Shown piece by piece: positions 1-64,000 of a stretch of DNA of 64,000 nucleotides (within the stretch, counting starts at the first letter, position 1; the number at the start of each line of letters is the position of its first letter). Origin of the DNA: Antedon mediterranea (taxonomy: Eukaryota > Echinodermata > Crinoidea > Comatulida > Antedonidae); NCBI RefSeq assembly GCF_964355755.1, contig NC_092679.1:17102932-17166931 (forward strand). Direction: 5' to 3'. The translations under genes and the position numbers were made by a program. The notes under the pieces are model-generated. The model did no database searches. It was not told the origin of the DNA and saw nothing but the letters and a program-made list of their open reading frames with translations.

Positions 1-639
1 TCCTGTAGTTCATGCATTATTTTTAGATTTTTTTGTCTATGAAATAACGCTTATATTCCGTTTTTATTTTAGTAATTAATTTTATTAATGGTATTAATTT
101 TGTAACATATATATATTGTGTCTATAATAACAAAATAATAAATTTTAGGGCCTACATGCAAGTCAGAATACATCAAAGCATGAACCAATACAAATTCACC
201 CCTCTTTTTATACAGTATGCTCTCCGTGTGTTTTTGATACAAACTTTCCGAGACTCGTTCATCATTTCATTTGTAATAATTTGCCTTTATTATTTTAATA
301 TTGTTCATACCCTATTCAATATATTAACAAATATATCCACGACACTTTATTATTTTATTTAGTCATCAAAGCATGCATTATGAATTGAAAATATTACATA
401 TTAATTGTTATAGGACGTAGTTATGGGATGTTTCGTTCCAAAATCAATCAATCGAACTTTATAATGTACTAGCGCACGCGCGCGCAATATTCTTTGCCGC
501 AAGTACTTCTGTACGCTGTGCACATCGATATTACCGTAAAATGTGCAATTACATTTTTTTAAATATAAGAAAAAGTTTAAAGTATTTTCTTGCTCCTATA
601 CTTTACATCAGACAAGTTTGACACAAATTGATATGCATA
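1..639. other. upstream intergenic DNA, no gene seen
   Basis: AT-rich sequence without a supported coding exon. A short alternating CG-rich run lies near 473-485. The 68-codon ORF at 156-362 has no recognisable features and looks fortuitous. Confidence 0.6.
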
Positions 640-648
640 TCACGTGAC
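640..648 (+). promoter_or_regulatory. CLEAR-like E-box, distal
   Basis: TCACGTGAC lies about 320 bp before the LGM-A start codon. It matches 9 of 10 positions of the GTCACGTGAC motif known from TFEB/TFE3-controlled lysosomal genes. Legumain is a lysosomal enzyme, so the match fits its expected regulation. A TATA-like TTATATATAT follows at 671-680. Function is inferred from sequence only. Confidence 0.45.
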
Positions 649-810
649 TATAATCCAATGTCGTAACTCTTTATATATATGGCTCTGTTATTTGTTTTAA
701 TAGTGCGCCCTCTGTACTTTAAAAACTTTCCGCGCGGATAACATTTTTTTTTTTTCATATTGAATGTGAATAGCGCCGCCGCCCCGTTATTAAATTCCGC
801 ATATATCCGG

Positions 811-818
811 GTCACGTG
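811..818 (+). promoter_or_regulatory. CLEAR-like E-box, proximal
   Basis: GTCACGTG followed by TA, about 150 bp before the LGM-A ATG; 9 of 10 positions fit the CLEAR consensus. It is the second such site in the presumed promoter, and two sites make chance less likely than one would. Confidence 0.45.
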
Positions 819-969
819 TAAATCATTGTTTACGTTACAAACAAATCGAGTTTCTGATAATAATATTTATTGTTGATGCATGATCCTGACCTGACCACAC
901 ACTGACCACACACTGCTCTGAAAGTGTGTAAATTGTTATATTGTAATAAAACAAATCACTGAAAGAAAG

Positions 970-1110
970 ATGCTGTTTGTTTCTCTCCTGCTTGTTTCTT
1001 TAGCGTCAGTAAACTGCCGAATATTTCCAGAAATTCAGGACGATTTTGAAGGCAAAAATTGGGCTCTCATCGTAGCAGGATCGAACGGATGGGACAACTA
1101 TCGGCATCAG
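970..1110 (+). CDS. LGMN: LGM-A exon 1: signal peptide and start of the catalytic domain
   Basis: 47 codons in phase 0, donor CAG|gtacga. The hydrophobic leader (residues 2-13) directs the protein to the ER. NYRHQ at the exon end is the conserved legumain motif contributing to the S1 pocket. The ATG is the first in frame after the promoter region and the only one that supplies a leader. Confidence 0.9.
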
Positions 1111-4100
1111 GTACGATCACCTTGTAACCGAGTTAGCCGGCCTCAGGCACAATTAGCCTAATTATAGTAATTCAAGGCTAAGATACAGTAAAAAGTATTC
1201 AATTAAAAGTATTCAATTAAAAGTATTCTGAATAATACTGGATTTAATCATGTATTTTCAAATAACATACCTATAAGATTCAGCATGGTTTAAATCTTTT
1301 AAGTGTGTTAATCGTCAAATGTATGAATTGGATTGGTTTAATAAAAGCTGTACCAAACCATCATTATCACTTTATGTTAAATTTAAAAAAATGCCTGAGT
1401 TAGAAAATTATCTTACTGTTAAAACTGATTTTCATGGTGCTCAATTGAAATTTAAGGCAAGGTCAAATACTCTTCAACTTGAAAGTAGATTAAGTAAATG
1501 GGATATGAATAATACTGGTAATTGTATGTTATGTAAGGATGAACCTGAAGATTTATATCATTTTATGTTAAATTGTAAAGTACTACAAGAAGTGCGAATT
1601 TCAGAATTTGAATGCTTGGAACAAAACCTTAATGATTCTGGTCTTTCAGATCTATGGAATTCACTCCAGTTAAATAATTCAGAGGTTATCTTAATGATTA
1701 TGTTATGCGCGATTTGCGCAATTTGAAATTGCGCAAAAAAATCCTTGCGCAATTTGAAATTGCGCAAAGAATTCTTGCGCAATTTAAAATTGCGCAAGGA
1801 TTTTTTTGCGCAATTTCAAATTGCGCAAGAAAATCTTTGCGCAATTTTAAATTGCGCAAGAATTCTTTGCGCAATTTGAAAACGAACTGTAAATTTTCAA
1901 ATTGCGCAACAAAATTCTACCAGACAATCGGTATTATAATAATTTATTGGAAACTAAATAACTCAAAATAAAACATAATAAATGCGAAGATAACATGTGT
2001 ATAATAAATACATAACATTTATTATTACAATTAAATAATACTATCACTGTATTACTTGAAATAAATCAAAATAAATGTAAAAATTAAGTTTTTAATATTA
2101 GTTTAAGCTAGGCCATGTAACCTAGTCAGTATCAGTAGTCCAGACCCTAGCTAGGCTAGAGTAGTATAGCCGGCCGCCCGCGCCGCGCCCGCCTGGTGGA
2201 ACACCACCGCTTCGTTTTCCTTCGTCGGTTCTTCGACGGTATGCTAACTTATAACAATATTTGCACTACTAAAATAAGGAAATGCGATATTTATCTTTAA
2301 TTTTGAATCATTAGAAATTACTATAAAAATATGGGTGTGCATGATTTCACAATCTGTCGAAAAACCTTGCGCAATTTGCAGATTACTTGCGCAATTTAAT
2401 ACGTTGCTTGCGCAATTTGAAACACATGTTTCAATTCAAATTGCGCAAGGATTTTTTTTGCGCAATTTCAAATTGCGCAAATCGTTCAAATCGCGCATAA
2501 CAATTATACTTGGTGGTGATTGTTCTGTTCTCATTCCAACAATGTCGATTAATATGGTAAAAAGCCCATGACATTCTTGATAAATTCTGCAAATCATATC
2601 TTAAGAAAGCATGGGCCTTTAGACAACGTATAAAGTCTAACATTATCGAATGATTTTTTATTTTATGTAATTTGGTTTAGTTATCTTACTTTGTTCTTTT
2701 TCTTTTTTTTTTATATCAATTCTGTTTACAGTCATCAAATAATTCACCACAGCTGAAATAATTTAATCTATGCTTTCCTGTTTATTGATGTCCCTAATTT
2801 GGGTTCCTATTGTTCCTTATCATTTTTGCTGGTAGACACTGTGTTTCAAGAGTGTGTATATCTTAACATAGATTCTAAGTACTGTATATTCCTTTGTTCA
2901 TATACGGTACTAATTATTATGCTAATTTAGTGTCCAAGCTTATGTATGTGGGTTGCATTTAATTGGTATAGTATTACAGTTTATTTTTAATTTGGTTTTA
3001 TCGAACTTCCGTTTTATCTGAGCATTATCTGTTTTAATCTAGTCTATCTTTATTTTTATACTCTTATATTTTTATATTGTATGTTTAATTGTTTTAAGGA
3101 TGCACCATTATTATGTGTGCCGCTGTTCAAAAAGCGTTTTCCAAATAAATTATTATTATTATTATTATTAGTAGAAATAATAATGGTCAGTTTTAAGTGT
3201 GAATTAACGTGACCATGCTTTGTGGTGGAACAATTCAGGGAAAAATTTCATTTGAAAATTTTGTTTAGCAAAATTGCTAATCAAACTGATTTTTTAGGGT
3301 ATTGCTAAACTGCGCAAACACTGCGCAAACAACAACAAAAGCTGCGCAAACCTCCTTCAAACCAATTAATATTTATTAGAACACAACTAGAACTATATAG
3401 GGAGACAATTTATGAGAAAAAAAATTTGAAATTCCTTTAAGTTTGCCTTTTTTTGGGTTAAAAACTTCCATTTTTGGGAAAATTACTGATTTCACAGCGC
3501 AAACAACAACAAAAAGCTGCGCAAACCTCCTTTAAATCAATTAATATTGATTAAAACACAACTAGACCTATATAGGGAGACAATTTATGGGGAAACACAT
3601 TTGAAATTCCTTTAAGTTTGCCTTTTTTTTGGGTGAAAAACTTCAATTTTGGGAAAATTACTGATTTCACAGCTCAAAAAAAAAAAAAAAGCTGCGCAAA
3701 CCTCCTTTAAATCAATTAATATTGATTAAAACACAACTAGACCTATATAGGGAGACAATTTATGGGAAAACAAATTTGAAATTCCTTTAAGTTTGCCTTT
3801 TTTTTAGTGAAAAACTTCAAAACTGTAATACTAATACTGTACCAATTAAATGCAACCCACATACATAAGCTTGGACACTAAATTAGCATAACAATTAGTA
3901 TATGAACAAAGGAATATACAGTACTTAATCTATGTTAATATATACACACTCTTGATACACAGTGTCTACCAGCAAAAATAATAAGGAACAATAGGAACCC
4001 AAATTAGGGACATCAATAAACAGGAAAGCATAGATTAAATTATTTCAGCTGTGGTGTTACATTAAAATGGAATATTCAACAAAAAATTGTTTCCCCTTCC

Positions 4101-7100
4101 CTGCAATTTTGGACGTTTTTTGGAAAATAATACATATATATCACTTTAAAAACATTAAACCATGTCATTCCTTGTCTTAAATGTACGTTTTATGGTAAAT
4201 TATGATAAAAAGTGAGAAACAATGCACTACCTAAGTAGCTCGCGGCGATCGACCTCTCGTGGACGGTCTTAGGCCTAGCCTGGCTAGGCTTAGTTTTGTA
4301 GGCCTAGCTGGTAAACATCGGTAACGTGCGAACATCGTACGCTAGCTATATACCTAGCCTGACGTTGTATAGTTGCTGCATTAATTGTCTTTCTATTTTT
4401 GCCAGACTCCGTTGATACAAATTGGGGAAAACCCGGTATTTTCGCTGAAAAGTTAGGAGTCTTCCATTTGTTTTGGCCTCACGATCGATCGAAAAGTGGG
4501 CGAATTACAGGTGAAAAACAAAAATATCAATCCGCGCGCAATGCATTTTGGAATTTATAGCGGGCCACTATAATTATTAAAATCGACTTATTTTTCACAT
4601 TTTTAACCGTTTAAAGACGAAAAAAGTTATCGCAATAGGACCATATAGTATTATTTTTACATTAAATATAGTTTGTGATCTTAAATTAGATCTAAAAAAC
4701 GTAGGGAATGGGGCTTTAAGAATTATTTTTTCAGGGGGACAATACATATACGTATAAGCTCCATGGTTTTAAAATCATCAATTTTGCTCAGTCATCAACA
4801 TGTGACTCTGTATCTGACACTTTTAGATTAGTATCCTATTATATCTTGTGTAAATATATCGAAGCATTATAAAACCATAAAGTAGTTACATAAGGTAACA
4901 TAAGATAACCGAATGCATTTTTTATCAGTTTATTAACTATACTAACTGGCATTTTATAGTATCAGGAATGAGTAATAGTGTACTTCCTTTGTTATTATGA
5001 AATGAATCGCTACATTTGTTCAGTTCAAGCAGCAAATATGTTTGCTTATTTCTGACCTTATACTCATGACTTTGGTACTGTATACAAAGACAGGCTCAAA
5101 CAATAAGTATACCACATGACATAATAATGGTATCCACATTTCACCATTTTGTTTATTTTGGTGCTTTTCTGACTTTTTAAGTTTTCTGACTTTGAATTTT
5201 GTGTACAGTTGAGTCCGGGATTACCTTAAGTAAAGCACAAGACATACATCTGATTTCCACATACTTATTATTTAAAACCATGTGACATTCAGTTAGTTTT
5301 ATGATGCAATTAAGACCTATGATGACTCATACATTTATCTTTTCAGTAGTTATTCTTAGTTTTGGATAAATTTTGCAGACAAATTTAGGTTTAGTACGGC
5401 CTTGTTTCCTGGTATTTTTATTTTAAGTCTGGCATTTTTTATTTCAGGTGTACGTTTTGGCAACCTAAATTATAACTGTATTATTATGATTAAATATTCA
5501 ATAAAAAGTCTGTCACTATCCACAATAATCAATGAATGAATTATAAGTTTTATTTTTATTTATTAAATCATGTTTTTATTTTCTAAATAGGCTGACGTTT
5601 GCCATGCCTACCAGATACTGCATCGTAATGGCATTCCTGATAAACAAATTGTTGTGATGATGTATGATGATATAGCAAATAATGAAGAGTAGGTTTACAG
5701 TCTTTTGTTCAGCCACGCTAAAGCAGATTATTATAAGTTATTCATTTACGTTAATTTTAAATTTTATTACCATTTTAAAATATTGTAATGTATAATCGTG
5801 TATTGTTTTTTTTTTTAAAGAAATAAAAGGCCGGGCGTGATCATCAATCATCCAGCTGGTGATGACGTTTACCATGGTGTTCCTAAAGATTACAATGGAG
5901 AGGTATAATAATAATTTCCATAATTGACTGAAGCTCTGTCTACACTACCAAATATAATACTTAATAGGGATATGCCCACATATGGTAGTGATATGACATC
6001 ACCGTGTCCATATATGGGCACATAACATTTTTTGGTCACATAAAGTTTGATTTAATCAGTATAGGGCTTGACGTGTCACTATAAGGTTGAGTGGTTAAGT
6101 ATGTTTTGCGATGGTTTTCTAATCGCACGATCAGGACTTTTCTTCCAATTGCTTGCGTCCTAAGGCAAGGGATTTTCCTTATGTTTGCCTCTCTACACAC
6201 CACTCAGGGGTACAAATGAGTAGGCCAACCTGGTCCATACATGTTTGAACCAAAAGGAACCGGGCAATAAAACATTCAAGCAAGAACAACATATTATTAT
6301 CATTACCATTATAATTATTACCGTATAATCTAGGAAGGTGGGATTATACCAGAGGATATACGGTAATGTAAGCACAGCTGCACCCTCTATATTTATTATA
6401 TATTTTTTCCAATTTGTTTTGGCAATAATTCATATTTATGTCATAACAAAATAAAGATAAAGTGACCAGTTTTTTATTTTATTTTTTTATATAGAAGGTT
6501 GTTTCCTTATCCTTAAAATAAAAATATTTCCTGAACCAAAAGGAAATAACTAACAGCCAGTAGAAATTGAAAGTCTCATAATATCTGAAGTTATAAGATC
6601 TATTGTGTGTTCCAACAAAGACCTATGATATAGATCAGTAAAGTTCACATGACTGAACAAACAAGTGTCTACTAAAGACAGTCCAGAAAAAAATTCTTTG
6701 ATATTGTTTGAAGATTACTGCTGGATATTGCTTTGTGTCTGAACAAGATATCTTTAAAAAAGATTACGTTTTAAACCATCCTGCATAAAAAATAAAGCCT
6801 TTCATATTCATTTGTTTTCCAGAAAACATAATTAACACAAAAATTATACATGATGGATAACAATACAAAAACCCAGGACACCATTCTGGCAGATAGTCAA
6901 AAAGCAATAAAAATATTGCTATAAACAGACTCTCTTATAGTGCTGGTTGACGAAAAAATAATTATAAGCTTTCGATTTGAAAGAAAATGTGTGAAAATCA
7001 GGGAGAGAGAAGGGGCTCAGCTTTAATCAGGTGTCACCTTCCACCACCTAAATTTGCTTTACCACAGGTCCCACCATGGGGGTCTGTGGCTCAATTAGTT

Positions 7101-10100
7101 AGTGTCTCTCTCCCCCCACCCACCTCCAATTTCAAAATTCTGGATCCACGCTAGCCCTGTACCAAATTTTTCATACATGCCCCTGTTATGCGCGATTTGC
7201 GCAATTTAAAATTGCGCAAAGAATTCTTGCGCAAGGATTTTCTTGCGCAATATTAAATTGCGCAAGACTTGCGCAATTTCAAATTGCGCAAGAAAATCCG
7301 TGCGCAATTTTAAATTGCGCTGCACAATTTGTAAATTGCGCAAGATAGTTCTTGCGCAATATGACACCTTTGCGCAATTTGAAAACGAACTGTTTGTTAT
7401 TTTTATTATTGTACTCATTTGTTGTTGAGAATGGTACCGAAAGGTCAATCTTTTTTGTCATTAAATTAAATTTTTAAGTTAAATAGTAAATGTCTAATAA
7501 TTCGTAATAATTATTGTTTCTAAAAAAAAATCCAATCATTATTAGTCTTATTAATCGTCATTAGTACTGATATTTGAATTGAAATTATTATATTACTATT
7601 GGTATTTATTTATGCCTTCTCCTCATATTATGTGTGAATATGGTATTTTATAGAACCATTGGGAATTCGAGATTTTTTTTATTCGGAAAAAAAATTCGGG
7701 AGGGAGGCTCCCGGGAGGGTAAGGAAATGCGATATTTTAAATTTTGAATCATTCTTAAAAATTACTAAAAAAATATGGGTGTGCATGATTTCACAATCTG
7801 TCGAAAAACCTTGCGCAATTTGCAGATTACTTGCGCAATTTGAAACACATGTTTCAAATCAAATTGCGCAAGAAATTTTTCAAATCGCGCATAACACCTA
7901 CACTCCCATTTTGGCCGTATTTTAAACTCATCTCCACTTGTGACGTCACACACCTCTCGATAATAGATAGAGGGCGCTGTTGACTGAAAAAAGGAGCACC
8001 TCCTGTTTTGCTTCTCCTGCTTCAGATGTTGCATGTATGGTTTCTTTATAGTGTACTTTTCGTGCAATGTATACAGCTTTACATTACATCCAAAGGATGA
8101 GGCAATGAATGCATCTTGTTTTAAAGATACAAAGCAATTATATGCCAACTTATAATATCAGGTCTTAATTATTTAAAAACTTTCTGTAGTGTTTAAATAG
8201 TAATATACATTTGTGGTTTCTTTTTTTTTTGTTTAGGACGTGACTCCAAAAAATTTTCTGAATATTCTTCAAGGGAAAAAATCAGCAATGGCTGGTATAG
8301 GGAGTGGCAAAGTTATAGAAAGGTAAACCATGGAGTAAAGACAATTTTTAAATTGAGATTGTTGTGAAGAACAAAGGGAATTAAAACAATTTAGGAAGCA
8401 TTTGATTTTTCACAATAAAGCAGGAAACATAAACTCCTCAGGCATTAATCTCTCTCTACACTATCAAAATGTATGGGACAAAAACATATGATGTGCCCAA
8501 ATATGGAAGTGATATGCACAAATATGGTAGTGATGACATCATGTCCATATATGGGCACATCACATGTTTTAGTATCCTCTAAAAATTACATCAGTAAAAG
8601 GTAGCAAATGCAAAAAGTTAGTAATTATGATTGTTGCAGAATAATTGTGCTACTGTATTAATATTTTAAAATGGTTTTGAAAAAAAATTATAAAAGCATA
8701 CCGTACATAAGAATATTATATTAGTCAAAAGAAATTAATTATGATGATATAGAATTAATTGAAATATATACTTTTTGTGTTTTTCAATTCAAAACATTTA
8801 TTCAATAATAATAATAATAATAATAGTAAGACAAATAATACAAGAATAATAAACAATAAGAAATAGTAATACAATACAAAAACAAGAAAAGGTAAACAAT
8901 AGAAAGGAATGCCATCATTGGGGTCATGATTCAGAAGTAACAAACTTGTCTCACCATGACATTATATAATTGAAATGAATGTTGGATAAATAACCTTTGG
9001 TCAACGCACAAAAAAATTAACATTTTGGTCTATTGGTTGGGCTCAATGCGGACATGCATAATAATTGAGGAATTATACATTACAATAATTTAATAACAAG
9101 TGCATTTTCTTTTTGTGGGTTTTTTTGTAATCACATTACCATTCCTAAACTTCAGTTTATGCAAAAAACTATTAAAATGAATGTTGGATAAATGACCTTT
9201 GGCCAACGCACAAGAAAATTAACATTTTGGTCTATTGGTTGGGCTCAATGCGGACATGCATAATAATTGAGGAATTAAATATTACAATAATTTAATAACA
9301 AGTGCATTTTCTTTTTGTGGGTTTTTTTGTAATCACATTACCATTCCTAAACTTCAGTTTATGCGAAAAACTATTAAAATGAATAAAATCAAGATCAAAT
9401 AAGTTAAAACTGCCTCAATATAGATTTATTTTAACGACATGTTTCGGGCATAGCCCATCATCAGGTGAAAAGAATTGTAACAAAGGATAACATATATAAG
9501 TCACAAAATTACATAATAAAACAAATCAACCAATCAAAGATGTTAACAAACAAAAGGCATAGTTATAAAGGCACGCCTCCAAAAGCTATGGGGTACAAAG
9601 CAGGAATGGTTGCTTATAAAGCAGGAAATTTAAAACAAAGACAAAAGCTTCTATGCCTTTTGTTTGTTAACATCTTTGATTGGCTGATTTGTTTTATTAT
9701 GTAATTTTGTGACTTATATATGTTATCCTTTGTTACAATTCTTTTCACCTGATGATGGGCTATGCCCGAAACATGTCGTTAAAATAAATCTATATTGAGG
9801 CAGTTTTAACTTGTTTGATCTTGATTTTTTTCTATATCCTGCCTATGCAGCTCTTTGATTTATATTAAAATGAATGTTGGATAAATGACCTTTGGCCAAC
9901 GCACAAGAAAATTAACATTTTGGTCTATTGGTTGGGCTCAATGCGGACATGCATAATAATTGAGGAATTAAATATTACAATAATTTAATAACAAGTGCAT
10001 TTTCTTTTTGTGGTTTTTTTTGTAATCACATTACCATTCCTAAACTTCAATTTATGTGAAAAACTACTTGAATATTGTGCAAGATTTTCCACATTAAACA

Positions 10101-13100
10101 TTAAACATGCACGTTTCAGTTTCAAATTAATTTAAATTAATGTTTTTATTTATGTGAGTTTTTATTATTCTGTTTAGTGGACCCAATGATAATGTGTTTG
10201 TGTATTTTACGGACCATGGTGCACCTGGCCTCATTGCCTTTCCATCTGAAGAGGTGAGTCTTGACAAGTAAAATAAATTATACGTTATATAAATAGTTTA
10301 TGTATAAAAGTAGACACTATTTTTCTGGGGGAGGAGAGGAGGGTGGTGTAATACAGTAGAGCCCATTCTTTGTTGAGACACCCCTATTAAAGGGACACCA
10401 TGGTACCCAACAAAGTATACCCTTAATAGGGGTTCATACAATAATAAAATCAGATTTGATGGTAAAATCAAAAGTCACATTTATAGAAGGGCATGCAGGG
10501 TATCCGTATATGTCTGTATAGAAAATGTTTTTTAAGCTTTGTCCACACTATCAAACCAGTGTGATGTGCCCAAATATGGTAGTGATATTTCCAAATATGG
10601 TAGTGATATCATCATGTCCATATATGGGTACATCACATTTTTTTGTCACATAAAGTTTGATAGTGTAGACAAGGCTTTAGATATACTGCAATTGCAACTG
10701 CAAGGACAGTTAATATTGTTTTTTGTGTTTTTCTTTTTAGCTACATGCAAAAGACCTAATCACAGCATTGAATTCTATGTACAATGCGAAGCAGTATGCA
10801 AAGGTACAACAACTTTACATTATTTTCAGTAACACAGAAGCTACCATTCAAAGACCCTCAGTACAACAAAACTTTGGCAAAAAATTATTCAAATGGAAAA
10901 TTATATATTATTATAATTCTAAAAATGTTAAAAAGAAAAGAGTACATAACTTGTTGGTATGAAGAATAAAAAGGATTAACAAAACAACATTTTTTCCTTG
11001 ACGATATTACAATAATTACAATTTGTTGTTTCTTCAGCTGGTATTTTATCTGGAAGCGTGCGAATCTGGTTCAATGTTTAAAGACCTTTCATCCACAATC
11101 AACATCTATGCCACTTCTGCTGCCAACGGCAAGGAGTCTTCATATGCCTGCTACTTTGACAAAACCCTGGAAGTGTACTTGGGTGATCTGTACAGCGTCA
11201 AGTGGATGGAAGACTCTGATACGGTTAGCAAATGAATGAATAATAGCCTTTTCACATTAAACACTGGGAATAAAATTTGAAGGTACACTCATGTACCCAG
11301 AGTCCTAGTAGTACCATTCACATTGCCTAGTATTGAAGGTACACTCATGTACCCAGAGTCCTAGTAGTACCATTCACATTGCCTAGTATTGAAGGTACAC
11401 TCATGTACCCAGAGTCCTAGTAGTACCATTCACATTGCCTAGTATTGAAGGTACACTCATGTACCCAGATTCCTAGTAGTACCATTCACATTGCCTAGTA
11501 TTGAAGGTACACTCATGTACCCAGAGTCCTAGTAGTACCATTCACATTGCCTAGTATTGAAGGTACACTCATGTACCCAGAGTCCTAGTAGTACCATTCA
11601 CATTGCCTAGTATTGAAGGTACACTCATGTACCCAGAGTCCTAGTAGTACCATTCACATTGCCTAGTATTGAAGGTACACTCATGTACCCAGAGTCCTAG
11701 TAGTACCATTCACATTGCCTAGTATTGAAGGTACACTCATGTACCCAGAGTCCTAGTAGTACCATTCACATTGCCTAGTTAGTATTGAAGGTACACTCAT
11801 GTACCCAGAGTCCTAGTAGTACCATTCACATTGCCTAGTATTGAAGGTACACTCATGTACCCAGAGTCCTAGTAGTACCATTCACATTGCCTAGTATTGG
11901 AGGTACACTCATGTACCCAGAGTCCTAGTAGTACCATTCACATTGCCTAGTATTGAAGGTACACTCATGTACCCAGAGTCCTAGTAGTACCATTCACATT
12001 GCCTAGTATTGGAGGTACACTCATGTACCCAGAGTCCTAGTAGTACCATTCACATTGCCTAGTATTGAAGGTACACTCATGTACCCAGAGTCCTAGTAGT
12101 ACCATTCACATTGCCTAGTATTGGAGGTACACTCATGTACCCAGAGTCCTAGTAGTACCATTCACATTGCCTAGTATTGAAGGTACACTCATGTACCCAG
12201 AGTCCTAGTAGTACCATTCACATTGCCTAGTATTGAAGGTACACTCATGTACCCAGAGTCCTAGTAGTACCATTCACATTGCCTAGTATTGGAGGTACAC
12301 TCATGTACCCAGAGTCCTAGTAGTACCATTCACATTGCCTAGTAGAAACTCCAGAAAGACCTCATTCAAATCAATCATGAAATACCAGAATTGTATTTAT
12401 TATTTAATAAATGTTCGGCTGAGGGTGAACATCTGACCATGTATAACAACACCAGCGTTTAGTCAGTCAGTTTAGTCAGTACCTTTCACATTGAATCCCT
12501 AATATGTTCTTGGTGCATTTGTAGAGTTTGAAGAGTTGTTGTATTGTACTGTTTAGTTGGTTTCTTAATTTACACCAAACAAAACGCCAGTATTGGCTCC
12601 AGAGTCTTAAGATAAGATAAGATAACTTTTATTGATCCTCAAAAAGGAAATTCATTGCTCATCATAATAACAAAGAAAACACAATAAAAACAAATATAGC
12701 ATAAAACCATTCATATAAAAACATCTAAAAAATTACAAGATAAAATAATATTCTTGACTTCCTGTTGTACTGGATGATACCGGAGGGAATAAAGGATTTA
12801 CCAAATCGATTTGTTTTCACACTGAGGAGCCTCAATCTACCACTTGGATTAAGTTGGTCTATGATCACTTTGTGGAGAGGATGAGAGGCATCCGACTCAA
12901 TGCGTTCAAAATCTTTCTGGAGGTGTTCTAGGTGCACATCGGTAAAGGAAGGCAGTTCCAGACCAATCATTTTACCAGCCCGACGGATGAAAGTTTCAAA
13001 GCGTCCTTTATTCCCTCCGGTAACATTACCAGACCAACAGGAGAGGCAGTACGTCCAAACACTACATATAACGGATCTATAGAACGAAAGTAACATCAAA

Positions 13101-14670
13101 TCACAGGAGTTAAATTTATATAAAGTTCTCATACAATACATTCTGGGATTTAATTTTTTGCTGATGAAGTCTATATGGTCTACTGCTTGCTGACCAATGC
13201 AAATAATGAATAGTTCACAGTTCAATACATTATTAGACAACATATGAATGAGTTAATGTTCTAAGTGTTCTAATTATTTATGCTGTTAAGTGTTATCCTT
13301 TTTGTAGGAAAACCTTGGCAAAGAATCTTTACACAAACAGTATAAGATTGTGCGAACAGAGACGAACCTTAGCCACGTACAAGAGTTTGGTGACATGAAG
13401 ATGAGCAAGTGTAAAGTTGGAGATTTCCAAGGAGACGAGGCTAAGCCACTAAATCCGTTACCTTTTGCTCCTGTAAGTGAATCCAACCACTCTTCTAAAG
13501 TTCTTCTTTAAAGACTTCAACCTTGAATGTCATAGACTCTATTTATAACCTGTACAGCCACCAGTATGGTTGTTCAGATTTCAATCTGAATAATCTTCCA
13601 ATCACAAATTAGTTATGAAAATATCAAACATGAATATCATTCTATAGAATACCAATAATAGCTAATTTAATTTAGAGGGGATGGGATAGGTGTTCAACAT
13701 ATTCCACAGGACCTTAACCACTTGCCCCACTCCACCCCCTTTATGTACATAGGAGATTTATTTTTTCAGCATTGACCCACTGGAATTATTTATTGTTAAA
13801 AGCATAAACAAGTTGTGGTATGATTATTAAAACTATGTCATTCCACAATACTGTAATTACTATACTATAATTCAACAATACTGAATCTATGGTTAAAGAT
13901 ATAGAAAACTGAAAAAAAGCAATGAAGATTGTTTAATGGTTTGTTCTCTTTCAGTTGAATGCCATACCGTCTCCTGAAGTACCTATGGCAATCCTCTATC
14001 ACAAGTTGGAAAAAGCAAGCTCTCTGGAGGAAATGCAGAAGATCAGGCACAAGATCGAGGACATGAAACGGGTACAAAAAAAACAATATGACTACTGTAT
14101 GAGATTCAAAGTCTGGCAAAAAGGCACTTATCCTCATTCCATCAGCCTGTGCCATCAAAATCTATAAACCCTAAAAGTTTAATACAGTATGATCATTGAA
14201 TTGGTTATTACTAAGCCTGTGTGCATGTAACCCCAACATATCCTTGATTTGCCCACTGATAAAAGACACAGTATCTTAAAGTGATGTTATAATATGTACT
14301 GTACTACAATACTGCACTGTACTAATCTGTGGAATCGGTTACCTTTACACATTCGTTCAAGCAAGTCTACTGATGTTTTCAAGAGTGCGCTTAAGACACA
14401 TCTGCTGTCGGCTGCTTTCAGCAATTTGTAAGATTTAATTTGTTTAGCTAGATACCCACATCACTGAGAACACCTGTGAGTTATGTACTGGCTGGTCTAT
14501 GCACCTTAAATTGCTGGTAAACGGAAGCAGCGATGTGGGTTTGATTGGTCTTGTTTATTTTTTTCGGTTTTTGTCAAATTTATCAATTGTATTTAGGTTT
14601 AAGGTTTATATGTTTCATGGTTTTTCACAAGCGCCTTGAGCACTTTTGTGATATGTGCGCTGTATAAATC

Positions 14671-14701
<31 letters not shown>

Positions 14702-15984
14702 AGGGTCTTTCACTTTCCGTGCCGGAAAAAGGTGTGAAAGACCCTTTAAGCAGTTAAATTGTACTAACTGTCAACCAGGTCATGCTATACACTCCCAGTA
14801 CATTACATTTACAATTGTTTTTTTCTCTTGTGTAGTTAAACGGCAATATCCATAAAACAATTGAGACGATTGTAAGTCAGTCAGTTAAGAGTGAGGAGGA
14901 TGCAGACAGAATTATGCAAGCAGAAACTAAAGATATAACTGATTGGAACTGTTACAAGCAGGCTACTACCAAATTCTCTAAACAGTGTTATACACTGGGC
15001 CAGGTAATTGTTAATCAAGTTGGACCTTAATTACTGATTCGTTCCTCCCTTGTTTCTCCTACGTTATGTTTCCACTCTTTCTTTGATCTCTCATAAATTT
15101 TTTTCTTTCCTCCCTGAAAACATCTACAGTGTAGCTCAAATAAGTAAAGTAATTGATAAAATTGATGTTATTTATCTGTATTATATATAGTACTTAGTAG
15201 TATAATATACAGTACATTATTATATATAATATACATAATATTAATTTAAATATAGTACTATAAAAATCAAAATACCTATAAATTTGTAGCAAGATTTTAA
15301 TCCTGTTTTCCAGGTGGCATAACGCTTTTTTCAAATCATTGAATTTGAAAATAAATAACGACAATGATGCATTTATTTGTACGCCTTTTCTTATAAAATC
15401 GTTGAATTTTGGTCATTTCGCCGCAACTCAATTTCGACTGGAAAACAGGCTTCAGACCTGATGTGAAAAAAACATAATGTAAAATTTGTTTTATTCTTTA
15501 GCATGACTATGCCATGACACTGATGGGCGTGTTGGTCAATTTGTGTGAAGAGCCAATCGAAACCAGCATGTAAGTATTTTATACAACTGATTGTTTAAAA
15601 TACAAATTACCATTCACTATTTATTATATAACACCTACATAAATTCCTGTCATTTGATTGGACAATTGTGGGTCACATGGTGTGCAATAGTATGCACTAT
15701 TTGATTCAAATGACAGGAATCTATTTAGATGTTATATAAAACAAATAATGAATGTTTTATATTCATATAATGGTACAAATAATGGCATTTGGTGAATGAT
15801 GAAAGGTTATATCAACTCGGTTCACATCGTGCCATTATTTGTAAAAAATCAACTATAATAACACTTTTAGTATACATTTTTTAAAATAATACCGTACTGT
15901 ATTATTATTTCTTTTCCTTGTTTTATTTCTAGTGTTCTGCAAACAATTGACAAGGTTTGTAAACTTGAGACAAACAAAGTTTAA
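970..15984 (+). CDS. LGMN: legumain (asparaginyl endopeptidase), complete 12-exon gene LGM-A
   Basis: Coding exons: 970-1110, 5591-5688, 5821-5902, 8237-8322, 10178-10253, 10741-10803, 11038-11223, 13308-13472, 13955-14071, 14836-15003, 15502-15569, 15933-15984. They sum to 1302 nt, that is 433 residues plus stop, the same length as human legumain. All junctions are GT-AG and keep frame. Residues 1-17 are a signal peptide ([16 protein letters not shown]). The C13 peptidase core starts at [18 protein letters not shown]. Catalytic His149 lies in YFTDHGAPG and catalytic Cys190 in [17 protein letters not shown] holds the Asp that with the Arg of NYRHQ forms the Asn-specific S1 pocket in characterised legumains. 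Exons 9-12 encode the C-terminal autoinhibitory (LSAM) prodomain with its conserved cysteines. Expected role: endolysosomal cleavage after Asn, activated by acid autoprocessing. The RGD of the human enzyme is absent ([10 protein letters not shown] instead). Confidence 0.95.
1319..3171 (+). pseudogene. LINE (non-LTR retrotransposon) 3' remnant, split by a palindromic element
   Basis: 1319-1700 encodes a degenerate LINE C-terminus with a Cys-x2-Cys-x8-His-x4-Cys knuckle ([18 protein letters not shown]) of the kind found after the reverse transcriptase. Coding similarity appears to resume after the insertion at 1701-2502, ending near 2650 (a reading with [18 protein letters not shown] then stop, in another frame). 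An untranslated part and a terminal (ATT)n tail at about 3146-3171 complete the 3' end. It lies in LGM-A intron 1. The clade cannot be assigned by eye. Confidence 0.65.
1701..2502. mobile_element. palindrome-rich foldback element, family A copy 1
   Basis: It starts TGTTATGCGCGATTTG and ends with the exact reverse complement CAAATCGCGCATAACA (perfect 16-bp terminal inverted repeats). ATTA flanks both sides, a possible 4-bp target duplication. Both ends are packed with GCGCAATTT...AAATTGCGC palindromes (about 1704-1905 and 2366-2480). No transposase ORF, so non-autonomous. A second copy is at 7184-7896. Confidence 0.85.
2745..4056. repeat. long inverted repeat enclosing a 175-bp tandem triplication
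   Basis: Arms 2745-2984 and 3830-4056 are near-identical reverse complements; the left arm lies in the 3' untranslated part of the LINE remnant. Between them a unit recurs at about 175-bp spacing (the word GCTGCGCAAACC begins at 3341, 3516 and 3691), three copies in all, roughly 3310-3830. Confidence 0.85.
4086..4719 (-). mobile_element. 634-bp TTAA-ended MITE, copy 1
   Basis: About 630 bp with ends related to TTAAAGCCCCATTCCCT and, inverted, GGGAAGGGGTCTTTAA. It lacks coding capacity. It matches, in the opposite orientation, 27725-28358 and 28549-29182, with a fragment at 53004-53170. TTAA at the ends suggests a piggyBac-like source, by inference. Confidence 0.75.
4720..5590 (+). other. remainder of LGM-A intron 1
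   Basis: AT-rich intron sequence; no repeat family or exon recognised before the acceptor of exon 2. Confidence 0.5.
5931..6071. mobile_element. MITE family F, copy in LGM-A intron 3
   Basis: About 140 bp with inverted ends of the AAGCTCTGTCTACACTA type and core words CCACATATGGTAGTGATAT and CCATATATGGGCACAT. Relatives: 8451-8582, 10533-10679, 33320-33412, 61671-61886, 62520-62684. Confidence 0.75.
6075..6290 (+). mobile_element. SINE-like element
   Basis: A tRNA-like head (AAGGTTGAGTGGTTAAG, box A type) is followed by a body with CCTAAGGCAAGG and TTTGCCTCTCTACAC, words common in invertebrate SINEs. It is degenerate, with no clear box B and no clear target duplication. Confidence 0.45.
7184..7896. 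mobile_element. palindrome-rich foldback element, family A copy 2
   Basis: Same perfect 16-bp terminal inverted repeats as 1701-2502 (TGTTATGCGCGATTTG / reverse complement) and the same GCGCAATTT palindromes. Sequence around 7724-7850 also matches 2276-2400, confirming a family. The ORFs inside are by-products of the palindromes. Confidence 0.85.
8451..8582. mobile_element. MITE family F, copy in LGM-A intron 4
   Basis: Core words CCAAATATGG and CACAAATATGGTAGTGATGA with CCATATATGGGCACATCACAT. It begins TCTCTACACTATCAAA; the right inverted end is poorly kept. Confidence 0.65.
9422..9475 (-). ncRNA. hammerhead-ribozyme-like motif, - strand
   Basis: Mirror copy of the motif at 9738-9790: reading the minus strand gives CTGATGA (9464-9458), GAAA (9445-9442) and GTC (9438-9436). 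It is the left arm of the same inverted repeat. Confidence 0.6.
9738..9790 (+). ncRNA. hammerhead-ribozyme-like motif, + strand
   Basis: Core CTGATGA (9749-9755), stem II GGGC/GCCC closed by TAT, GAAA (9768-9771), then CATGTC with the cleavage-type GTC at 9775-9777. Stem I can form between TTTTCAC before the core and GTTAAAA after GTC, with one mismatch. Stem III is very short, as in Penelope-type hammerheads. Activity is not shown. Confidence 0.6.
10178..10253 (+). CDS. LGMN: LGM-A exon 5: catalytic histidine
   Basis: Acceptor ctgtttag, donor GAG|gtgagt. It encodes [15 protein letters not shown]..., with the catalytic His in TDHG. The equivalent exon of LGM-B (48753-48831) has lost this His. 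Confidence 0.93.
10533..10679. mobile_element. MITE family F, well-kept copy in LGM-A intron 5
   Basis: 147 bp with inverted ends TAAGCTTTGTCCACACTATC / GATAGTGTAGACAAGGCTTTA, two copies of CCAAATATGGTAGTGATAT and one CCATATATGGG. It lies just before exon 6. Confidence 0.8.
11038..11223 (+). CDS. LGMN: LGM-A exon 7: catalytic cysteine
   Basis: 62 codons, acceptor tttcttcag, donor ACG|gttagc. [11 protein letters not shown] carries the nucleophile Cys190; SSYAC and WMEDSD are further family signatures. The donor is directly followed by a 56-bp minisatellite in the intron. Confidence 0.94.
11279..12344 (+). repeat. 56-bp minisatellite, 19 copies
   Basis: Units begin GAAGGTACACTCATGTACCC and repeat at exactly 56 bp with very few changes (one unit has a 4-bp insertion; several read GGAGG for GAAGG). 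Each unit holds GGTACA-ctca-TGTACC, a 6-bp stem with a 4-nt loop. It sits 55 bp after the exon 7 donor of LGM-A. Confidence 0.95.
12608..13250 (-). pseudogene. 5'-truncated LINE, antisense in LGM-A intron 7
   Basis: The minus-strand reading 13243-12725 (172 codons) resembles the region after LINE reverse transcriptase ([28 protein letters not shown]). Its 3' end has a (TTATC)n tail at about 12608-12627 next to a short untranslated part. The same 3' end recurs at 32576-32645. Family inferred by eye. Confidence 0.75.
14320..14699 (+). pseudogene. LINE 3' end in LGM-A intron 9
   Basis: Translates to [18 protein letters not shown]...[11 protein letters not shown] then stop, the usual C-terminal end of Jockey/CR1-like LINE proteins. 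It is followed by GCGCCTTGAGCACTTTTGTG and a (TTA)n tail at 14670-14699. Strongly 5'-truncated. Confidence 0.75.
15627..15737. mobile_element. 111-bp MITE in LGM-A intron 11
   Basis: Inverted ends of about 30 bp: TATAACACCTA...ATTCCTGTCATTTGA and TCAAATGACAGGAATCTATT...GTTATA. Related ends appear at 32643-32700 and 39140-39225. Confidence 0.7.
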
Positions 15985-16514
15985 ACTGGACAGTAAATGT
16001 TTTCTGGACAAGAAATTACGATGACTATTAATTATAAACATAGCATTTTATATTGAAGGTTTTAAAGATATTTATACACAGACTTTCATTTTAAAACTTT
16101 ATTTTAACAAAATAATTCTACAGTACTTTGTTTTGATTTGTTACTGAAATTGTTTTATTAAAACGTTTTTTAGTTATCAAAAACATACACTGGGGCAATT
16201 AGTACCTTAAATCAGCCAAATATTTGTAATTAAAAAATATTTTAATGAAATTTAATACTCGCTGTATTATTAATTGTTTATAGATTTTTTTGTTATGCCA
16301 AAATATGTGCTTCTCAAAATGGAAAGTAGTGATTTTTAATTATCAATCATTTTGAAAAAATAATTTAGTTTTTTCCAGACAAATAAGCTGCAATCTCAGT
16401 GTTAATGAGCATACAATTAGTATATAATTATAATATTATAGCATCATTATTAAATTATTTTAATATGTAAATGCGATAATGTAAATTTTACTCAGTGTTT
16501 AAAAATTTTATAGC

Positions 16515-16520
16515 AATAAA
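16515..16520 (+). terminator. candidate LGM-A polyadenylation signal
   Basis: AATAAA 530 bp after the LGM-A stop codon, within AT-rich sequence that fits a 3' UTR. Other AATAAA-like words exist nearby, so the exact site is uncertain. Confidence 0.35.
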
Positions 16521-17095
16521 ATAATCTCATCTATTAAATTGCCTGTTTTTATGTTGAGTACCTATACAGCTGTTTTTATATATTAAATATTTTTATAGTA
16601 AGGGTGTAGTAGAATATGTGAAAGTGCAACCACTGAGTCTCAAACTTCACTAGGGGTAGTCACGATCCAATTCATGTCTAAAATGTTAATGAAGCCTAGG
16701 TTCAAGAATCCTGTGTAGTGAGTGTGTAAATTTTCCTTATTGGATGGCTGGTCGAAAAAGCTGGCTACTGATTCACAAATTAGGTCACCAGGTCAAGATC
16801 AACATTGGATCTTAAATGTTGTCACACGAGTTTACTAAATTGGCATTGAATGTTTGTTTTGAATACAGTGCAATGCAGTAGATGTGGTAAGTGGTTACTT
16901 ATTCATTGCAGAGGGATTTCAAGCAAATTAGGTCACTAGGTCATGGTCAACATGACCTAGTTGATGGTAATTATTATTATATCATATATTATTATTATTT
17001 AAAAAAAAGTTGTAACTGTCCCTTTAATTGAATTTGAATAAGGAACTAGGGACTTGGCAACAGCCAGTTACTTTTCATCTCCTTTGTTTTAGTGT

Positions 17096-17212
17096 TTGGA
17101 AATTATGGGATCAGCCAATGAATGCATGCCAGATTCTTTTATTCCTCCAATAATTCCAAACTGGGCTCTTATCGTAGCGGGATCAACAGGATGGGATAAC
17201 TTTCGGCACCAG
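17096..17212 (+). pseudogene. legumain-like exon 1/2 relic (LGM-P)
   Basis: 39 codons ending in [18 protein letters not shown], then donor CAG|gtaaaa, matching exon 1 of LGM-A. The N-terminal part (MEIMGSANECMPDSFIPP) is not a signal peptide, and a pyrimidine-rich AG acceptor lies just before it. It is open by itself, but the downstream exons of this copy are broken. It could instead act as an alternative first exon of LGM-B (phase 0 fits). Confidence 0.7.
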
Positions 17213-17277
17213 GTAAAAATAAATGCAATTTATTTGGTTCTGTGGGTGTGGCCTTTGTTGATTTTACCATTTTATAA

Positions 17278-19775
17278 AGTGAAGCTGTAGCTTGGTGGTT
17301 AATGTGCTTGCTGTAGTGAAGCTGTAGCTTGGTGGTTAATGTGCTTGCTGTAGTGAAGCTGTAGCTTGGTGGTTAACATGCTTGCTGTAGTGAAGCTGTA
17401 GCTTGGTGGTTAATGTGCTTGCTGTAGTGAAGCTGTAGCTTGGTGGTTAACATGCTTGCTGTAGTGAAGCTGTAGCATGGTGGTTAACATGCTTTAGTGA
17501 GTGAGTGGCCGAGCGGTTAAGACAGTGGAACCGTAATCACGTAGCCATAACATCGGCAGGGGTTCGAGGCTCACTCACTCTATGGTTCTGGTGGTAGAAC
17601 GAGTCTTCTCGGATAAGGACTATAAACCGTAGGTCCAGTGTACACAACTTGCTCGTGTGCACTTTAAAGAACCTAGTACATCTTTCGAGACGAGTAGGGG
17701 GTTACCCCGGTGTATTAGTACATCACAGCCACTGATCACCAACTGGGCCCTCTGGGAGATCAGTCTTTGACTGAAGAGGTCACCCAGTATAAAGATAAAG
17801 ATAAAACAAACTGTAGTGAAGCTGTAGCTTGGTGGTTAATGTGCTTGCTGTAGTGAAGCTGTAGCTTGGTGGTTAACATGCTTGCTGTAGTGAAGCTGTA
17901 GCTTGGTGGTTAACATGCTTGCTGTAGTGAAGCTGTAGCTTGGTGGTTAATGTGCTTGCTGTAGTGAAGCTGTAGCTTGGTGGTTAACATGCTTGCTGTA
18001 GTGAAGCTGTAGCTTGGTGGTTAATGTGCTTGCTGTAGTGAAGCTGTAGCATGGTGGTTAACATGCTTGCTGTAGTGAAGCTGTAGCTTGGTGGTTAATG
18101 TGCTTGCTGTAGTGAAGCTGTAGCTTGGTGGTTAATGTGCTTGCTGTAGTGAAGCTGTAGCTTGGTGGTTAACATGCTTGCTGTAGTGAAGCTGTAGCTT
18201 GGTGGTTAATGTGCTTGCTGTAGTGAAGCTGTAGCTTGGAGGTTAACATGCTTGCTGTAGTGAAGCTGTAGCTTGGTGGTTAACATGCTTGCTGTAGTGA
18301 AGCTGTAGCTTGGTGGTTAACATGCTTGCTGTAGTGAAGCTGTAGCTTGGTGGTTAACATGCTTGCTGTAGTGAAGCTGTAGCTTGGTGGTTAATGTGCT
18401 TGCTGTAGTGAAGCTGTAGCTTGGTGGTTAACATGCTTGCTGTAGTGAAGCTGTAGCTTGGTGGTTAACATGCTTGCTGTAGTGAAGCTGTAGCTTGGTG
18501 GTTAACATGCTTGCTGTAGTGAAGCTGTAGCTTGGTGGTTAACATGCTTGCTGTAGTGAAGCTGTAGCTTGGTGGTTAACATGCTTGCTGTAGTGAAGCT
18601 GTAGCTTGGTGGTTAACATGCTTGCTGTAGTGAAGCTGTAGCTTGGTGGTTAATGTGCTTGCTGTAGTGAAGCTGTAGCTTGGTGGTTAACATGCTTGCT
18701 GTAGTGAAGCTGTAGCTTGGTGGTTAATGTGCTTGCTGTAGTGAAGCTGTAGCTTGGTGGTTAACGTGCTTGCTGTAGTGAAGCTGTAGCTTGGTGGTTA
18801 ACATGCTTGCTGTAGTGAAGCTGTAGCTTGGTGGTTAACATGCTTGCTGTAGTGAAGCTGTAGCTTGGTGGTTAATGTGCTTGCTGTAGTGAAGCTGTAG
18901 CTTGGTGGTTAACATGCTTGCTGTAGTGAAGCTGTAGCTTGGTGGTTAATGTGCTTGCTGTAGTGAAGCTGTAGCTTGGTGGTTAACATGCTTGCTGTAG
19001 TGAAGCTGTAGCTTGGTGGTTAATGTGCTTGCTGTAGTGAAGCTGTAGCTTGGTGGTTAATGTGCTTGCTGTAGTGAAGCTGTAGCTTGGTGGTTAACAT
19101 GCTTGCTGTAGTGAAGCTGTAGCTTGGTGGTTAATGTGCTTGCTGTAGTGAAGCTGTAGCTTGGTGGTTAATGTGCTTGCTGTAGTGAAGCTGTAGCTTG
19201 GTGGTTAATGTGCTTGCTGTAGTGAAGCTGTAGCTTGGTGGTTAACATGCTTGCTGTAGTGAAGCTGTAGCTTGGTGGTTAATGTGCTTGCTGTAGTGAA
19301 GCTGTAGCTTGGTGGTTTACGTGCTTGCTGTAGTGAAGCTGTAGCTTGGTGGTTAATGTGCTTGCTGTAGTGAAGCTGTAGCTTGGTGGTTAACATGCTT
19401 GCTGTAGTGAAGCTGTAGCTTGGTGGTTAATGTGCTTGCTGTAGTGAAGCTGTAGCTTGGTGGTTAACATGCTTGCTGTAGTGAAGCTGTAGCTTGGTGG
19501 TTAATGTGCTTGCTGTAGTGAAGCTGTAGCTTGGTGGTTAACATGCTTGCTGTAGTGAAGCTGTAGCTTGGTGGTTAATGTGCTTGCTGTAGTGAAGCTG
19601 TAGCATGGTGGTTAATGTGCTTGCTGTAGTGAAGCTGTAGCTTGGTGGTTAATGTGCTTGCTGTAGTGAAGCTGTAGCTTGGTGGTTAATGTGCTTGCTG
19701 TAGTGAAGCTGTAGCTTGGTGGTTAATGTGCTTGCTGTAGTGAAGCTGTAGCTTGGTGGTTAACATGCTTGCCTT
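17278..19775 (+). repeat. 37-bp minisatellite, about 58 copies
   Basis: The unit is GAAGCTGTAGCTTGGTGG followed by TTAATGTGCTTGCTGTAGT or its TTAACATGC variant; the two variants alternate irregularly. The array is interrupted once by a SINE at about 17495-17812. The last unit runs into a tRNA-like sequence with a box B. Confidence 0.95.
17495..17812 (+). mobile_element. tRNA-headed SINE inside the 37-bp array
   Basis: The head GTGGCCGAGCGGTTAAGA is a box A of tRNA-Ser/Leu type, and GGGTTCGAGGCT is box B. The body contains CGGATAAGGACTATAAACC, GGTCCAGTGTACA and TTTAAAGAACC. It ends in AAAGATAAAGATAAAAC. The body shares a central segment with the 5S-headed SINE at 32325-32540. Confidence 0.8.
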
Positions 19776-19910
19776 CCAATCCCAAGGTCCAGGGTTCAAT
19801 TCTGACCTAGTCCCAGGGTTGTAACTTACGACTCTTTCAACTCCACTCCTTAAGCCTCAAATGATGATAATGAAATGACGATAAATTAAAATTATAAAAT
19901 AGTTTATACA
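19739..19910 (+). mobile_element. tRNA-derived SINE that founded the 37-bp array
   Basis: TAGCTTGGTGGTTAACATG fits box A; after the usual spacing, GGTTCAATTCT fits box B. The 5' part equals the 37-bp minisatellite unit. The 3' part ends in GATGATAATGAAATGACGATAAA. Degenerate copies with the same head may be at 24125-24180 and 34290-34345. Confidence 0.65.
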
Positions 19911-20292
19911 TCCTGTAATTGGCGAGTTTGTGCTCTTTCAATGCGTATGAAATTAAAAAAAAAAAATATTTCCTACAGTATTTTAACTGGACTCATTACC
20001 TAAAACCTATTTAAACAAGCTTCATCGTTGGCTATTTTTAAGATGAAATATAAACTTTCTTTTATTAATTTATACTAAGCTAATGTCTATATATATTATG
20101 GCATGATTACATGCATGCATGTGTATGTATAATGTAATGTTTCGAACCTCATCTGGTATTTGGTTGTCCTGGCAATGGTATTCCCTAACATTCCCTATAA
20201 TTAATGGTCTATTCGTCTATTTATTTATTTGTTTATATATATACAGTATATTCTTTTTACGGTATCTTAATTAATGTAACTAGTTTTTAGTG

Positions 20293-21356
20293 GGCCTTGT
20301 GGAGCCGTGAAATGTGCAAAAAGTCACATTTGTGCAAACAACCACATTTGTGCAAACATTTTACCTTCAAATGTGCAAACAACCACATTTGTGCAGACAT
20401 TTTACCTTTAAATGTGCAAATTTGTTAAAATCCATTACCCACAAATGTGCAAACATCTTGCCGTTAAATGTAAAAACGGTCAGTTTTGACGTTAAATGTG
20501 CAAAAGGTATTCTACAAATGTGCAAATCATTTATTCAGTCAAATTCCTATTACATTTGATATTTTTGGTTCGTAGGTCTTTCAGAGTATAAATAACAATA
20601 GAGTATAATAAATTTAAAATGCTCAATATCATAATAACTAATTATACTGTTGTATTTTATTATGATCAAAGGCTTTAACCCGTCTCAGTCAAATTCAAGT
20701 CGACCCCAAGTCAACTCGCCCACAAGTCAACTCGCCCTGAAGTCAACTCGGCCTCACGTCAACTAGGCCACCTTAAAGTATGAAACGCAAAAAGTGCAAA
20801 TGAATGGGACAAAATAAAATGAACAGAAGAAAATAATAAAAACGAAGTACGCATGTTATAGGGATGAATATTAGAATGAATGTGAATGTTAGTTGACCGA
20901 TTAGTTTTTGGCCGAGTTGACGTGAGGCCGAGTTGACTTGAGGCCGAATTGAATTTAGCCGAGGCGATTTAGAGCCTTTGATTATAGTAAAATACAACAG
21001 TATAATTAGTTATGATATTGAACATTTTAAATTTATTATACTCTTTTTCCTATTGTTATTTCTACTCTGAAAGACCTACGAACCAAAAATATAAAATGGA
21101 ATAGGAGTTTGGTTGAAGAAATGCTTTGCACATTTGTAGAATCCTTTTGCACATTTAACGTCAAAACTGATCGTTTTTACATTTAATGGCGTGATGTTTG
21201 CACATTTGCAGGTTATGAATTTTAACAGATTTGCACATTTAAAGGTAAAATGTTTGCACAAATGTGGTTGTTTGCACATTTGAAGGTAAAATGTTTACAC
21301 AAATGTGGTTGTTTGCACAAATGTGACTCTTTGCACATTTCACAGCTCCACAGGCC
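20293..21356. mobile_element. concentric foldback element, families C and G
   Basis: Ends GGCCTTGTGGAGCCGTGAAA / inverted copy at 21356. Outer arms (20293-20668 and 20985-21356) are inverted copies packed with TGTGCAAA/CACATTTGTGCAAAC words. The inner part (20668-20984) is itself inverted and carries a different iterated word, AGTCAACTCGGCC (20700-20768 and 20894-20960). ORFs in it are artefacts of these words. Confidence 0.85.
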
Positions 21357-21844
21357 TCCTATCACAAGCCCCTTTGGGGTTTCTTGGAGGTCCCTTTCAT
21401 CGTATAAAATATGTTTTACTCTACCTTGCTTGTTTTTGTTTGTTTATGAGATGAATAAAGAGATTTATGTTATGTTATTTTAAGGTTTTTTCATTTTTTA
21501 GTTCCATTTTCATCAGTGTCAGTGAAATGAATTAAATACTGTAAGTGTATACGAGGGATTTAGACATAGAATAGAACTAGAGGAATAATATACTGTATAC
21601 TGTATATACATATTCAAAATAAACACTCAATCGACATGAAAAACTACAACATTAATATCAAGAAGTTAAAAATACAGTAGACCCTATAAATTGTATCAAA
21701 ACTCTTTGTAAATTGTCTTCAGTCAAAAAAAAATCTGTGTGTTTAGTATTGTGTGTGTTTGTATATGATGTGGCTGCATTTATTCAAAGTGAGGCGTTTA
21801 TTAAAATAAATATGGTTTTTTTATGTATTATTGTAAACCAATAG

Positions 21845-21947
21845 GTTGATGTCTGCCATGCCTACCACCAGATACTGCATCGTAATATGGCCTCCCTGAT
21901 GAACAAATTGTTGTGATGATGTATGATGATATAGCATATAATAAAGA
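21845..21947 (+). pseudogene. legumain exon 2 relic (LGM-P), frameshifted
   Basis: Matches LGM-A exon 2 ([18 protein letters not shown]) with acceptor and donor intact, but it is 103 nt instead of 98. An in-frame 3-nt insertion and a 2-nt shift at the CGTAAT site lead to a stop at TTGTTGTGA. Confidence 0.85.
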
Positions 21948-22019
21948 GTAAGTTTTGCAAATCACAGGTACTGTAGTTCTCAATTTTGTTAGGGAACATG
22001 TGTCAAAATTAGTTCAGGA

Positions 22020-22142
22020 CTACTGCAGTTACTGCAGTAACTACATTTTGTAATTATTTACCAAGTTTTGTGGATAATCATAAATAAATTAAAGACATGT
22101 TATTGCAGTGAAAAAATGTAGTTACTGCAGTAACTGCAGTAG
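22020..22142. repeat. small inverted repeat of ACTGCAGT words
   Basis: Arms 22020-22049 and 22113-22142 are perfect 30-bp reverse complements, each with two TACTGCAGT-type palindromes, around a 63-bp spacer. Confidence 0.85.
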
Positions 22143-22338
22143 AAAAATATTTGAACTCTTGAACCAGATTTTTAAAACACATCCAATGATGTCCTCTATT
22201 TATCAGATACCAAGCGATGAGCGCAGTGATGACTAGCGGTGAGGGGAATAAGCAATCAATAAATTATGACCATTGATATAAAAATTCAGAGTTATCCTTG
22301 TAAAAATGTGAAAATGTTTTTATGTTGTTTTTTTTTAG

Positions 22339-22355
22339 AAATAAAAGGCCGGGCG
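22339..22355 (+). pseudogene. legumain exon 3 relic (LGM-P), cut after 17 nt
   Basis: The acceptor tttttttag and AAATAAAAGGCCGGGCG equal the start of LGM-A exon 3. Homology then stops abruptly, so the rest of the exon was deleted or displaced. Confidence 0.75.
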
Positions 22356-23731
22356 ATAAATAAACAAAAGTAATCTACTGGGACTTAAATACACCATCAC
22401 AAGACAACGTTTTATCTATTGCGCCACGCAACTTGCTTGAAGAAATTAATCAACTAAACTATTTAAACTATGCATACATAGTGCCCTCATTTGTTATTAG
22501 TCTAGTCCTCCCTAGATGATGTGATGACAGACCATTTGTGATTGTTCAATACGCACGGTAGTAACCTGGTACTCGCAACGCGCTGAACATCCGGTGATTC
22601 GGCTCCTCGAAGAAGACAAATTATTATTTATTCGGCCTACCTGATAATAATATTATTATCATTAATGTAGGCTTATTGATGGAAATTCTTCTGTTAATTT
22701 AAATGACTTAGGCCTAAGCGAATATATTATTGCCAAGGAATCATTAATTAGTAATTATCTGTATATTATTCTTGCTAGGTAAGGTGTCGAATGCAACACC
22801 TAACTAGACAGGCTTATTACAAAGGATGAGGCCTAGCTACACCTGACCCAGCAGTAGATATTCAACTTGTTGTTGGCTATGTAATATAACAGATATCGCC
22901 TTAGATAGCTACTCTTTATTCATTTTCCTATAACCCACATCCTTAATCAATCACTGTTTCCTCATCATCAAGGAAAGTCCCCTCCCAGTACATGCATATT
23001 AATTAGGACACATATCACATATTATAGAAATAAATTTTGAATCAACTTTGGATAATCCAAATCATCCAAAATCTATATCAACACCCTTTTGAATAACATT
23101 GATGACAAAGTGATTTAGCAGATTTATTATTTACGGCAGGAGTGCGTTGAATCCACCACTCAAGTAACGTACAACAACCCCATCCAACACAACGCTACAC
23201 AACAATACAGGTAGACCTGCTGTATCTGTATACACTACTATAAAAATAAAGCTGGTGCTCAACTGAACAAATTTCCTATCTTTTGCATTAAAAATCATAC
23301 AATTTGGATTCTCCTGCATCATATACAGTGCTGTACTTTTTTGACTCAATACAAAATATTCCCTGTATGGTTAATTACTTTCCTATAACCTTATTTTATC
23401 ATGCTTCAATGTTATTTGCATTTTGCTGTTCAAATTACATATTTTTTCCAAAGGAAGACAATGTTTCCTCATATTTTAAAAGGACAATACACCTAGACCA
23501 AAAGGAAATAACCTTGAATATCTAAAACAAAATTGAAAGTCTTGTGATTTCTCTGAAGAAGGTACAAAATCTATTGTGAACAGTTCCTTATTTAACCATT
23601 AATAAAAATAGATAACAACAATATATAAATTCTGAACACAAAATAATCCTCAAAACTCAGTGTCAGGTTACGAGTAAGTGAGCAATTCCGAATGCCACAA
23701 TGAAGTATAACATTATACAGTAGTAGTAGTA
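22356..23731. other. decayed spacer of LGM-P
   Basis: No exon recognised. Around 23490-23600 the sequence resembles LGM-A intron 3 (6520-6620, ACCAAAAGGAAATAAC), showing that intron as well as exon sequence was duplicated. Confidence 0.55.
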
Positions 23732-24445
23732 GGAATGAAGGGCAAAACACTATGGGAACTTTGTTGGGTTCCAAGGGGATTGATTCTTTAAAGCTCCCTA
23801 TTGTATGTGCCATGATTTATTGATGTTCTATGTGGGGGCATAGACAGACTTCTAGTCAGGCTTTAAAAACATGTTATTTTTTAATATACTGTACAGAACT
23901 ATGATGATTTTTCTTTTTATGATGCGAGTACTCCACAAAAAAGGGAAAAAAAAATCAGCAATAGCTGGCATAGGGAGTGGCAAAGTAATAGAAAGGTACT
24001 TAACACAATTCAATGAGGAGCCTAGTATGAATTTTATGTGCGAGAGTTATTTTCTAGGGGCGTCATTTAACTAAATTTACTTTGTACAAATAATCAGTGT
24101 GACATGCCTTGCCTGGAGCTCCTCTATTGAAGTGGCTTGGTGGTTCATGATGCTCCGCTACCAATCAAAGGGTCCTGTCCTTGGCAATTTGCCTAAAATA
24201 TATATTCTAAAATCCTGGATCCTCATACATTGTAAACCCTGAAATTCCTCTGTAGTCAAGTTTCCCAGAAAGTCTATCCAGGAGTTATAAAAATCTGTTA
24301 TTCTCTAGGTGTTCTTTGTTCATATAACAATACTCAGAAAATAACAACATTTAGAACACTTTTAAGTTATTAACTTTTTTAAAAGCTTAGGATTTAAGAT
24401 TTCTATAGTTTATTTATAAATAAAAACCTTTGCTTATTAACAATA
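23732..24445 (+). repeat. local duplication, copy 1 (pairs with 33602-34616)
   Basis: Nearly the same sequence as 33602-34616 (GGAATGAAGGGCAAAACACTATGGGAAC to CTTATTAACAATA). It includes a legumain pseudo-exon 4. Copy 2 contains an extra MITE (33671-33924), which explains the length difference. Confidence 0.9.
23921..23995 (+). pseudogene. legumain exon 4 relic, copy 1
   Basis: Encodes [16 protein letters not shown] before a GT donor, like LGM-A exon 4. The middle (FLNILQ region) is deleted and the beginning is damaged (GATGCGAGTACTCC against GACGTGACTCC). Confidence 0.85.
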
Positions 24446-24671
24446 ACCAAAGCTGAATGCCTTCGCTTACCATTCACAAAGCTTTCGAATGCTACTCCTG
24501 GAATGCTATTATTGGCATTCGAAGGGCTATATCTTAGCATTCAATGACTAATTAGCATTCGAATGCTTCTTAGCATTCGCTAAGGCTTCGCTAAGGCTTC
24601 GCTAAGCCTTCCAGATTTAGCATTCGCTAAGGCTTCGCTAAGCCTTCACTAAGCCTTCCAGGGAGCCGAAT

Positions 24672-24931
24672 TATTCGAATGCTAGTGGATGAATGCTATA
24701 CCAGCATTCGAATGCTAGTGGGTGAATGCTACACTAGCATTCGAATGCTAGTGGGTGAATGCTACACTAGCATTCGAATGCTAGCGGGTGAATGCTACAC
24801 TAGCATTGGAATGCTAGCGGGTGAATGCTACACTAGCATTCGAATGCTAGTGGGTGAATGCTACACTATCATTCGAATGCTAGTGGGTGAATGCTACACT
24901 AGCATTCGAATGTTAGTGGGTGAATGCTACA
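24672..24931 (+). repeat. 33-bp array of AGCATTCGAATGCT palindromes
   Basis: About eight units, each with a perfect 14-bp palindrome AGCATTCGAATGCT followed by AGTGGGTGAATGCTACACT. The 91-codon ORF here only reflects a unit length divisible by three. Confidence 0.9.
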
Positions 24932-25857
24932 CTAGTGAGCAAATTACATGTTAGCAGGGAAATGCTACATAGCATTAAATACACTACAGTATTGTAATAG
25001 GAATTCAGGGTTGCAACAAAACAAGTTAAAACTCTCATCAGACTACAGTATGTTATGATGTTAAACTAGGACCTAAAATAAAAGGCAATTCAACACAATA
25101 TTCGGACATGAATAGTACAAGGCCTTAATTTTTACTTTTATTGTTTTGATATACTGTATAAATAAGATGCTTCATTTATCAGTCTAATGGGTTAAGGATG
25201 TTAACCTGCTAAGGTCTTATGTCCCACATATAGTACCGTGTTTAATTAATTGTTTAGAAGTACATCTATTCAAACTTTTATTTATTTTTTTTGTGTTGTT
25301 CAAGCAACTCGCTTCTACTTTAGCATTCTTCTCCGACAATCATTCTGAAAGATAAAAATCAATTATTTGCAAAGGAGACCTGTTCCTTTATGTACAGTCA
25401 CTATTAGCAGATAAAACTGAATTATGCACTACATTCTCTAGTCTGTAGAAGGACTATTATATTAGTATCATTCAGGTTTAATAAAAAGGATTTTATTTAA
25501 TATTTACCCTTTTTAAAATAAATACTTGTTGTGTTACTGTTTTTATTCATTTCAAATGTTGGAATTAAGGAAATATTCTGCCATGGCATAAAAATGCCTC
25601 CACCATCCCATTGTCTTATAATAAAATAAACGATAGAGTGAAAACTGCTTTAATTTATAGTTTAGTTAGCCCTTCTTTTTGATCAGTGATACAATGTGGT
25701 TAGCTAGGCCCAGAGTATACTATAACTAGCCTAGGCCAGCTACACAATATAACCAGGGAGTGACTTAGGGGATTCGACTTTTGATAGGACTTTTTGATAG
25801 TACCACCACAACTGAATCCCAAACCACTCACTATCTACTGCAGCCTAGCCGGTAGCC

Positions 25858-26970
25858 GATCACTCCGGCCGCGCTTCACTCCGGCCGCCGTATCAGTTTA
25901 GCGCGATGTTGCACTTCGGCCGCTATTCAATTTGACTTCCTGTGCAAAGGGGTCGTTAGTATGGAGCGCCCATATCTACGTTTTCTATACTGTTCAGTGT
26001 TATAACAAATTCTTGGTGAATTTAAATGGATCAACTAGTTGAATATTTATTAGCAACAATTTTACTTTTTTCATTAACAATAACATTCAAAGAAGTTGGA
26101 ACTGCTTTTTCTTTCAAACTAAACTTAACTTAATTAAATTCAATAATAAAATAATAATCAAATACCCGTCTAATTAATGCTTGAATAACAATATTTAATT
26201 TCTTTCTATGTACATTTATTTTTATAACTTTACATTTATTAACATTAAAAATTAGTTAAAAACCTTTTTTTTTATAACACTTTATCTTGCCAGTACCCAT
26301 ACTTACTAATTATAGTTAATAACAATATGTAAAATATTTTAATTTATTTATTTCAAATAATCAATTATTATTGATGTTTGTTATAGTTAATAACAATATT
26401 TACAATATTAATTAATTTATTTCAAATAATCAAATATCCGTCTAATTAATGTTACCTGGAATTGTATCAAGAATTAATATATTATTTTTGTACAGTCCAA
26501 TTTACAATGATTTTATATTTTAATTTATATATGATAAAAATAATATGACATATAGGGTACATTGCAATAAATTACATTAATTAATCACATTATAAAATAA
26601 AATAAAAATAAAATTATAATTAATATACTAGCCTATTACATTGGATAAAACACATAAATTATTTTGTTTTAGCATTATACCTAATTTAAAACACTTGCGA
26701 TGTTGTTGTGATCCTGAAAGAGAAAAAATATACTGTATGATTACAAATGTTTATTTTGATTCTCTACAAAAAAACGTGTCTCGGTTGTAAAAGACTCATT
26801 GGGCGCTCCATAGCTGTGGCCGGAATGAATCGCGGCCGGAATGAATCGCGGCCGGATTGAAGCGCGGCCGGATTGAAGCGCGGCCGGATTATTGAAGCGC
26901 GGCCGGATTATTGAAGCGCGGCCGGATTATTGAAGCGCGGCCGGATTATTGAAGCGCGGCCGGAGTGATC
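25858..26970. mobile_element. foldback element, family E (CGGCCG words)
   Basis: Ends GATCACTCCGGCCGCGCTTC / inverted GAAGCGCGGCCGGAGTGATC. About nine GCGGCCGGA units with GAATGAATC or GATT(ATT)GAAGC spacers lie at 26815-26970 and three to four at the left end. The interior is very AT-rich and noncoding. Confidence 0.8.
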
Positions 26971-27245
26971 TGTATTCGCCTAGCCCTGGTCCCTCTCTGC
27001 TGAACTCAACTTAGTAGGCTGTGTGTGGCTATAATACTCCTCCTATTATTATTAGGCCTAGCTAGTTAGTAGCCAAATACAGAATGATAAAAGAACAAGT
27101 ATAGCTACTAGCTACAATACCTTTTATATCAGCAAAATCTGTGTCACGGTTGCCAGCAGGTAAGCTGTAAAAAAAAGGAAGGCTGCAGTCTATTGTAGGC
27201 ATCCTCACTCTCACTCAACTCAGCCTTTCTCTAGCCATTGGTCCT

Positions 27246-27656
27246 TTGAATTTGATGTGTTATGTTAAAGAAATTGTATCCAAAGCCAGCAGACGTCTGC
27301 ATATATTGTGTAGATTAAGAAAGTTCAATCTTCCGAAATTTGATCTTGTAGATGTATTTAAGAGTTACATAAGACCAAGTGTTGAATATGCTGTCCCAGT
27401 ATGGCATTCTAGTCTCACTAAGAAACAAAGTGATATGATAGAATCTGTCCAAAAAAGGGCTTGCAGAATAATATTGTGTAATGACTACATATGTTATGAC
27501 CAAGCACTCAATGATCTTTCTCTAGACACCTTTTCTGATAGAAGGCGTAATCTATGCTATAAGTTTGCTCTGAACTGTTCAAAAAGTATTCATTTTGGAA
27601 AATGGTTTCCAGTGAAGAATGTAAACAATACCATACCTTATCTCGCTTCTAAATGA
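27246..27656 (+). pseudogene. LINE C-terminal fragment
   Basis: 136 codons: the region after reverse transcriptase (FKSYIRPSVEYAVPVWHSSL, SVQKRACRIIL), typical of CR1/Jockey-like LINEs. No upstream RT domain is nearby, so it is 5'-truncated. It lies inside element D. Confidence 0.85.
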
Positions 27657-27724
27657 ATAATCAGTATATATAACCCAGTACAGCTATGCGTTTTTTTTGT
27701 TGTTTTTTTTTCTATTTTAATATT

Positions 27725-28358
27725 TTAAAGCCCCATTCCCTACGTTTTTTAGATCTAATTTAAGATCACAAACTATATTTAATGTAAAAATAATACTATA
27801 TGGTCCTAATGCGATAACTGTTTTCGTCTTTAAACGGTTAAAAATGTGAAAAATAAATCGATTTTAATAATTATAGCGGCCCGCTATAAATCCCAAAATG
27901 CATTGCGCGCGGATTGATATTTTTGTTTTTCACCTGTAATTCGCCCACTTTTCGATCGATCGTGAAGCCAAAACAAATGGAAGACTCCTAACTTTTCAGC
28001 GAAAATACCGGGTGTTCCCCAATTTGTATCAACGGAGTCTGGCAAAAATAGAAAGACAATTAATGCAGCAACTATACAACGTCAGGCTAGGTATATAGCT
28101 AGCGTACGATGTTCGTACGTTACCGATGTTTACCAGCTAGGCCTACAAAAATAAGCCTAGCTAGGCTAGGCCTGAGACCGTCCACGAGAGTTCGATCGCC
28201 GCGAGCTACTTAGGTAGTGCATTGTTTCTCACTTTTTATCATAATTTACCATAAAACGTACATTTAAGACAAGGAATGACATGGTTTAATGTTTTTAAAG
28301 TGATATATATGTATTATTTTCCAAAAAACGTCCAAAATTGCAGGGAAGGGGTCTTTAA
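27725..28358 (+). mobile_element. 634-bp TTAA-ended MITE, copy 2
   Basis: Starts TTAAAGCCCCATTCCC and ends GGGAAGGGGTCTTTAA. Nearly identical to copy 3 directly downstream, in the same orientation. Confidence 0.85.
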
Positions 28359-28548
28359 GCTAAACTTTTTGAATGTTCCTGTATTGTATTTCTTGTGTAA
28401 ATTGCCTCCTTTTTATATATAACTAGCAATTATACCCGCCCCAGGGAGGGTTTCAAAATTAGTTTAACAGCCTTCTCAGTACATAACATAATGGTCGAAG
28501 TACACTTATAATATAGATTATCATTGGTTTTATACTTTTATACAAATT

Positions 28549-29182
28549 TTAAAGCCCCATTCCCTACGTTTTTGAGATCTAATTTAAGATCACAAACTAT
28601 ATTTAATGTAAAAATAATACTACATGGTCCTATTGCGATAACTTTTTTCGTCTTTAAACGGTTAAAAATGTGAAAAATAAATCGATTCTAATAATTATAG
28701 CGGCCCGCTATAAATCCCAAAATGCATTGCGCGCGGATTGATATTTTTGTTTTTCACCTGTAATTCGCCCACTTTTCGATCGATCGTGAAGCCAAAACAA
28801 ATGGAAGACTCCTAACTTTTCAGCGAAAATACCGGGTTTTCCCCAATTTGTATCAACGGAGTCTGGCAAAAATAGAAAGACAATTAATGCAGCAACTATA
28901 CAACGTCAGGCTAGGTATATAGCTAGCGTACGATGTTCGTACGTTATCGATGTTTACCAGCTAGGCCTACAAAACTAAGCCTAGCTAGGCTAGGCCTAAG
29001 ACCGTCCACGAGAGGTCGATCGCCGTGAGCTACTTAGGTAGTGCATTGTTTCTCACTTTTTATCATAATTTACCATAAAACGTACATTTAAGACAAGGAA
29101 TGACATGGTTTAATGTTTTTAAAGTGATATATATGTATTATTTTCCAAAAAACGTCCAAAATTGCAGGGAAGGGGTCTTTAA
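28549..29182 (+). mobile_element. 634-bp TTAA-ended MITE, copy 3
   Basis: Same length and ends as copy 2, about 190 bp after it. Flanked by TTAA on both sides. Confidence 0.85.
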
Positions 29183-29331
29183 TATTGAGAAAATGTAAAT
29201 ATCTTTGTATTTCAGCTAAGGCTGCGATGATGATATTGAAATAAATGAAATGAAATGAAAAAAAAAAAAAAATTAGCATTCGAATGCCTAGCGAATGGTT
29301 AGCGAAGGCTATTTAAGCATTCTCCTTTGGT

Positions 29332-31150
29332 AAGGAGGCTTTACTAATATTTAGGAGTATCAGAGGTATTTATATTTGTCCTCAAGCTTAACTGGAAACT
29401 GAGGAAATTCGGATTATAGGCCCTCCACGGACCCACGGCAGCCAGCAGTGTAGCGCCTACCAGATCAGCACACCGGGAGACGATCCCCTACTCTTTTCGA
29501 ATATTGTACAAATTTTATTTATTTATTTATTTAATCTTTCTTTATTCTGAAATACACTTTCATTTCAATACAATGTACTGATTTCCAAAGTAGTTCTTAA
29601 CTACATAAATGTAAACAAAATACAGTATATAAATGGACAAAAGAAAATATAAAAATAAACCTAAAATTATCAAAATCAAATCTATATATAAATTTACGTA
29701 AGGGCAAAATTCGGTAAATCGCGCCTTACTTCTAGAATTTTTACTCGATGGTATATAAAGTTAGTTCGTACTTTCGGTACTGATTTTAACCACCTGATGT
29801 AACCCTGTTTACTAATTAAATTAAGTTAGATAATTAGTTATTGACGATTAGAACGAATTTAGGTTCAAAGATTTGCCCCAAATAGGGGTGTTTTCCGATC
29901 GTGGTATACACTGTCTAATGGATGTCCATCTTGAAAAATACCCGCCACAAAAATGCGAGGAGGCTTCGCATTTTCCTATCTCCTCCTACGAAAATTGTTT
30001 TTAATAGCTGAAAACCGGTTGAACAGCTAGAGTACACCATCATAATGTTGAAGACAGGCCGATTTTCTTTAAAAAATACTATTTTTATAGATTTAATATA
30101 CGATTATACAAATGTATTGATTTGCGATGAATGGAACATCCCAATCTCTCAGTCTGCCAGAGTTTGGTTTAACACAAGTACTGTAGGTAAATTTATGAGC
30201 CCTTGGTTTAACACATACGGTAGGTAAATATATGGGCCCTTTGAGAATAAACTTGCAATACTTTGACAATACTGTAAATAACTATTTTTGGAACTCATTT
30301 GAATCGAACATTTCTTACTGTGAATGTTCGTCCTGTTAGATAATAATAAACTGTATTACTGACATTGTGGATAGGCTCTACTGTTAGATATATAAACACA
30401 TTATTATATACAAATACACTTTATACTGACAGTTCCTTCTCAACGTTTGTATTAATTAATAATTACCAAAAATATAAACGTCGTAGTGGTGTATCGTGAC
30501 ATGTACTTTAATATTTCAATCGATTATGACAGTGACAGTTTTAACAAAGTATTAAATCGCAAATGTTTTACTGTATTTAGAGGTATATTATGTATAGGCT
30601 TATAAAACATGAACAAAATATTTCGTTACTGAGTGGATAAAGAATATATTTAAAAATTGTTCCTCTTTGTACCTATCCGCTTTCCCATCCCTCAACCCTA
30701 ATGTTACATACAAAACACAAATTGGGTTTCTTTAAATGAGTCCAAATCAAAAATTTGGACTCATTTTGTGAAAAGTTTCTCCTTCGGAAGTAATTCCCAG
30801 GGTGCTAATTTTAGTTGACTACATAAATCATCGTGTCTATTTATTCGTTTCTGTAAACGACAATGTATTATAGTCCTGCGTTACGTAGATTTGAAATCGC
30901 CAGTTTTGTTACGCTGAAATTACTGTAGGCCTATATTCGAGAACCATCTGTGGGCACGACCTAGATGGTACGCGAGCGAAGCGAGCGTACCATCTAGTTA
31001 ACACAATTAAAGTAAGCACATTTAAAGGTAACAACAGAAATAATTGAGATTTTTAAACAAGATAAAAGAAGTTTTAATCATTGAGCATTAATTAGATTTA
31101 GTTTTGAATTAAAATTAAAGTTTTAAAATGTGTGATATGAAAGTTTATAC
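29332..31150. other. spacer without recognised gene
   Basis: AT-rich. A hairpin at 30961-30997 has 13-bp arms (CTAGATGGTACGC) around GAGCGAAGCGAG. No exon supported. Confidence 0.55.
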
Positions 31151-31181
31151 TGTCATATCATAAAGATCATTTTTTATTTTG

Positions 31182-32328
31182 TTAGGTAGAAAGTTTCATA
31201 ATTTTGTAATTAAAAGTTCTTTTACCTCGAGTATTATTCCATTTAGGTATTATCAAAGTGTTGTTACTTTGACTTCGTGTACCTTTATTGTGACTATCTT
31301 CAGTAAATATAAATTGAGTTGATAAATAGGGTGGTGCATGTCCATTTAGGCACTTGAAAAGTAATATTAAAATATGTTCATTCCATTTGTCCTTTAGTGT
31401 ATTCCAACCAAGTGAGTTTAGGATATCACTAACATGAGTTTTGATATCTACTGATAATAATATTCTACCTAATCTATTAAAATTTGAAGAGAATCTCAAA
31501 AGTTTACTTTACAATTTGACCAGACACAACTACAATAATCAAATAAAGGAATAACTAGTGCATTGGCTAACATTTTCAGAGTGTTTGATGGAATAAAATA
31601 TTTTATACGACGTATAACACCAATGCGCTTGGCAACTTTTGATGAAAGGCTATCAATATGATCCGCCCATATTAGTTAAGTGTCAAAAGTTACACCTAAA
31701 TATTTAAAAGAATTACTCTCTCAATAAGAAACATAGATATTTTTAAACTTACTATACATGTGATTGTGAGTAGTACTAAAAACCATAAGCTTTGTCTTTT
31801 TAATATTTAATGTATAGTTGGTTATCATTATTAAACCATTTAGTAACTTGATTAAAATTTACATCTATTTCATTTTTAAGCCTAAGTGAACTACATAAAA
31901 GTGTGGTATCATCAGCATACATGACACATTTACATGATAAAAAATTAGGAAGTGAGTTAACCTATAAAATAAAAAGCAATGGTCCTAATATTGAACCTTG
32001 AGGAACTCCGATATTTACATTCAGTGATTCAGATTTACATGAATTATTACTAACAATTTGAGATCTTTGACTAAGATATGATTTAAACCATTTAAGCTCG
32101 GTACTACAGTATTTATTCCAAAACTCCTTAATTTATTAAGCAAGATTTGATGATTTGATGGCCTTTTTTAGGTCCAGGAATAATATAGCAGCTATTGAGA
32201 TACCTTTATCAAAATTATTTAAAATATAGTCTGTAACATCTAAGAGAGTGGTTTGGGTAGAGTGATTTTTTCTGAAACCTGATTGAGAAGGATTTAGAAG
32301 GTAATGCGATTTTAAATAATGATATAAT
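31182..32328 (-). pseudogene. degenerate LINE reverse-transcriptase region
   Basis: On the minus strand: RT fingers motif SQSGFRKNHSTQTTLLDVTD (about 32290-32230), a broken catalytic FLDLKKA, the VMYADDT catalytic motif near 31926-31906, and a C-terminal part (105 codons, 31499-31182: FKCLNGHAPPYLS). Stops and shifts separate the parts. CR1/Jockey-like by appearance. Confidence 0.85.
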
Positions 32329-32545
32329 TGGTTCTTTAACATGCACTGTTAAGTACACGGGACCAACAGCTTTACATCCCATCCGAAGGACTAGGCAATG
32401 AGAGTAAAGCATCTTGCCTAAGGATGCAATTAGTATGGTACAGATAACCTCGAACCCATGCCTACCGGGGCCCAACGTTGCTTAACTTCGGTGATCTGAC
32501 GAGAACCTGTGTTTCACAACGCAGTATGGCCGTATACATAATACA
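32325..32545 (-). mobile_element. 5S-rRNA-headed SINE
   Basis: On the minus strand it begins like 5S rRNA (TACGGCCATACTGCG, CTCGTCAGATCACCGAAG, TTAAGCAACGTTGGGCCC). It continues into GGGTTCGAGG and a body with CGGATGGGATGTAAAGC, GGTCCCGTGTAC and GTTAAAGAACC. This is the SINE3 type of head. Its body matches the tRNA-headed SINE at 17495-17812. Confidence 0.75.
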
Positions 32546-32575
32546 TTAAAGTTACTATTACAAAATAAGTATATG

Positions 32576-32645
32576 ACAAGATAAGATAAGATAAGATAAC
32601 TTTTATTGATCCTCAAAAAGGAAATTCATTGCTCGTCATAATGAC
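32576..32645 (-). mobile_element. LINE 3' tail fragment
   Basis: (GATAA)n followed by CTTTTATTGATCCTCAAAAA; same sequence as the 3' end of the LINE at 12608-13250. A very short truncated insertion. Confidence 0.7.
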
Positions 32646-33008
32646 ACCTAATCCTGTCATTTGATTGTACATTTGTGGATCACTTGATAAAATCTAAATA
32701 CCCTATATTTACGCTCGCAAGCACGTCCTCCAGCATGGTTAAAGCTTGGTTCTTCTACTACAAAACAACGGAGCGACACAAAAAAGTGCTGCATTGCATA
32801 ATCACAAGTGGGAACTGATGACAACGCAGCATTGCTGCAAACATCGCTACGGGAAATCAAATCAGTTTGATTTCACGCAACAACGCAAGGCAAAACACAC
32901 TGAAAAACAGAGTACAGCGCATACTCAAAAGTACGCCGGGTGAATCAGGTCAAAGGCTATAAATACCAGAATGCATCGCACACGGATTAATATTTTTGAG
33001 ATGTGATG

Positions 33009-33118
33009 CTCCCTTTACGTATATTTGGGGTCTCCCTTTTCATATATTTGGGGGCTCCCTTTTCGTATAGTGGGGTCTCCCTTTTCGTATAGTGGGGTCT
33101 CCATTTTCGTATAGGGTC
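33009..33118 (+). repeat. short tandem array, about 22-bp units
   Basis: About five units of the type GGGGTCTCCCTTTTCGTATA with variation. Confidence 0.75.
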
Positions 33119-33319
33119 ACTGGTATCTGGTCTCGGGTCTCTAGTTTCGAAACACCCTATAGACTATCTACAAGAGAACATTCGACAGGAGCTATTTTGT
33201 GGTAGTGCATTGTTTTTCTCTTTTTATCGTAATTAATTATGTATGCCCAGGCCTATATGTCATATTTGAAACAATAGGCCTACTGTGTTTGCTGGTGCAG
33301 GTTTATTGTCATTTATGTA

Positions 33320-33412
33320 TTACTATAGACTAGATGATGTCATATTATCACTACCATATTTGGGTACATGACACTTTTCGTCTAGTTTAATAGTGTATAA
33401 GACAGAGCAGAT
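33320..33412. mobile_element. MITE family F, partial copy
   Basis: Contains CACTACCATATTTGGGTACATGACAC and an end like AATAGTGTATAAGACAGAGC; the left end is missing. Confidence 0.6.
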
Positions 33413-33670
33413 AAGGCATATGTTTACCACTACAGCAGTTAAAACATTTCTTCTGTTAATTGTCAGTTGGACCATAATTGTTAATTGGCTTTTATCCAAT
33501 AAATATAAAGTATTCCAAATCATTTGGTCAGTACTCACGAACCTGCCCAGAACAGGTCCGGCCAAACCAATTTTGGGACACTGCATTCACTTTCCTGTGA
33601 AAGGAATGAAGGACAAAACACTATGGGAACTTATTTGGTTCCAAGGGGATTGATTCCTTAAAGCTCCCTA

Positions 33671-33924
33671 AAGCCTGGTTTCCATAAAATTGCTACATCT
33701 ATGGAAACGCTAGAATTTATCGGGGATCTAGTACGCGAGCGGTAAATATTCTTTGGTACGCGTATACGATTCATCGCAGACACAATCGGCAAAGTTGAAC
33801 ATGGTTAAACTTTGCCGATTTGACTGCGATGAATCGGGGAGCCTTCCCGATTGCGTCGGCGACATCTGCGCGTGTAGCGATTTTAATGGAAACGCTGTAG
33901 CGATTTTAATGGAAACCAAGCTTT
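33671..33924. mobile_element. MITE family J
   Basis: Ends AAGCCTGGTTTCCATAAAAT and inverted ATTTTAATGGAAACCAAGCTT. Its inner part is largely self-complementary (GATTCATCGCAG / CTGCGATGAATC). The paralogous site at 23790-23800 lacks it (GCTCCCTATTGTATG), so the insertion point, at TA, is known. A related end occurs near 59938-59955. Confidence 0.85.
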
Positions 33925-34052
33925 TTTGTGTGTGCCATGATTGATGATGATGATGATGTTCTGTATGGGGGGATTACAGACTTCTCCTAGTCTTTAAAAA
34001 CATGTTATTTTTTTATTATACTGTACAGAACTATGATGATTTTTCATTTTAT

Positions 34053-34122
34053 GATGTGACTCCACAAAAAAGAAAAAAAATCAGCAATAGCTGGTATAGG
34101 GAGTGGCAAAGTAAATAGAAAG
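34053..34122 (+). pseudogene. legumain exon 4 relic, copy 2
   Basis: GATGTGACTCCACAAAAAAG then KSAIAGIGSGK and a GT donor. It shares the internal deletion of the copy at 23921-23995, so the deletion came before the duplication; this copy keeps a better exon start but has an extra A before the donor. Confidence 0.85.
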
Positions 34123-34616
34123 GTATTAAAGTAGGCTTTACAAAAAAACAAAACTTAACACAATTCAATGAGGGGCCCAGTATGAATTTTATGTGTGAGA
34201 GTTATTTTCGACTATCTAGGGGCGGCATTTAACTAAATTTACTTTGTTCAAATAATCAGTGTGACATGCCTGGCCTGGAGCTCCTGTATTGAAGTGGCTT
34301 GGTGGTTCATGATGCTCGGCTACCAATCAAAGGGTCCTGTCCTTGGCAATTTGCCTAAAATATATATTCTAAAATCCTGGATCCTCTATACATTGTAAAC
34401 CCTGAAATTCCTCTGTAGTCAAGTTTCCCAGAAAGTCTATCCAGGAGTTATAAAAATCTTTTATTCTCTAGGTGTTCTTTGTTCATATAACAATACTCAG
34501 AAAATAACAACATTTAGAACACTTTTAAGTTATTAACTTTTTTAAAAGCTTAGGATTTAAGATTTCTATAGTTTATTTATAAATTTATAAATAAAAACCT
34601 TTGCTTATTAACAATA

Positions 34617-35248
34617 GGGACTTTACAAAACACGACGGAAGCCACGGGACGGTGCTCATGAATAATTTATGCATGAGCTTTAACAAAGTAGGCGGAGCTT
34701 GCATGAAATTTTTTAGGACGATTAGATAACGTTGCCATTTTCCCGTTTACGTAGAATGACTAGAAATAATATACCCTTAAACATACAGTTCAAATTACAC
34801 TTAAACATGGAATTTTCAAAACTCTAATAAATAATATTTGAACTTCTAATTTAATTGTTTAATGAAATAACATTTTTGTTGGGTTAAAATGGCTGGTGTT
34901 AAAAGCTTATGCTATATCACCATAGCCAAGCGATTCAGAAGGCGCCACGAGACAGGGGATCAGAGACAGATACTGCCTGTCGTCGTCCTCGCGCAGGGTG
35001 CGTAACTAATAAAACGGCTATGTTGACTCTATATGATTTTAAAAAGTGATGCAACATGATGATTTTTTTTTGTTTTTAAATAAAATAGAAAATTCACAAA
35101 AATGACGGAAAAGTTATTTTTCTCAGGGAAAAAAGTAAAAAAGAACAATCAATTTTACACAGGAAAATACAATTTTCATTACAAATAGTTAAATTCAGTG
35201 ATCAAATGTTTTAATTTTTTATACTATTCATTTTTTTGCCAATTCTGA
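34617..35248. other. spacer, nothing recognised
   Basis: Mixed-composition sequence with no exon or known repeat seen; a possible unrecognised element begins at GGGACTTTACAAAACACG. Confidence 0.4.
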
Positions 35249-35690
35249 GTGCCATACTGGCATTCAATTATTGTAGGATCGCTAATTGACACAGATAACG
35301 ATATGAAACACCGAAAACAACTCGCAATATCAGCCTTCAACAACTACAAAGAAATTCTGACGAGCAAAAACTTATCACTAGAAGTAAAAATGAGACTATT
35401 CAATGTATATGTCAGAAACATATTCATGTACAACTCAGAATTATGGACGATAACCAAAAAACATGGATGGATACCCCAGCCAAATTAGCGTTGACAGAAT
35501 TCCATTAGAAAAGTTAACGACCAGTTGGCAGACCAAAAACTACCTGGATAGGAAACATAAACAAAGAACTCAAAAAAGTAAATACATCGATCGCAAAGTT
35601 AATGACAGACCATCAGACCACCGAAAGAGAGTCATGGAAACGATTAGCGTACGCAATGTCTACCCAAGAGGAATAGCGTAACGGATGATG
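35249..35690 (+). pseudogene. LINE C-terminal fragment (RTE-like appearance)
   Basis: First frame: MRLFNVYVRNIFMYNSELWT, the region after RT. After a shift near 35480 another frame gives RPVGRPKTTWIGNINKEL and ESWKRLAYAMSTQEE then stop, typical of the ends of such proteins. Broken by at least one frameshift. Confidence 0.75.
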
Positions 35691-36556
35691 ATGATGTGAA
35701 AACATATGGCATTAGATCTGACCCTACGGGGATACATTGTATTAGAACTGTTACAGATTAACCCTAAAAATGGCCGTCCTCCTCCAAGATAAATCATTTA
35801 AAAACATAGATGCCTAAATGATTTAATATGTCGAATAATAACTAAAATATCATCGTCTTCTTCTTGTCCCATCATCTTACATAATCTATGATATACTTCA
35901 TAACTATCTGTATCAGAATCAAAATTCGACTACTAGGCCACATTATTCAAATTTGCTTCATATAAGTTATCAGTATCACATCAAATATAACGTTTCCCGG
36001 CTCTTATTCTCCTGTCAATATTTAGTGGTAGCGATGGCCTTCGAGGCACTTAGTGACCATCCCATTGTTATATATCCCACATTCAGTGGATGCGGATTCT
36101 GAGGTGTGTACTCATAGGGGGCAGTGAAATAGATTTTGTGTGGAATTATGGAATTGTGTGATAGAGGCAAGCAAGTGCATATAGTAAAAGCACTATTTTT
36201 GTTAGGCCTATGCATGTTAAACCTGGGCACTGACTAAACTCAAGATCAGTACTTTTGAGTTATGATACACTATCATAATTGACATATGCCAAGCCCGTAG
36301 CCAGGGGGGTTCGTAGGGTTCGAACGAACCCCCTTTTTCCTGAAGTGCCCTTTTAAACCGTAGATGGGCAGCCGTCGAGAGCGGACGTATTATTTTCTAC
36401 TCTCTCCTCATCGGAGTGTATTTACACAATACGATCCCTTAAAATGCCTGGATTGTTGAAGTGTTGAAAGGAGGTGAGGTTTAGATACCATATTTATGTT
36501 TACTGTGGTGTTTAATAATTATTTTAACGACATTATCACGATATATTTGAGAGAAA

Positions 36557-37466
36557 ATGTCTAAACAACATAAGAAATCTACAGTGAGCCATGAGCCGGT
36601 CACTAGTGAAAATTTGCATACAGCGGGAGACAATGGTGCGGGTTATCAAATACAATGAAGATATTAATGTCTTCAAAGTCTATAGCTGATATGAAGAGTT
36701 GCATATGCGATGTGCTCACTAAAATGGTAGCAATGGAGAAAGATATCGCAATACTCAATAAGGAAAATAGCGGTTTACAGAAGGAAATTCGTGACTTAAA
36801 AACTGATATGCAGGAAAACGCAGACTTTCTCGAGACGCAAATGATTGATGTAACTGAGGAGAAAACACAATCCATAGCTCAAGAAATGGAAGATATTAAG
36901 GACAAGATTGATAACATCGAGGGACGGAAAAGGAGAAATAATCTGAGATTTGTAAATATTCCCGAACAAGCCGAAGACGGCGAAGGTTCCACAGGTAAAT
37001 TTCTACAATCTTTCATAAGTAAAACTATTGGTGTTGACTTAATGACCGATGATATACAGTGTGCTCATAGAGTGCGAATCAAAACAAAGTCAGGCAGGCC
37101 ACGACCCATCGTTGCTTTTTTCCTTAGGTATATTCAACTAAAGAAAAAATAAGGAGGGCTGCCAGAATATCTAAGCCAAAGTTTAAGGGGACTAACGTGT
37201 ATGTTAACGATAACTATACCAGTAGGGTACAGCTCAAGCGGAAAGAATTGAATGTCGTACTAAGATCACTTGGGGAAATTAATGTTAAATGCTGGCTCCA
37301 TTTTGATAAACTTCGTTTTGCTGACAAGGATGGTCACCTGCGAACCTATATGTTTCTGATTCTCAACTACATGAATACTTTCCCGAGCCACCTGCTGCTA
37401 CCGGCACGACTCCTCAAGGGGAAAACCAGCCCACTACAGATGACTAGAACCTACGGGATAGAGTAA
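36557..37466 (+). pseudogene. LINE ORF1-like protein (coiled coil plus RRM), frameshifted
   Basis: A start at 36557 (MSKQHKKSTVSHEP) leads to a shift near 36650. The main frame 36655-37152 has heptad-rich coiled coil (KDIAILNKENSGLQKEIRDL) followed by RRKRRNNLRFVNIPE-like sequence (reads GRKRRNNLRFVNIPE), the start of the RRM of L1/Tx1-type ORF1 proteins. A shift near 37140 leads into 37197-37466 (KGTNVYVNDNY, LRFADKDGHLRTY). This is an RNA-binding chaperone of LINE retrotransposition, dead here. No ORF2 follows within 2 kb. Confidence 0.7.
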
Positions 37467-37469
37467 TCT

Positions 37470-38055
37470 CATCAATTCCAAAGAAGTGAACATTATTACA
37501 TTATAGAGAAACTAACATTCTTTTTTATTTTATTTATGGTATTCTGAACTTCAAACCTCTTTTCCATTAACATTCAGAAGCAATCGTATACTTAATTTCA
37601 TCTGCAATTTTGTTTCCATATAATATTATACATTGTATTTTGATGTTCATATTGTATTGTATACTTAAATTCATTTACAATTTGGTTTTCATTTATATCA
37701 TATTATATTATATTTTGATGTTAAACATTTTTTTTAATTGTCTTTTATTTTTTCTTTTCGTTGCAATTTTATTATAATGTATTCTAATTAATGATTATAT
37801 TGACGGTCACTTTAACAATGGTTATTTTTATCAAGTACAGTTCTATTGACAAATCAACAGATTATTTTATGTATGATGGCTGATGAACAAAGTGAAGACA
37901 ATGTACCAGTAAGAAATTGTAAACCTTATTCTTTTAGTGAATTTTGTAATTTTATCTGTAATAAGCTGATTCAGTTTTTTCTATATCTCATTTCAATATC
38001 AGATCTCTCAACAAAAACTTCCGACGAATATTCATTTTAGAATATCGAAACAAAT
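37470..38055. other. spacer, nothing recognised
   Basis: Strongly AT-rich; the 64-codon ORF at 37846-38040 has no recognisable features. Confidence 0.45.
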
Positions 38056-38060
38056 ACTAA

Positions 38061-38653
38061 ATACAGGCCCGTATGCAGCATTTATAATGGGGGGGGGGGG
38101 GAGGGTGGGAGCGAAGCGAGCAACAATGGCTGGGGGCCAGGGGCAAATTTTGCGTTATTTGACGTTCTAAAGACTGATTTAAGACTCTCTGTTGTGGCTT
38201 GGGCTAGTTGAACGATGGACACCAGAACTTAACGCTTTCATGATGAGGCCAACTCAGACAGCGTCGTACGACGCTGTCTGAGTTGGCCTTCCCTTGTTTA
38301 GGCGCCGTATTCGATAGTGTCTGTATTTCCAGCAAACACTTTACCGCGTACCGCGTACATGAAGCGCTAAGCTATTGCTTGTCGTCACATGATTGACTGC
38401 GCATGTTTTACATCGAGTTTGTAGTCAGTTCAGATTCCGTAATTTAATTACCGGTATTTTTTCATTTTATATTAGCATATTTTTGTTTGTATACCATTGA
38501 TAATGTAAATTTTGTATATATATAATGATATTGTCCTTAGTTAAACAAGACAAGAAAAAATACCAACCGAGGAAATAGTGGACCTTTTGGGACTTGAGGG
38601 GGGGGGGGGTGCGTCTGCACCCAACGCACCCCCCCTGGATACGGGCCTGTAAA
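38061..38653. mobile_element. foldback MITE with ACAGGCCCGTAT ends
   Basis: Ends TACAGGCCCGTATGCAG / inverted GGATACGGGCCTGTA, each followed inward by a G-run or C-run. AAAT occurs on both flanks. The centre carries a perfect 44-bp palindrome (38246-38289). Noncoding. Confidence 0.75.
38246..38289. repeat. perfect 44-bp palindrome, no spacer
   Basis: 22-nt arms, from AGGCCAACTCAGACAGCG to its exact reverse complement, centred on GTAC. No mismatch and no loop. Confidence 0.95.
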
Positions 38654-39414
38654 TAGTCATTTTTGTTTGAAGATATTCTAATTACTATGGTTTTGTAGAA
38701 AACTTTAAAGTTCTTCACTTTTAAAGTGGGAGGAGGAGGAGTCTACATCCCTTCAGGGGGATGCCTAGTGCCCGGATTCATTTTGACCGATTGCTTTTCT
38801 AGGTTGGTTATTCATTTTGTTTGACAGACTCCAAGGTTGATTGAACTCCCCATTGCTTCAAGGTGGGGATGGGATCAAATGTCTGTAAATTTCCCGGGTA
38901 TCTTTAATAGAACATAAGAACAATTAAATGAATGTTTATGAGTGTGTGGTATATATAATTTTATTCGGTGAAAAATGAAGGTTATGTTTCATGAGGCGAC
39001 AGGCCAAGTGAAATAATTATGATCTTTCATCTTTTCCGAATTAAATTATTTATACAAAAACTAATTATATAAAAACATTAATTCCGGTCTTCAGCTGGTT
39101 GCTATATTCTCCACGCTCTCTCTGGAGCATGTGGAGCGATTGATAGGGCATTTCATTTTTATCATGTGACCCACAATCGTCCAATCAAATGACAGGAATC
39201 TATTTAGGTGTTATATAAAATAGATTATTGAAAAAGTGTGTCTAGAAAATTCTTTTATCTTTTGCAATTGGGGGACTCAGTATTGTGTGGTTTCTCTGAA
39301 CTTGCACAATCTATACGATTGTCTACAATATGGACAACAAAAAAAACAATTGATAAACACACCTGAACATAGACAAGAGAAGATGGGCTGTTCGGTTGCC
39401 TTGCACAAAACGTA
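38654..39414. other. spacer before LGM-B
   Basis: No gene recognised. A MITE end (CAATCAAATGACAGGAATC ... TAGGTGTTATA) lies near 39180-39218, related to 15627-15737. Confidence 0.5.
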
Positions 39415-39500
39415 CACGTGAAAAAGTATTTATTTCTAACCAATCAAATTCTTTGCAAGGTCCTGATTGGCTGAGGATATACTCTATTTTTTGTATAAAT
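39415..39500 (+). promoter_or_regulatory. candidate LGM-B promoter elements
   Basis: An E-box CACGTG at 39415-39420 and TATAAAT at 39494-39500 lie 180-260 bp before the first possible ATG of LGM-B. The E-box flanks (TACACGTGAA) fit the CLEAR motif less well than those of LGM-A. Confidence 0.3.
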
Positions 39501-39676
39501 TTGTCCGTTTATGAGGCAGGGTCACTTAGTTTGTTTGCTGTTGTTTGGTTTGTTATTAGTTTGCGTTGTTGTGTTGGTGCCCTCATTGTCCGTAAAACTA
39601 CATCAAGCCCAGATATTCTACATGCCGATTGGTGCAGACGCTTGAAAAAATTTGATCTCTCCAAAAAATCGAAACG

Positions 39677-42600
39677 ATGAAGAATTGGGCTCTTCTTGTA
39701 GCAGGGACAAGAGAATGGCATAACTATCGGCATCAGGTATTCAATCTTATAATTTTATATTTTCTTAAATGTTTAAATTTTTTATTAGGTGATCATTTAG
39801 AATAAAATGATCACCTATTGTTATTTTACAAAATCTTTATTGTTGTTTTTTAGTTATCCGCATTCAGCGGATAACTCCTTGTAACTGTCCTGTTTCATCA
39901 TCTTTTTTTTTCTTTTCTGTATTATTAGTTATCCGCATTCACGGATAACTCCTTGTAACTGTCCTGTTTCATCATCTTTTTAGTTATCCGCTTAGTAGCG
40001 GATAACTCCTTGTGATTGTAGTGGATCAATATTTTTTTTTTTCTGTATTATTCTTCTTTCTTTCCCGTTTTTTTGTGGCTCACGTATCTCTAAAATGTGT
40101 AAACATAATATTTCATAACTTTGACAACATGTGGGCATTTACGTAAAGTTGTGCACCTGCATTTTGTACAAGTGCTAAAAATGGTAAAAAATAAGGCCTT
40201 TTTAAAATGAATATAACTCTTCAGAATGGCAGGTGACCCCCGATTTTTTTAACATATTATGGAAGCCAATAAGTTGTAGATACAAATGTATATACACATT
40301 AGACGTACAAAATGGTATGATGTCATCAAATGGCCACTTGAATTAAAAAATTAGTAATTTTTATCTTTTTGTGTGGGTTATCACATTCAATAGAGCGCAT
40401 CTCCGTTATTTAAGCCCGATTTTTGCACAAATTTTAGTATGTGCTTGCTCAATTAATTATCTTTCTCATGAGTTGTCAACATTTTTATTTTGATGACGTC
40501 ATCATGCGTAAAAACTTGAATAACCTAGGTCGTGTAATTTCAGCTACACCATACATTTGAATATCTTATAGCTCTTCAGAATTAAAGGTGACCTTGAAGA
40601 TTATAACTTATTATGAAAGCTGATGAAATGTAGATATGAATTCATATCAAAATTAAGCCTATCGGATGTTGTGATGTTATCATATGGCCAGTTGAAGTTA
40701 AAAAGTAGTTTTTTAATTTCTTTAGTCGAAGTTATACAAATTTCAAAGAGCGCGCATTGCGCTTCTACGTGTCAAATTCTCTTCCAATCCTTATATTTAT
40801 CTGCTCAAAATTCATTATCTTTCGAAATTGTCATCTTCGAGTTTATTTTGATAATTTCATCATACCAAAAATTTAGAACACGATGTGGGTCCCGTAATTT
40901 CACCTATGCTACACTGTATATAGATATACAGTATACTGTACATTATTGTATATGTCACATAATAGGTACAACTCAGCGCTATAAGCGTATATGCATCATG
41001 TCATAGGATGGCGTACATCAACTTTTTACGATGGTGTGTTAACGTACGTGCATGTTTAAAAAATGTTAATTTCATTAAAATGATAAAAATGATCACCTAT
41101 AATTCGTCAAAGTGACGAATTAAATTCTAGTTTATGTATAATATTGCACAAGACCAAAATTACAGCTTACAATACTTTGGCAGCATATAGGCCTGATCAT
41201 TTTTGTTGATCAAACAAAGTTATTTGATCAGTCTCCACGATTTTATTAATTTTATATTATTAAACAAGGTATGTCTTTTAAAAAACAAGCAATACGTGAA
41301 CCACAGGTATGTGTTACTTTCAGTGCTAAAGGCACAATCAGTAACTATTAACATCTAGGAGTACCTAGTCTAGGTATTCCAGATGGAGTTTTGGCTTAAA
41401 TATTAGTAAAAAGAAAAACATTTTGGCACATATTTTTATACATACTACTTGAGCTTGTAAACTCTGTTTGGTGAAACACATACAAGTCGCATGGTTTGAG
41501 ACCAAGAATTCTTGGTGCATATAATTATCCGGTTGACTAGTTTCAGCTGCATGCCATTGGCTACTCACTCATATTTTAATATGCATTTTTGGAAATTTCG
41601 AAGATTCAACAACTAAGATGATGTGCATCATGGATTAAAGAATAGAAGGATATGCATCGACGTGAGATCAATGGTTCCTTGACTCTCGCCGACAGACCGC
41701 GGACCGCCCACAATGTTACAGTTTAATTAACCGCATGGTAACAACGAAACGGTCGCGTGCCCAATATATTGTTTACTGCACATGTGCAACGACATTTAAC
41801 CTTGTTGGCTACGCTTCTTTCGCGCGTTCTTTGGTGGCATGATGTTTGTAGATGGTCTGTCACGCCAAAATCAGTCCGGGCCAAAATCGGTCCGGCGGAC
41901 CAGTTTTGGCTGCCAAAATCAATCCGGGGGACCATTTATGGCTGCCAAAACCTGTCCGGCCGGACCAATTTTGGCCGCCAAAACTGGTCCGGCCTGGATA
42001 AAATCGGTCCGGGCAGTAGGACTGTTTTTGGCCGCCAAATATGGTCCGGTCTTACAAATATATGGTGCGCAATATGAGTCATAATGTATATATCATTAAA
42101 AAAAAAAGGCCATGATTAGTCATTATATTGAAAACTATGGGGTTTTATTTGTTATTTTAATATTATAAATTAAGCCTGTTTTTTTTATTATCATTATTAG
42201 TAGTAACTCATCAATAATAAGTACTAATTGTTAGGCTTTTTGTATACAATATGTATCTCTGCCTGTTTTTAATCCATTTTGTTCTTTTTTAACATCTTCG
42301 TTTCCCCATGATGTTAAAAACAATTTAATTTATTAATTATTTATGGTTAATCAATCAATATATCAATTCAATACAATTATTAGAAAAAAATTATCCAATA
42401 TTGATTAGGCTGAGGAAGGAAAAAGGCCTCAATCATAAATCAAATCTAGCTGGCAATATCAGCGTCTCATACCCGTTCATGTGAGTGTGTGGCAGGCCGT
42501 AATATGAGTGAACACCTAAGTCATGTTTTTAGATAAAATACATTTATTTATAGTATTTATCCGACAAGATAACTTACTAATATATATCATGGGATATTTT

Positions 42601-45600
42601 TATAGCCATAAACAATTTAAAACAGCATCATAGGCCTAGTAATTCAATTAAAATCGACAGAAGAAAAGCCCGGACCGATTTTGGCAGTGGCGGACTGCTT
42701 TTGGCCACAATTTTAGAGCCAAAACTGGTCCGGCCGGACCGATTTTGGCCCCGGACCATATTTATCGTGACAGGTCAACTATTGACTATGTTGTAGGCCT
42801 AATTTAGTAATTAGTATAGGTTTCTGCCGCGATTGATCTACGCTAATGATTTTTTATGATTAAAGTAGCATTTTATGACCGTAAATATATCAGTCATATA
42901 TTCGGGAGTCATTTTATAGTATGCATTTTAAAATAAGCCTTGCAGCTCGTTTTAGACACTTATTAAGTGTTTTATTATGAGAAGCATACCTGCCACCCCA
43001 TACTGTACAACAATAGTCTAATGACGGCCTTACTAGACTAGTGAATAGTTTGTTCATGCAGCCTTGTGGGATACAGTCGCGAATCCGATTTAGCATGCCT
43101 AGTTTAGAAGAAACTGTTTTGTTCACGTACTCGACATGCGGTGACCAACTTAACGTTTCGTCAATTATGACACCTAAGCATTTAAAGGATTTTACCCTTT
43201 CAACTGAATTGTTTGCAATTTTTAGATTAAGGTTGTTAGTAGATGTTTTCTTTTTCGATCCAATGATTTGATTTAGTTTTGTTTGCATTTATGGTGAGTT
43301 TGTTTCTGTTTGCCCAATTGTGTACTATATCTAATACTATATTTAAATTTGTTTCAATTTCGTCTATGGTTGGTAAACTACATGTCAAGGTTGAATCGTC
43401 AGCGTACATGAACAACTTACAGTTTTTAAGAATACAATTTTGTAAATCACTTGTGTAAATGATAAAAAGCAGTGGCCCCAAAATCGAACCCTGTGGCACA
43501 CCAATGTCGTCGCGACTTCGATTTTGTGCCACCAATGTTTACATATTGACTGCGATCACTTAAATATGATTTAAACCACTCCATTACGGATGGTGACATG
43601 CACATACATTTGAGTTTTTTCATTAACTGAGTCAAATGCCTTGCTCAGGTCTATGAAAACAGTACCAGTCATTTTACCCTGTTCCATGGCATGTAAACAC
43701 TCGTTGGTTAAGTCATGTAGTGTTGTTTCAGTTGAATGAAACGGTCTAAACCCTGATTGACAAGATGGGATCAGCTTGTTCACATCAAGGTACGAGTAGA
43801 CGGCCGAATGTACCCACCTTTCAAAAATTTTTGAAACAATTGGTAGAATGGAAATTGGCCTATAATTATTAGTGTTACTTTTGTCTCCTCCTTTGTGAAT
43901 AGGTGTAACAGAAGCCTTTTTCCACTCTGTAGTGTAATGTCCGCATCGTATTGATAGGTTTAGGACATGGGTTAATGACTTTGTCACGTGTGGGTAAGCT
44001 AGTTTTAGCATTTTTACACTGACGTCGTCAGGACCTGTTGCTACCAGCAGACATTACTAATATTTGACTTTGAACAAATTCTTCTGTGATGTCTGGCAAT
44101 GTACATTGTTCGAGTGAATTTGACTCAGACGTTTTGGTTTGATTCAAATGTACTACTGGCTGTAGCATTCGCCATACGTTCACCGATTGTGGAGAAATGT
44201 TCATTCAATATATCAGCAATGTCGTCAGGATTGTTGATAGTAATTCCAGTATTGGAAATAATACAATTTGGGGCTGATTTTGTATTGCTTGGAAGGACCT
44301 CTTTAAGTTTCTTCCATAGCATTGACGAATCACCTTTGTTCTTTTCGATGGTTGTTTTAAAATATTCACTTTTTTTGGTCCGGATTTTATCAGTAACGTT
44401 ATTCCGTAGCGTTTTGTAGGTGTTCCAATCTATTTCTAAACCAGATTGTTTAGCCTTTTTATGCGTGCAATCACGTTGTCGCATAAGTTGCATTATTTCA
44501 CCATCAAGCCATGGCAGCGATGCGTTTCGGACGCGTTTACATTTGGTTGGTGCGTGATAGTTAAAAATACCCATAAACAACGAGGACCACACTTTCTTAA
44601 CGCAAATACAGTTAAGTACATTATTCCATGGTGCACACATTAGGTCGTATTGGAGGGCATCATGGTTTATATCTTTGAAACGTCTAAAGTGTAATGAACG
44701 AACGTTTCCGTTTTTAGGAGTTTTCCAATTTTGGATACCGTACACAACATAATGGTCACTAATTAGAGCAGGCAATACACCACTTTCGCTAACAAGTTCA
44801 GGATTTGAGCTAAATATTAGATCGATTGTGGTGTGTGTTGATTTAGTGACTCGAGTTGGCTCATTAATTAATTGGGTCATTTGGAATTGGTCAAAACATG
44901 AGGTTAAAGGATTGGTACTGTTTTTTTCATTAGACATGTCAATTTGAGGCACTGAGTTTTAGTCCCCTATTATCGTTTCTCTTTTTGGCGCTCCATAGAA
45001 ACAAAAATATTGAACATTGAATAAGTGAAATTTGCAAAAAACACACATGTAAAACATTAATTTAAGGATTTATTTGTTACTTTTTTATGTGATTCTTTCA
45101 TTGAAGTACTCATGAGGTATACTTCTAAGGTGTGGTATTCACACGATAAAGTTAGTTATCAAATTTGGAGTCATGTTTAATTAAAACATTCTTTTAAAGT
45201 AATTAGAAAGTAAAAGAAATTATTTGTCTTTCTGTACTTTACATGCACAAAACTGCCCTCAATTTCCAATACCTGGCACAAAGAGCTGTAGTAGAGATAC
45301 AGTTCTACACTGCAGGGCAAGGAACAACAACTAGAAGAAGAAAAATAATGTAATTTTTTATTTATGTAAGTTTTATTTGTAATTTAATAGGCCAATGTTT
45401 GCCACGCCTACCAGATACTGCATCGTAATTGCATCCCTGATGAACAAATTGTTGTGATGATGTTTGATGATATAGCAGATAATGTAGAGTAAGTTCACTG
45501 TCTTTGTTTATGACTTACCTACACTGCTTACAATGAGTTGAGTCTCACCATTTTCCTAGAGGGGCGTCGGCCTGATCTTGTAATAGGGAAGATCGTCATA

Positions 45601-48600
45601 AGTATAGCTTATTCATACAACACGTCGTATAAAGCAAAGCCATGACAAAAACCCGCTATTACTCTGTAATTTAGTTAGTGCCCTTTAGTTTCTTTTCTTT
45701 GCTTTGTTGATTCCTCACACTGCATTAGTTTGTTTTTAAATTGTTTTATTACAAACACAAATACCATGGTGGTGGTGGTGGTGGTGGGGGGTATATTCAG
45801 GAAGGCAATGGGATCAAACAACCTCTATAATATTAAAGTATCAAAAAGTATTGTATGATCATTCTGATGGATTTTGTTTATTTTTACTGGTTGTTTTTTA
45901 AATTAGTAGAATACTGTATGGTCAGTTATTCAGTTCCAGATTCAGTTATAAAATTTGTTTTTAGAAATAAGTATGACGGAGTGATTATCAATCATCCTGA
46001 TGGAACGAATCTTTACAAAGGCGTTCCTAAAGACTATACTGGCTTGGTATGTATTTAATTATTTTCTTTTATTACATTAATTTAATCTTTTTAAATTAAG
46101 ATTTGTTTACATGTACTGTATAAAAACAGGGGTCCAGATATGGCTTGTGCACACTGTAAAGAACGCATACTGTAGCATCATTTGTGATGAGGTTTTCTGA
46201 TTCAAATTCAGCCCCTGATGATTACAGCAGTGGTAAGGAATTTTTGGCGTTTACCTGGGGACGGTTAAGCTTGTATTTACATTTTTTTGACGACGATTAC
46301 TATTTGTACACGCATTTAAAATTCATTGTGATTTCTCCGACGACACAAAATCTTGAGTCTAGTTAGCTGGGGCAACATTTTTCATTTTGGCATAGTCCTA
46401 CTTTCTCCTCTACTGCTTACACATATTTTTAACTTTTAGTATGGGCAGTTCATTACAATTTGTTTTGTTTTTTTTGCCTATTTAATTTTAGTGCGTCGGG
46501 CTCTTATCAGTTGATCTCAATCTGCTCCCTAACACAGTGGTGAACCATGTTGGGTCGTTCCACTTTACTAGGAGGTAACTTTCAGACAGTTAACAAAAGC
46601 TTTTAATAAAAGAAAACAAAACAATACAATAGGTACAAAAGAACAATGTTAGAGAACTATTTATTAGGAGACTACTCCCATTAAAATAACTATGGTACAT
46701 TAACAATAAGTATTGTGTAGAAAAAAAAAGCCCAAAAGGGCGGAGGCTGATACAGAAGGTAATAATAGAATATCATACTGAACTACGCCCGATAGGTAAT
46801 CTGTTCCATAGGCATAGTGCGTACACTTAATCTGTTAAATATTAAATTATTTCTATTTTTGTAGCAATCTTCAAATATTGCACAAACAAATAAAAGTAAT
46901 AATAATTTTAGTAGTATACAATTCATTGAAAAATCACCAAAACAAATTTAAAGTGCAGTATAACGGTATGTAAATGCTAACTAGTACAATATGAATATAT
47001 TATATATATTACATAGAGATACTAATAATATAATATTAATTTGACATTAGAAAACAGAAAGGGAAACCATATAGGTCAAATTCAACGTTTTGTGCTACAA
47101 TCCTTTTCCTATTAGTAAAATGGACGAGTCCGCCAATACGGCAAAAGCACGCTGGTGGTTTTCAAATAAACCAAGTGTTTTAAAACTACTTATATAAAAA
47201 AATCTGTTGCCTTATCTTAAATACATTACATTACAAATAAGGGATAATAAACTCTTAACTTTCGTGAAAAAATAAAGCGTTTTGGATAAGTAGTTTTTCA
47301 GCAACTGTAATTCTAGTTGTAACGTTACGTTCTGACTGCTCAGGAAAGGTTGGACGACTTCGAACATTTTCGCCTATCCTTTAACACTAGCCGGTCACTG
47401 ACAAACCAAAACACTGCTTCAAAAAAGGGGCTGTGCCGACGAAGTATCTGAACCAATCACATTTTACTTTAGGTCATTAGAAAGCTTGATTGATTAGCTT
47501 TTGCATGGTGGAACAGCCAATATCATTGGATAACTAGGTCAAACGTTATGAACGTTTTTGTAAAGATCTCAACAAATTGGCAAAACAAGCCTATTCTTTA
47601 ACACAGGGCAATTTTCAAATCGTCTAACTTTAAAAATCAATGCCGACGACGTTTTAAGTTTTTTTAAATTAAAAATAACATGACATCGTAGGTACTTAAT
47701 TAGGCATTACAATGTCGAAACAGCCATAAAAATCGGTCAATTAATAACAAAGTTACATTGAAAAAACCTAAAAAAAATAGCTGTTTTTCGGTGATTTCGT
47801 GCCGTTTAGCGGAAATCGCCCGGATTTTTGGGTACATAAAACAAATTGTAATGCTCTCTTTTCATATTAATATTATTATTATAGTAGCATTGATTTTGTT
47901 TAGGATGTGACTCCAACAAACTTTCTGAATATTCTTCAAGGGAAAAAATCAGAAATGGCATGTATAGGTAGTGGCAAAGTTATAGACAGGTAATATCACA
48001 CGATTTTTATATTTCAGATTTTTTTTCCCAATTGGAAAAGTTACAGTACATGGATTGAGCTTTTGATTTTCAATGAGCATGAAACAAAAATTATGAATAT
48101 TCTCGCATTTATGTTATTAATATTTATAACACACCTGAGTAGATTCTTTCTTTTTTTATTTGATTGGCGGAGTGGGTATGGCATAATATTCAACAGAATA
48201 CTCCAATGAATTCATACGTCACCAATTTTGTTATATGTAAATGCAATTTTGTTAAATTAAATACAAGTTGAATTCTGTTATGTACTATCATTTGTTACTT
48301 ACAATCAGGCTGAGCAACCACGCAAGACACAAAGATCAATTTCGAAAAAGAATGGGAAAATAATATGTGGAGGTGCAGCATTTATGGAGTATATTTACAT
48401 CCCGTGTCAAAATGTCACAACTTATCGCAGTTTTAGCGGGTATTTTAACTATACTGGATGCTAAGCTCATCGCTAAAGGGGATCCCTACAGTACTGTACC
48501 TTAGTTTGATGACAAATAAAAATCCTATTTTCACCTCATGAAATATATTGCTTGCAGTCGTAAATATACATTATTTGTATACTACTGCACAGTGAGTCAA

Positions 48601-51600
48601 CTTTCTGAAACTACAGAGCCAGCTTCTTTTACTAATCACTAATAAATAACACTACTATACTATTACTGTTATTATATCATGATGGTATAGTACTCCTAAA
48701 TGTAATGTTAAGTGTGATTAAAATGATTTTATTTTTATTATTTCATGTTTAGTGGACCCGAAGATAACGTTTTTGTGTATTATACGGGGGACGGGGAAAG
48801 CGGATCCATTTCCTTTCCATATCAGGAATGGGTAAGCATTGCTTAATACATTATCTGGAAATATAAACAATGAAAACTAATTAGTAATAGTCAAATTGGA
48901 TGAAACAATTTTCCTGAATCCTTGGATTTGTTAAATAATTTATCATTGGGCTATGCGATGCAATTTATCGCAATCTACTGGTTGCCAGAAGACAAATTGA
49001 AGTGGATGAATTTGAGAGTTTCAAAGAGTTAGAGTAGACTAGAAGCCTAAAACTAATATCCAATATTATTAGTAATATAGTACTACTAAAATAATTGTTA
49101 CCAAATTAAATTATTATTATTACAGAAAATATAATTATCACTATAATAAAATATTATTTTTACTTGTTAACTGCTGTTAGTGTTAGCTTGGCCGCGGCCA
49201 TTCCGGAGTCCACATTTCAAACTTATTGTCACAAAAGTAATTTTTATTCAGCCTCTGTGTACAGGATCGCAACGAAGGTCATTCAATTACTGAAGCAGGC
49301 AGTCAGAGATAAGCTATGGACTAGTCCATTTCCAGAGGGGGTTAATTAATGCGATGTGCATTTTTCATAGAAAGTGAACATACAAAACATACTATGTATT
49401 ATAAAGTATTCCCTCTAAATTAAACATTTTACAGTATTATTAGAGCATTGCTATAATTTAAATTCATTTAACACAACCACCACTTTACGCTAGCTGCACA
49501 TCCCCGCTCCGGTCTATCCGGTCAACATGGACTGTTCCAAACCTCATAAAAACCCCGATGAACGCTACACAACAGCAGAGGGCTTTGATTGACTAGCATT
49601 TTTAACATACGATTATACAAACAATATACAAGTACACTCAACGATACTTTATCTACAAGTTAATGAAAGCTATATTATACCTACTTAAAATCCAAAAAAG
49701 TAGAAAGAAAACGAAGTATAAATAAGGATAATCAAGTGATAATGTCAGCATAAATACGGACGTAAAACGAGGATTTCAAAATAGCGCGTGTATAAAAGGA
49801 TACAACCAGAATCTTTTGAGAAATCTGACGAGCGAATTCGACGAATCAGAGGCGGTTTCTTAGATATGTTAATCAGAATTAAATAAGGAATCGTTTGCAG
49901 GAACTCCGGTGAAATTCGTAGCCCAATAACGTATTCTACTGAGTTGATTTTGTGAACAAAATTCGCTATAATATCCATACGATGTTTCCGGTTTCACGCA
50001 GTGAAAATGGGCGATAGGCACTCGCGTTCTTTCGTTGTCCGGAAAAATTACTATCATATTTGTAAAAAAATATATATCATTTAAAAGAATATTAAATTTC
50101 CAAACAAATGGAGCAAACTCTGGTGAAAATCGGACCATAGTAAGTGGGTCAAATAATACGAAATATGCTCCAAAACGCTGATTCTCTGTGTTTTCGGTAG
50201 CGGTTGGGGCGTATTGAGCGAATTTTGACACCAAAATAAGTTTGTAATGATTGAATTACTTGGGAGCATACTGTAGTGCCATAGGATAGGAGCTTAGCAA
50301 CATGCAGATCTGCAGTATCTTGCGCAGAGTAGATTATGCGCTATATATCTTTGCTTGACAGTGTAAACAATTTACTGCGGGTCAATTTTATGTGGGTTTT
50401 TTTTTTTAGCTAAAGAAATCTGAATTGAATGAAGCATTGACTTATATGCACAAGGCAATGAAGTATGCAAAGGTATCTGTATTTTAATATATTTCTGAAA
50501 TGTATAATTATTATATTAATATTTGAAGTTTCAATAGCTTATTCAATAAATCTAACATCAAGAAACTTCATCAGGAATAAAAAAATTAAAATAAAATTTA
50601 CACTAGTACAGTGTATACTGTATAGAAAAATGGAAACCATGTAATTGTGCAGACATTACACCCTTAGCAACTTCCTTCCACAACAATATTTTCGAACACC
50701 TGGGAACGCCTAATTGCATAATATAATATCCTCTGTACATATTTTATTGTTCTGTGTATTTTACTTCATGTTTTAACATTTTACTGATTATAATATATTT
50801 TTATATTATGTTGCCATGAGAAAAACCAATTTCAGATCTTTCGTTGACAAACTATTTGACAATAAAAATAATTATCTTGTATCTTGTATAGAAAACCTAA
50901 ACAATTATACTTTTTTTTCACCATATTGACACCACTAAGTTTTTGCTCTTTCAGATGCTATTTTATTTGGATGCAGATTTTGGTGATTCAATGTTTGCCA
51001 ATCTTTCATCTTCAATAAATGTCTTTGCCACTGCTCCTACTGTACGTCAATATGCCTTTTACTACAACAGCACCCTACACGCGTACTTGGGTACTCTGTA
51101 TGGTGTCAGTTGGATGGAAGACTCTGATACGGTTAGTGAAATGAATGAATACATCATGAAAAAAAATATTAAAGGGAAGGATAATTTGTTATCATTGTCA
51201 TATTATTATTTAGAACGACCTTGGTCAAGAAACCTTAGACCATCAATTTGATATAATGCGTAAAAGAATGTATAACCGCCGCGCAAAGAAGTTTCGGACC
51301 GAGAAGTTTGGGGACGAGAAGATGGGTCACCTTAAAGTTGGAGATTTCCAAGGACATGCTGGTAAATCATTACCTTGTGTGGTTTCTACTGACGTAAGTA
51401 AAAGTATCAATATCAATGTTATAAATCACAGTGAACCTACAGTAGCCCATCATACCATTCTCATTGACAATTACCCAAAGGGTCTGTTGAATCGGTGACG
51501 ATTCGACCTGGAGACGATTCAGCCCATTCAACCAACAATGATTGTTAAATTACATTTTTTAGGTATTTATCAAGTTATTATTTAGGTGTTTAAACTACTC

Positions 51601-52537
51601 TTTAATAACATATGATATTGCCAATTTATGTTGATATACAGTATATAATAAGATATATAAAATAAATTACTAAAAAAACTTAATTTTTTATGCAAATATT
51701 ATTTCTTTTTGTGCACTTGCTAAACGGCCAAGAGAGGGTGTAATTTGTTTACATCATTCACGTAGCTAAAAAATGATAATTTTCGGCCATGTTTTAGGCA
51801 TATTTAAAAAATATTTTATTGCATCATTATCCCTAGTACCCGTGTAGTAATACTATCCTATAGTCTCTCTGAGAAAAAGTCTTATAAAATACATATCAAA
51901 GCCGATAAATATAAGTGGGCCGAATTGACCTGTGCATAAGTATAGCTCGTTGTGATTTCATTTTAAAACTTGCAAAAGGCATATTGTTGCTTACAAATTC
52001 CGCAGGAATACCATGTCTCGCGAATTCAAGATTGGAGCATCAACAGTATGATATTCTATTATTGTAAATCTGGCCAATATCAATGACATACTGATTAATG
52101 CACAGACATTATACTGTTTCTGACTTTCAATTGATTAGGCAAATTTTAAAATACATCCTAACAAAAAAAAGAAACATGTTCAGGCCTCTGCTTAAAACAC
52201 CATTTAGAATGCACACATAGTATCTACCAGCACATTTGTACAGTACCTATGGTTTGTTCTATTTCAGCATGAAGTCATGCCATCTCATGAAATACCAATG
52301 GCAATCCTCTATCGTAAGTTGAGCAAAGCAACCTCTGTAGAGCAATCGGAGGGAATCCAGGAGGAAATCCAGAAGAAGTTTGCAGCCATGAAACAAGTAA
52401 GCAACATACACTTTAGCAGAGAGAACAGGTCGCCATTTATGCAATTACTGTATTCTTATCACAGTATTTAACAAGTACATTTTATCATGCTATTGTAGTT
52501 ACACAGCGATATCTATAAAACATTGAAGATGTATTAG
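39677..52537 (+). CDS. legumain-like protein with both catalytic residues lost (LGM-B)
   Basis: Exons: 39677-39736, 45391-45488, 45965-46046, 47904-47989, 48753-48831, 50410-50472, 50955-51131, 51214-51393, 52268-52396, 52499-52537. They sum to 993 nt (330 residues plus stop), every junction GT-AG, no stop or shift. Intron positions and phases equal those of LGM-A. Exon 5 reads [10 protein letters not shown] where LGM-A has YFTDHGAPG (His to Asp); exon 7 reads LDADFGDSM for LEACESGSM (Cys to Asp). NYRHQ and WMEDSD of the substrate pocket remain. The first ATG gives no signal peptide, with an in-frame stop at 39653; an upstream exon may be missing. The prodomain stops after [12 protein letters not shown], losing most of the LSAM part. 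Likely a pseudoprotease or a very young pseudogene; open frames favour the former. Confidence 0.75.
39787..41130. repeat. probable element with repeated short hairpins, LGM-B intron 1
   Basis: AGGTGATCATTTAG...AATGATCACCT opens it and AATGATCACCTATAATTCG lies near the other border (41090). Three copies of a unit with GTTATCCGC...GCGGATAACTCC and TGTAACTGTCCTG occur at 39851-40020. Borders are uncertain. Confidence 0.45.
41857..42773. mobile_element. foldback element, family B (CCGGACC words)
   Basis: Ends CTGTCACG / inverted CGTGACAG. At 41865-42052 and 42665-42760 the words GGTCCGGCC, CCGGACC and TTTTGGC(C/T)GCCAAAA are iterated, many self-complementary. The middle is AT-rich and noncoding. 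It lies in LGM-B intron 1. Confidence 0.8.
42914..44952 (-). pseudogene. LINE with endonuclease end and reverse transcriptase, antisense in LGM-B intron 1
   Basis: Minus strand, in order: 44952-44125 holds the end of the AP endonuclease (LISDHYVVY) and the linker; 44011-43571 has RT fingers ([65 protein letters not shown]); 43535-43236 has [13 protein letters not shown] and the catalytic FMYADD; 43288-42914 has [15 protein letters not shown] and [13 protein letters not shown]. Several frameshifts separate the blocks. Jockey/CR1-like; lacks the 5' end. Confidence 0.9.
44965..45190. repeat. dispersed repeat shared with 55135-55320
   Basis: TCTCTTTTTGGCGCTCCATAG, AAATATTGAACATTGA and TCTAAGGTGTGGTATTCA recur in the same order at 55135-55320, inside element I. 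Nature unknown. Confidence 0.7.
46490..47880. other. LGM-B intron 3, nothing recognised
   Basis: No exon, SINE head or LINE protein seen. Confidence 0.4.
48753..48831 (+). CDS. LGM-B exon 5: catalytic His replaced
   Basis: Encodes (S)[19 protein letters not shown]...QEW. Compared with LGM-A, TDHG became TGDG and three nucleotides were gained in frame. Splice sites are catgtttag and TGG|gtaagc. Confidence 0.85.
48832..50409. other. LGM-B intron 5, nothing recognised
   Basis: The ORFs at 49164-49349 and 49869-50269 show no family resemblance and overlap each other on opposite or shifted frames. No repeat recognised. Confidence 0.4.
50955..51131 (+). CDS. LGM-B exon 7: catalytic Cys replaced
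   Basis: [20 protein letters not shown]: the E-A-C-E-S active-site motif became D-A-D-F-G. The exon is three codons shorter than in LGM-A, in frame. SSYAC became QYAFY. WMEDSD is kept. A new N-glycosylation sequon NST appears. Confidence 0.87.
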
Positions 52538-52816
52538 GTGGGGGTTGGGAAAGAACTATTAAGAATTATATTTACAGTATCATTACTTACTAGGTCATAC
52601 ACGTATAATTAATTCTCAATAAAAATTTCAATTTTAAATTTTAACTGTTCTTCATACTATACTACTGTATTACATGTAGTAGTATTATAGTTGTTACATG
52701 TTTTGATTTTATACACAAGGTATGCCCTACCAAATTCATAATTTACGGTTACAGTACTTGTGTAACAGTTTATAATGGTGTATACTAAATTTGATTTTCT
52801 TTTTTTCTATTTTCAG

Positions 52817-52853
52817 AATGCTAAGAGCAATTAACAACGTTTGCAAGAAGTAA
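52817..52853 (+). pseudogene. relic of legumain last exon after LGM-B
   Basis: After a good acceptor (tctattttcag) the sequence in the ancestral phase reads MLRAINNVCKK then stop, matching [10 protein letters not shown] of LGM-A exon 12. Exons 10 (after its first 12 codons) and 11 are not recognisable between 52538 and 52816. Confidence 0.75.
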
Positions 52854-53003
52854 ATAAGTAAAGTGTTACTGGATTGGAGGAAAATACCTCTTTCTAGACA
52901 CAGGACTATTTCTTAAAATAGCAGCAAACTAATAGCATTTTTTGGGTAATTAGAGGTTTATGTAGTATAGTATATACACAGAAGTTAATATCATTAAACT
53001 AAA

Positions 53004-53170
53004 TTAAAGACCCATTCCCTACAATTTGTGACATTTTGTAAAAATAATGCATATATATTACTTTAAAAACATTAAAACAGGTCATTCATTGTCTTAAATG
53101 TACATTTTGTGGTAAATTATGATAAAAAGAGAGAATGCACTACCTAAGTACTGTAGCTCGCGGTGAATGT
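53004..53170 (-). mobile_element. TTAA MITE fragment
   Basis: Starts TTAAAGACCCATTCCCTACA and matches one end of the 634-bp MITE family for about 165 bp, then diverges. Confidence 0.75.
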
Positions 53171-53819
53171 ACCTCATGTTTTATACACAGAAGTTAATTA
53201 ACTGTTCATTAATAACTTTGATATAAATAACTAAATAATGTTAGTTTAACTTTTAGAGGTTCATTTACAGTATTATACACAGAAGTTAACTAACTAAATT
53301 AATCACAGGAATTATTGCTAAAGCATAGTTTACTGATGAGATGAACCAATAGGGAATAACTCCCATACAATTCCTAATAAGTTTTTCATATGATAAATAA
53401 TATTATATTTGTTTTAATCAGATGTTTAGTATTATACAGTACATGGAATTTAAAATAAAATTAATCATGAATCAAAACACGAATTTAGATTGTTTAAAAC
53501 AATAGGAATTCCATAGGTTCCCTAAGTGTGATGATAATATAAAACTCAGAAACAAGTAAAAAGGGACTATTTGGTTTTGCTTCTGAACTTTTACCAATAA
53601 AGTAATAATCATTAGTAACTACACTAAGGTAATTATTAGTGAATTAAAGGATCAGCCAATATTTGATTGAAATATTAAAATATACTTTAATAAGTACAGT
53701 AAGAGTAACTTCCACCATGTATTTACATGATTTATATCATCATAACAGTATAGCTTTATATCACCATAGAGGAATTATCTTGAAATAATTCCATTTGGAT
53801 CCTAATATTAGTATAGAAT

Positions 53820-53942
53820 AGAAGAGAAATTTTTCTTTTTTGTTGATCCAATAGATTGAAAGTACCAAGTCGTTGTAAGTACCATTTTCAGTACTTTCGA
53901 TCTATTGGATCAATAAAAAGATAAAGATTTCTCTTTTCTATG
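53820..53942. repeat. inverted repeat of about 45-bp arms
   Basis: GTTGATCCAATAGATTGAAAG on the left pairs with CTTTCGATCTATTGGATCAA on the right, extended by AGAAATTTTTCTTTT / AAGATAAAGATTTCTCTTTT. A small foldback. Confidence 0.75.
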
Positions 53943-54560
53943 GAGGAATTACTTGCTTAATTTAAATGCTAAAAAAGATTAAATAAACCATACACTAGAG
54001 ACAATAAATTTTTACTTCTATACTTACAGTATCAAACCATCTAAAAAAAGATCTCATTTCTGGTAATAAGTCACATTTAAGGTTGAATTTAATTTAAATG
54101 AGGATAAAATGATGTATTAGCATTATTATCAACATTTATTTTCCTACCTGAAAATAACAATATAATGCATAATATTTTAACCCAGTGTTTTCGCATTTTA
54201 TATGGATTTATTACATCAATAAAGTTTTTTCATACTATTAAAATTGTTTTTATTTTTATTTATTAAACTTTACAAGCACTAGAGTACTTTGACTTGCAAC
54301 ATAGGCAGAAGTCACTGTATCCCAGGGTCTTAACTAACAGGACACAGATAACAAGCAGTTATACAGACCTGCCCGCCAGCTTACTCAGCAACTCGGTTTT
54401 CGGGGTTTCTTAAAAAAAGGACTCATCAATTCTTCTCCCGATTTAATTTTATATACTATTCAATCCACACATTATACTCCAATGATTTATGAATATATTT
54501 AATTCAGATCTTTGCTAACTACCTTCATGCGCGGTCCGAAAATAAACAAAAAAAGCTAAA

Positions 54561-54665
54561 ATGGCTATCGCAACGAATTTAGTTGAAACCAGGAAGTCGC
54601 AATGTGATGACTCACCAAAGCCGGAACTAAGTTTACCATGCCAATGTTTAAAAATCTACGGATGA
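54561..54665 (+). CDS. possible short first exon or chance ORF
   Basis: 34 codons starting MAIATNLVETRKSQCDD in good Kozak context (aaaATGG), with GGAAGT-type and CCGGAA (ETS-like) words close by. Not recognised; no downstream exon found. Could equally be chance. Confidence 0.15.
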   Translation: MAIATNLVETRKSQCDDSPKPELSLPCQCLKIYG

Positions 54666-54859
54666 AATCCAACATTTTGTTTTAAAATCCTTCATGATAT
54701 CTACCTATTAAAGAGAGAAGAATGGAACAACATCTGCTAAACTGTTGTAGAATACCTATCACGGTACACACAGAACAGCTTGGGTAAGTAACCGACAAGA
54801 GTTGGTGACAAGCGTTTTACATTGTGTCTACCTATTCCAGAAATAAGCACAATTTAGAG

Positions 54860-55508
54860 TGTTGACAAAGTGCGAGGCAGCGAGGCATGCCAAATATTTG
54901 TGCGAGGCATCATTTTATCATTTCCAAAAGTGCAAGGCATGCGAGGCATATAGTTTACAATTTCAAAAAGGTGCAAGGCATATCTTAACGTGCTATTATG
55001 CTATATTATAGGCATAATAATCAATTATTTATATTTGTATAATAATAGGCCTAGCGTATCTAAATAAATTTGTGTATACACTCCACCAAATAATACGTTA
55101 AATACATATAGATTCCACAGAGTTTTTAGCCCTCTAATTAATTTTTCTCTTTTGGCGTTCCATAAACCAAAATATTGAACATTGAGTGTACAGTATGCGA
55201 GAAAAACGTCTGTAAAATCACCAATTTAACGGATTTATTCTTCAATAAAGTAGGCCTACTAATTCTAAGGTGTGGTATTCAGGATAAAGCATGGTTAACA
55301 AATTTTGAAATAAAATACAATGCAGGTGCAAAAGGGAACTAGCCTAATAGCGGGCCTAGGCCTAAGCTACTTCAATTTCGGTGATTTCCTGCCTCGCAAT
55401 TTTGAGAAATGATAAAATGATGCCTTGCATTTTTTGATGATGGTAAAACGATGCCTCGCATAAATGTGTGACTTGCCACGCATGTCTCGCCGACTCGCAC
55501 TTTGTTAC
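54860..55508. mobile_element. foldback element, family I (GCGAGGCAT words)
   Basis: Ends TTGACAAAGTGCGAGGCAG and inverted CGACTCGCACTTTGTTA. GCGAGGCAT/GCAAGGCAT words occur at 54870-54975 and inverted at 55390-55500. The interior includes the dispersed repeat shared with 44965-45190. Confidence 0.8.
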
Positions 55509-56412
55509 TACCCCACAATTTATATATACAAGAAAAAAAAATAGAGGCTAAACGCCAATGGACACTAACAGGTGAATTGACACTTCTAACTAGCTCAGTT
55601 GATCATCAACAACTGTTTTTGTTTCCAAGCAAATCTTTTAAAATAGTAGGCCTACTATAGAAATATTTTAAACTGCATTCATAAATAAAATAAAAATGTC
55701 ACTGTAATAACCATTCAATTGCAAATTTATAATTTATTAACCAAACACAATGTTTGAAATGTTTTACATACAGAACTTTAATAAATATAACTTTTTTTTT
55801 TGTTTTTAGCAAAAATTTCTTTTCCAAACTTCTATAAATATATACTTCATATTGACAATAAATATCTAACATCAACTTACTTTAAATACTAAACATGGAA
55901 ACAACATTATCTTCAGTACAGTGCATTTGCTTTGAATGGACATGTGAATGAAACTACCGCCTTTTGCAACAAATATGAAATTCCAACAATCCTAAAAATG
56001 TTATTCCATTGTATACATATCGCCAAGACAACGGAAGGAATAGGTTCACGATATTTAAATCAAAATGTTCAAATTTGTGTGTATAGGCAAATTCTTGCTT
56101 TTTGGTGCAGCAAAGTGACATCAAGGCTTATTATTACAAACCGTTATTTAAATATTTTTGAAAATACATTCTAAATTCAAACTACATCATTTAATCAGGG
56201 AGATCTCACTGAATTAATGCCAATTATTAATATATTTTTTAAAGTTATATATTTGATTTTGAACAGTTGTGATATGTAAATCTAAGACCTGAATGTATTT
56301 TTTTAATTAATAAAAAATATTTAGCACAAATATTTCAAATAGCACTGTAGGTACAAAATAATACTTTGGATTTAATTCTATTATCACAGTAGTGTGACAA
56401 TTATTGCATAGT

Positions 56413-57009
56413 TCATTCTTCGCTTTGATACCAGTTTGGCACCAACTGTTCCTCCTCCTCTCTTGCTGTACATCTACGACGTTCAACCTCCATTCCAGGG
56501 ACTTCCCTTTCATCATCACTAACATTGACAGCTGCAAAATTTCCTCTAAGATCATCCAATAAAAGAGCATTTGAACTTGTGGCATAGTTTGTTCTAAAAA
56601 ATGAATGTTCACTGGTGGGGTCATCCGAATCCTTATAACAACCAGTTTGGTGGTTTGTGTGAATGGTTGTTGTTGCAGCATTAAGTTGATGTCGCAGCTG
56701 TGGGCTTCGTGGCGGGGATTTCACTACCATACTAGATGGTTTATTGCATTTCTGAAGAGTCTCCGACTCTTCCTCACTTTCATCGTTAAACAGATCTTGT
56801 AACGAACCGTCATAGATGGAAGTGACCACCGGTATGGATTCATGGGTTACTTGCAGATTTGGAACCAAACAATCATCATTTATGTATTCCTCAACATAGT
56901 ATCTTCCTGTCTTTTGGTTGGCAATTCTTTCATCAACATCATCTGGTAGTAAAGACTCAAAGCAGGTAAGGTCAACAGATTGAGATACTGCTGGTACAAA
57001 AGCAAACAT
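56413..57009 (-). CDS. acidic orphan protein, 198 codons
   Basis: Not recognised. The minus-strand ORF 57009-56413 is uninterrupted and far longer than expected by chance in this AT-rich DNA. It is acidic and low in hydrophobic stretches: DLTCFESLLPDDVDERI near the start, FNDESEEESETLQK and SPPRSPQLR in the middle, VSDDEREVPGMEVERRR near the end. There is no signal peptide or membrane segment; an intracellular, largely disordered protein is likely. An acceptor-like sequence (ttttttctgggcatttgtgaggcag) lies 7 bases before the ATG, suggesting an upstream noncoding exon, perhaps near the GC-richer stretch at 57530-57830. SPPRSP could be a phosphorylation site. The real gene may have further exons. 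Confidence 0.55.
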   Translation of the reverse strand: MFAFVPAVSQSVDLTCFESLLPDDVDERIANQKTGRYYVEEYINDDCLVPNLQVTHESIPVVTSIYDGSLQDLFNDESEEESETLQKCNKPSSMVVKSPPRSPQLRHQLNAATTTIHTNHQTGCYKDSDDPTSEHSFFRTNYATSSNALLLDDLRGNFAAVNVSDDEREVPGMEVERRRCTAREEEEQLVPNWYQSEE

Positions 57010-57803
57010 ACTTGATCTGCCTCACAAATGCCCAGAAAAAACTAAAAAAAAAACCATTACTTTTGGCAAAACGGGAAGCGAACGACTTACTGAATGAACA
57101 AAAATGTGTTACAAAGTATCGAGTGTTGTGGTCAAATGAATGCAGTCGAGTACACTACATTACGAGTGCTTGGGTATACCTAGGCTAGGATTATAATCTA
57201 GTAGATAATATAGTACAGTAGGTAGGCCATTTTTAAAGTTTGTAGGCCTAGGCCTAGCCTAGGTGACAACTCGAAGTGTGTTACATGCCGATGCGAAAGT
57301 ATTAATACTAGGGCCTAGGCCTAGGTAGGCCTATTAATAATAATAATAATAAAAGGTAGAAAAATGTAAACCATCCCATGCAAATTTTAATTTAGTGTCC
57401 ATCTTTCTTTCAAATAGTGCGAGGCCTAGCCTGTTATACCTCCAGAGGCTGTAGACTTTGGCCTACTAGAGGGGGCCTAGGCCGATGAAGTAATTTATGA
57501 TGAACAGGCATTTGCACTTTGGAAAAAAAACGCCGTCCGTTGATGATCGGCGGCCGACAAGTCAGTTTAGTATTTACATATTGTTTTATAGCCTAGTATA
57601 TGACAATATAAAAACAAGAGAACACTTAAATTATGTATTATAAGGTGATAAACTTACATCCAATATTAACTGTCCGATGCCTCAACCTCGAAGAAAACAC
57701 AGTACACAATGTAAAGTATGTTGAATGGCCTAGGTTTTGCTTCGTCTCCTCGTCGTGTCGTCGTCGTCGTCTTTCTGAATCTGCCGCGCCTTATTTACAT
57801 AAT

Positions 57804-57811
57804 ATGCAAAT
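57804..57811 (-). promoter_or_regulatory. octamer-like motif in a GC-richer stretch
   Basis: ATGCAAAT (POU octamer) lies within 57730-57840, a stretch with CGTCGTCGTC and CCGCCGCGCG unlike its AT-rich surroundings. It is the most promoter-like segment upstream of the minus-strand ORF at 56413-57009. Weak evidence. Confidence 0.25.
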
Positions 57812-58054
57812 TTGTGAAGTCATCCGCCGCGCGTCGAGCAAGATATTTATACTTTTAACCAATCAAATTGTTGATAATTCTTCATATACTGATAAAATAA
57901 GCAGCTGACTGACCGCACAATACAATGTAAAGTCTTTGTTTCGCACTATTTTTCTATCCGATATCTTTATCTTGTTGCACAAGAATGAAAAGACTATGAT
58001 AAACACCAAAAGTATTGATGAACAAAAGTAGATGATTTTTAAACATGTAATCAA

Positions 58055-61000
58055 ATTGTTTGAATTATTTTTTGTGTATTCTCATTGATTATGATATCAC
58101 TATTATTATCATCATCATCATCACCTTTGATGCACTCATCATAATTTATATAACTTATCATAATAATATAATCATATCATTTATCATCATCCATTATTAT
58201 TTTTTGTAGATAAAATAATTAAGATAAACTTTAAAGATTTATATAAAGAAAAATGAAATTAAACTTTGAATAGACCATTTTGTTACTCAATTCCACTAGA
58301 CAAAAAACACGAAATAAAAACCATTGACTTTTTTTATTTTATGGTTTTTAGGTAAATAATTATTAATATATTTAGTATATTTTTAAATTTTTATCAAAAT
58401 GAATAATGTGATCAAATGTGATTAAAATGGCATATTCAAACACCCAAAAATATTTGTTTTTCAGGGAGGGGGGGGGGGGCAACATATCAATTTATAAAAC
58501 AATGAGGACACAAGAAAATACAATTATAATGCAATAACCTTTATTTCATTAGTATGCAAACAAAATGATCTACAAGATACAATTTGTTTCAAAGCCAATC
58601 TACACTACTAAAAAACAATTATCTACAACATACAGTTTAAACATTTAGGCAACAAACAAAACAACATTGTTTTATTATTTTAGGAATATGAAATTATCTG
58701 TAATATGGAAAAAAATTTAACGATTTTAGTGCCTATTTTAAATTAATTAATCTTTCCTTGGCAAAGCTGGGTTATTTATAGAAAAGTTTAAAGAATAAAT
58801 AATGCAACTGTAGGCTTTATCACGTAGGATTAATTCATCTGTATTACTGTATTATTTATTTACTATATATATAAAAACATTTATTTCTATATACAGTATT
58901 TTTTATGGAGATTTTGTGAACCCAAAAAGTATCACCCATCCATTGTACAATGTATTGATAAGATACAAATAAATATATGTAACAAAATTAATATTTTAAT
59001 TCAGCCACCAGGACCAATGTTCTATGTAAAACATTAAGTTGAACATGATGAGTCTTTAGCCATTCACACATGGTCAGGATCAACTTACTCATGATGTAGC
59101 ACCATGTAGCTGCAGTGTTTACTTTTCGACCGGTTGGGTGTAGAATTGAGTAGGTAACATTTGAATAACACAATTACAATTTTTAAAAGATTACAAACAA
59201 AAATAATTAAATATGTAAAAATTGCCTTTACTTAATGTTTAAATCTATAAATTTCTAAAATTCTATCTTTAATATTTGTACTATTTTTTATACTAAACCT
59301 TGGAGACGACAACTTTTTGTATGGTTACACGGTTTTATTTTACCTTTAATGCAAATTGAACCTGTTCTGAAAATTGTAAACATTTTTTATTTTACATTTT
59401 TCCTCCATTATTCTACAAGCTTCCTCCTCTACAATTTCCTCCTTCATGTTAAATGCTTTCTATTCATTTTCAAAATGTTTGAATATTATTAACACATTTA
59501 ACAACATAAAGTCAAAAACCAACACTATTTCAGTTATCTTTATTGACAAATTCTGTGCTAATCAAATATAGTACACATGTCACACTTTCTTTTATCGGAG
59601 TTACAAAGCAAAATTATTTTTTTTTTATAAATCATTTTTTTTAAAATGAGTTTTACAATAATGTATACAAAGATCTTAATGAAAAATATTTTTTGTTTAT
59701 AATTGTTAAATCTTGTAACTAGTTGCAATGGCGTAACATTTGGATGAATTGAGGTTAAAGGTCAAGACCCTAAAACTAGATCGCAGTGAAACTTTCCTTT
59801 AAGGTTGCTCTTGGATTCTATACAACAACGTTGGCACAACGCAAATGAGTTGACCAGTCACAAGCGACAATTTGGATGATCCAATGCGTCGTGGTTGGTC
59901 AAATTGCTTGTAGTGCGTTTAAGCGATTGTGTTGCATCCTAGTGGAAACCAAGCTGTATACAAGATGAATAGCTGACTCTTAAACAGGTCAGTCGACTCT
60001 CCCAATACTGGTCTCTCTGAAAACCAGAAACTCTTCCAATACCAGACTTTTCTCAAAGTTCAAAAGGTCACAAATTCATTTTTTCCATTAATAACACATT
60101 CCGAATACCAGACTTTCCAAAAAAAACAAACATATTTGGTCAGCCCAAATGTATTGAGAGAGTTGACTGTATAATTAAACATCCTACATACAAGAGGGTT
60201 TATATAGGTGCCTACCTGTTTATTACAAATATTATGTATAATTTATTAATTTCATATAGACACATGCCCATATGTTTTCTAATTTATTTCATGAAGCTCA
60301 CTCATACTGATTTTGATATGTCAGTATACAGCCAACTGTAAATTAAATCGCCACTTGTAATCTATGCTTTCTGATTAGGGAGTTTTCGATTTACAACAAC
60401 CGACAACCAAAGTCATGTCATGTCATTGTAGGCATGCAAAGATATTAGGACATGTATCCTCAATCTCCACTTGGACACAGTTTGACGATTGCTATGTCCG
60501 AACGACGACCGAAAATACTGATCTGACTGATCTGACCTAGGTAGGTTGTTGGTCGTACCAAATCAAAGGATCCCTATTTAGGAAATAGGCAGTGTTTTGA
60601 ACCCATGACCTTGGAAATAAACCACCAAACTACACGCGCCACTTCGCTTATATACAAACAAGACAAAGTTATTGCTTTTAATTACCTTATTTCCAATCTA
60701 CAAAATCTTGTTGCATACATTTTAATTTACTTTTACAGATAGGAGTACAGTACATCTAGGCTTAGAAAATAAAATTGTTATATGCATATTTATATTTCAG
60801 TGGTATGAAATTTACTGTAATATTATGGATGACATAAAACCATTTTTATCCCCACCAAACCCACTTTCAAATTAATCAAAAGTAATTTGCTTGTTACGCC
60901 ACTGACTAGTTCATTTACTGTAGTTAAACTAACAGTAACTGTTTAAAAATATATTTATTTGATAGATTACTGTTGCAATAACACTACTAAAAAACAAAGT

Positions 61001-61135
61001 TTATTGTTTTTTAAATTCCCCTCTCATCCTCCTTAAAAAACACACTACATAAATATCGCTAATATATCTATCCCTCTGTCAAACTCTTCCATGAAAAATG
61101 TTTCTACTTACAAAGATGTACAATTTTTTAATTGG
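58055..61135. other. spacer, possibly 3' UTR of the minus-strand gene
   Basis: AT-rich and without coding features. Minus-strand AATAAA signals (TTTATT on +) occur at 60954-60959 and near 58541. A MITE-like end related to family J (AGTGGAAACCAAGCT) is near 59938-59955. Confidence 0.4.
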
Positions 61136-63716
61136 TTATTTGTTTAGTTTAAGTCGTATCGAGTTCTTCACAACAGGAATAGCTTGAGGTACTGGAGACA
61201 TAATATCACTCAGTTCATTGCTGCTAGGAACTATCTGAAAGACACAAACAAAGCAAAAGCAGGCCTTTGGTATAAACCAGTTAATTTGACATTTTTACGG
61301 TAATGTAGTGATGTTCTCGAACAGACAAAATGGCTTGGGCCACACCATGTATGGGTTACTAAAAGCTTGGTTTAAACGAGACGCAAGGCAAATTTACTAG
61401 TGTCAATCAATCCGGTTCTCAAACACGCGCATCAAAGCTCAGACCATGCTCGACTGGCTAGCCTACGTGAACTTAGCAATGCATGTGTGCCTAAGAGCAA
61501 GGCCTAGATGGGTCAATAGTCATTTCACACCAATATTGTATTTTTTTTTTTGGTAATTATCCACGCTTAATGTTAATTTGAATGCTAATAATTCGTACAG
61601 CTAATTTGTAATTTATCTGTTTAGGTTTGCAGCTTACCATTGACCTGTAGGGGTCAGGCTAAGGCTCTGTCTACACCATGAAACTTTATGTTTAAAAAAA
61701 ATGTGATGTGCCCATATATGGACATGATGTCATATTACTACCATATTTGGGCATATTACTACCATATTTGGGCATATTACTACCATATTTGGGCATATTA
61801 CTACCATATTTGGGCATATTACTACCATATTTGGGCATATCACTACCATACTTAGTCATATCACTACCATATTTGGCCACATTAATGATTTCTCAATCTT
61901 ACCTTGGAAATATCAACTTTGGGTTTTTCTGGAGTAGAGGTAGGCTGAAATGCAACACAACATGTTTAGTATTTCTTAGAAATATTATCCACCTAGTGTC
62001 AGTTTTTGATCGCAATAGCTGAATGTTAATATCTATTAATTGTTCCACTAATATTAGTTTCAATTTGTGATCGCAATAGTTGCGTGTTAATTCTCTATTA
62101 ATTAAAAAAAATAGTTTTATTAATTTTTGCAATTGTTAGGTATCAATTATCTATTAAAAGTTGACCAAAAAAAATATCATTTTCTGTTCACAGAAGTGAA
62201 TGATGTATTAATGAGAAATGAGTATTAACTATCTATTCATTTTCCAATCAAATTAGTATCAATTGGTTTGCAGTTGTTATATTACAAGTAGAACGGAAAA
62301 ATGAAAAAGATCATCTAACCACTTGTTCAAGAGACTGAGAACCATTCTTTTCCGTTTCATCTGTATTGTGATTTTCACCATTCTGAAATAAATAAATTTA
62401 AAAAAATCACTATCTCAAAATAAACAAAAAATGCATCTCTTTAGTATTCAGTACCATTACCAGTCATGTACTTTTAATAGTAAGACTGAAATATTATGTT
62501 TCAATGACTGAAAGTAAACTAAAGCTCTGTCTCCACTATCAAACTTTATGTGACAAAAAATGTGATGTGCCAGTATATGAACATGATGGTGTCATATCAC
62601 TAACATATTTGGAAATATCACTACGATATTTGGGCACATCACACCTTTTTGTCAAACTAGTTTGATAGTGTAGACAGAGCTTTAAGGAATAATATTATAT
62701 TTAAGTTTAAAAAAAATGTTTCTCTCGATTTAGAAAGATTAATTTCTAAATATTAATATTAACTTAACTTATGTAATGTAACATTGTAATTGTATTTTCG
62801 AAAGTTGGATTTTAACATATGGTTGAATTTTATTGTAATGCAACATTTTTAGCTGTGTGCTATCGTTTTGTACATTTATATACTGTATAAACAGTATTAA
62901 ATTTTTTAAATGTAAACAAATGGAATACATTAACATTATAGCATGGAAAAATGTCTTGATATTTGTATATACAACCTACCTGAATTTCTGTTGAATTTGT
63001 TGCACTATCCTGCGAGTTTCCTGCTAGATCTTGGTGTGTTTTAGATTTCTTGGTAGGTACAAGACTCGGTGAAGCTGTGGCAGTACGTTTAGTAGCAACC
63101 TATATTCAAATACAACTTATCTATTAAAAATGTTCTAAAATTTAAAATCAAAAAAATGTTACTATCAAGTTTATATGCCCTATCACATACATTTGAATCT
63201 TGTGAATTCCCTGGATTTTTGTCGTCTAGTTTCGATTTCTTTGGATCTGATGGAGTTGTTGAATCAGAAGACGCTCGCTTAGATGCACTCTTTAAAAAAT
63301 GAATATCAAATAAATGAAACTATATAGAATTGTTTACGAATAACATTCAATAATTTATAATAAACTTAAACTTTATTTTTTTTATTTTATTCATTTCGGC
63401 AATAAACATAAAATAATAATTTAATACAAAAAACATAGAAATATAGTATAATGAAATACAAGACACGAAGCAGAGGAGAGACAAAAGCATTAAACAAAAC
63501 GCTGTCACCGGTAAGGTGTGTCTCTATTGTTATAGATGCAGCTCACAGTTTACTCATATAAAAATCTTTAAAAAAAAACATTTAGGGCAAATTCCAAAAA
63601 ACTAAACAAACCTTTAAATCATTGACTTGTGAATTTTCTGGTATATTATCTTCCAACTTCTTTTTCTTGAGATCGGAGGAAGTCGGAGATTCAGAAGAAG
63701 ATCGTTTAGATGTACT
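61136..63716 (-). CDS. unrecognised nuclear-type protein, last six exons, NLS-like repeats
   Basis: Exons in coding order: 63716-63612, 63289-63191, 63099-62980, 62382-62320, 61944-61903, 61234-61136 (105, 99, 120, 63, 42, 99 nt), all phase 0 at both sides, with GT-AG sites and a TAA stop at 61138-61136. The first three exons each encode one copy of a Ser/Lys-rich unit: STSKRSSSESPTSSD-KKKKLED-ENSQ, SASKRASSDSTTPSD-KKSKLDD-NSQDS, VATKRTATASPS-KKSKTHQD-NSQDS. KR and KKSK separated by 11-14 residues resemble a bipartite nuclear localisation signal. The C-terminus is PVVKNSIRLKLNK. The gene continues upstream, outside the window. Family not recognised; a loose likeness to the C-terminal NLS region of the histone chaperone NASP/N1-N2 is only a guess. 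Confidence 0.7.
61671..61886. mobile_element. MITE family F with expanded 21-bp core
   Basis: Begins AAGGCTCTGTCTACACCATG. The inner word CATATTACTACCATATTTGGG is repeated about seven times (61735-61880), where other copies have one or two. It lies in the intron before exon 61944-61903 of the minus-strand gene. The minus-strand ORF reading KYGSNMP repeats is an artefact. Confidence 0.85.
62520..62684. mobile_element. MITE family F, full-length copy
   Basis: 165 bp with inverted ends TAAAGCTCTGTCTCCACTAT / ATAGTGTAGACAGAGCTTTA and core words ACATATTTGG and ACGATATTTGGG. TA at each border fits a Tc1/mariner-type TA target duplication. Confidence 0.85.
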
Positions 63717-64000
63717 CTAAAAAGACAATTCATATAGCATAATAGTTTCCAATTAATTAACAATTATTTATTTTTAATATTGTCTACTGAGTTACAAGCG
63801 TAGGGCGGATTGCAATAAAACAGCCCGATTAAAGCTGAAATTATCAGATAGACGGTCTTACTAAAGCCACCCCTATTAGACCATTGCTATAAAACAGTCT
63901 TAGCTATTGACCGCCTAAAGTAACAAATTGAGGGTGTACTTTACAGGTAGAATACCAAATAAGGTAATGTTCATCACGCTAAAGCGCCACAAAAGACTGC
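63717..64000 (-). other. intron of the minus-strand gene, to the window edge
   Basis: No further repeat exon seen. AATAAAACAG and ATAAAACAGTCTTAG at 63807-63905 may be inverted or duplicated parts of a MITE. Confidence 0.4.

Follow-up and report, generated by a model that had tools for sequence, protein, structure and literature searches.

Elements with iterated words at inverted ends in a crinoid genome: probably several cut-and-paste lineages, one of them putatively traced to a DUF6729 gene

The elements with inverted ends and clusters of one short word that are found in a 64,000-nucleotide stretch of the Antedon mediterranea genome (the window) probably represent several unrelated cut-and-paste lineages, at least three and most likely five, that have converged on the same design, with the words acting as transposase sites. 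The general part of this answer is already known because it has been proposed that the foldback structure may have evolved independently in separate lineages, with most foldbacks thought to be Mutator-like (PMC4079207, citing Marzo 2008). The new part is the link between one of the families (family 6) and the domain DUF6729. Under this interpretation, a striking pattern becomes testable in the form of candidate transposase-site arrays in several lineages of one genome and, if the design is indeed convergent, the question is why ends with many sites prevail in a single host.

The searches covered the 354-Mb genome in 18 contigs, and the window belongs to contig C10. The ends of the elements were set by comparison with genomic copies. 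The features of the window, none of which is assigned to a strand, are the following.

1701-2502, family 1 copy, word TTGCGCAA / GCGCAATTT; ends TGTTATGCGCGATTTG..CAAATCGCGCATAACA; 4-bp duplication ATTA
7184-7896, second family 1 copy with a different centre; flanks CCCC/CCTA, without a perfect 4-bp duplication
20298-21352, family 2, word TGTGCAAA, with AGTCAACTCGGCC-like repeats further in; ends TGTGGAGC..GCTCCACA
20293-20297 and 21353-21357, 5-bp duplication GGCCT of family 2, flanking 20298-21352
21992-22160, core 22020-22142, family 3 MITE, word ACTGCAGT; left end placed by eye, right end approximate and degenerate
24446-29335, family 4, word GCATTCGAATGC; ends ACCAAAG..CTTTGGT(AAGG); 33-bp array at 24673-24911
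25851-26977 (family 5 element) and about 27256-29269 (other DNA), sequences that interrupt family 4, the latter absent from the element body of its copies
25851-26977, family 5, word GCGGCCGG in 16/19-bp steps; outer 7 bp GGTAGCC / GAATACA; 8-bp duplication GCCTAGCC
41858-42772, family 6, word GGTCCGG; ends TGTCACG..CGTGACA; 4-bp duplication GGTC
54857-55513 (657 bp), family 7, word GCGAGGCA; 9-bp duplication CACAATTTA; short form of an element of ~2.05 kb
62522-62682, CCAAATATGG MITE; ends AAGCTCTGTC.., TA on both sides, by eye

Several boundaries drawn in an earlier, sequence-only reading of the window shifted on comparison with the copies. The span 24446-29331, taken there for one element, is interrupted by the family 5 element at 25851-26977 and by about 2 kb of other DNA; the genomic copies of family 4 span about 2.9 kb (L053 and L054) or 2.1 kb (L055), and the copy that was scanned (L053) contains no ORF longer than 79 aa. 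The element placed at 22020-22142 is the core of a MITE whose inverted repeat, in the copies, runs further out, to GGGACC... Similarly, the ends of the element at 54860-55508 are shared with copies of 1.94-2.07 kb, and the window copy is an internally deleted form of these. A LINE within family 4, surmised by eye from the ORF at 27171-27656, found no backing in Pfam, the only match being ALKBH8_N with an E-value of 0.0017, below its cut-off. Stretches related to the CCAAATATGG MITE are found near 5965-6051, 8440-8570, 10558-10685 and 61660-61880.

The shared architecture, with arrays at both ends, is real. Inverted ends and iterated short words are present in the window at the places given by the sequence-only reading, and the words of the seven families occur no less than 76 times as often as they do on average in dinucleotide shuffles (both strands, 300 shuffles of the same stretch; three of the tested words are shortened versions of the ones originally named). 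Specifically, GCGCAATTT occurs 18 times in 1701-2502 (shuffle mean 0.20, maximum 2) and 12 times in 7184-7896 (0.11, maximum 2); TGTGCAAA, 16 times (0.21, maximum 2); GTCAACTC, 5 times (0.01, maximum 1); ACTGCAGT, 4 times (0.00, maximum 1); CATTCGAATG, 7 times in 24446-25000 (0.00, maximum 0); GCGGCCGG, 10 times (0.02, maximum 1); GGTCCGG, 9 times (0.07, maximum 1); and GCGAGGCAT, 4 times exactly (0.01, maximum 1) or 10 times with one mismatch allowed (0.12, maximum 2). Across 29 genomic copies of family 1, 534 of the 540 occurrences of TTGCGCAA are located within 250 bp of an end. The words had been described as usually self-complementary, which applies to TTGCGCAA, ACTGCAGT and GCATTCGAATGC and does not apply to TGTGCAAA, GCGAGGCAT and CCAAATATGG; there is a palindrome inside GCGGCCGG, and GGTCCGGCC extends to a palindrome. 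That no word is shared between families nearly holds: BLASTN among nine stretches of the window (the CCAAATATGG MITEs left out) detected one 28-bp match between members of different families (1 and 4; E-value 5e-4), and the exact word CCAAATATGG occurs once within family 6, at 42035.

All seven word families were searched, and all are multicopy; the copy counts are lower bounds because 40 candidates were scored in each DNA search. The end pattern of family 1 has 347+336 matches in the genome (683 in all), that of family 6, which is degenerate, 87+70, and that of family 5, with one mismatch allowed, 64+56, whereas the reversed-pattern control yields 0 matches in each of the three cases.

The families differ in the length of the target duplication. 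Identical flanks of 2-10 bp were counted at copies with fixed terminal motifs, with the flanks of different copies serving as the control. Family 1 shows a 4-bp duplication in 24 of 31 copies (control 0.031) and a 5-bp one in 3 others; family 2, a 5-bp duplication in 8/9 (control 0.028; 12 copies given, 3 of them without a recognised end); family 5, an 8-bp duplication in 13/18 (control 0.000); and family 6, a 4-bp duplication in 7/12 (control 0.045). In family 7, the duplication is 9 bp in 3/6 copies, 8 bp in 1/6 and absent in 2/6. Among ten family 3 copies and the one in the window, two are readable at both ends, and by eye these have TTA (L069) and TAA (L064). In family 4, one 7-bp duplication (L054) was seen among five pairs inspected by eye, and the piece examined for a sixth pair lacked a right end.

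Such peaked lengths that differ between families are as expected for different transposases. The sequence-only reading had favored a single lineage or class of elements that replaces its word again and again. The plan common to all the families is what this reading would predict, as are the TGT..ACA ends and 4-5-bp duplications that families 1, 2 and 6 share. Nevertheless, we regard it as highly improbable: it fails because the duplications differ between families (probably 3 bp (TWA), and 4, 5, 8 and 8-9 bp), the only similarity across families is the 28-bp match, and the DUF6729-containing stretches L125-L128 (9.3-9.5 kb, without located ends) contain no clusters of words that belong to other families. 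Of the two findings that the sequence-only reading itself named as counting against it, a different target duplication and a different known transposase for each family, the first largely holds. The separation is not complete, given that families 1 and 6 both have 4-bp duplications and family 4 has no clear length, and there is no family that can be fully assigned to a known transposase of its own; family 6 alone has an autonomous candidate, the one with DUF6729.

The duplication length suggests that families 5 (8 bp) and 7 (8-9 bp) are Mutator-like, for family 5 not uniquely, 8-bp duplications being usual also for hAT and others. In Aedes aegypti, duplications of 8-9 bp are reported for 14/14 MULE families and subterminal tandem repeats of 9-15 bp for 10/12 families with long ends, and Muta1 is described as a type 2 foldback element (PMC5225508). 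Families 5 and 7 resemble such foldback (type 2) MULEs, e.g., Muta1/Muta5, in having duplications of 8-9 bp, inverted ends in which short tandem repeats occupy subterminal positions, and numerous non-autonomous derivatives (PMC5225508). Unlike in these MULEs, the two extremities of family 5 are not alike in sequence, the outer 7 bp being GGTAGCC (or GGTAGCT) at one of them and GAATACA at the other, in 18/18 copies. No clusters of the family 5 or family 7 words were detected at the 21 of 36 MULE-domain matches that were examined, 12 of these only as pieces of ~3.3 kb. Seven long copies (1.7-3.9 kb), picked from among 100 of the 120 family 5 end matches listed, are all family 5 elements with inserts in which no transposase was seen by eye. 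The ORFs in these long copies, also by eye, include an RT-like one (L071) and a GIY-YIG-like one (L072).

L096 and L097, both of which encode a MULE, have 9-bp duplications, read by eye (GGCCGGCTA and ACCCCGGCC), and inverted ends of 81-89 bp that lack a word array. A 651-aa ORF at L094/L095 matches MULE with an E-value of 5e-6 (27.3 bits against a whole-protein cut-off of 27.6), and these loci end in TTTTCGGTT repeats, which number 8 and 6, respectively, and mostly follow one another at 10-bp intervals, with one end located. L098 encodes a 706-aa ORF (MULE, 25.9 bits) and ends in five copies of the TTTTCCGG repeat, again with one end located.

Family 3 can be compared to the Tourist-like MITEs of PIF/Harbinger, which start with GGG and have a TTA/TAA duplication; family 3 has the GGG start and probably also the duplication, judging from the two copies that are readable at both ends. 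Galileo has a 7-bp duplication, and in this it is unlike the families described here, none of which shows a well-supported duplication of this length, family 4 providing one possible case (L054). The plan of the ends is nevertheless as in Galileo, a member of the P superfamily described as carrying tandem repeats with transposase-binding sites in long inverted ends (PMC3688188). Family 2 is similar to hAT5 in its 5-bp duplication, the length given for that group (PMC12730594), but cannot be assigned by this length because TDD-4/5 of Ginger2 are reported to produce 5-bp duplications as well (PMC2836005).

For family 1, the closest likeness is to Ginger2/TDD. All 31 copies have TGTTA at the left end (19 of them had been selected through this motif and 10 for their overall similarity, and 2 come from the window), and among the 24 perfect duplications, R precedes in 24/24 and Y follows in 23/24, with T, A, T and A as the commonest inner letters. 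Ginger2 is characterized by TGTNR ends, a 4-bp duplication and an RTATAY target (PMC2836005), so that family 1 resembles it in all three features, its target being close to RTATAY, and differs in the palindrome arrays at the ends. As far as the signature of ends and target goes, the fit is good, and family 1 might belong to Ginger2; however, this signature is not unique because IS481EU and Banshee overlap with it, both with duplications near 4 bp and the latter beginning with 5'-TGT (PMC10045372). Nor do the ends by themselves decide the superfamily, given that family 6 also combines TGTNR with 4 bp. Ginger2 has an integrase-like transposase with an H2C2 zinc finger; in family 1, no such gene came to light, and there was no autonomous copy among 100 of the 683 end matches listed, where the pairs are 0.39-1.1 kb long.

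These likenesses bear on a reading with fewer lineages, under which families 1, 2 and 6 form one superfamily with TGT ends and 4-5-bp duplications, families 5 and 7 form another, and the word has changed several times within each. The TGTNR start and short duplications of families 1, 2 and 6 point in this direction, and a change of the repeat within a superfamily has a precedent in the Aedes MULEs (the 10/12 families with long ends; PMC5225508). However, family 1 prefers R-TATA-Y-like sites whereas G+C-rich duplications predominate in families 2 and 6, and we consider this reading unlikely as a whole. Parts of it could apply all the same: families 1, 2 and 6 may include relatives, and 5 and 7 may both be Mutator-like, in which case the words would differ within a superfamily.

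Our preferred reading, that of several lineages, implies that the window holds non-autonomous MITE/foldback elements, with each family moved in trans by a transposase of its own. The iterated word would most likely be the site of the DNA-binding domain of that transposase, which is still the best reading of the arrays, as already proposed from the sequence. Repetition of the word at both ends would endow a short site with specificity and add avidity once the ends pair; different words would reflect different DNA-binding domains; and slippage or unequal exchange would lengthen and shorten the arrays. In Galileo, one site has been footprinted and others have been located in the tandem repeats; the authors of that study propose that a short recognition sequence becomes specific through the number of its sites (PMC3688188). 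Extra sites can also restrain, as in the case of piggyBat, the activity of which is lowered by an internal site (PMC11707139). In three families, the words follow one another in regular steps that could put them on one face of the helix: the step is 33 bp in family 4, 31 bp within a part of family 7 and, in family 1, 15-16 bp (30-31 bp for a pair of words).

Regular steps, in particular the 16/19-bp ones of family 5 and the 33-bp ones of family 4, would also be expected if the words were a by-product, that is, palindromic satellite-like arrays that expand by replication slippage and do not function as transposase sites. The variation in family 5, where the number of words in one orientation extends from 2 to 19 across 10 copies, is compatible with such an origin. 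However, the exact duplications show that the elements were inserted by a transposase, the word number is steady in families 1 (11-21, median 19, in 29 copies) and 6 (8-9 in 10 copies), and the words of family 1 are found at both ends; we therefore consider a by-product origin quite unlikely, more so than the grouping into fewer superfamilies.

Among the seven families, only family 6 can be putatively traced to a transposase-like gene, which belongs to a family for which we found neither a functional description nor a known name. The autonomous relative envisaged in the sequence-only reading, with the same word at its ends, has a candidate in a single 9.24-kb copy: among 100 of the 157 end matches listed, there is one facing pair of family 6 ends, 9,242 bp apart on contig C3 (L105), flanked by a perfect 4-bp duplication, GCCC. 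L105 contains 13 GTCCGG/CCGGAC words compared to about 1.2 expected from its composition; words lie near both ends, and 3 are in the middle. The window element is 98.7% identical to the left end of L105 over 689 bp (100% in the last 40 bp) and 80.6% identical to the right end over 160 bp; between the ends, there are short matches of the inverted array, one 21-bp match and nothing else. Because the ends match and there is little in common between them, the window element appears to derive from an L105-like element by loss of the interior, even though about 48 bp of the end array of the window copy are missing from L105.

A 280-aa ORF of L105 matches DUF6729 (PF20499) with an E-value of 6.9e-81, and a 491-aa ORF has no match in Pfam, NCBIfam or PDB sequences. 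In L105, the DUF6729 part and the putative catalytic part are in different frames; in L129 (contig C5), which shares 99.1% identity with L105 across 4,003 bp, both are in one 782-aa frame. When the six ORFs of L105 and L129 were scanned, DUF6729 was the sole match, with no rve (integrase-type) domain, and the putative catalytic part matched no Pfam DDE model. There are 28 DUF6729 matches in the genome, with some loci counted twice. Comparison of the 782-aa frame of L129 with the DUF6729 loci L125-L128 using TBLASTN revealed four motifs that are kept in L125, L127 and L128, respectively: the first Asp (KIDSTK, KFDSTK and CIDGTK), the second Asp (LYVDRDCC, MYIDRGCC and IYADNNCC), DxxH (RLDIWHF, RLDAWHW and RLDIRHW) and Glu (SLESFH, SLEGFH and SLEGLH). 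The segments are 61-80% identical to the L129 frame in L125, 28-40% in L127 and 27-29% in L128, the latter with one 45-residue piece at 56%; L126 lacks the catalytic stretch. Judging from this pattern of conservation, the four motifs, D, D, DxxH and E, would be those of an RNase H-like transposase.

The link between the DUF6729 gene and the family 6 ends rests on one copy, L105, and the other families have no autonomous candidate. No family 6 ends were found in twelve 651-bp pieces taken at the predicted ends of six other DUF6729 loci; the end positions at these loci were poorly predicted because three of the pieces lie inside the element body and the other nine have a match of at most 38 bp to L105. 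An assignment of all TGT families to Ginger, drawn from the ends and duplications, was discarded for family 6 on account of the DUF6729 ORF of L105. AcademX, with its reported 3-4-bp duplication, is similar to family 6 in the 4-bp length (PMC10045372). A literature search found no paper that uses the name 'DUF6729', although the lineage may bear a Repbase name, and no paper on a new superfamily with a 4-bp duplication.

It is conceivable, and we put it forward tentatively, as less probable than its opposite, that DUF6729 is the mark of an undescribed eukaryotic DDE superfamily with a 4-bp duplication, TGT..ACA ends, a DxxH motif and ends with their own arrays of binding words, and that several unrelated superfamilies have been driven to the same design in one genome. 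If so, the cause would be a common pressure in the host rather than a property of one enzyme. At the more immediate level, a Pfam domain without a known function is now linked to a transposase-like gene that lies within a cleanly bounded element, and GGTCCGG is a defined candidate word for binding tests.

By eye, a second foldback element lies inside a family-5 copy (locus L074, approximately 502-2113), where its inverted ends of about 90 bp start with GTGGCTAAAGATACGGTACCGTATTC. This nested element represents a further family, beyond those originally described. Another family-5 copy (locus L076) apparently contains a family-1 element, judging from the letters of its ORF translations, so that one word family appears to be nested within another. 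At a DUF6729 locus of the window's own contig (L134, C10:15422230-15422880), the sequence resembling the 9.24-kb, DUF6729-encoding family-6 copy on contig C3 (L105) stops where a family-1 element starts. The family-1 match at C10:15422479 falls within this locus and is probably a nested insertion.

DUF6729 matches also occur in tandem in the same genome, namely four with a spacing of 7,556 bp at C8:7783957-7807326 and two with a spacing of 7,544 bp at C4:28592395-28600640. Both loci seem to be tandem arrays formed from the transposon body.

Protein-domain matches in the window include the following:

1277-1723: ORF with a zf-RVT match (E 1.1e-7)
43574-44958, minus strand: RVT_1 match (E 2e-12)
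43574-44958, minus strand: Exo_endo_phos_2 match (E 2e-5, below the cut-off for this domain)
50901-51248: ORF with a Peptidase_C13 match (E 1.3e-9)

The zf-RVT ORF extends as far as the family-1 copy whose left end is at 1701 and is a retrotransposon remnant adjoining that insertion. The minus-strand segment consists of the remains of a non-LTR retrotransposon, and the Peptidase_C13 ORF may be a host-gene exon. The strands of window positions 18001-20000 are strongly asymmetric (GC skew 0.41, AT skew -0.30, 45% GC).

A MULE-like gene with a 352-aa frame is present at positions 0-900 of another locus of this genome (L083). Sequence of the CCAAATATGG MITEs, a further MITE group of the window, adjoins or separates the coding parts of this gene, which may be a host gene.
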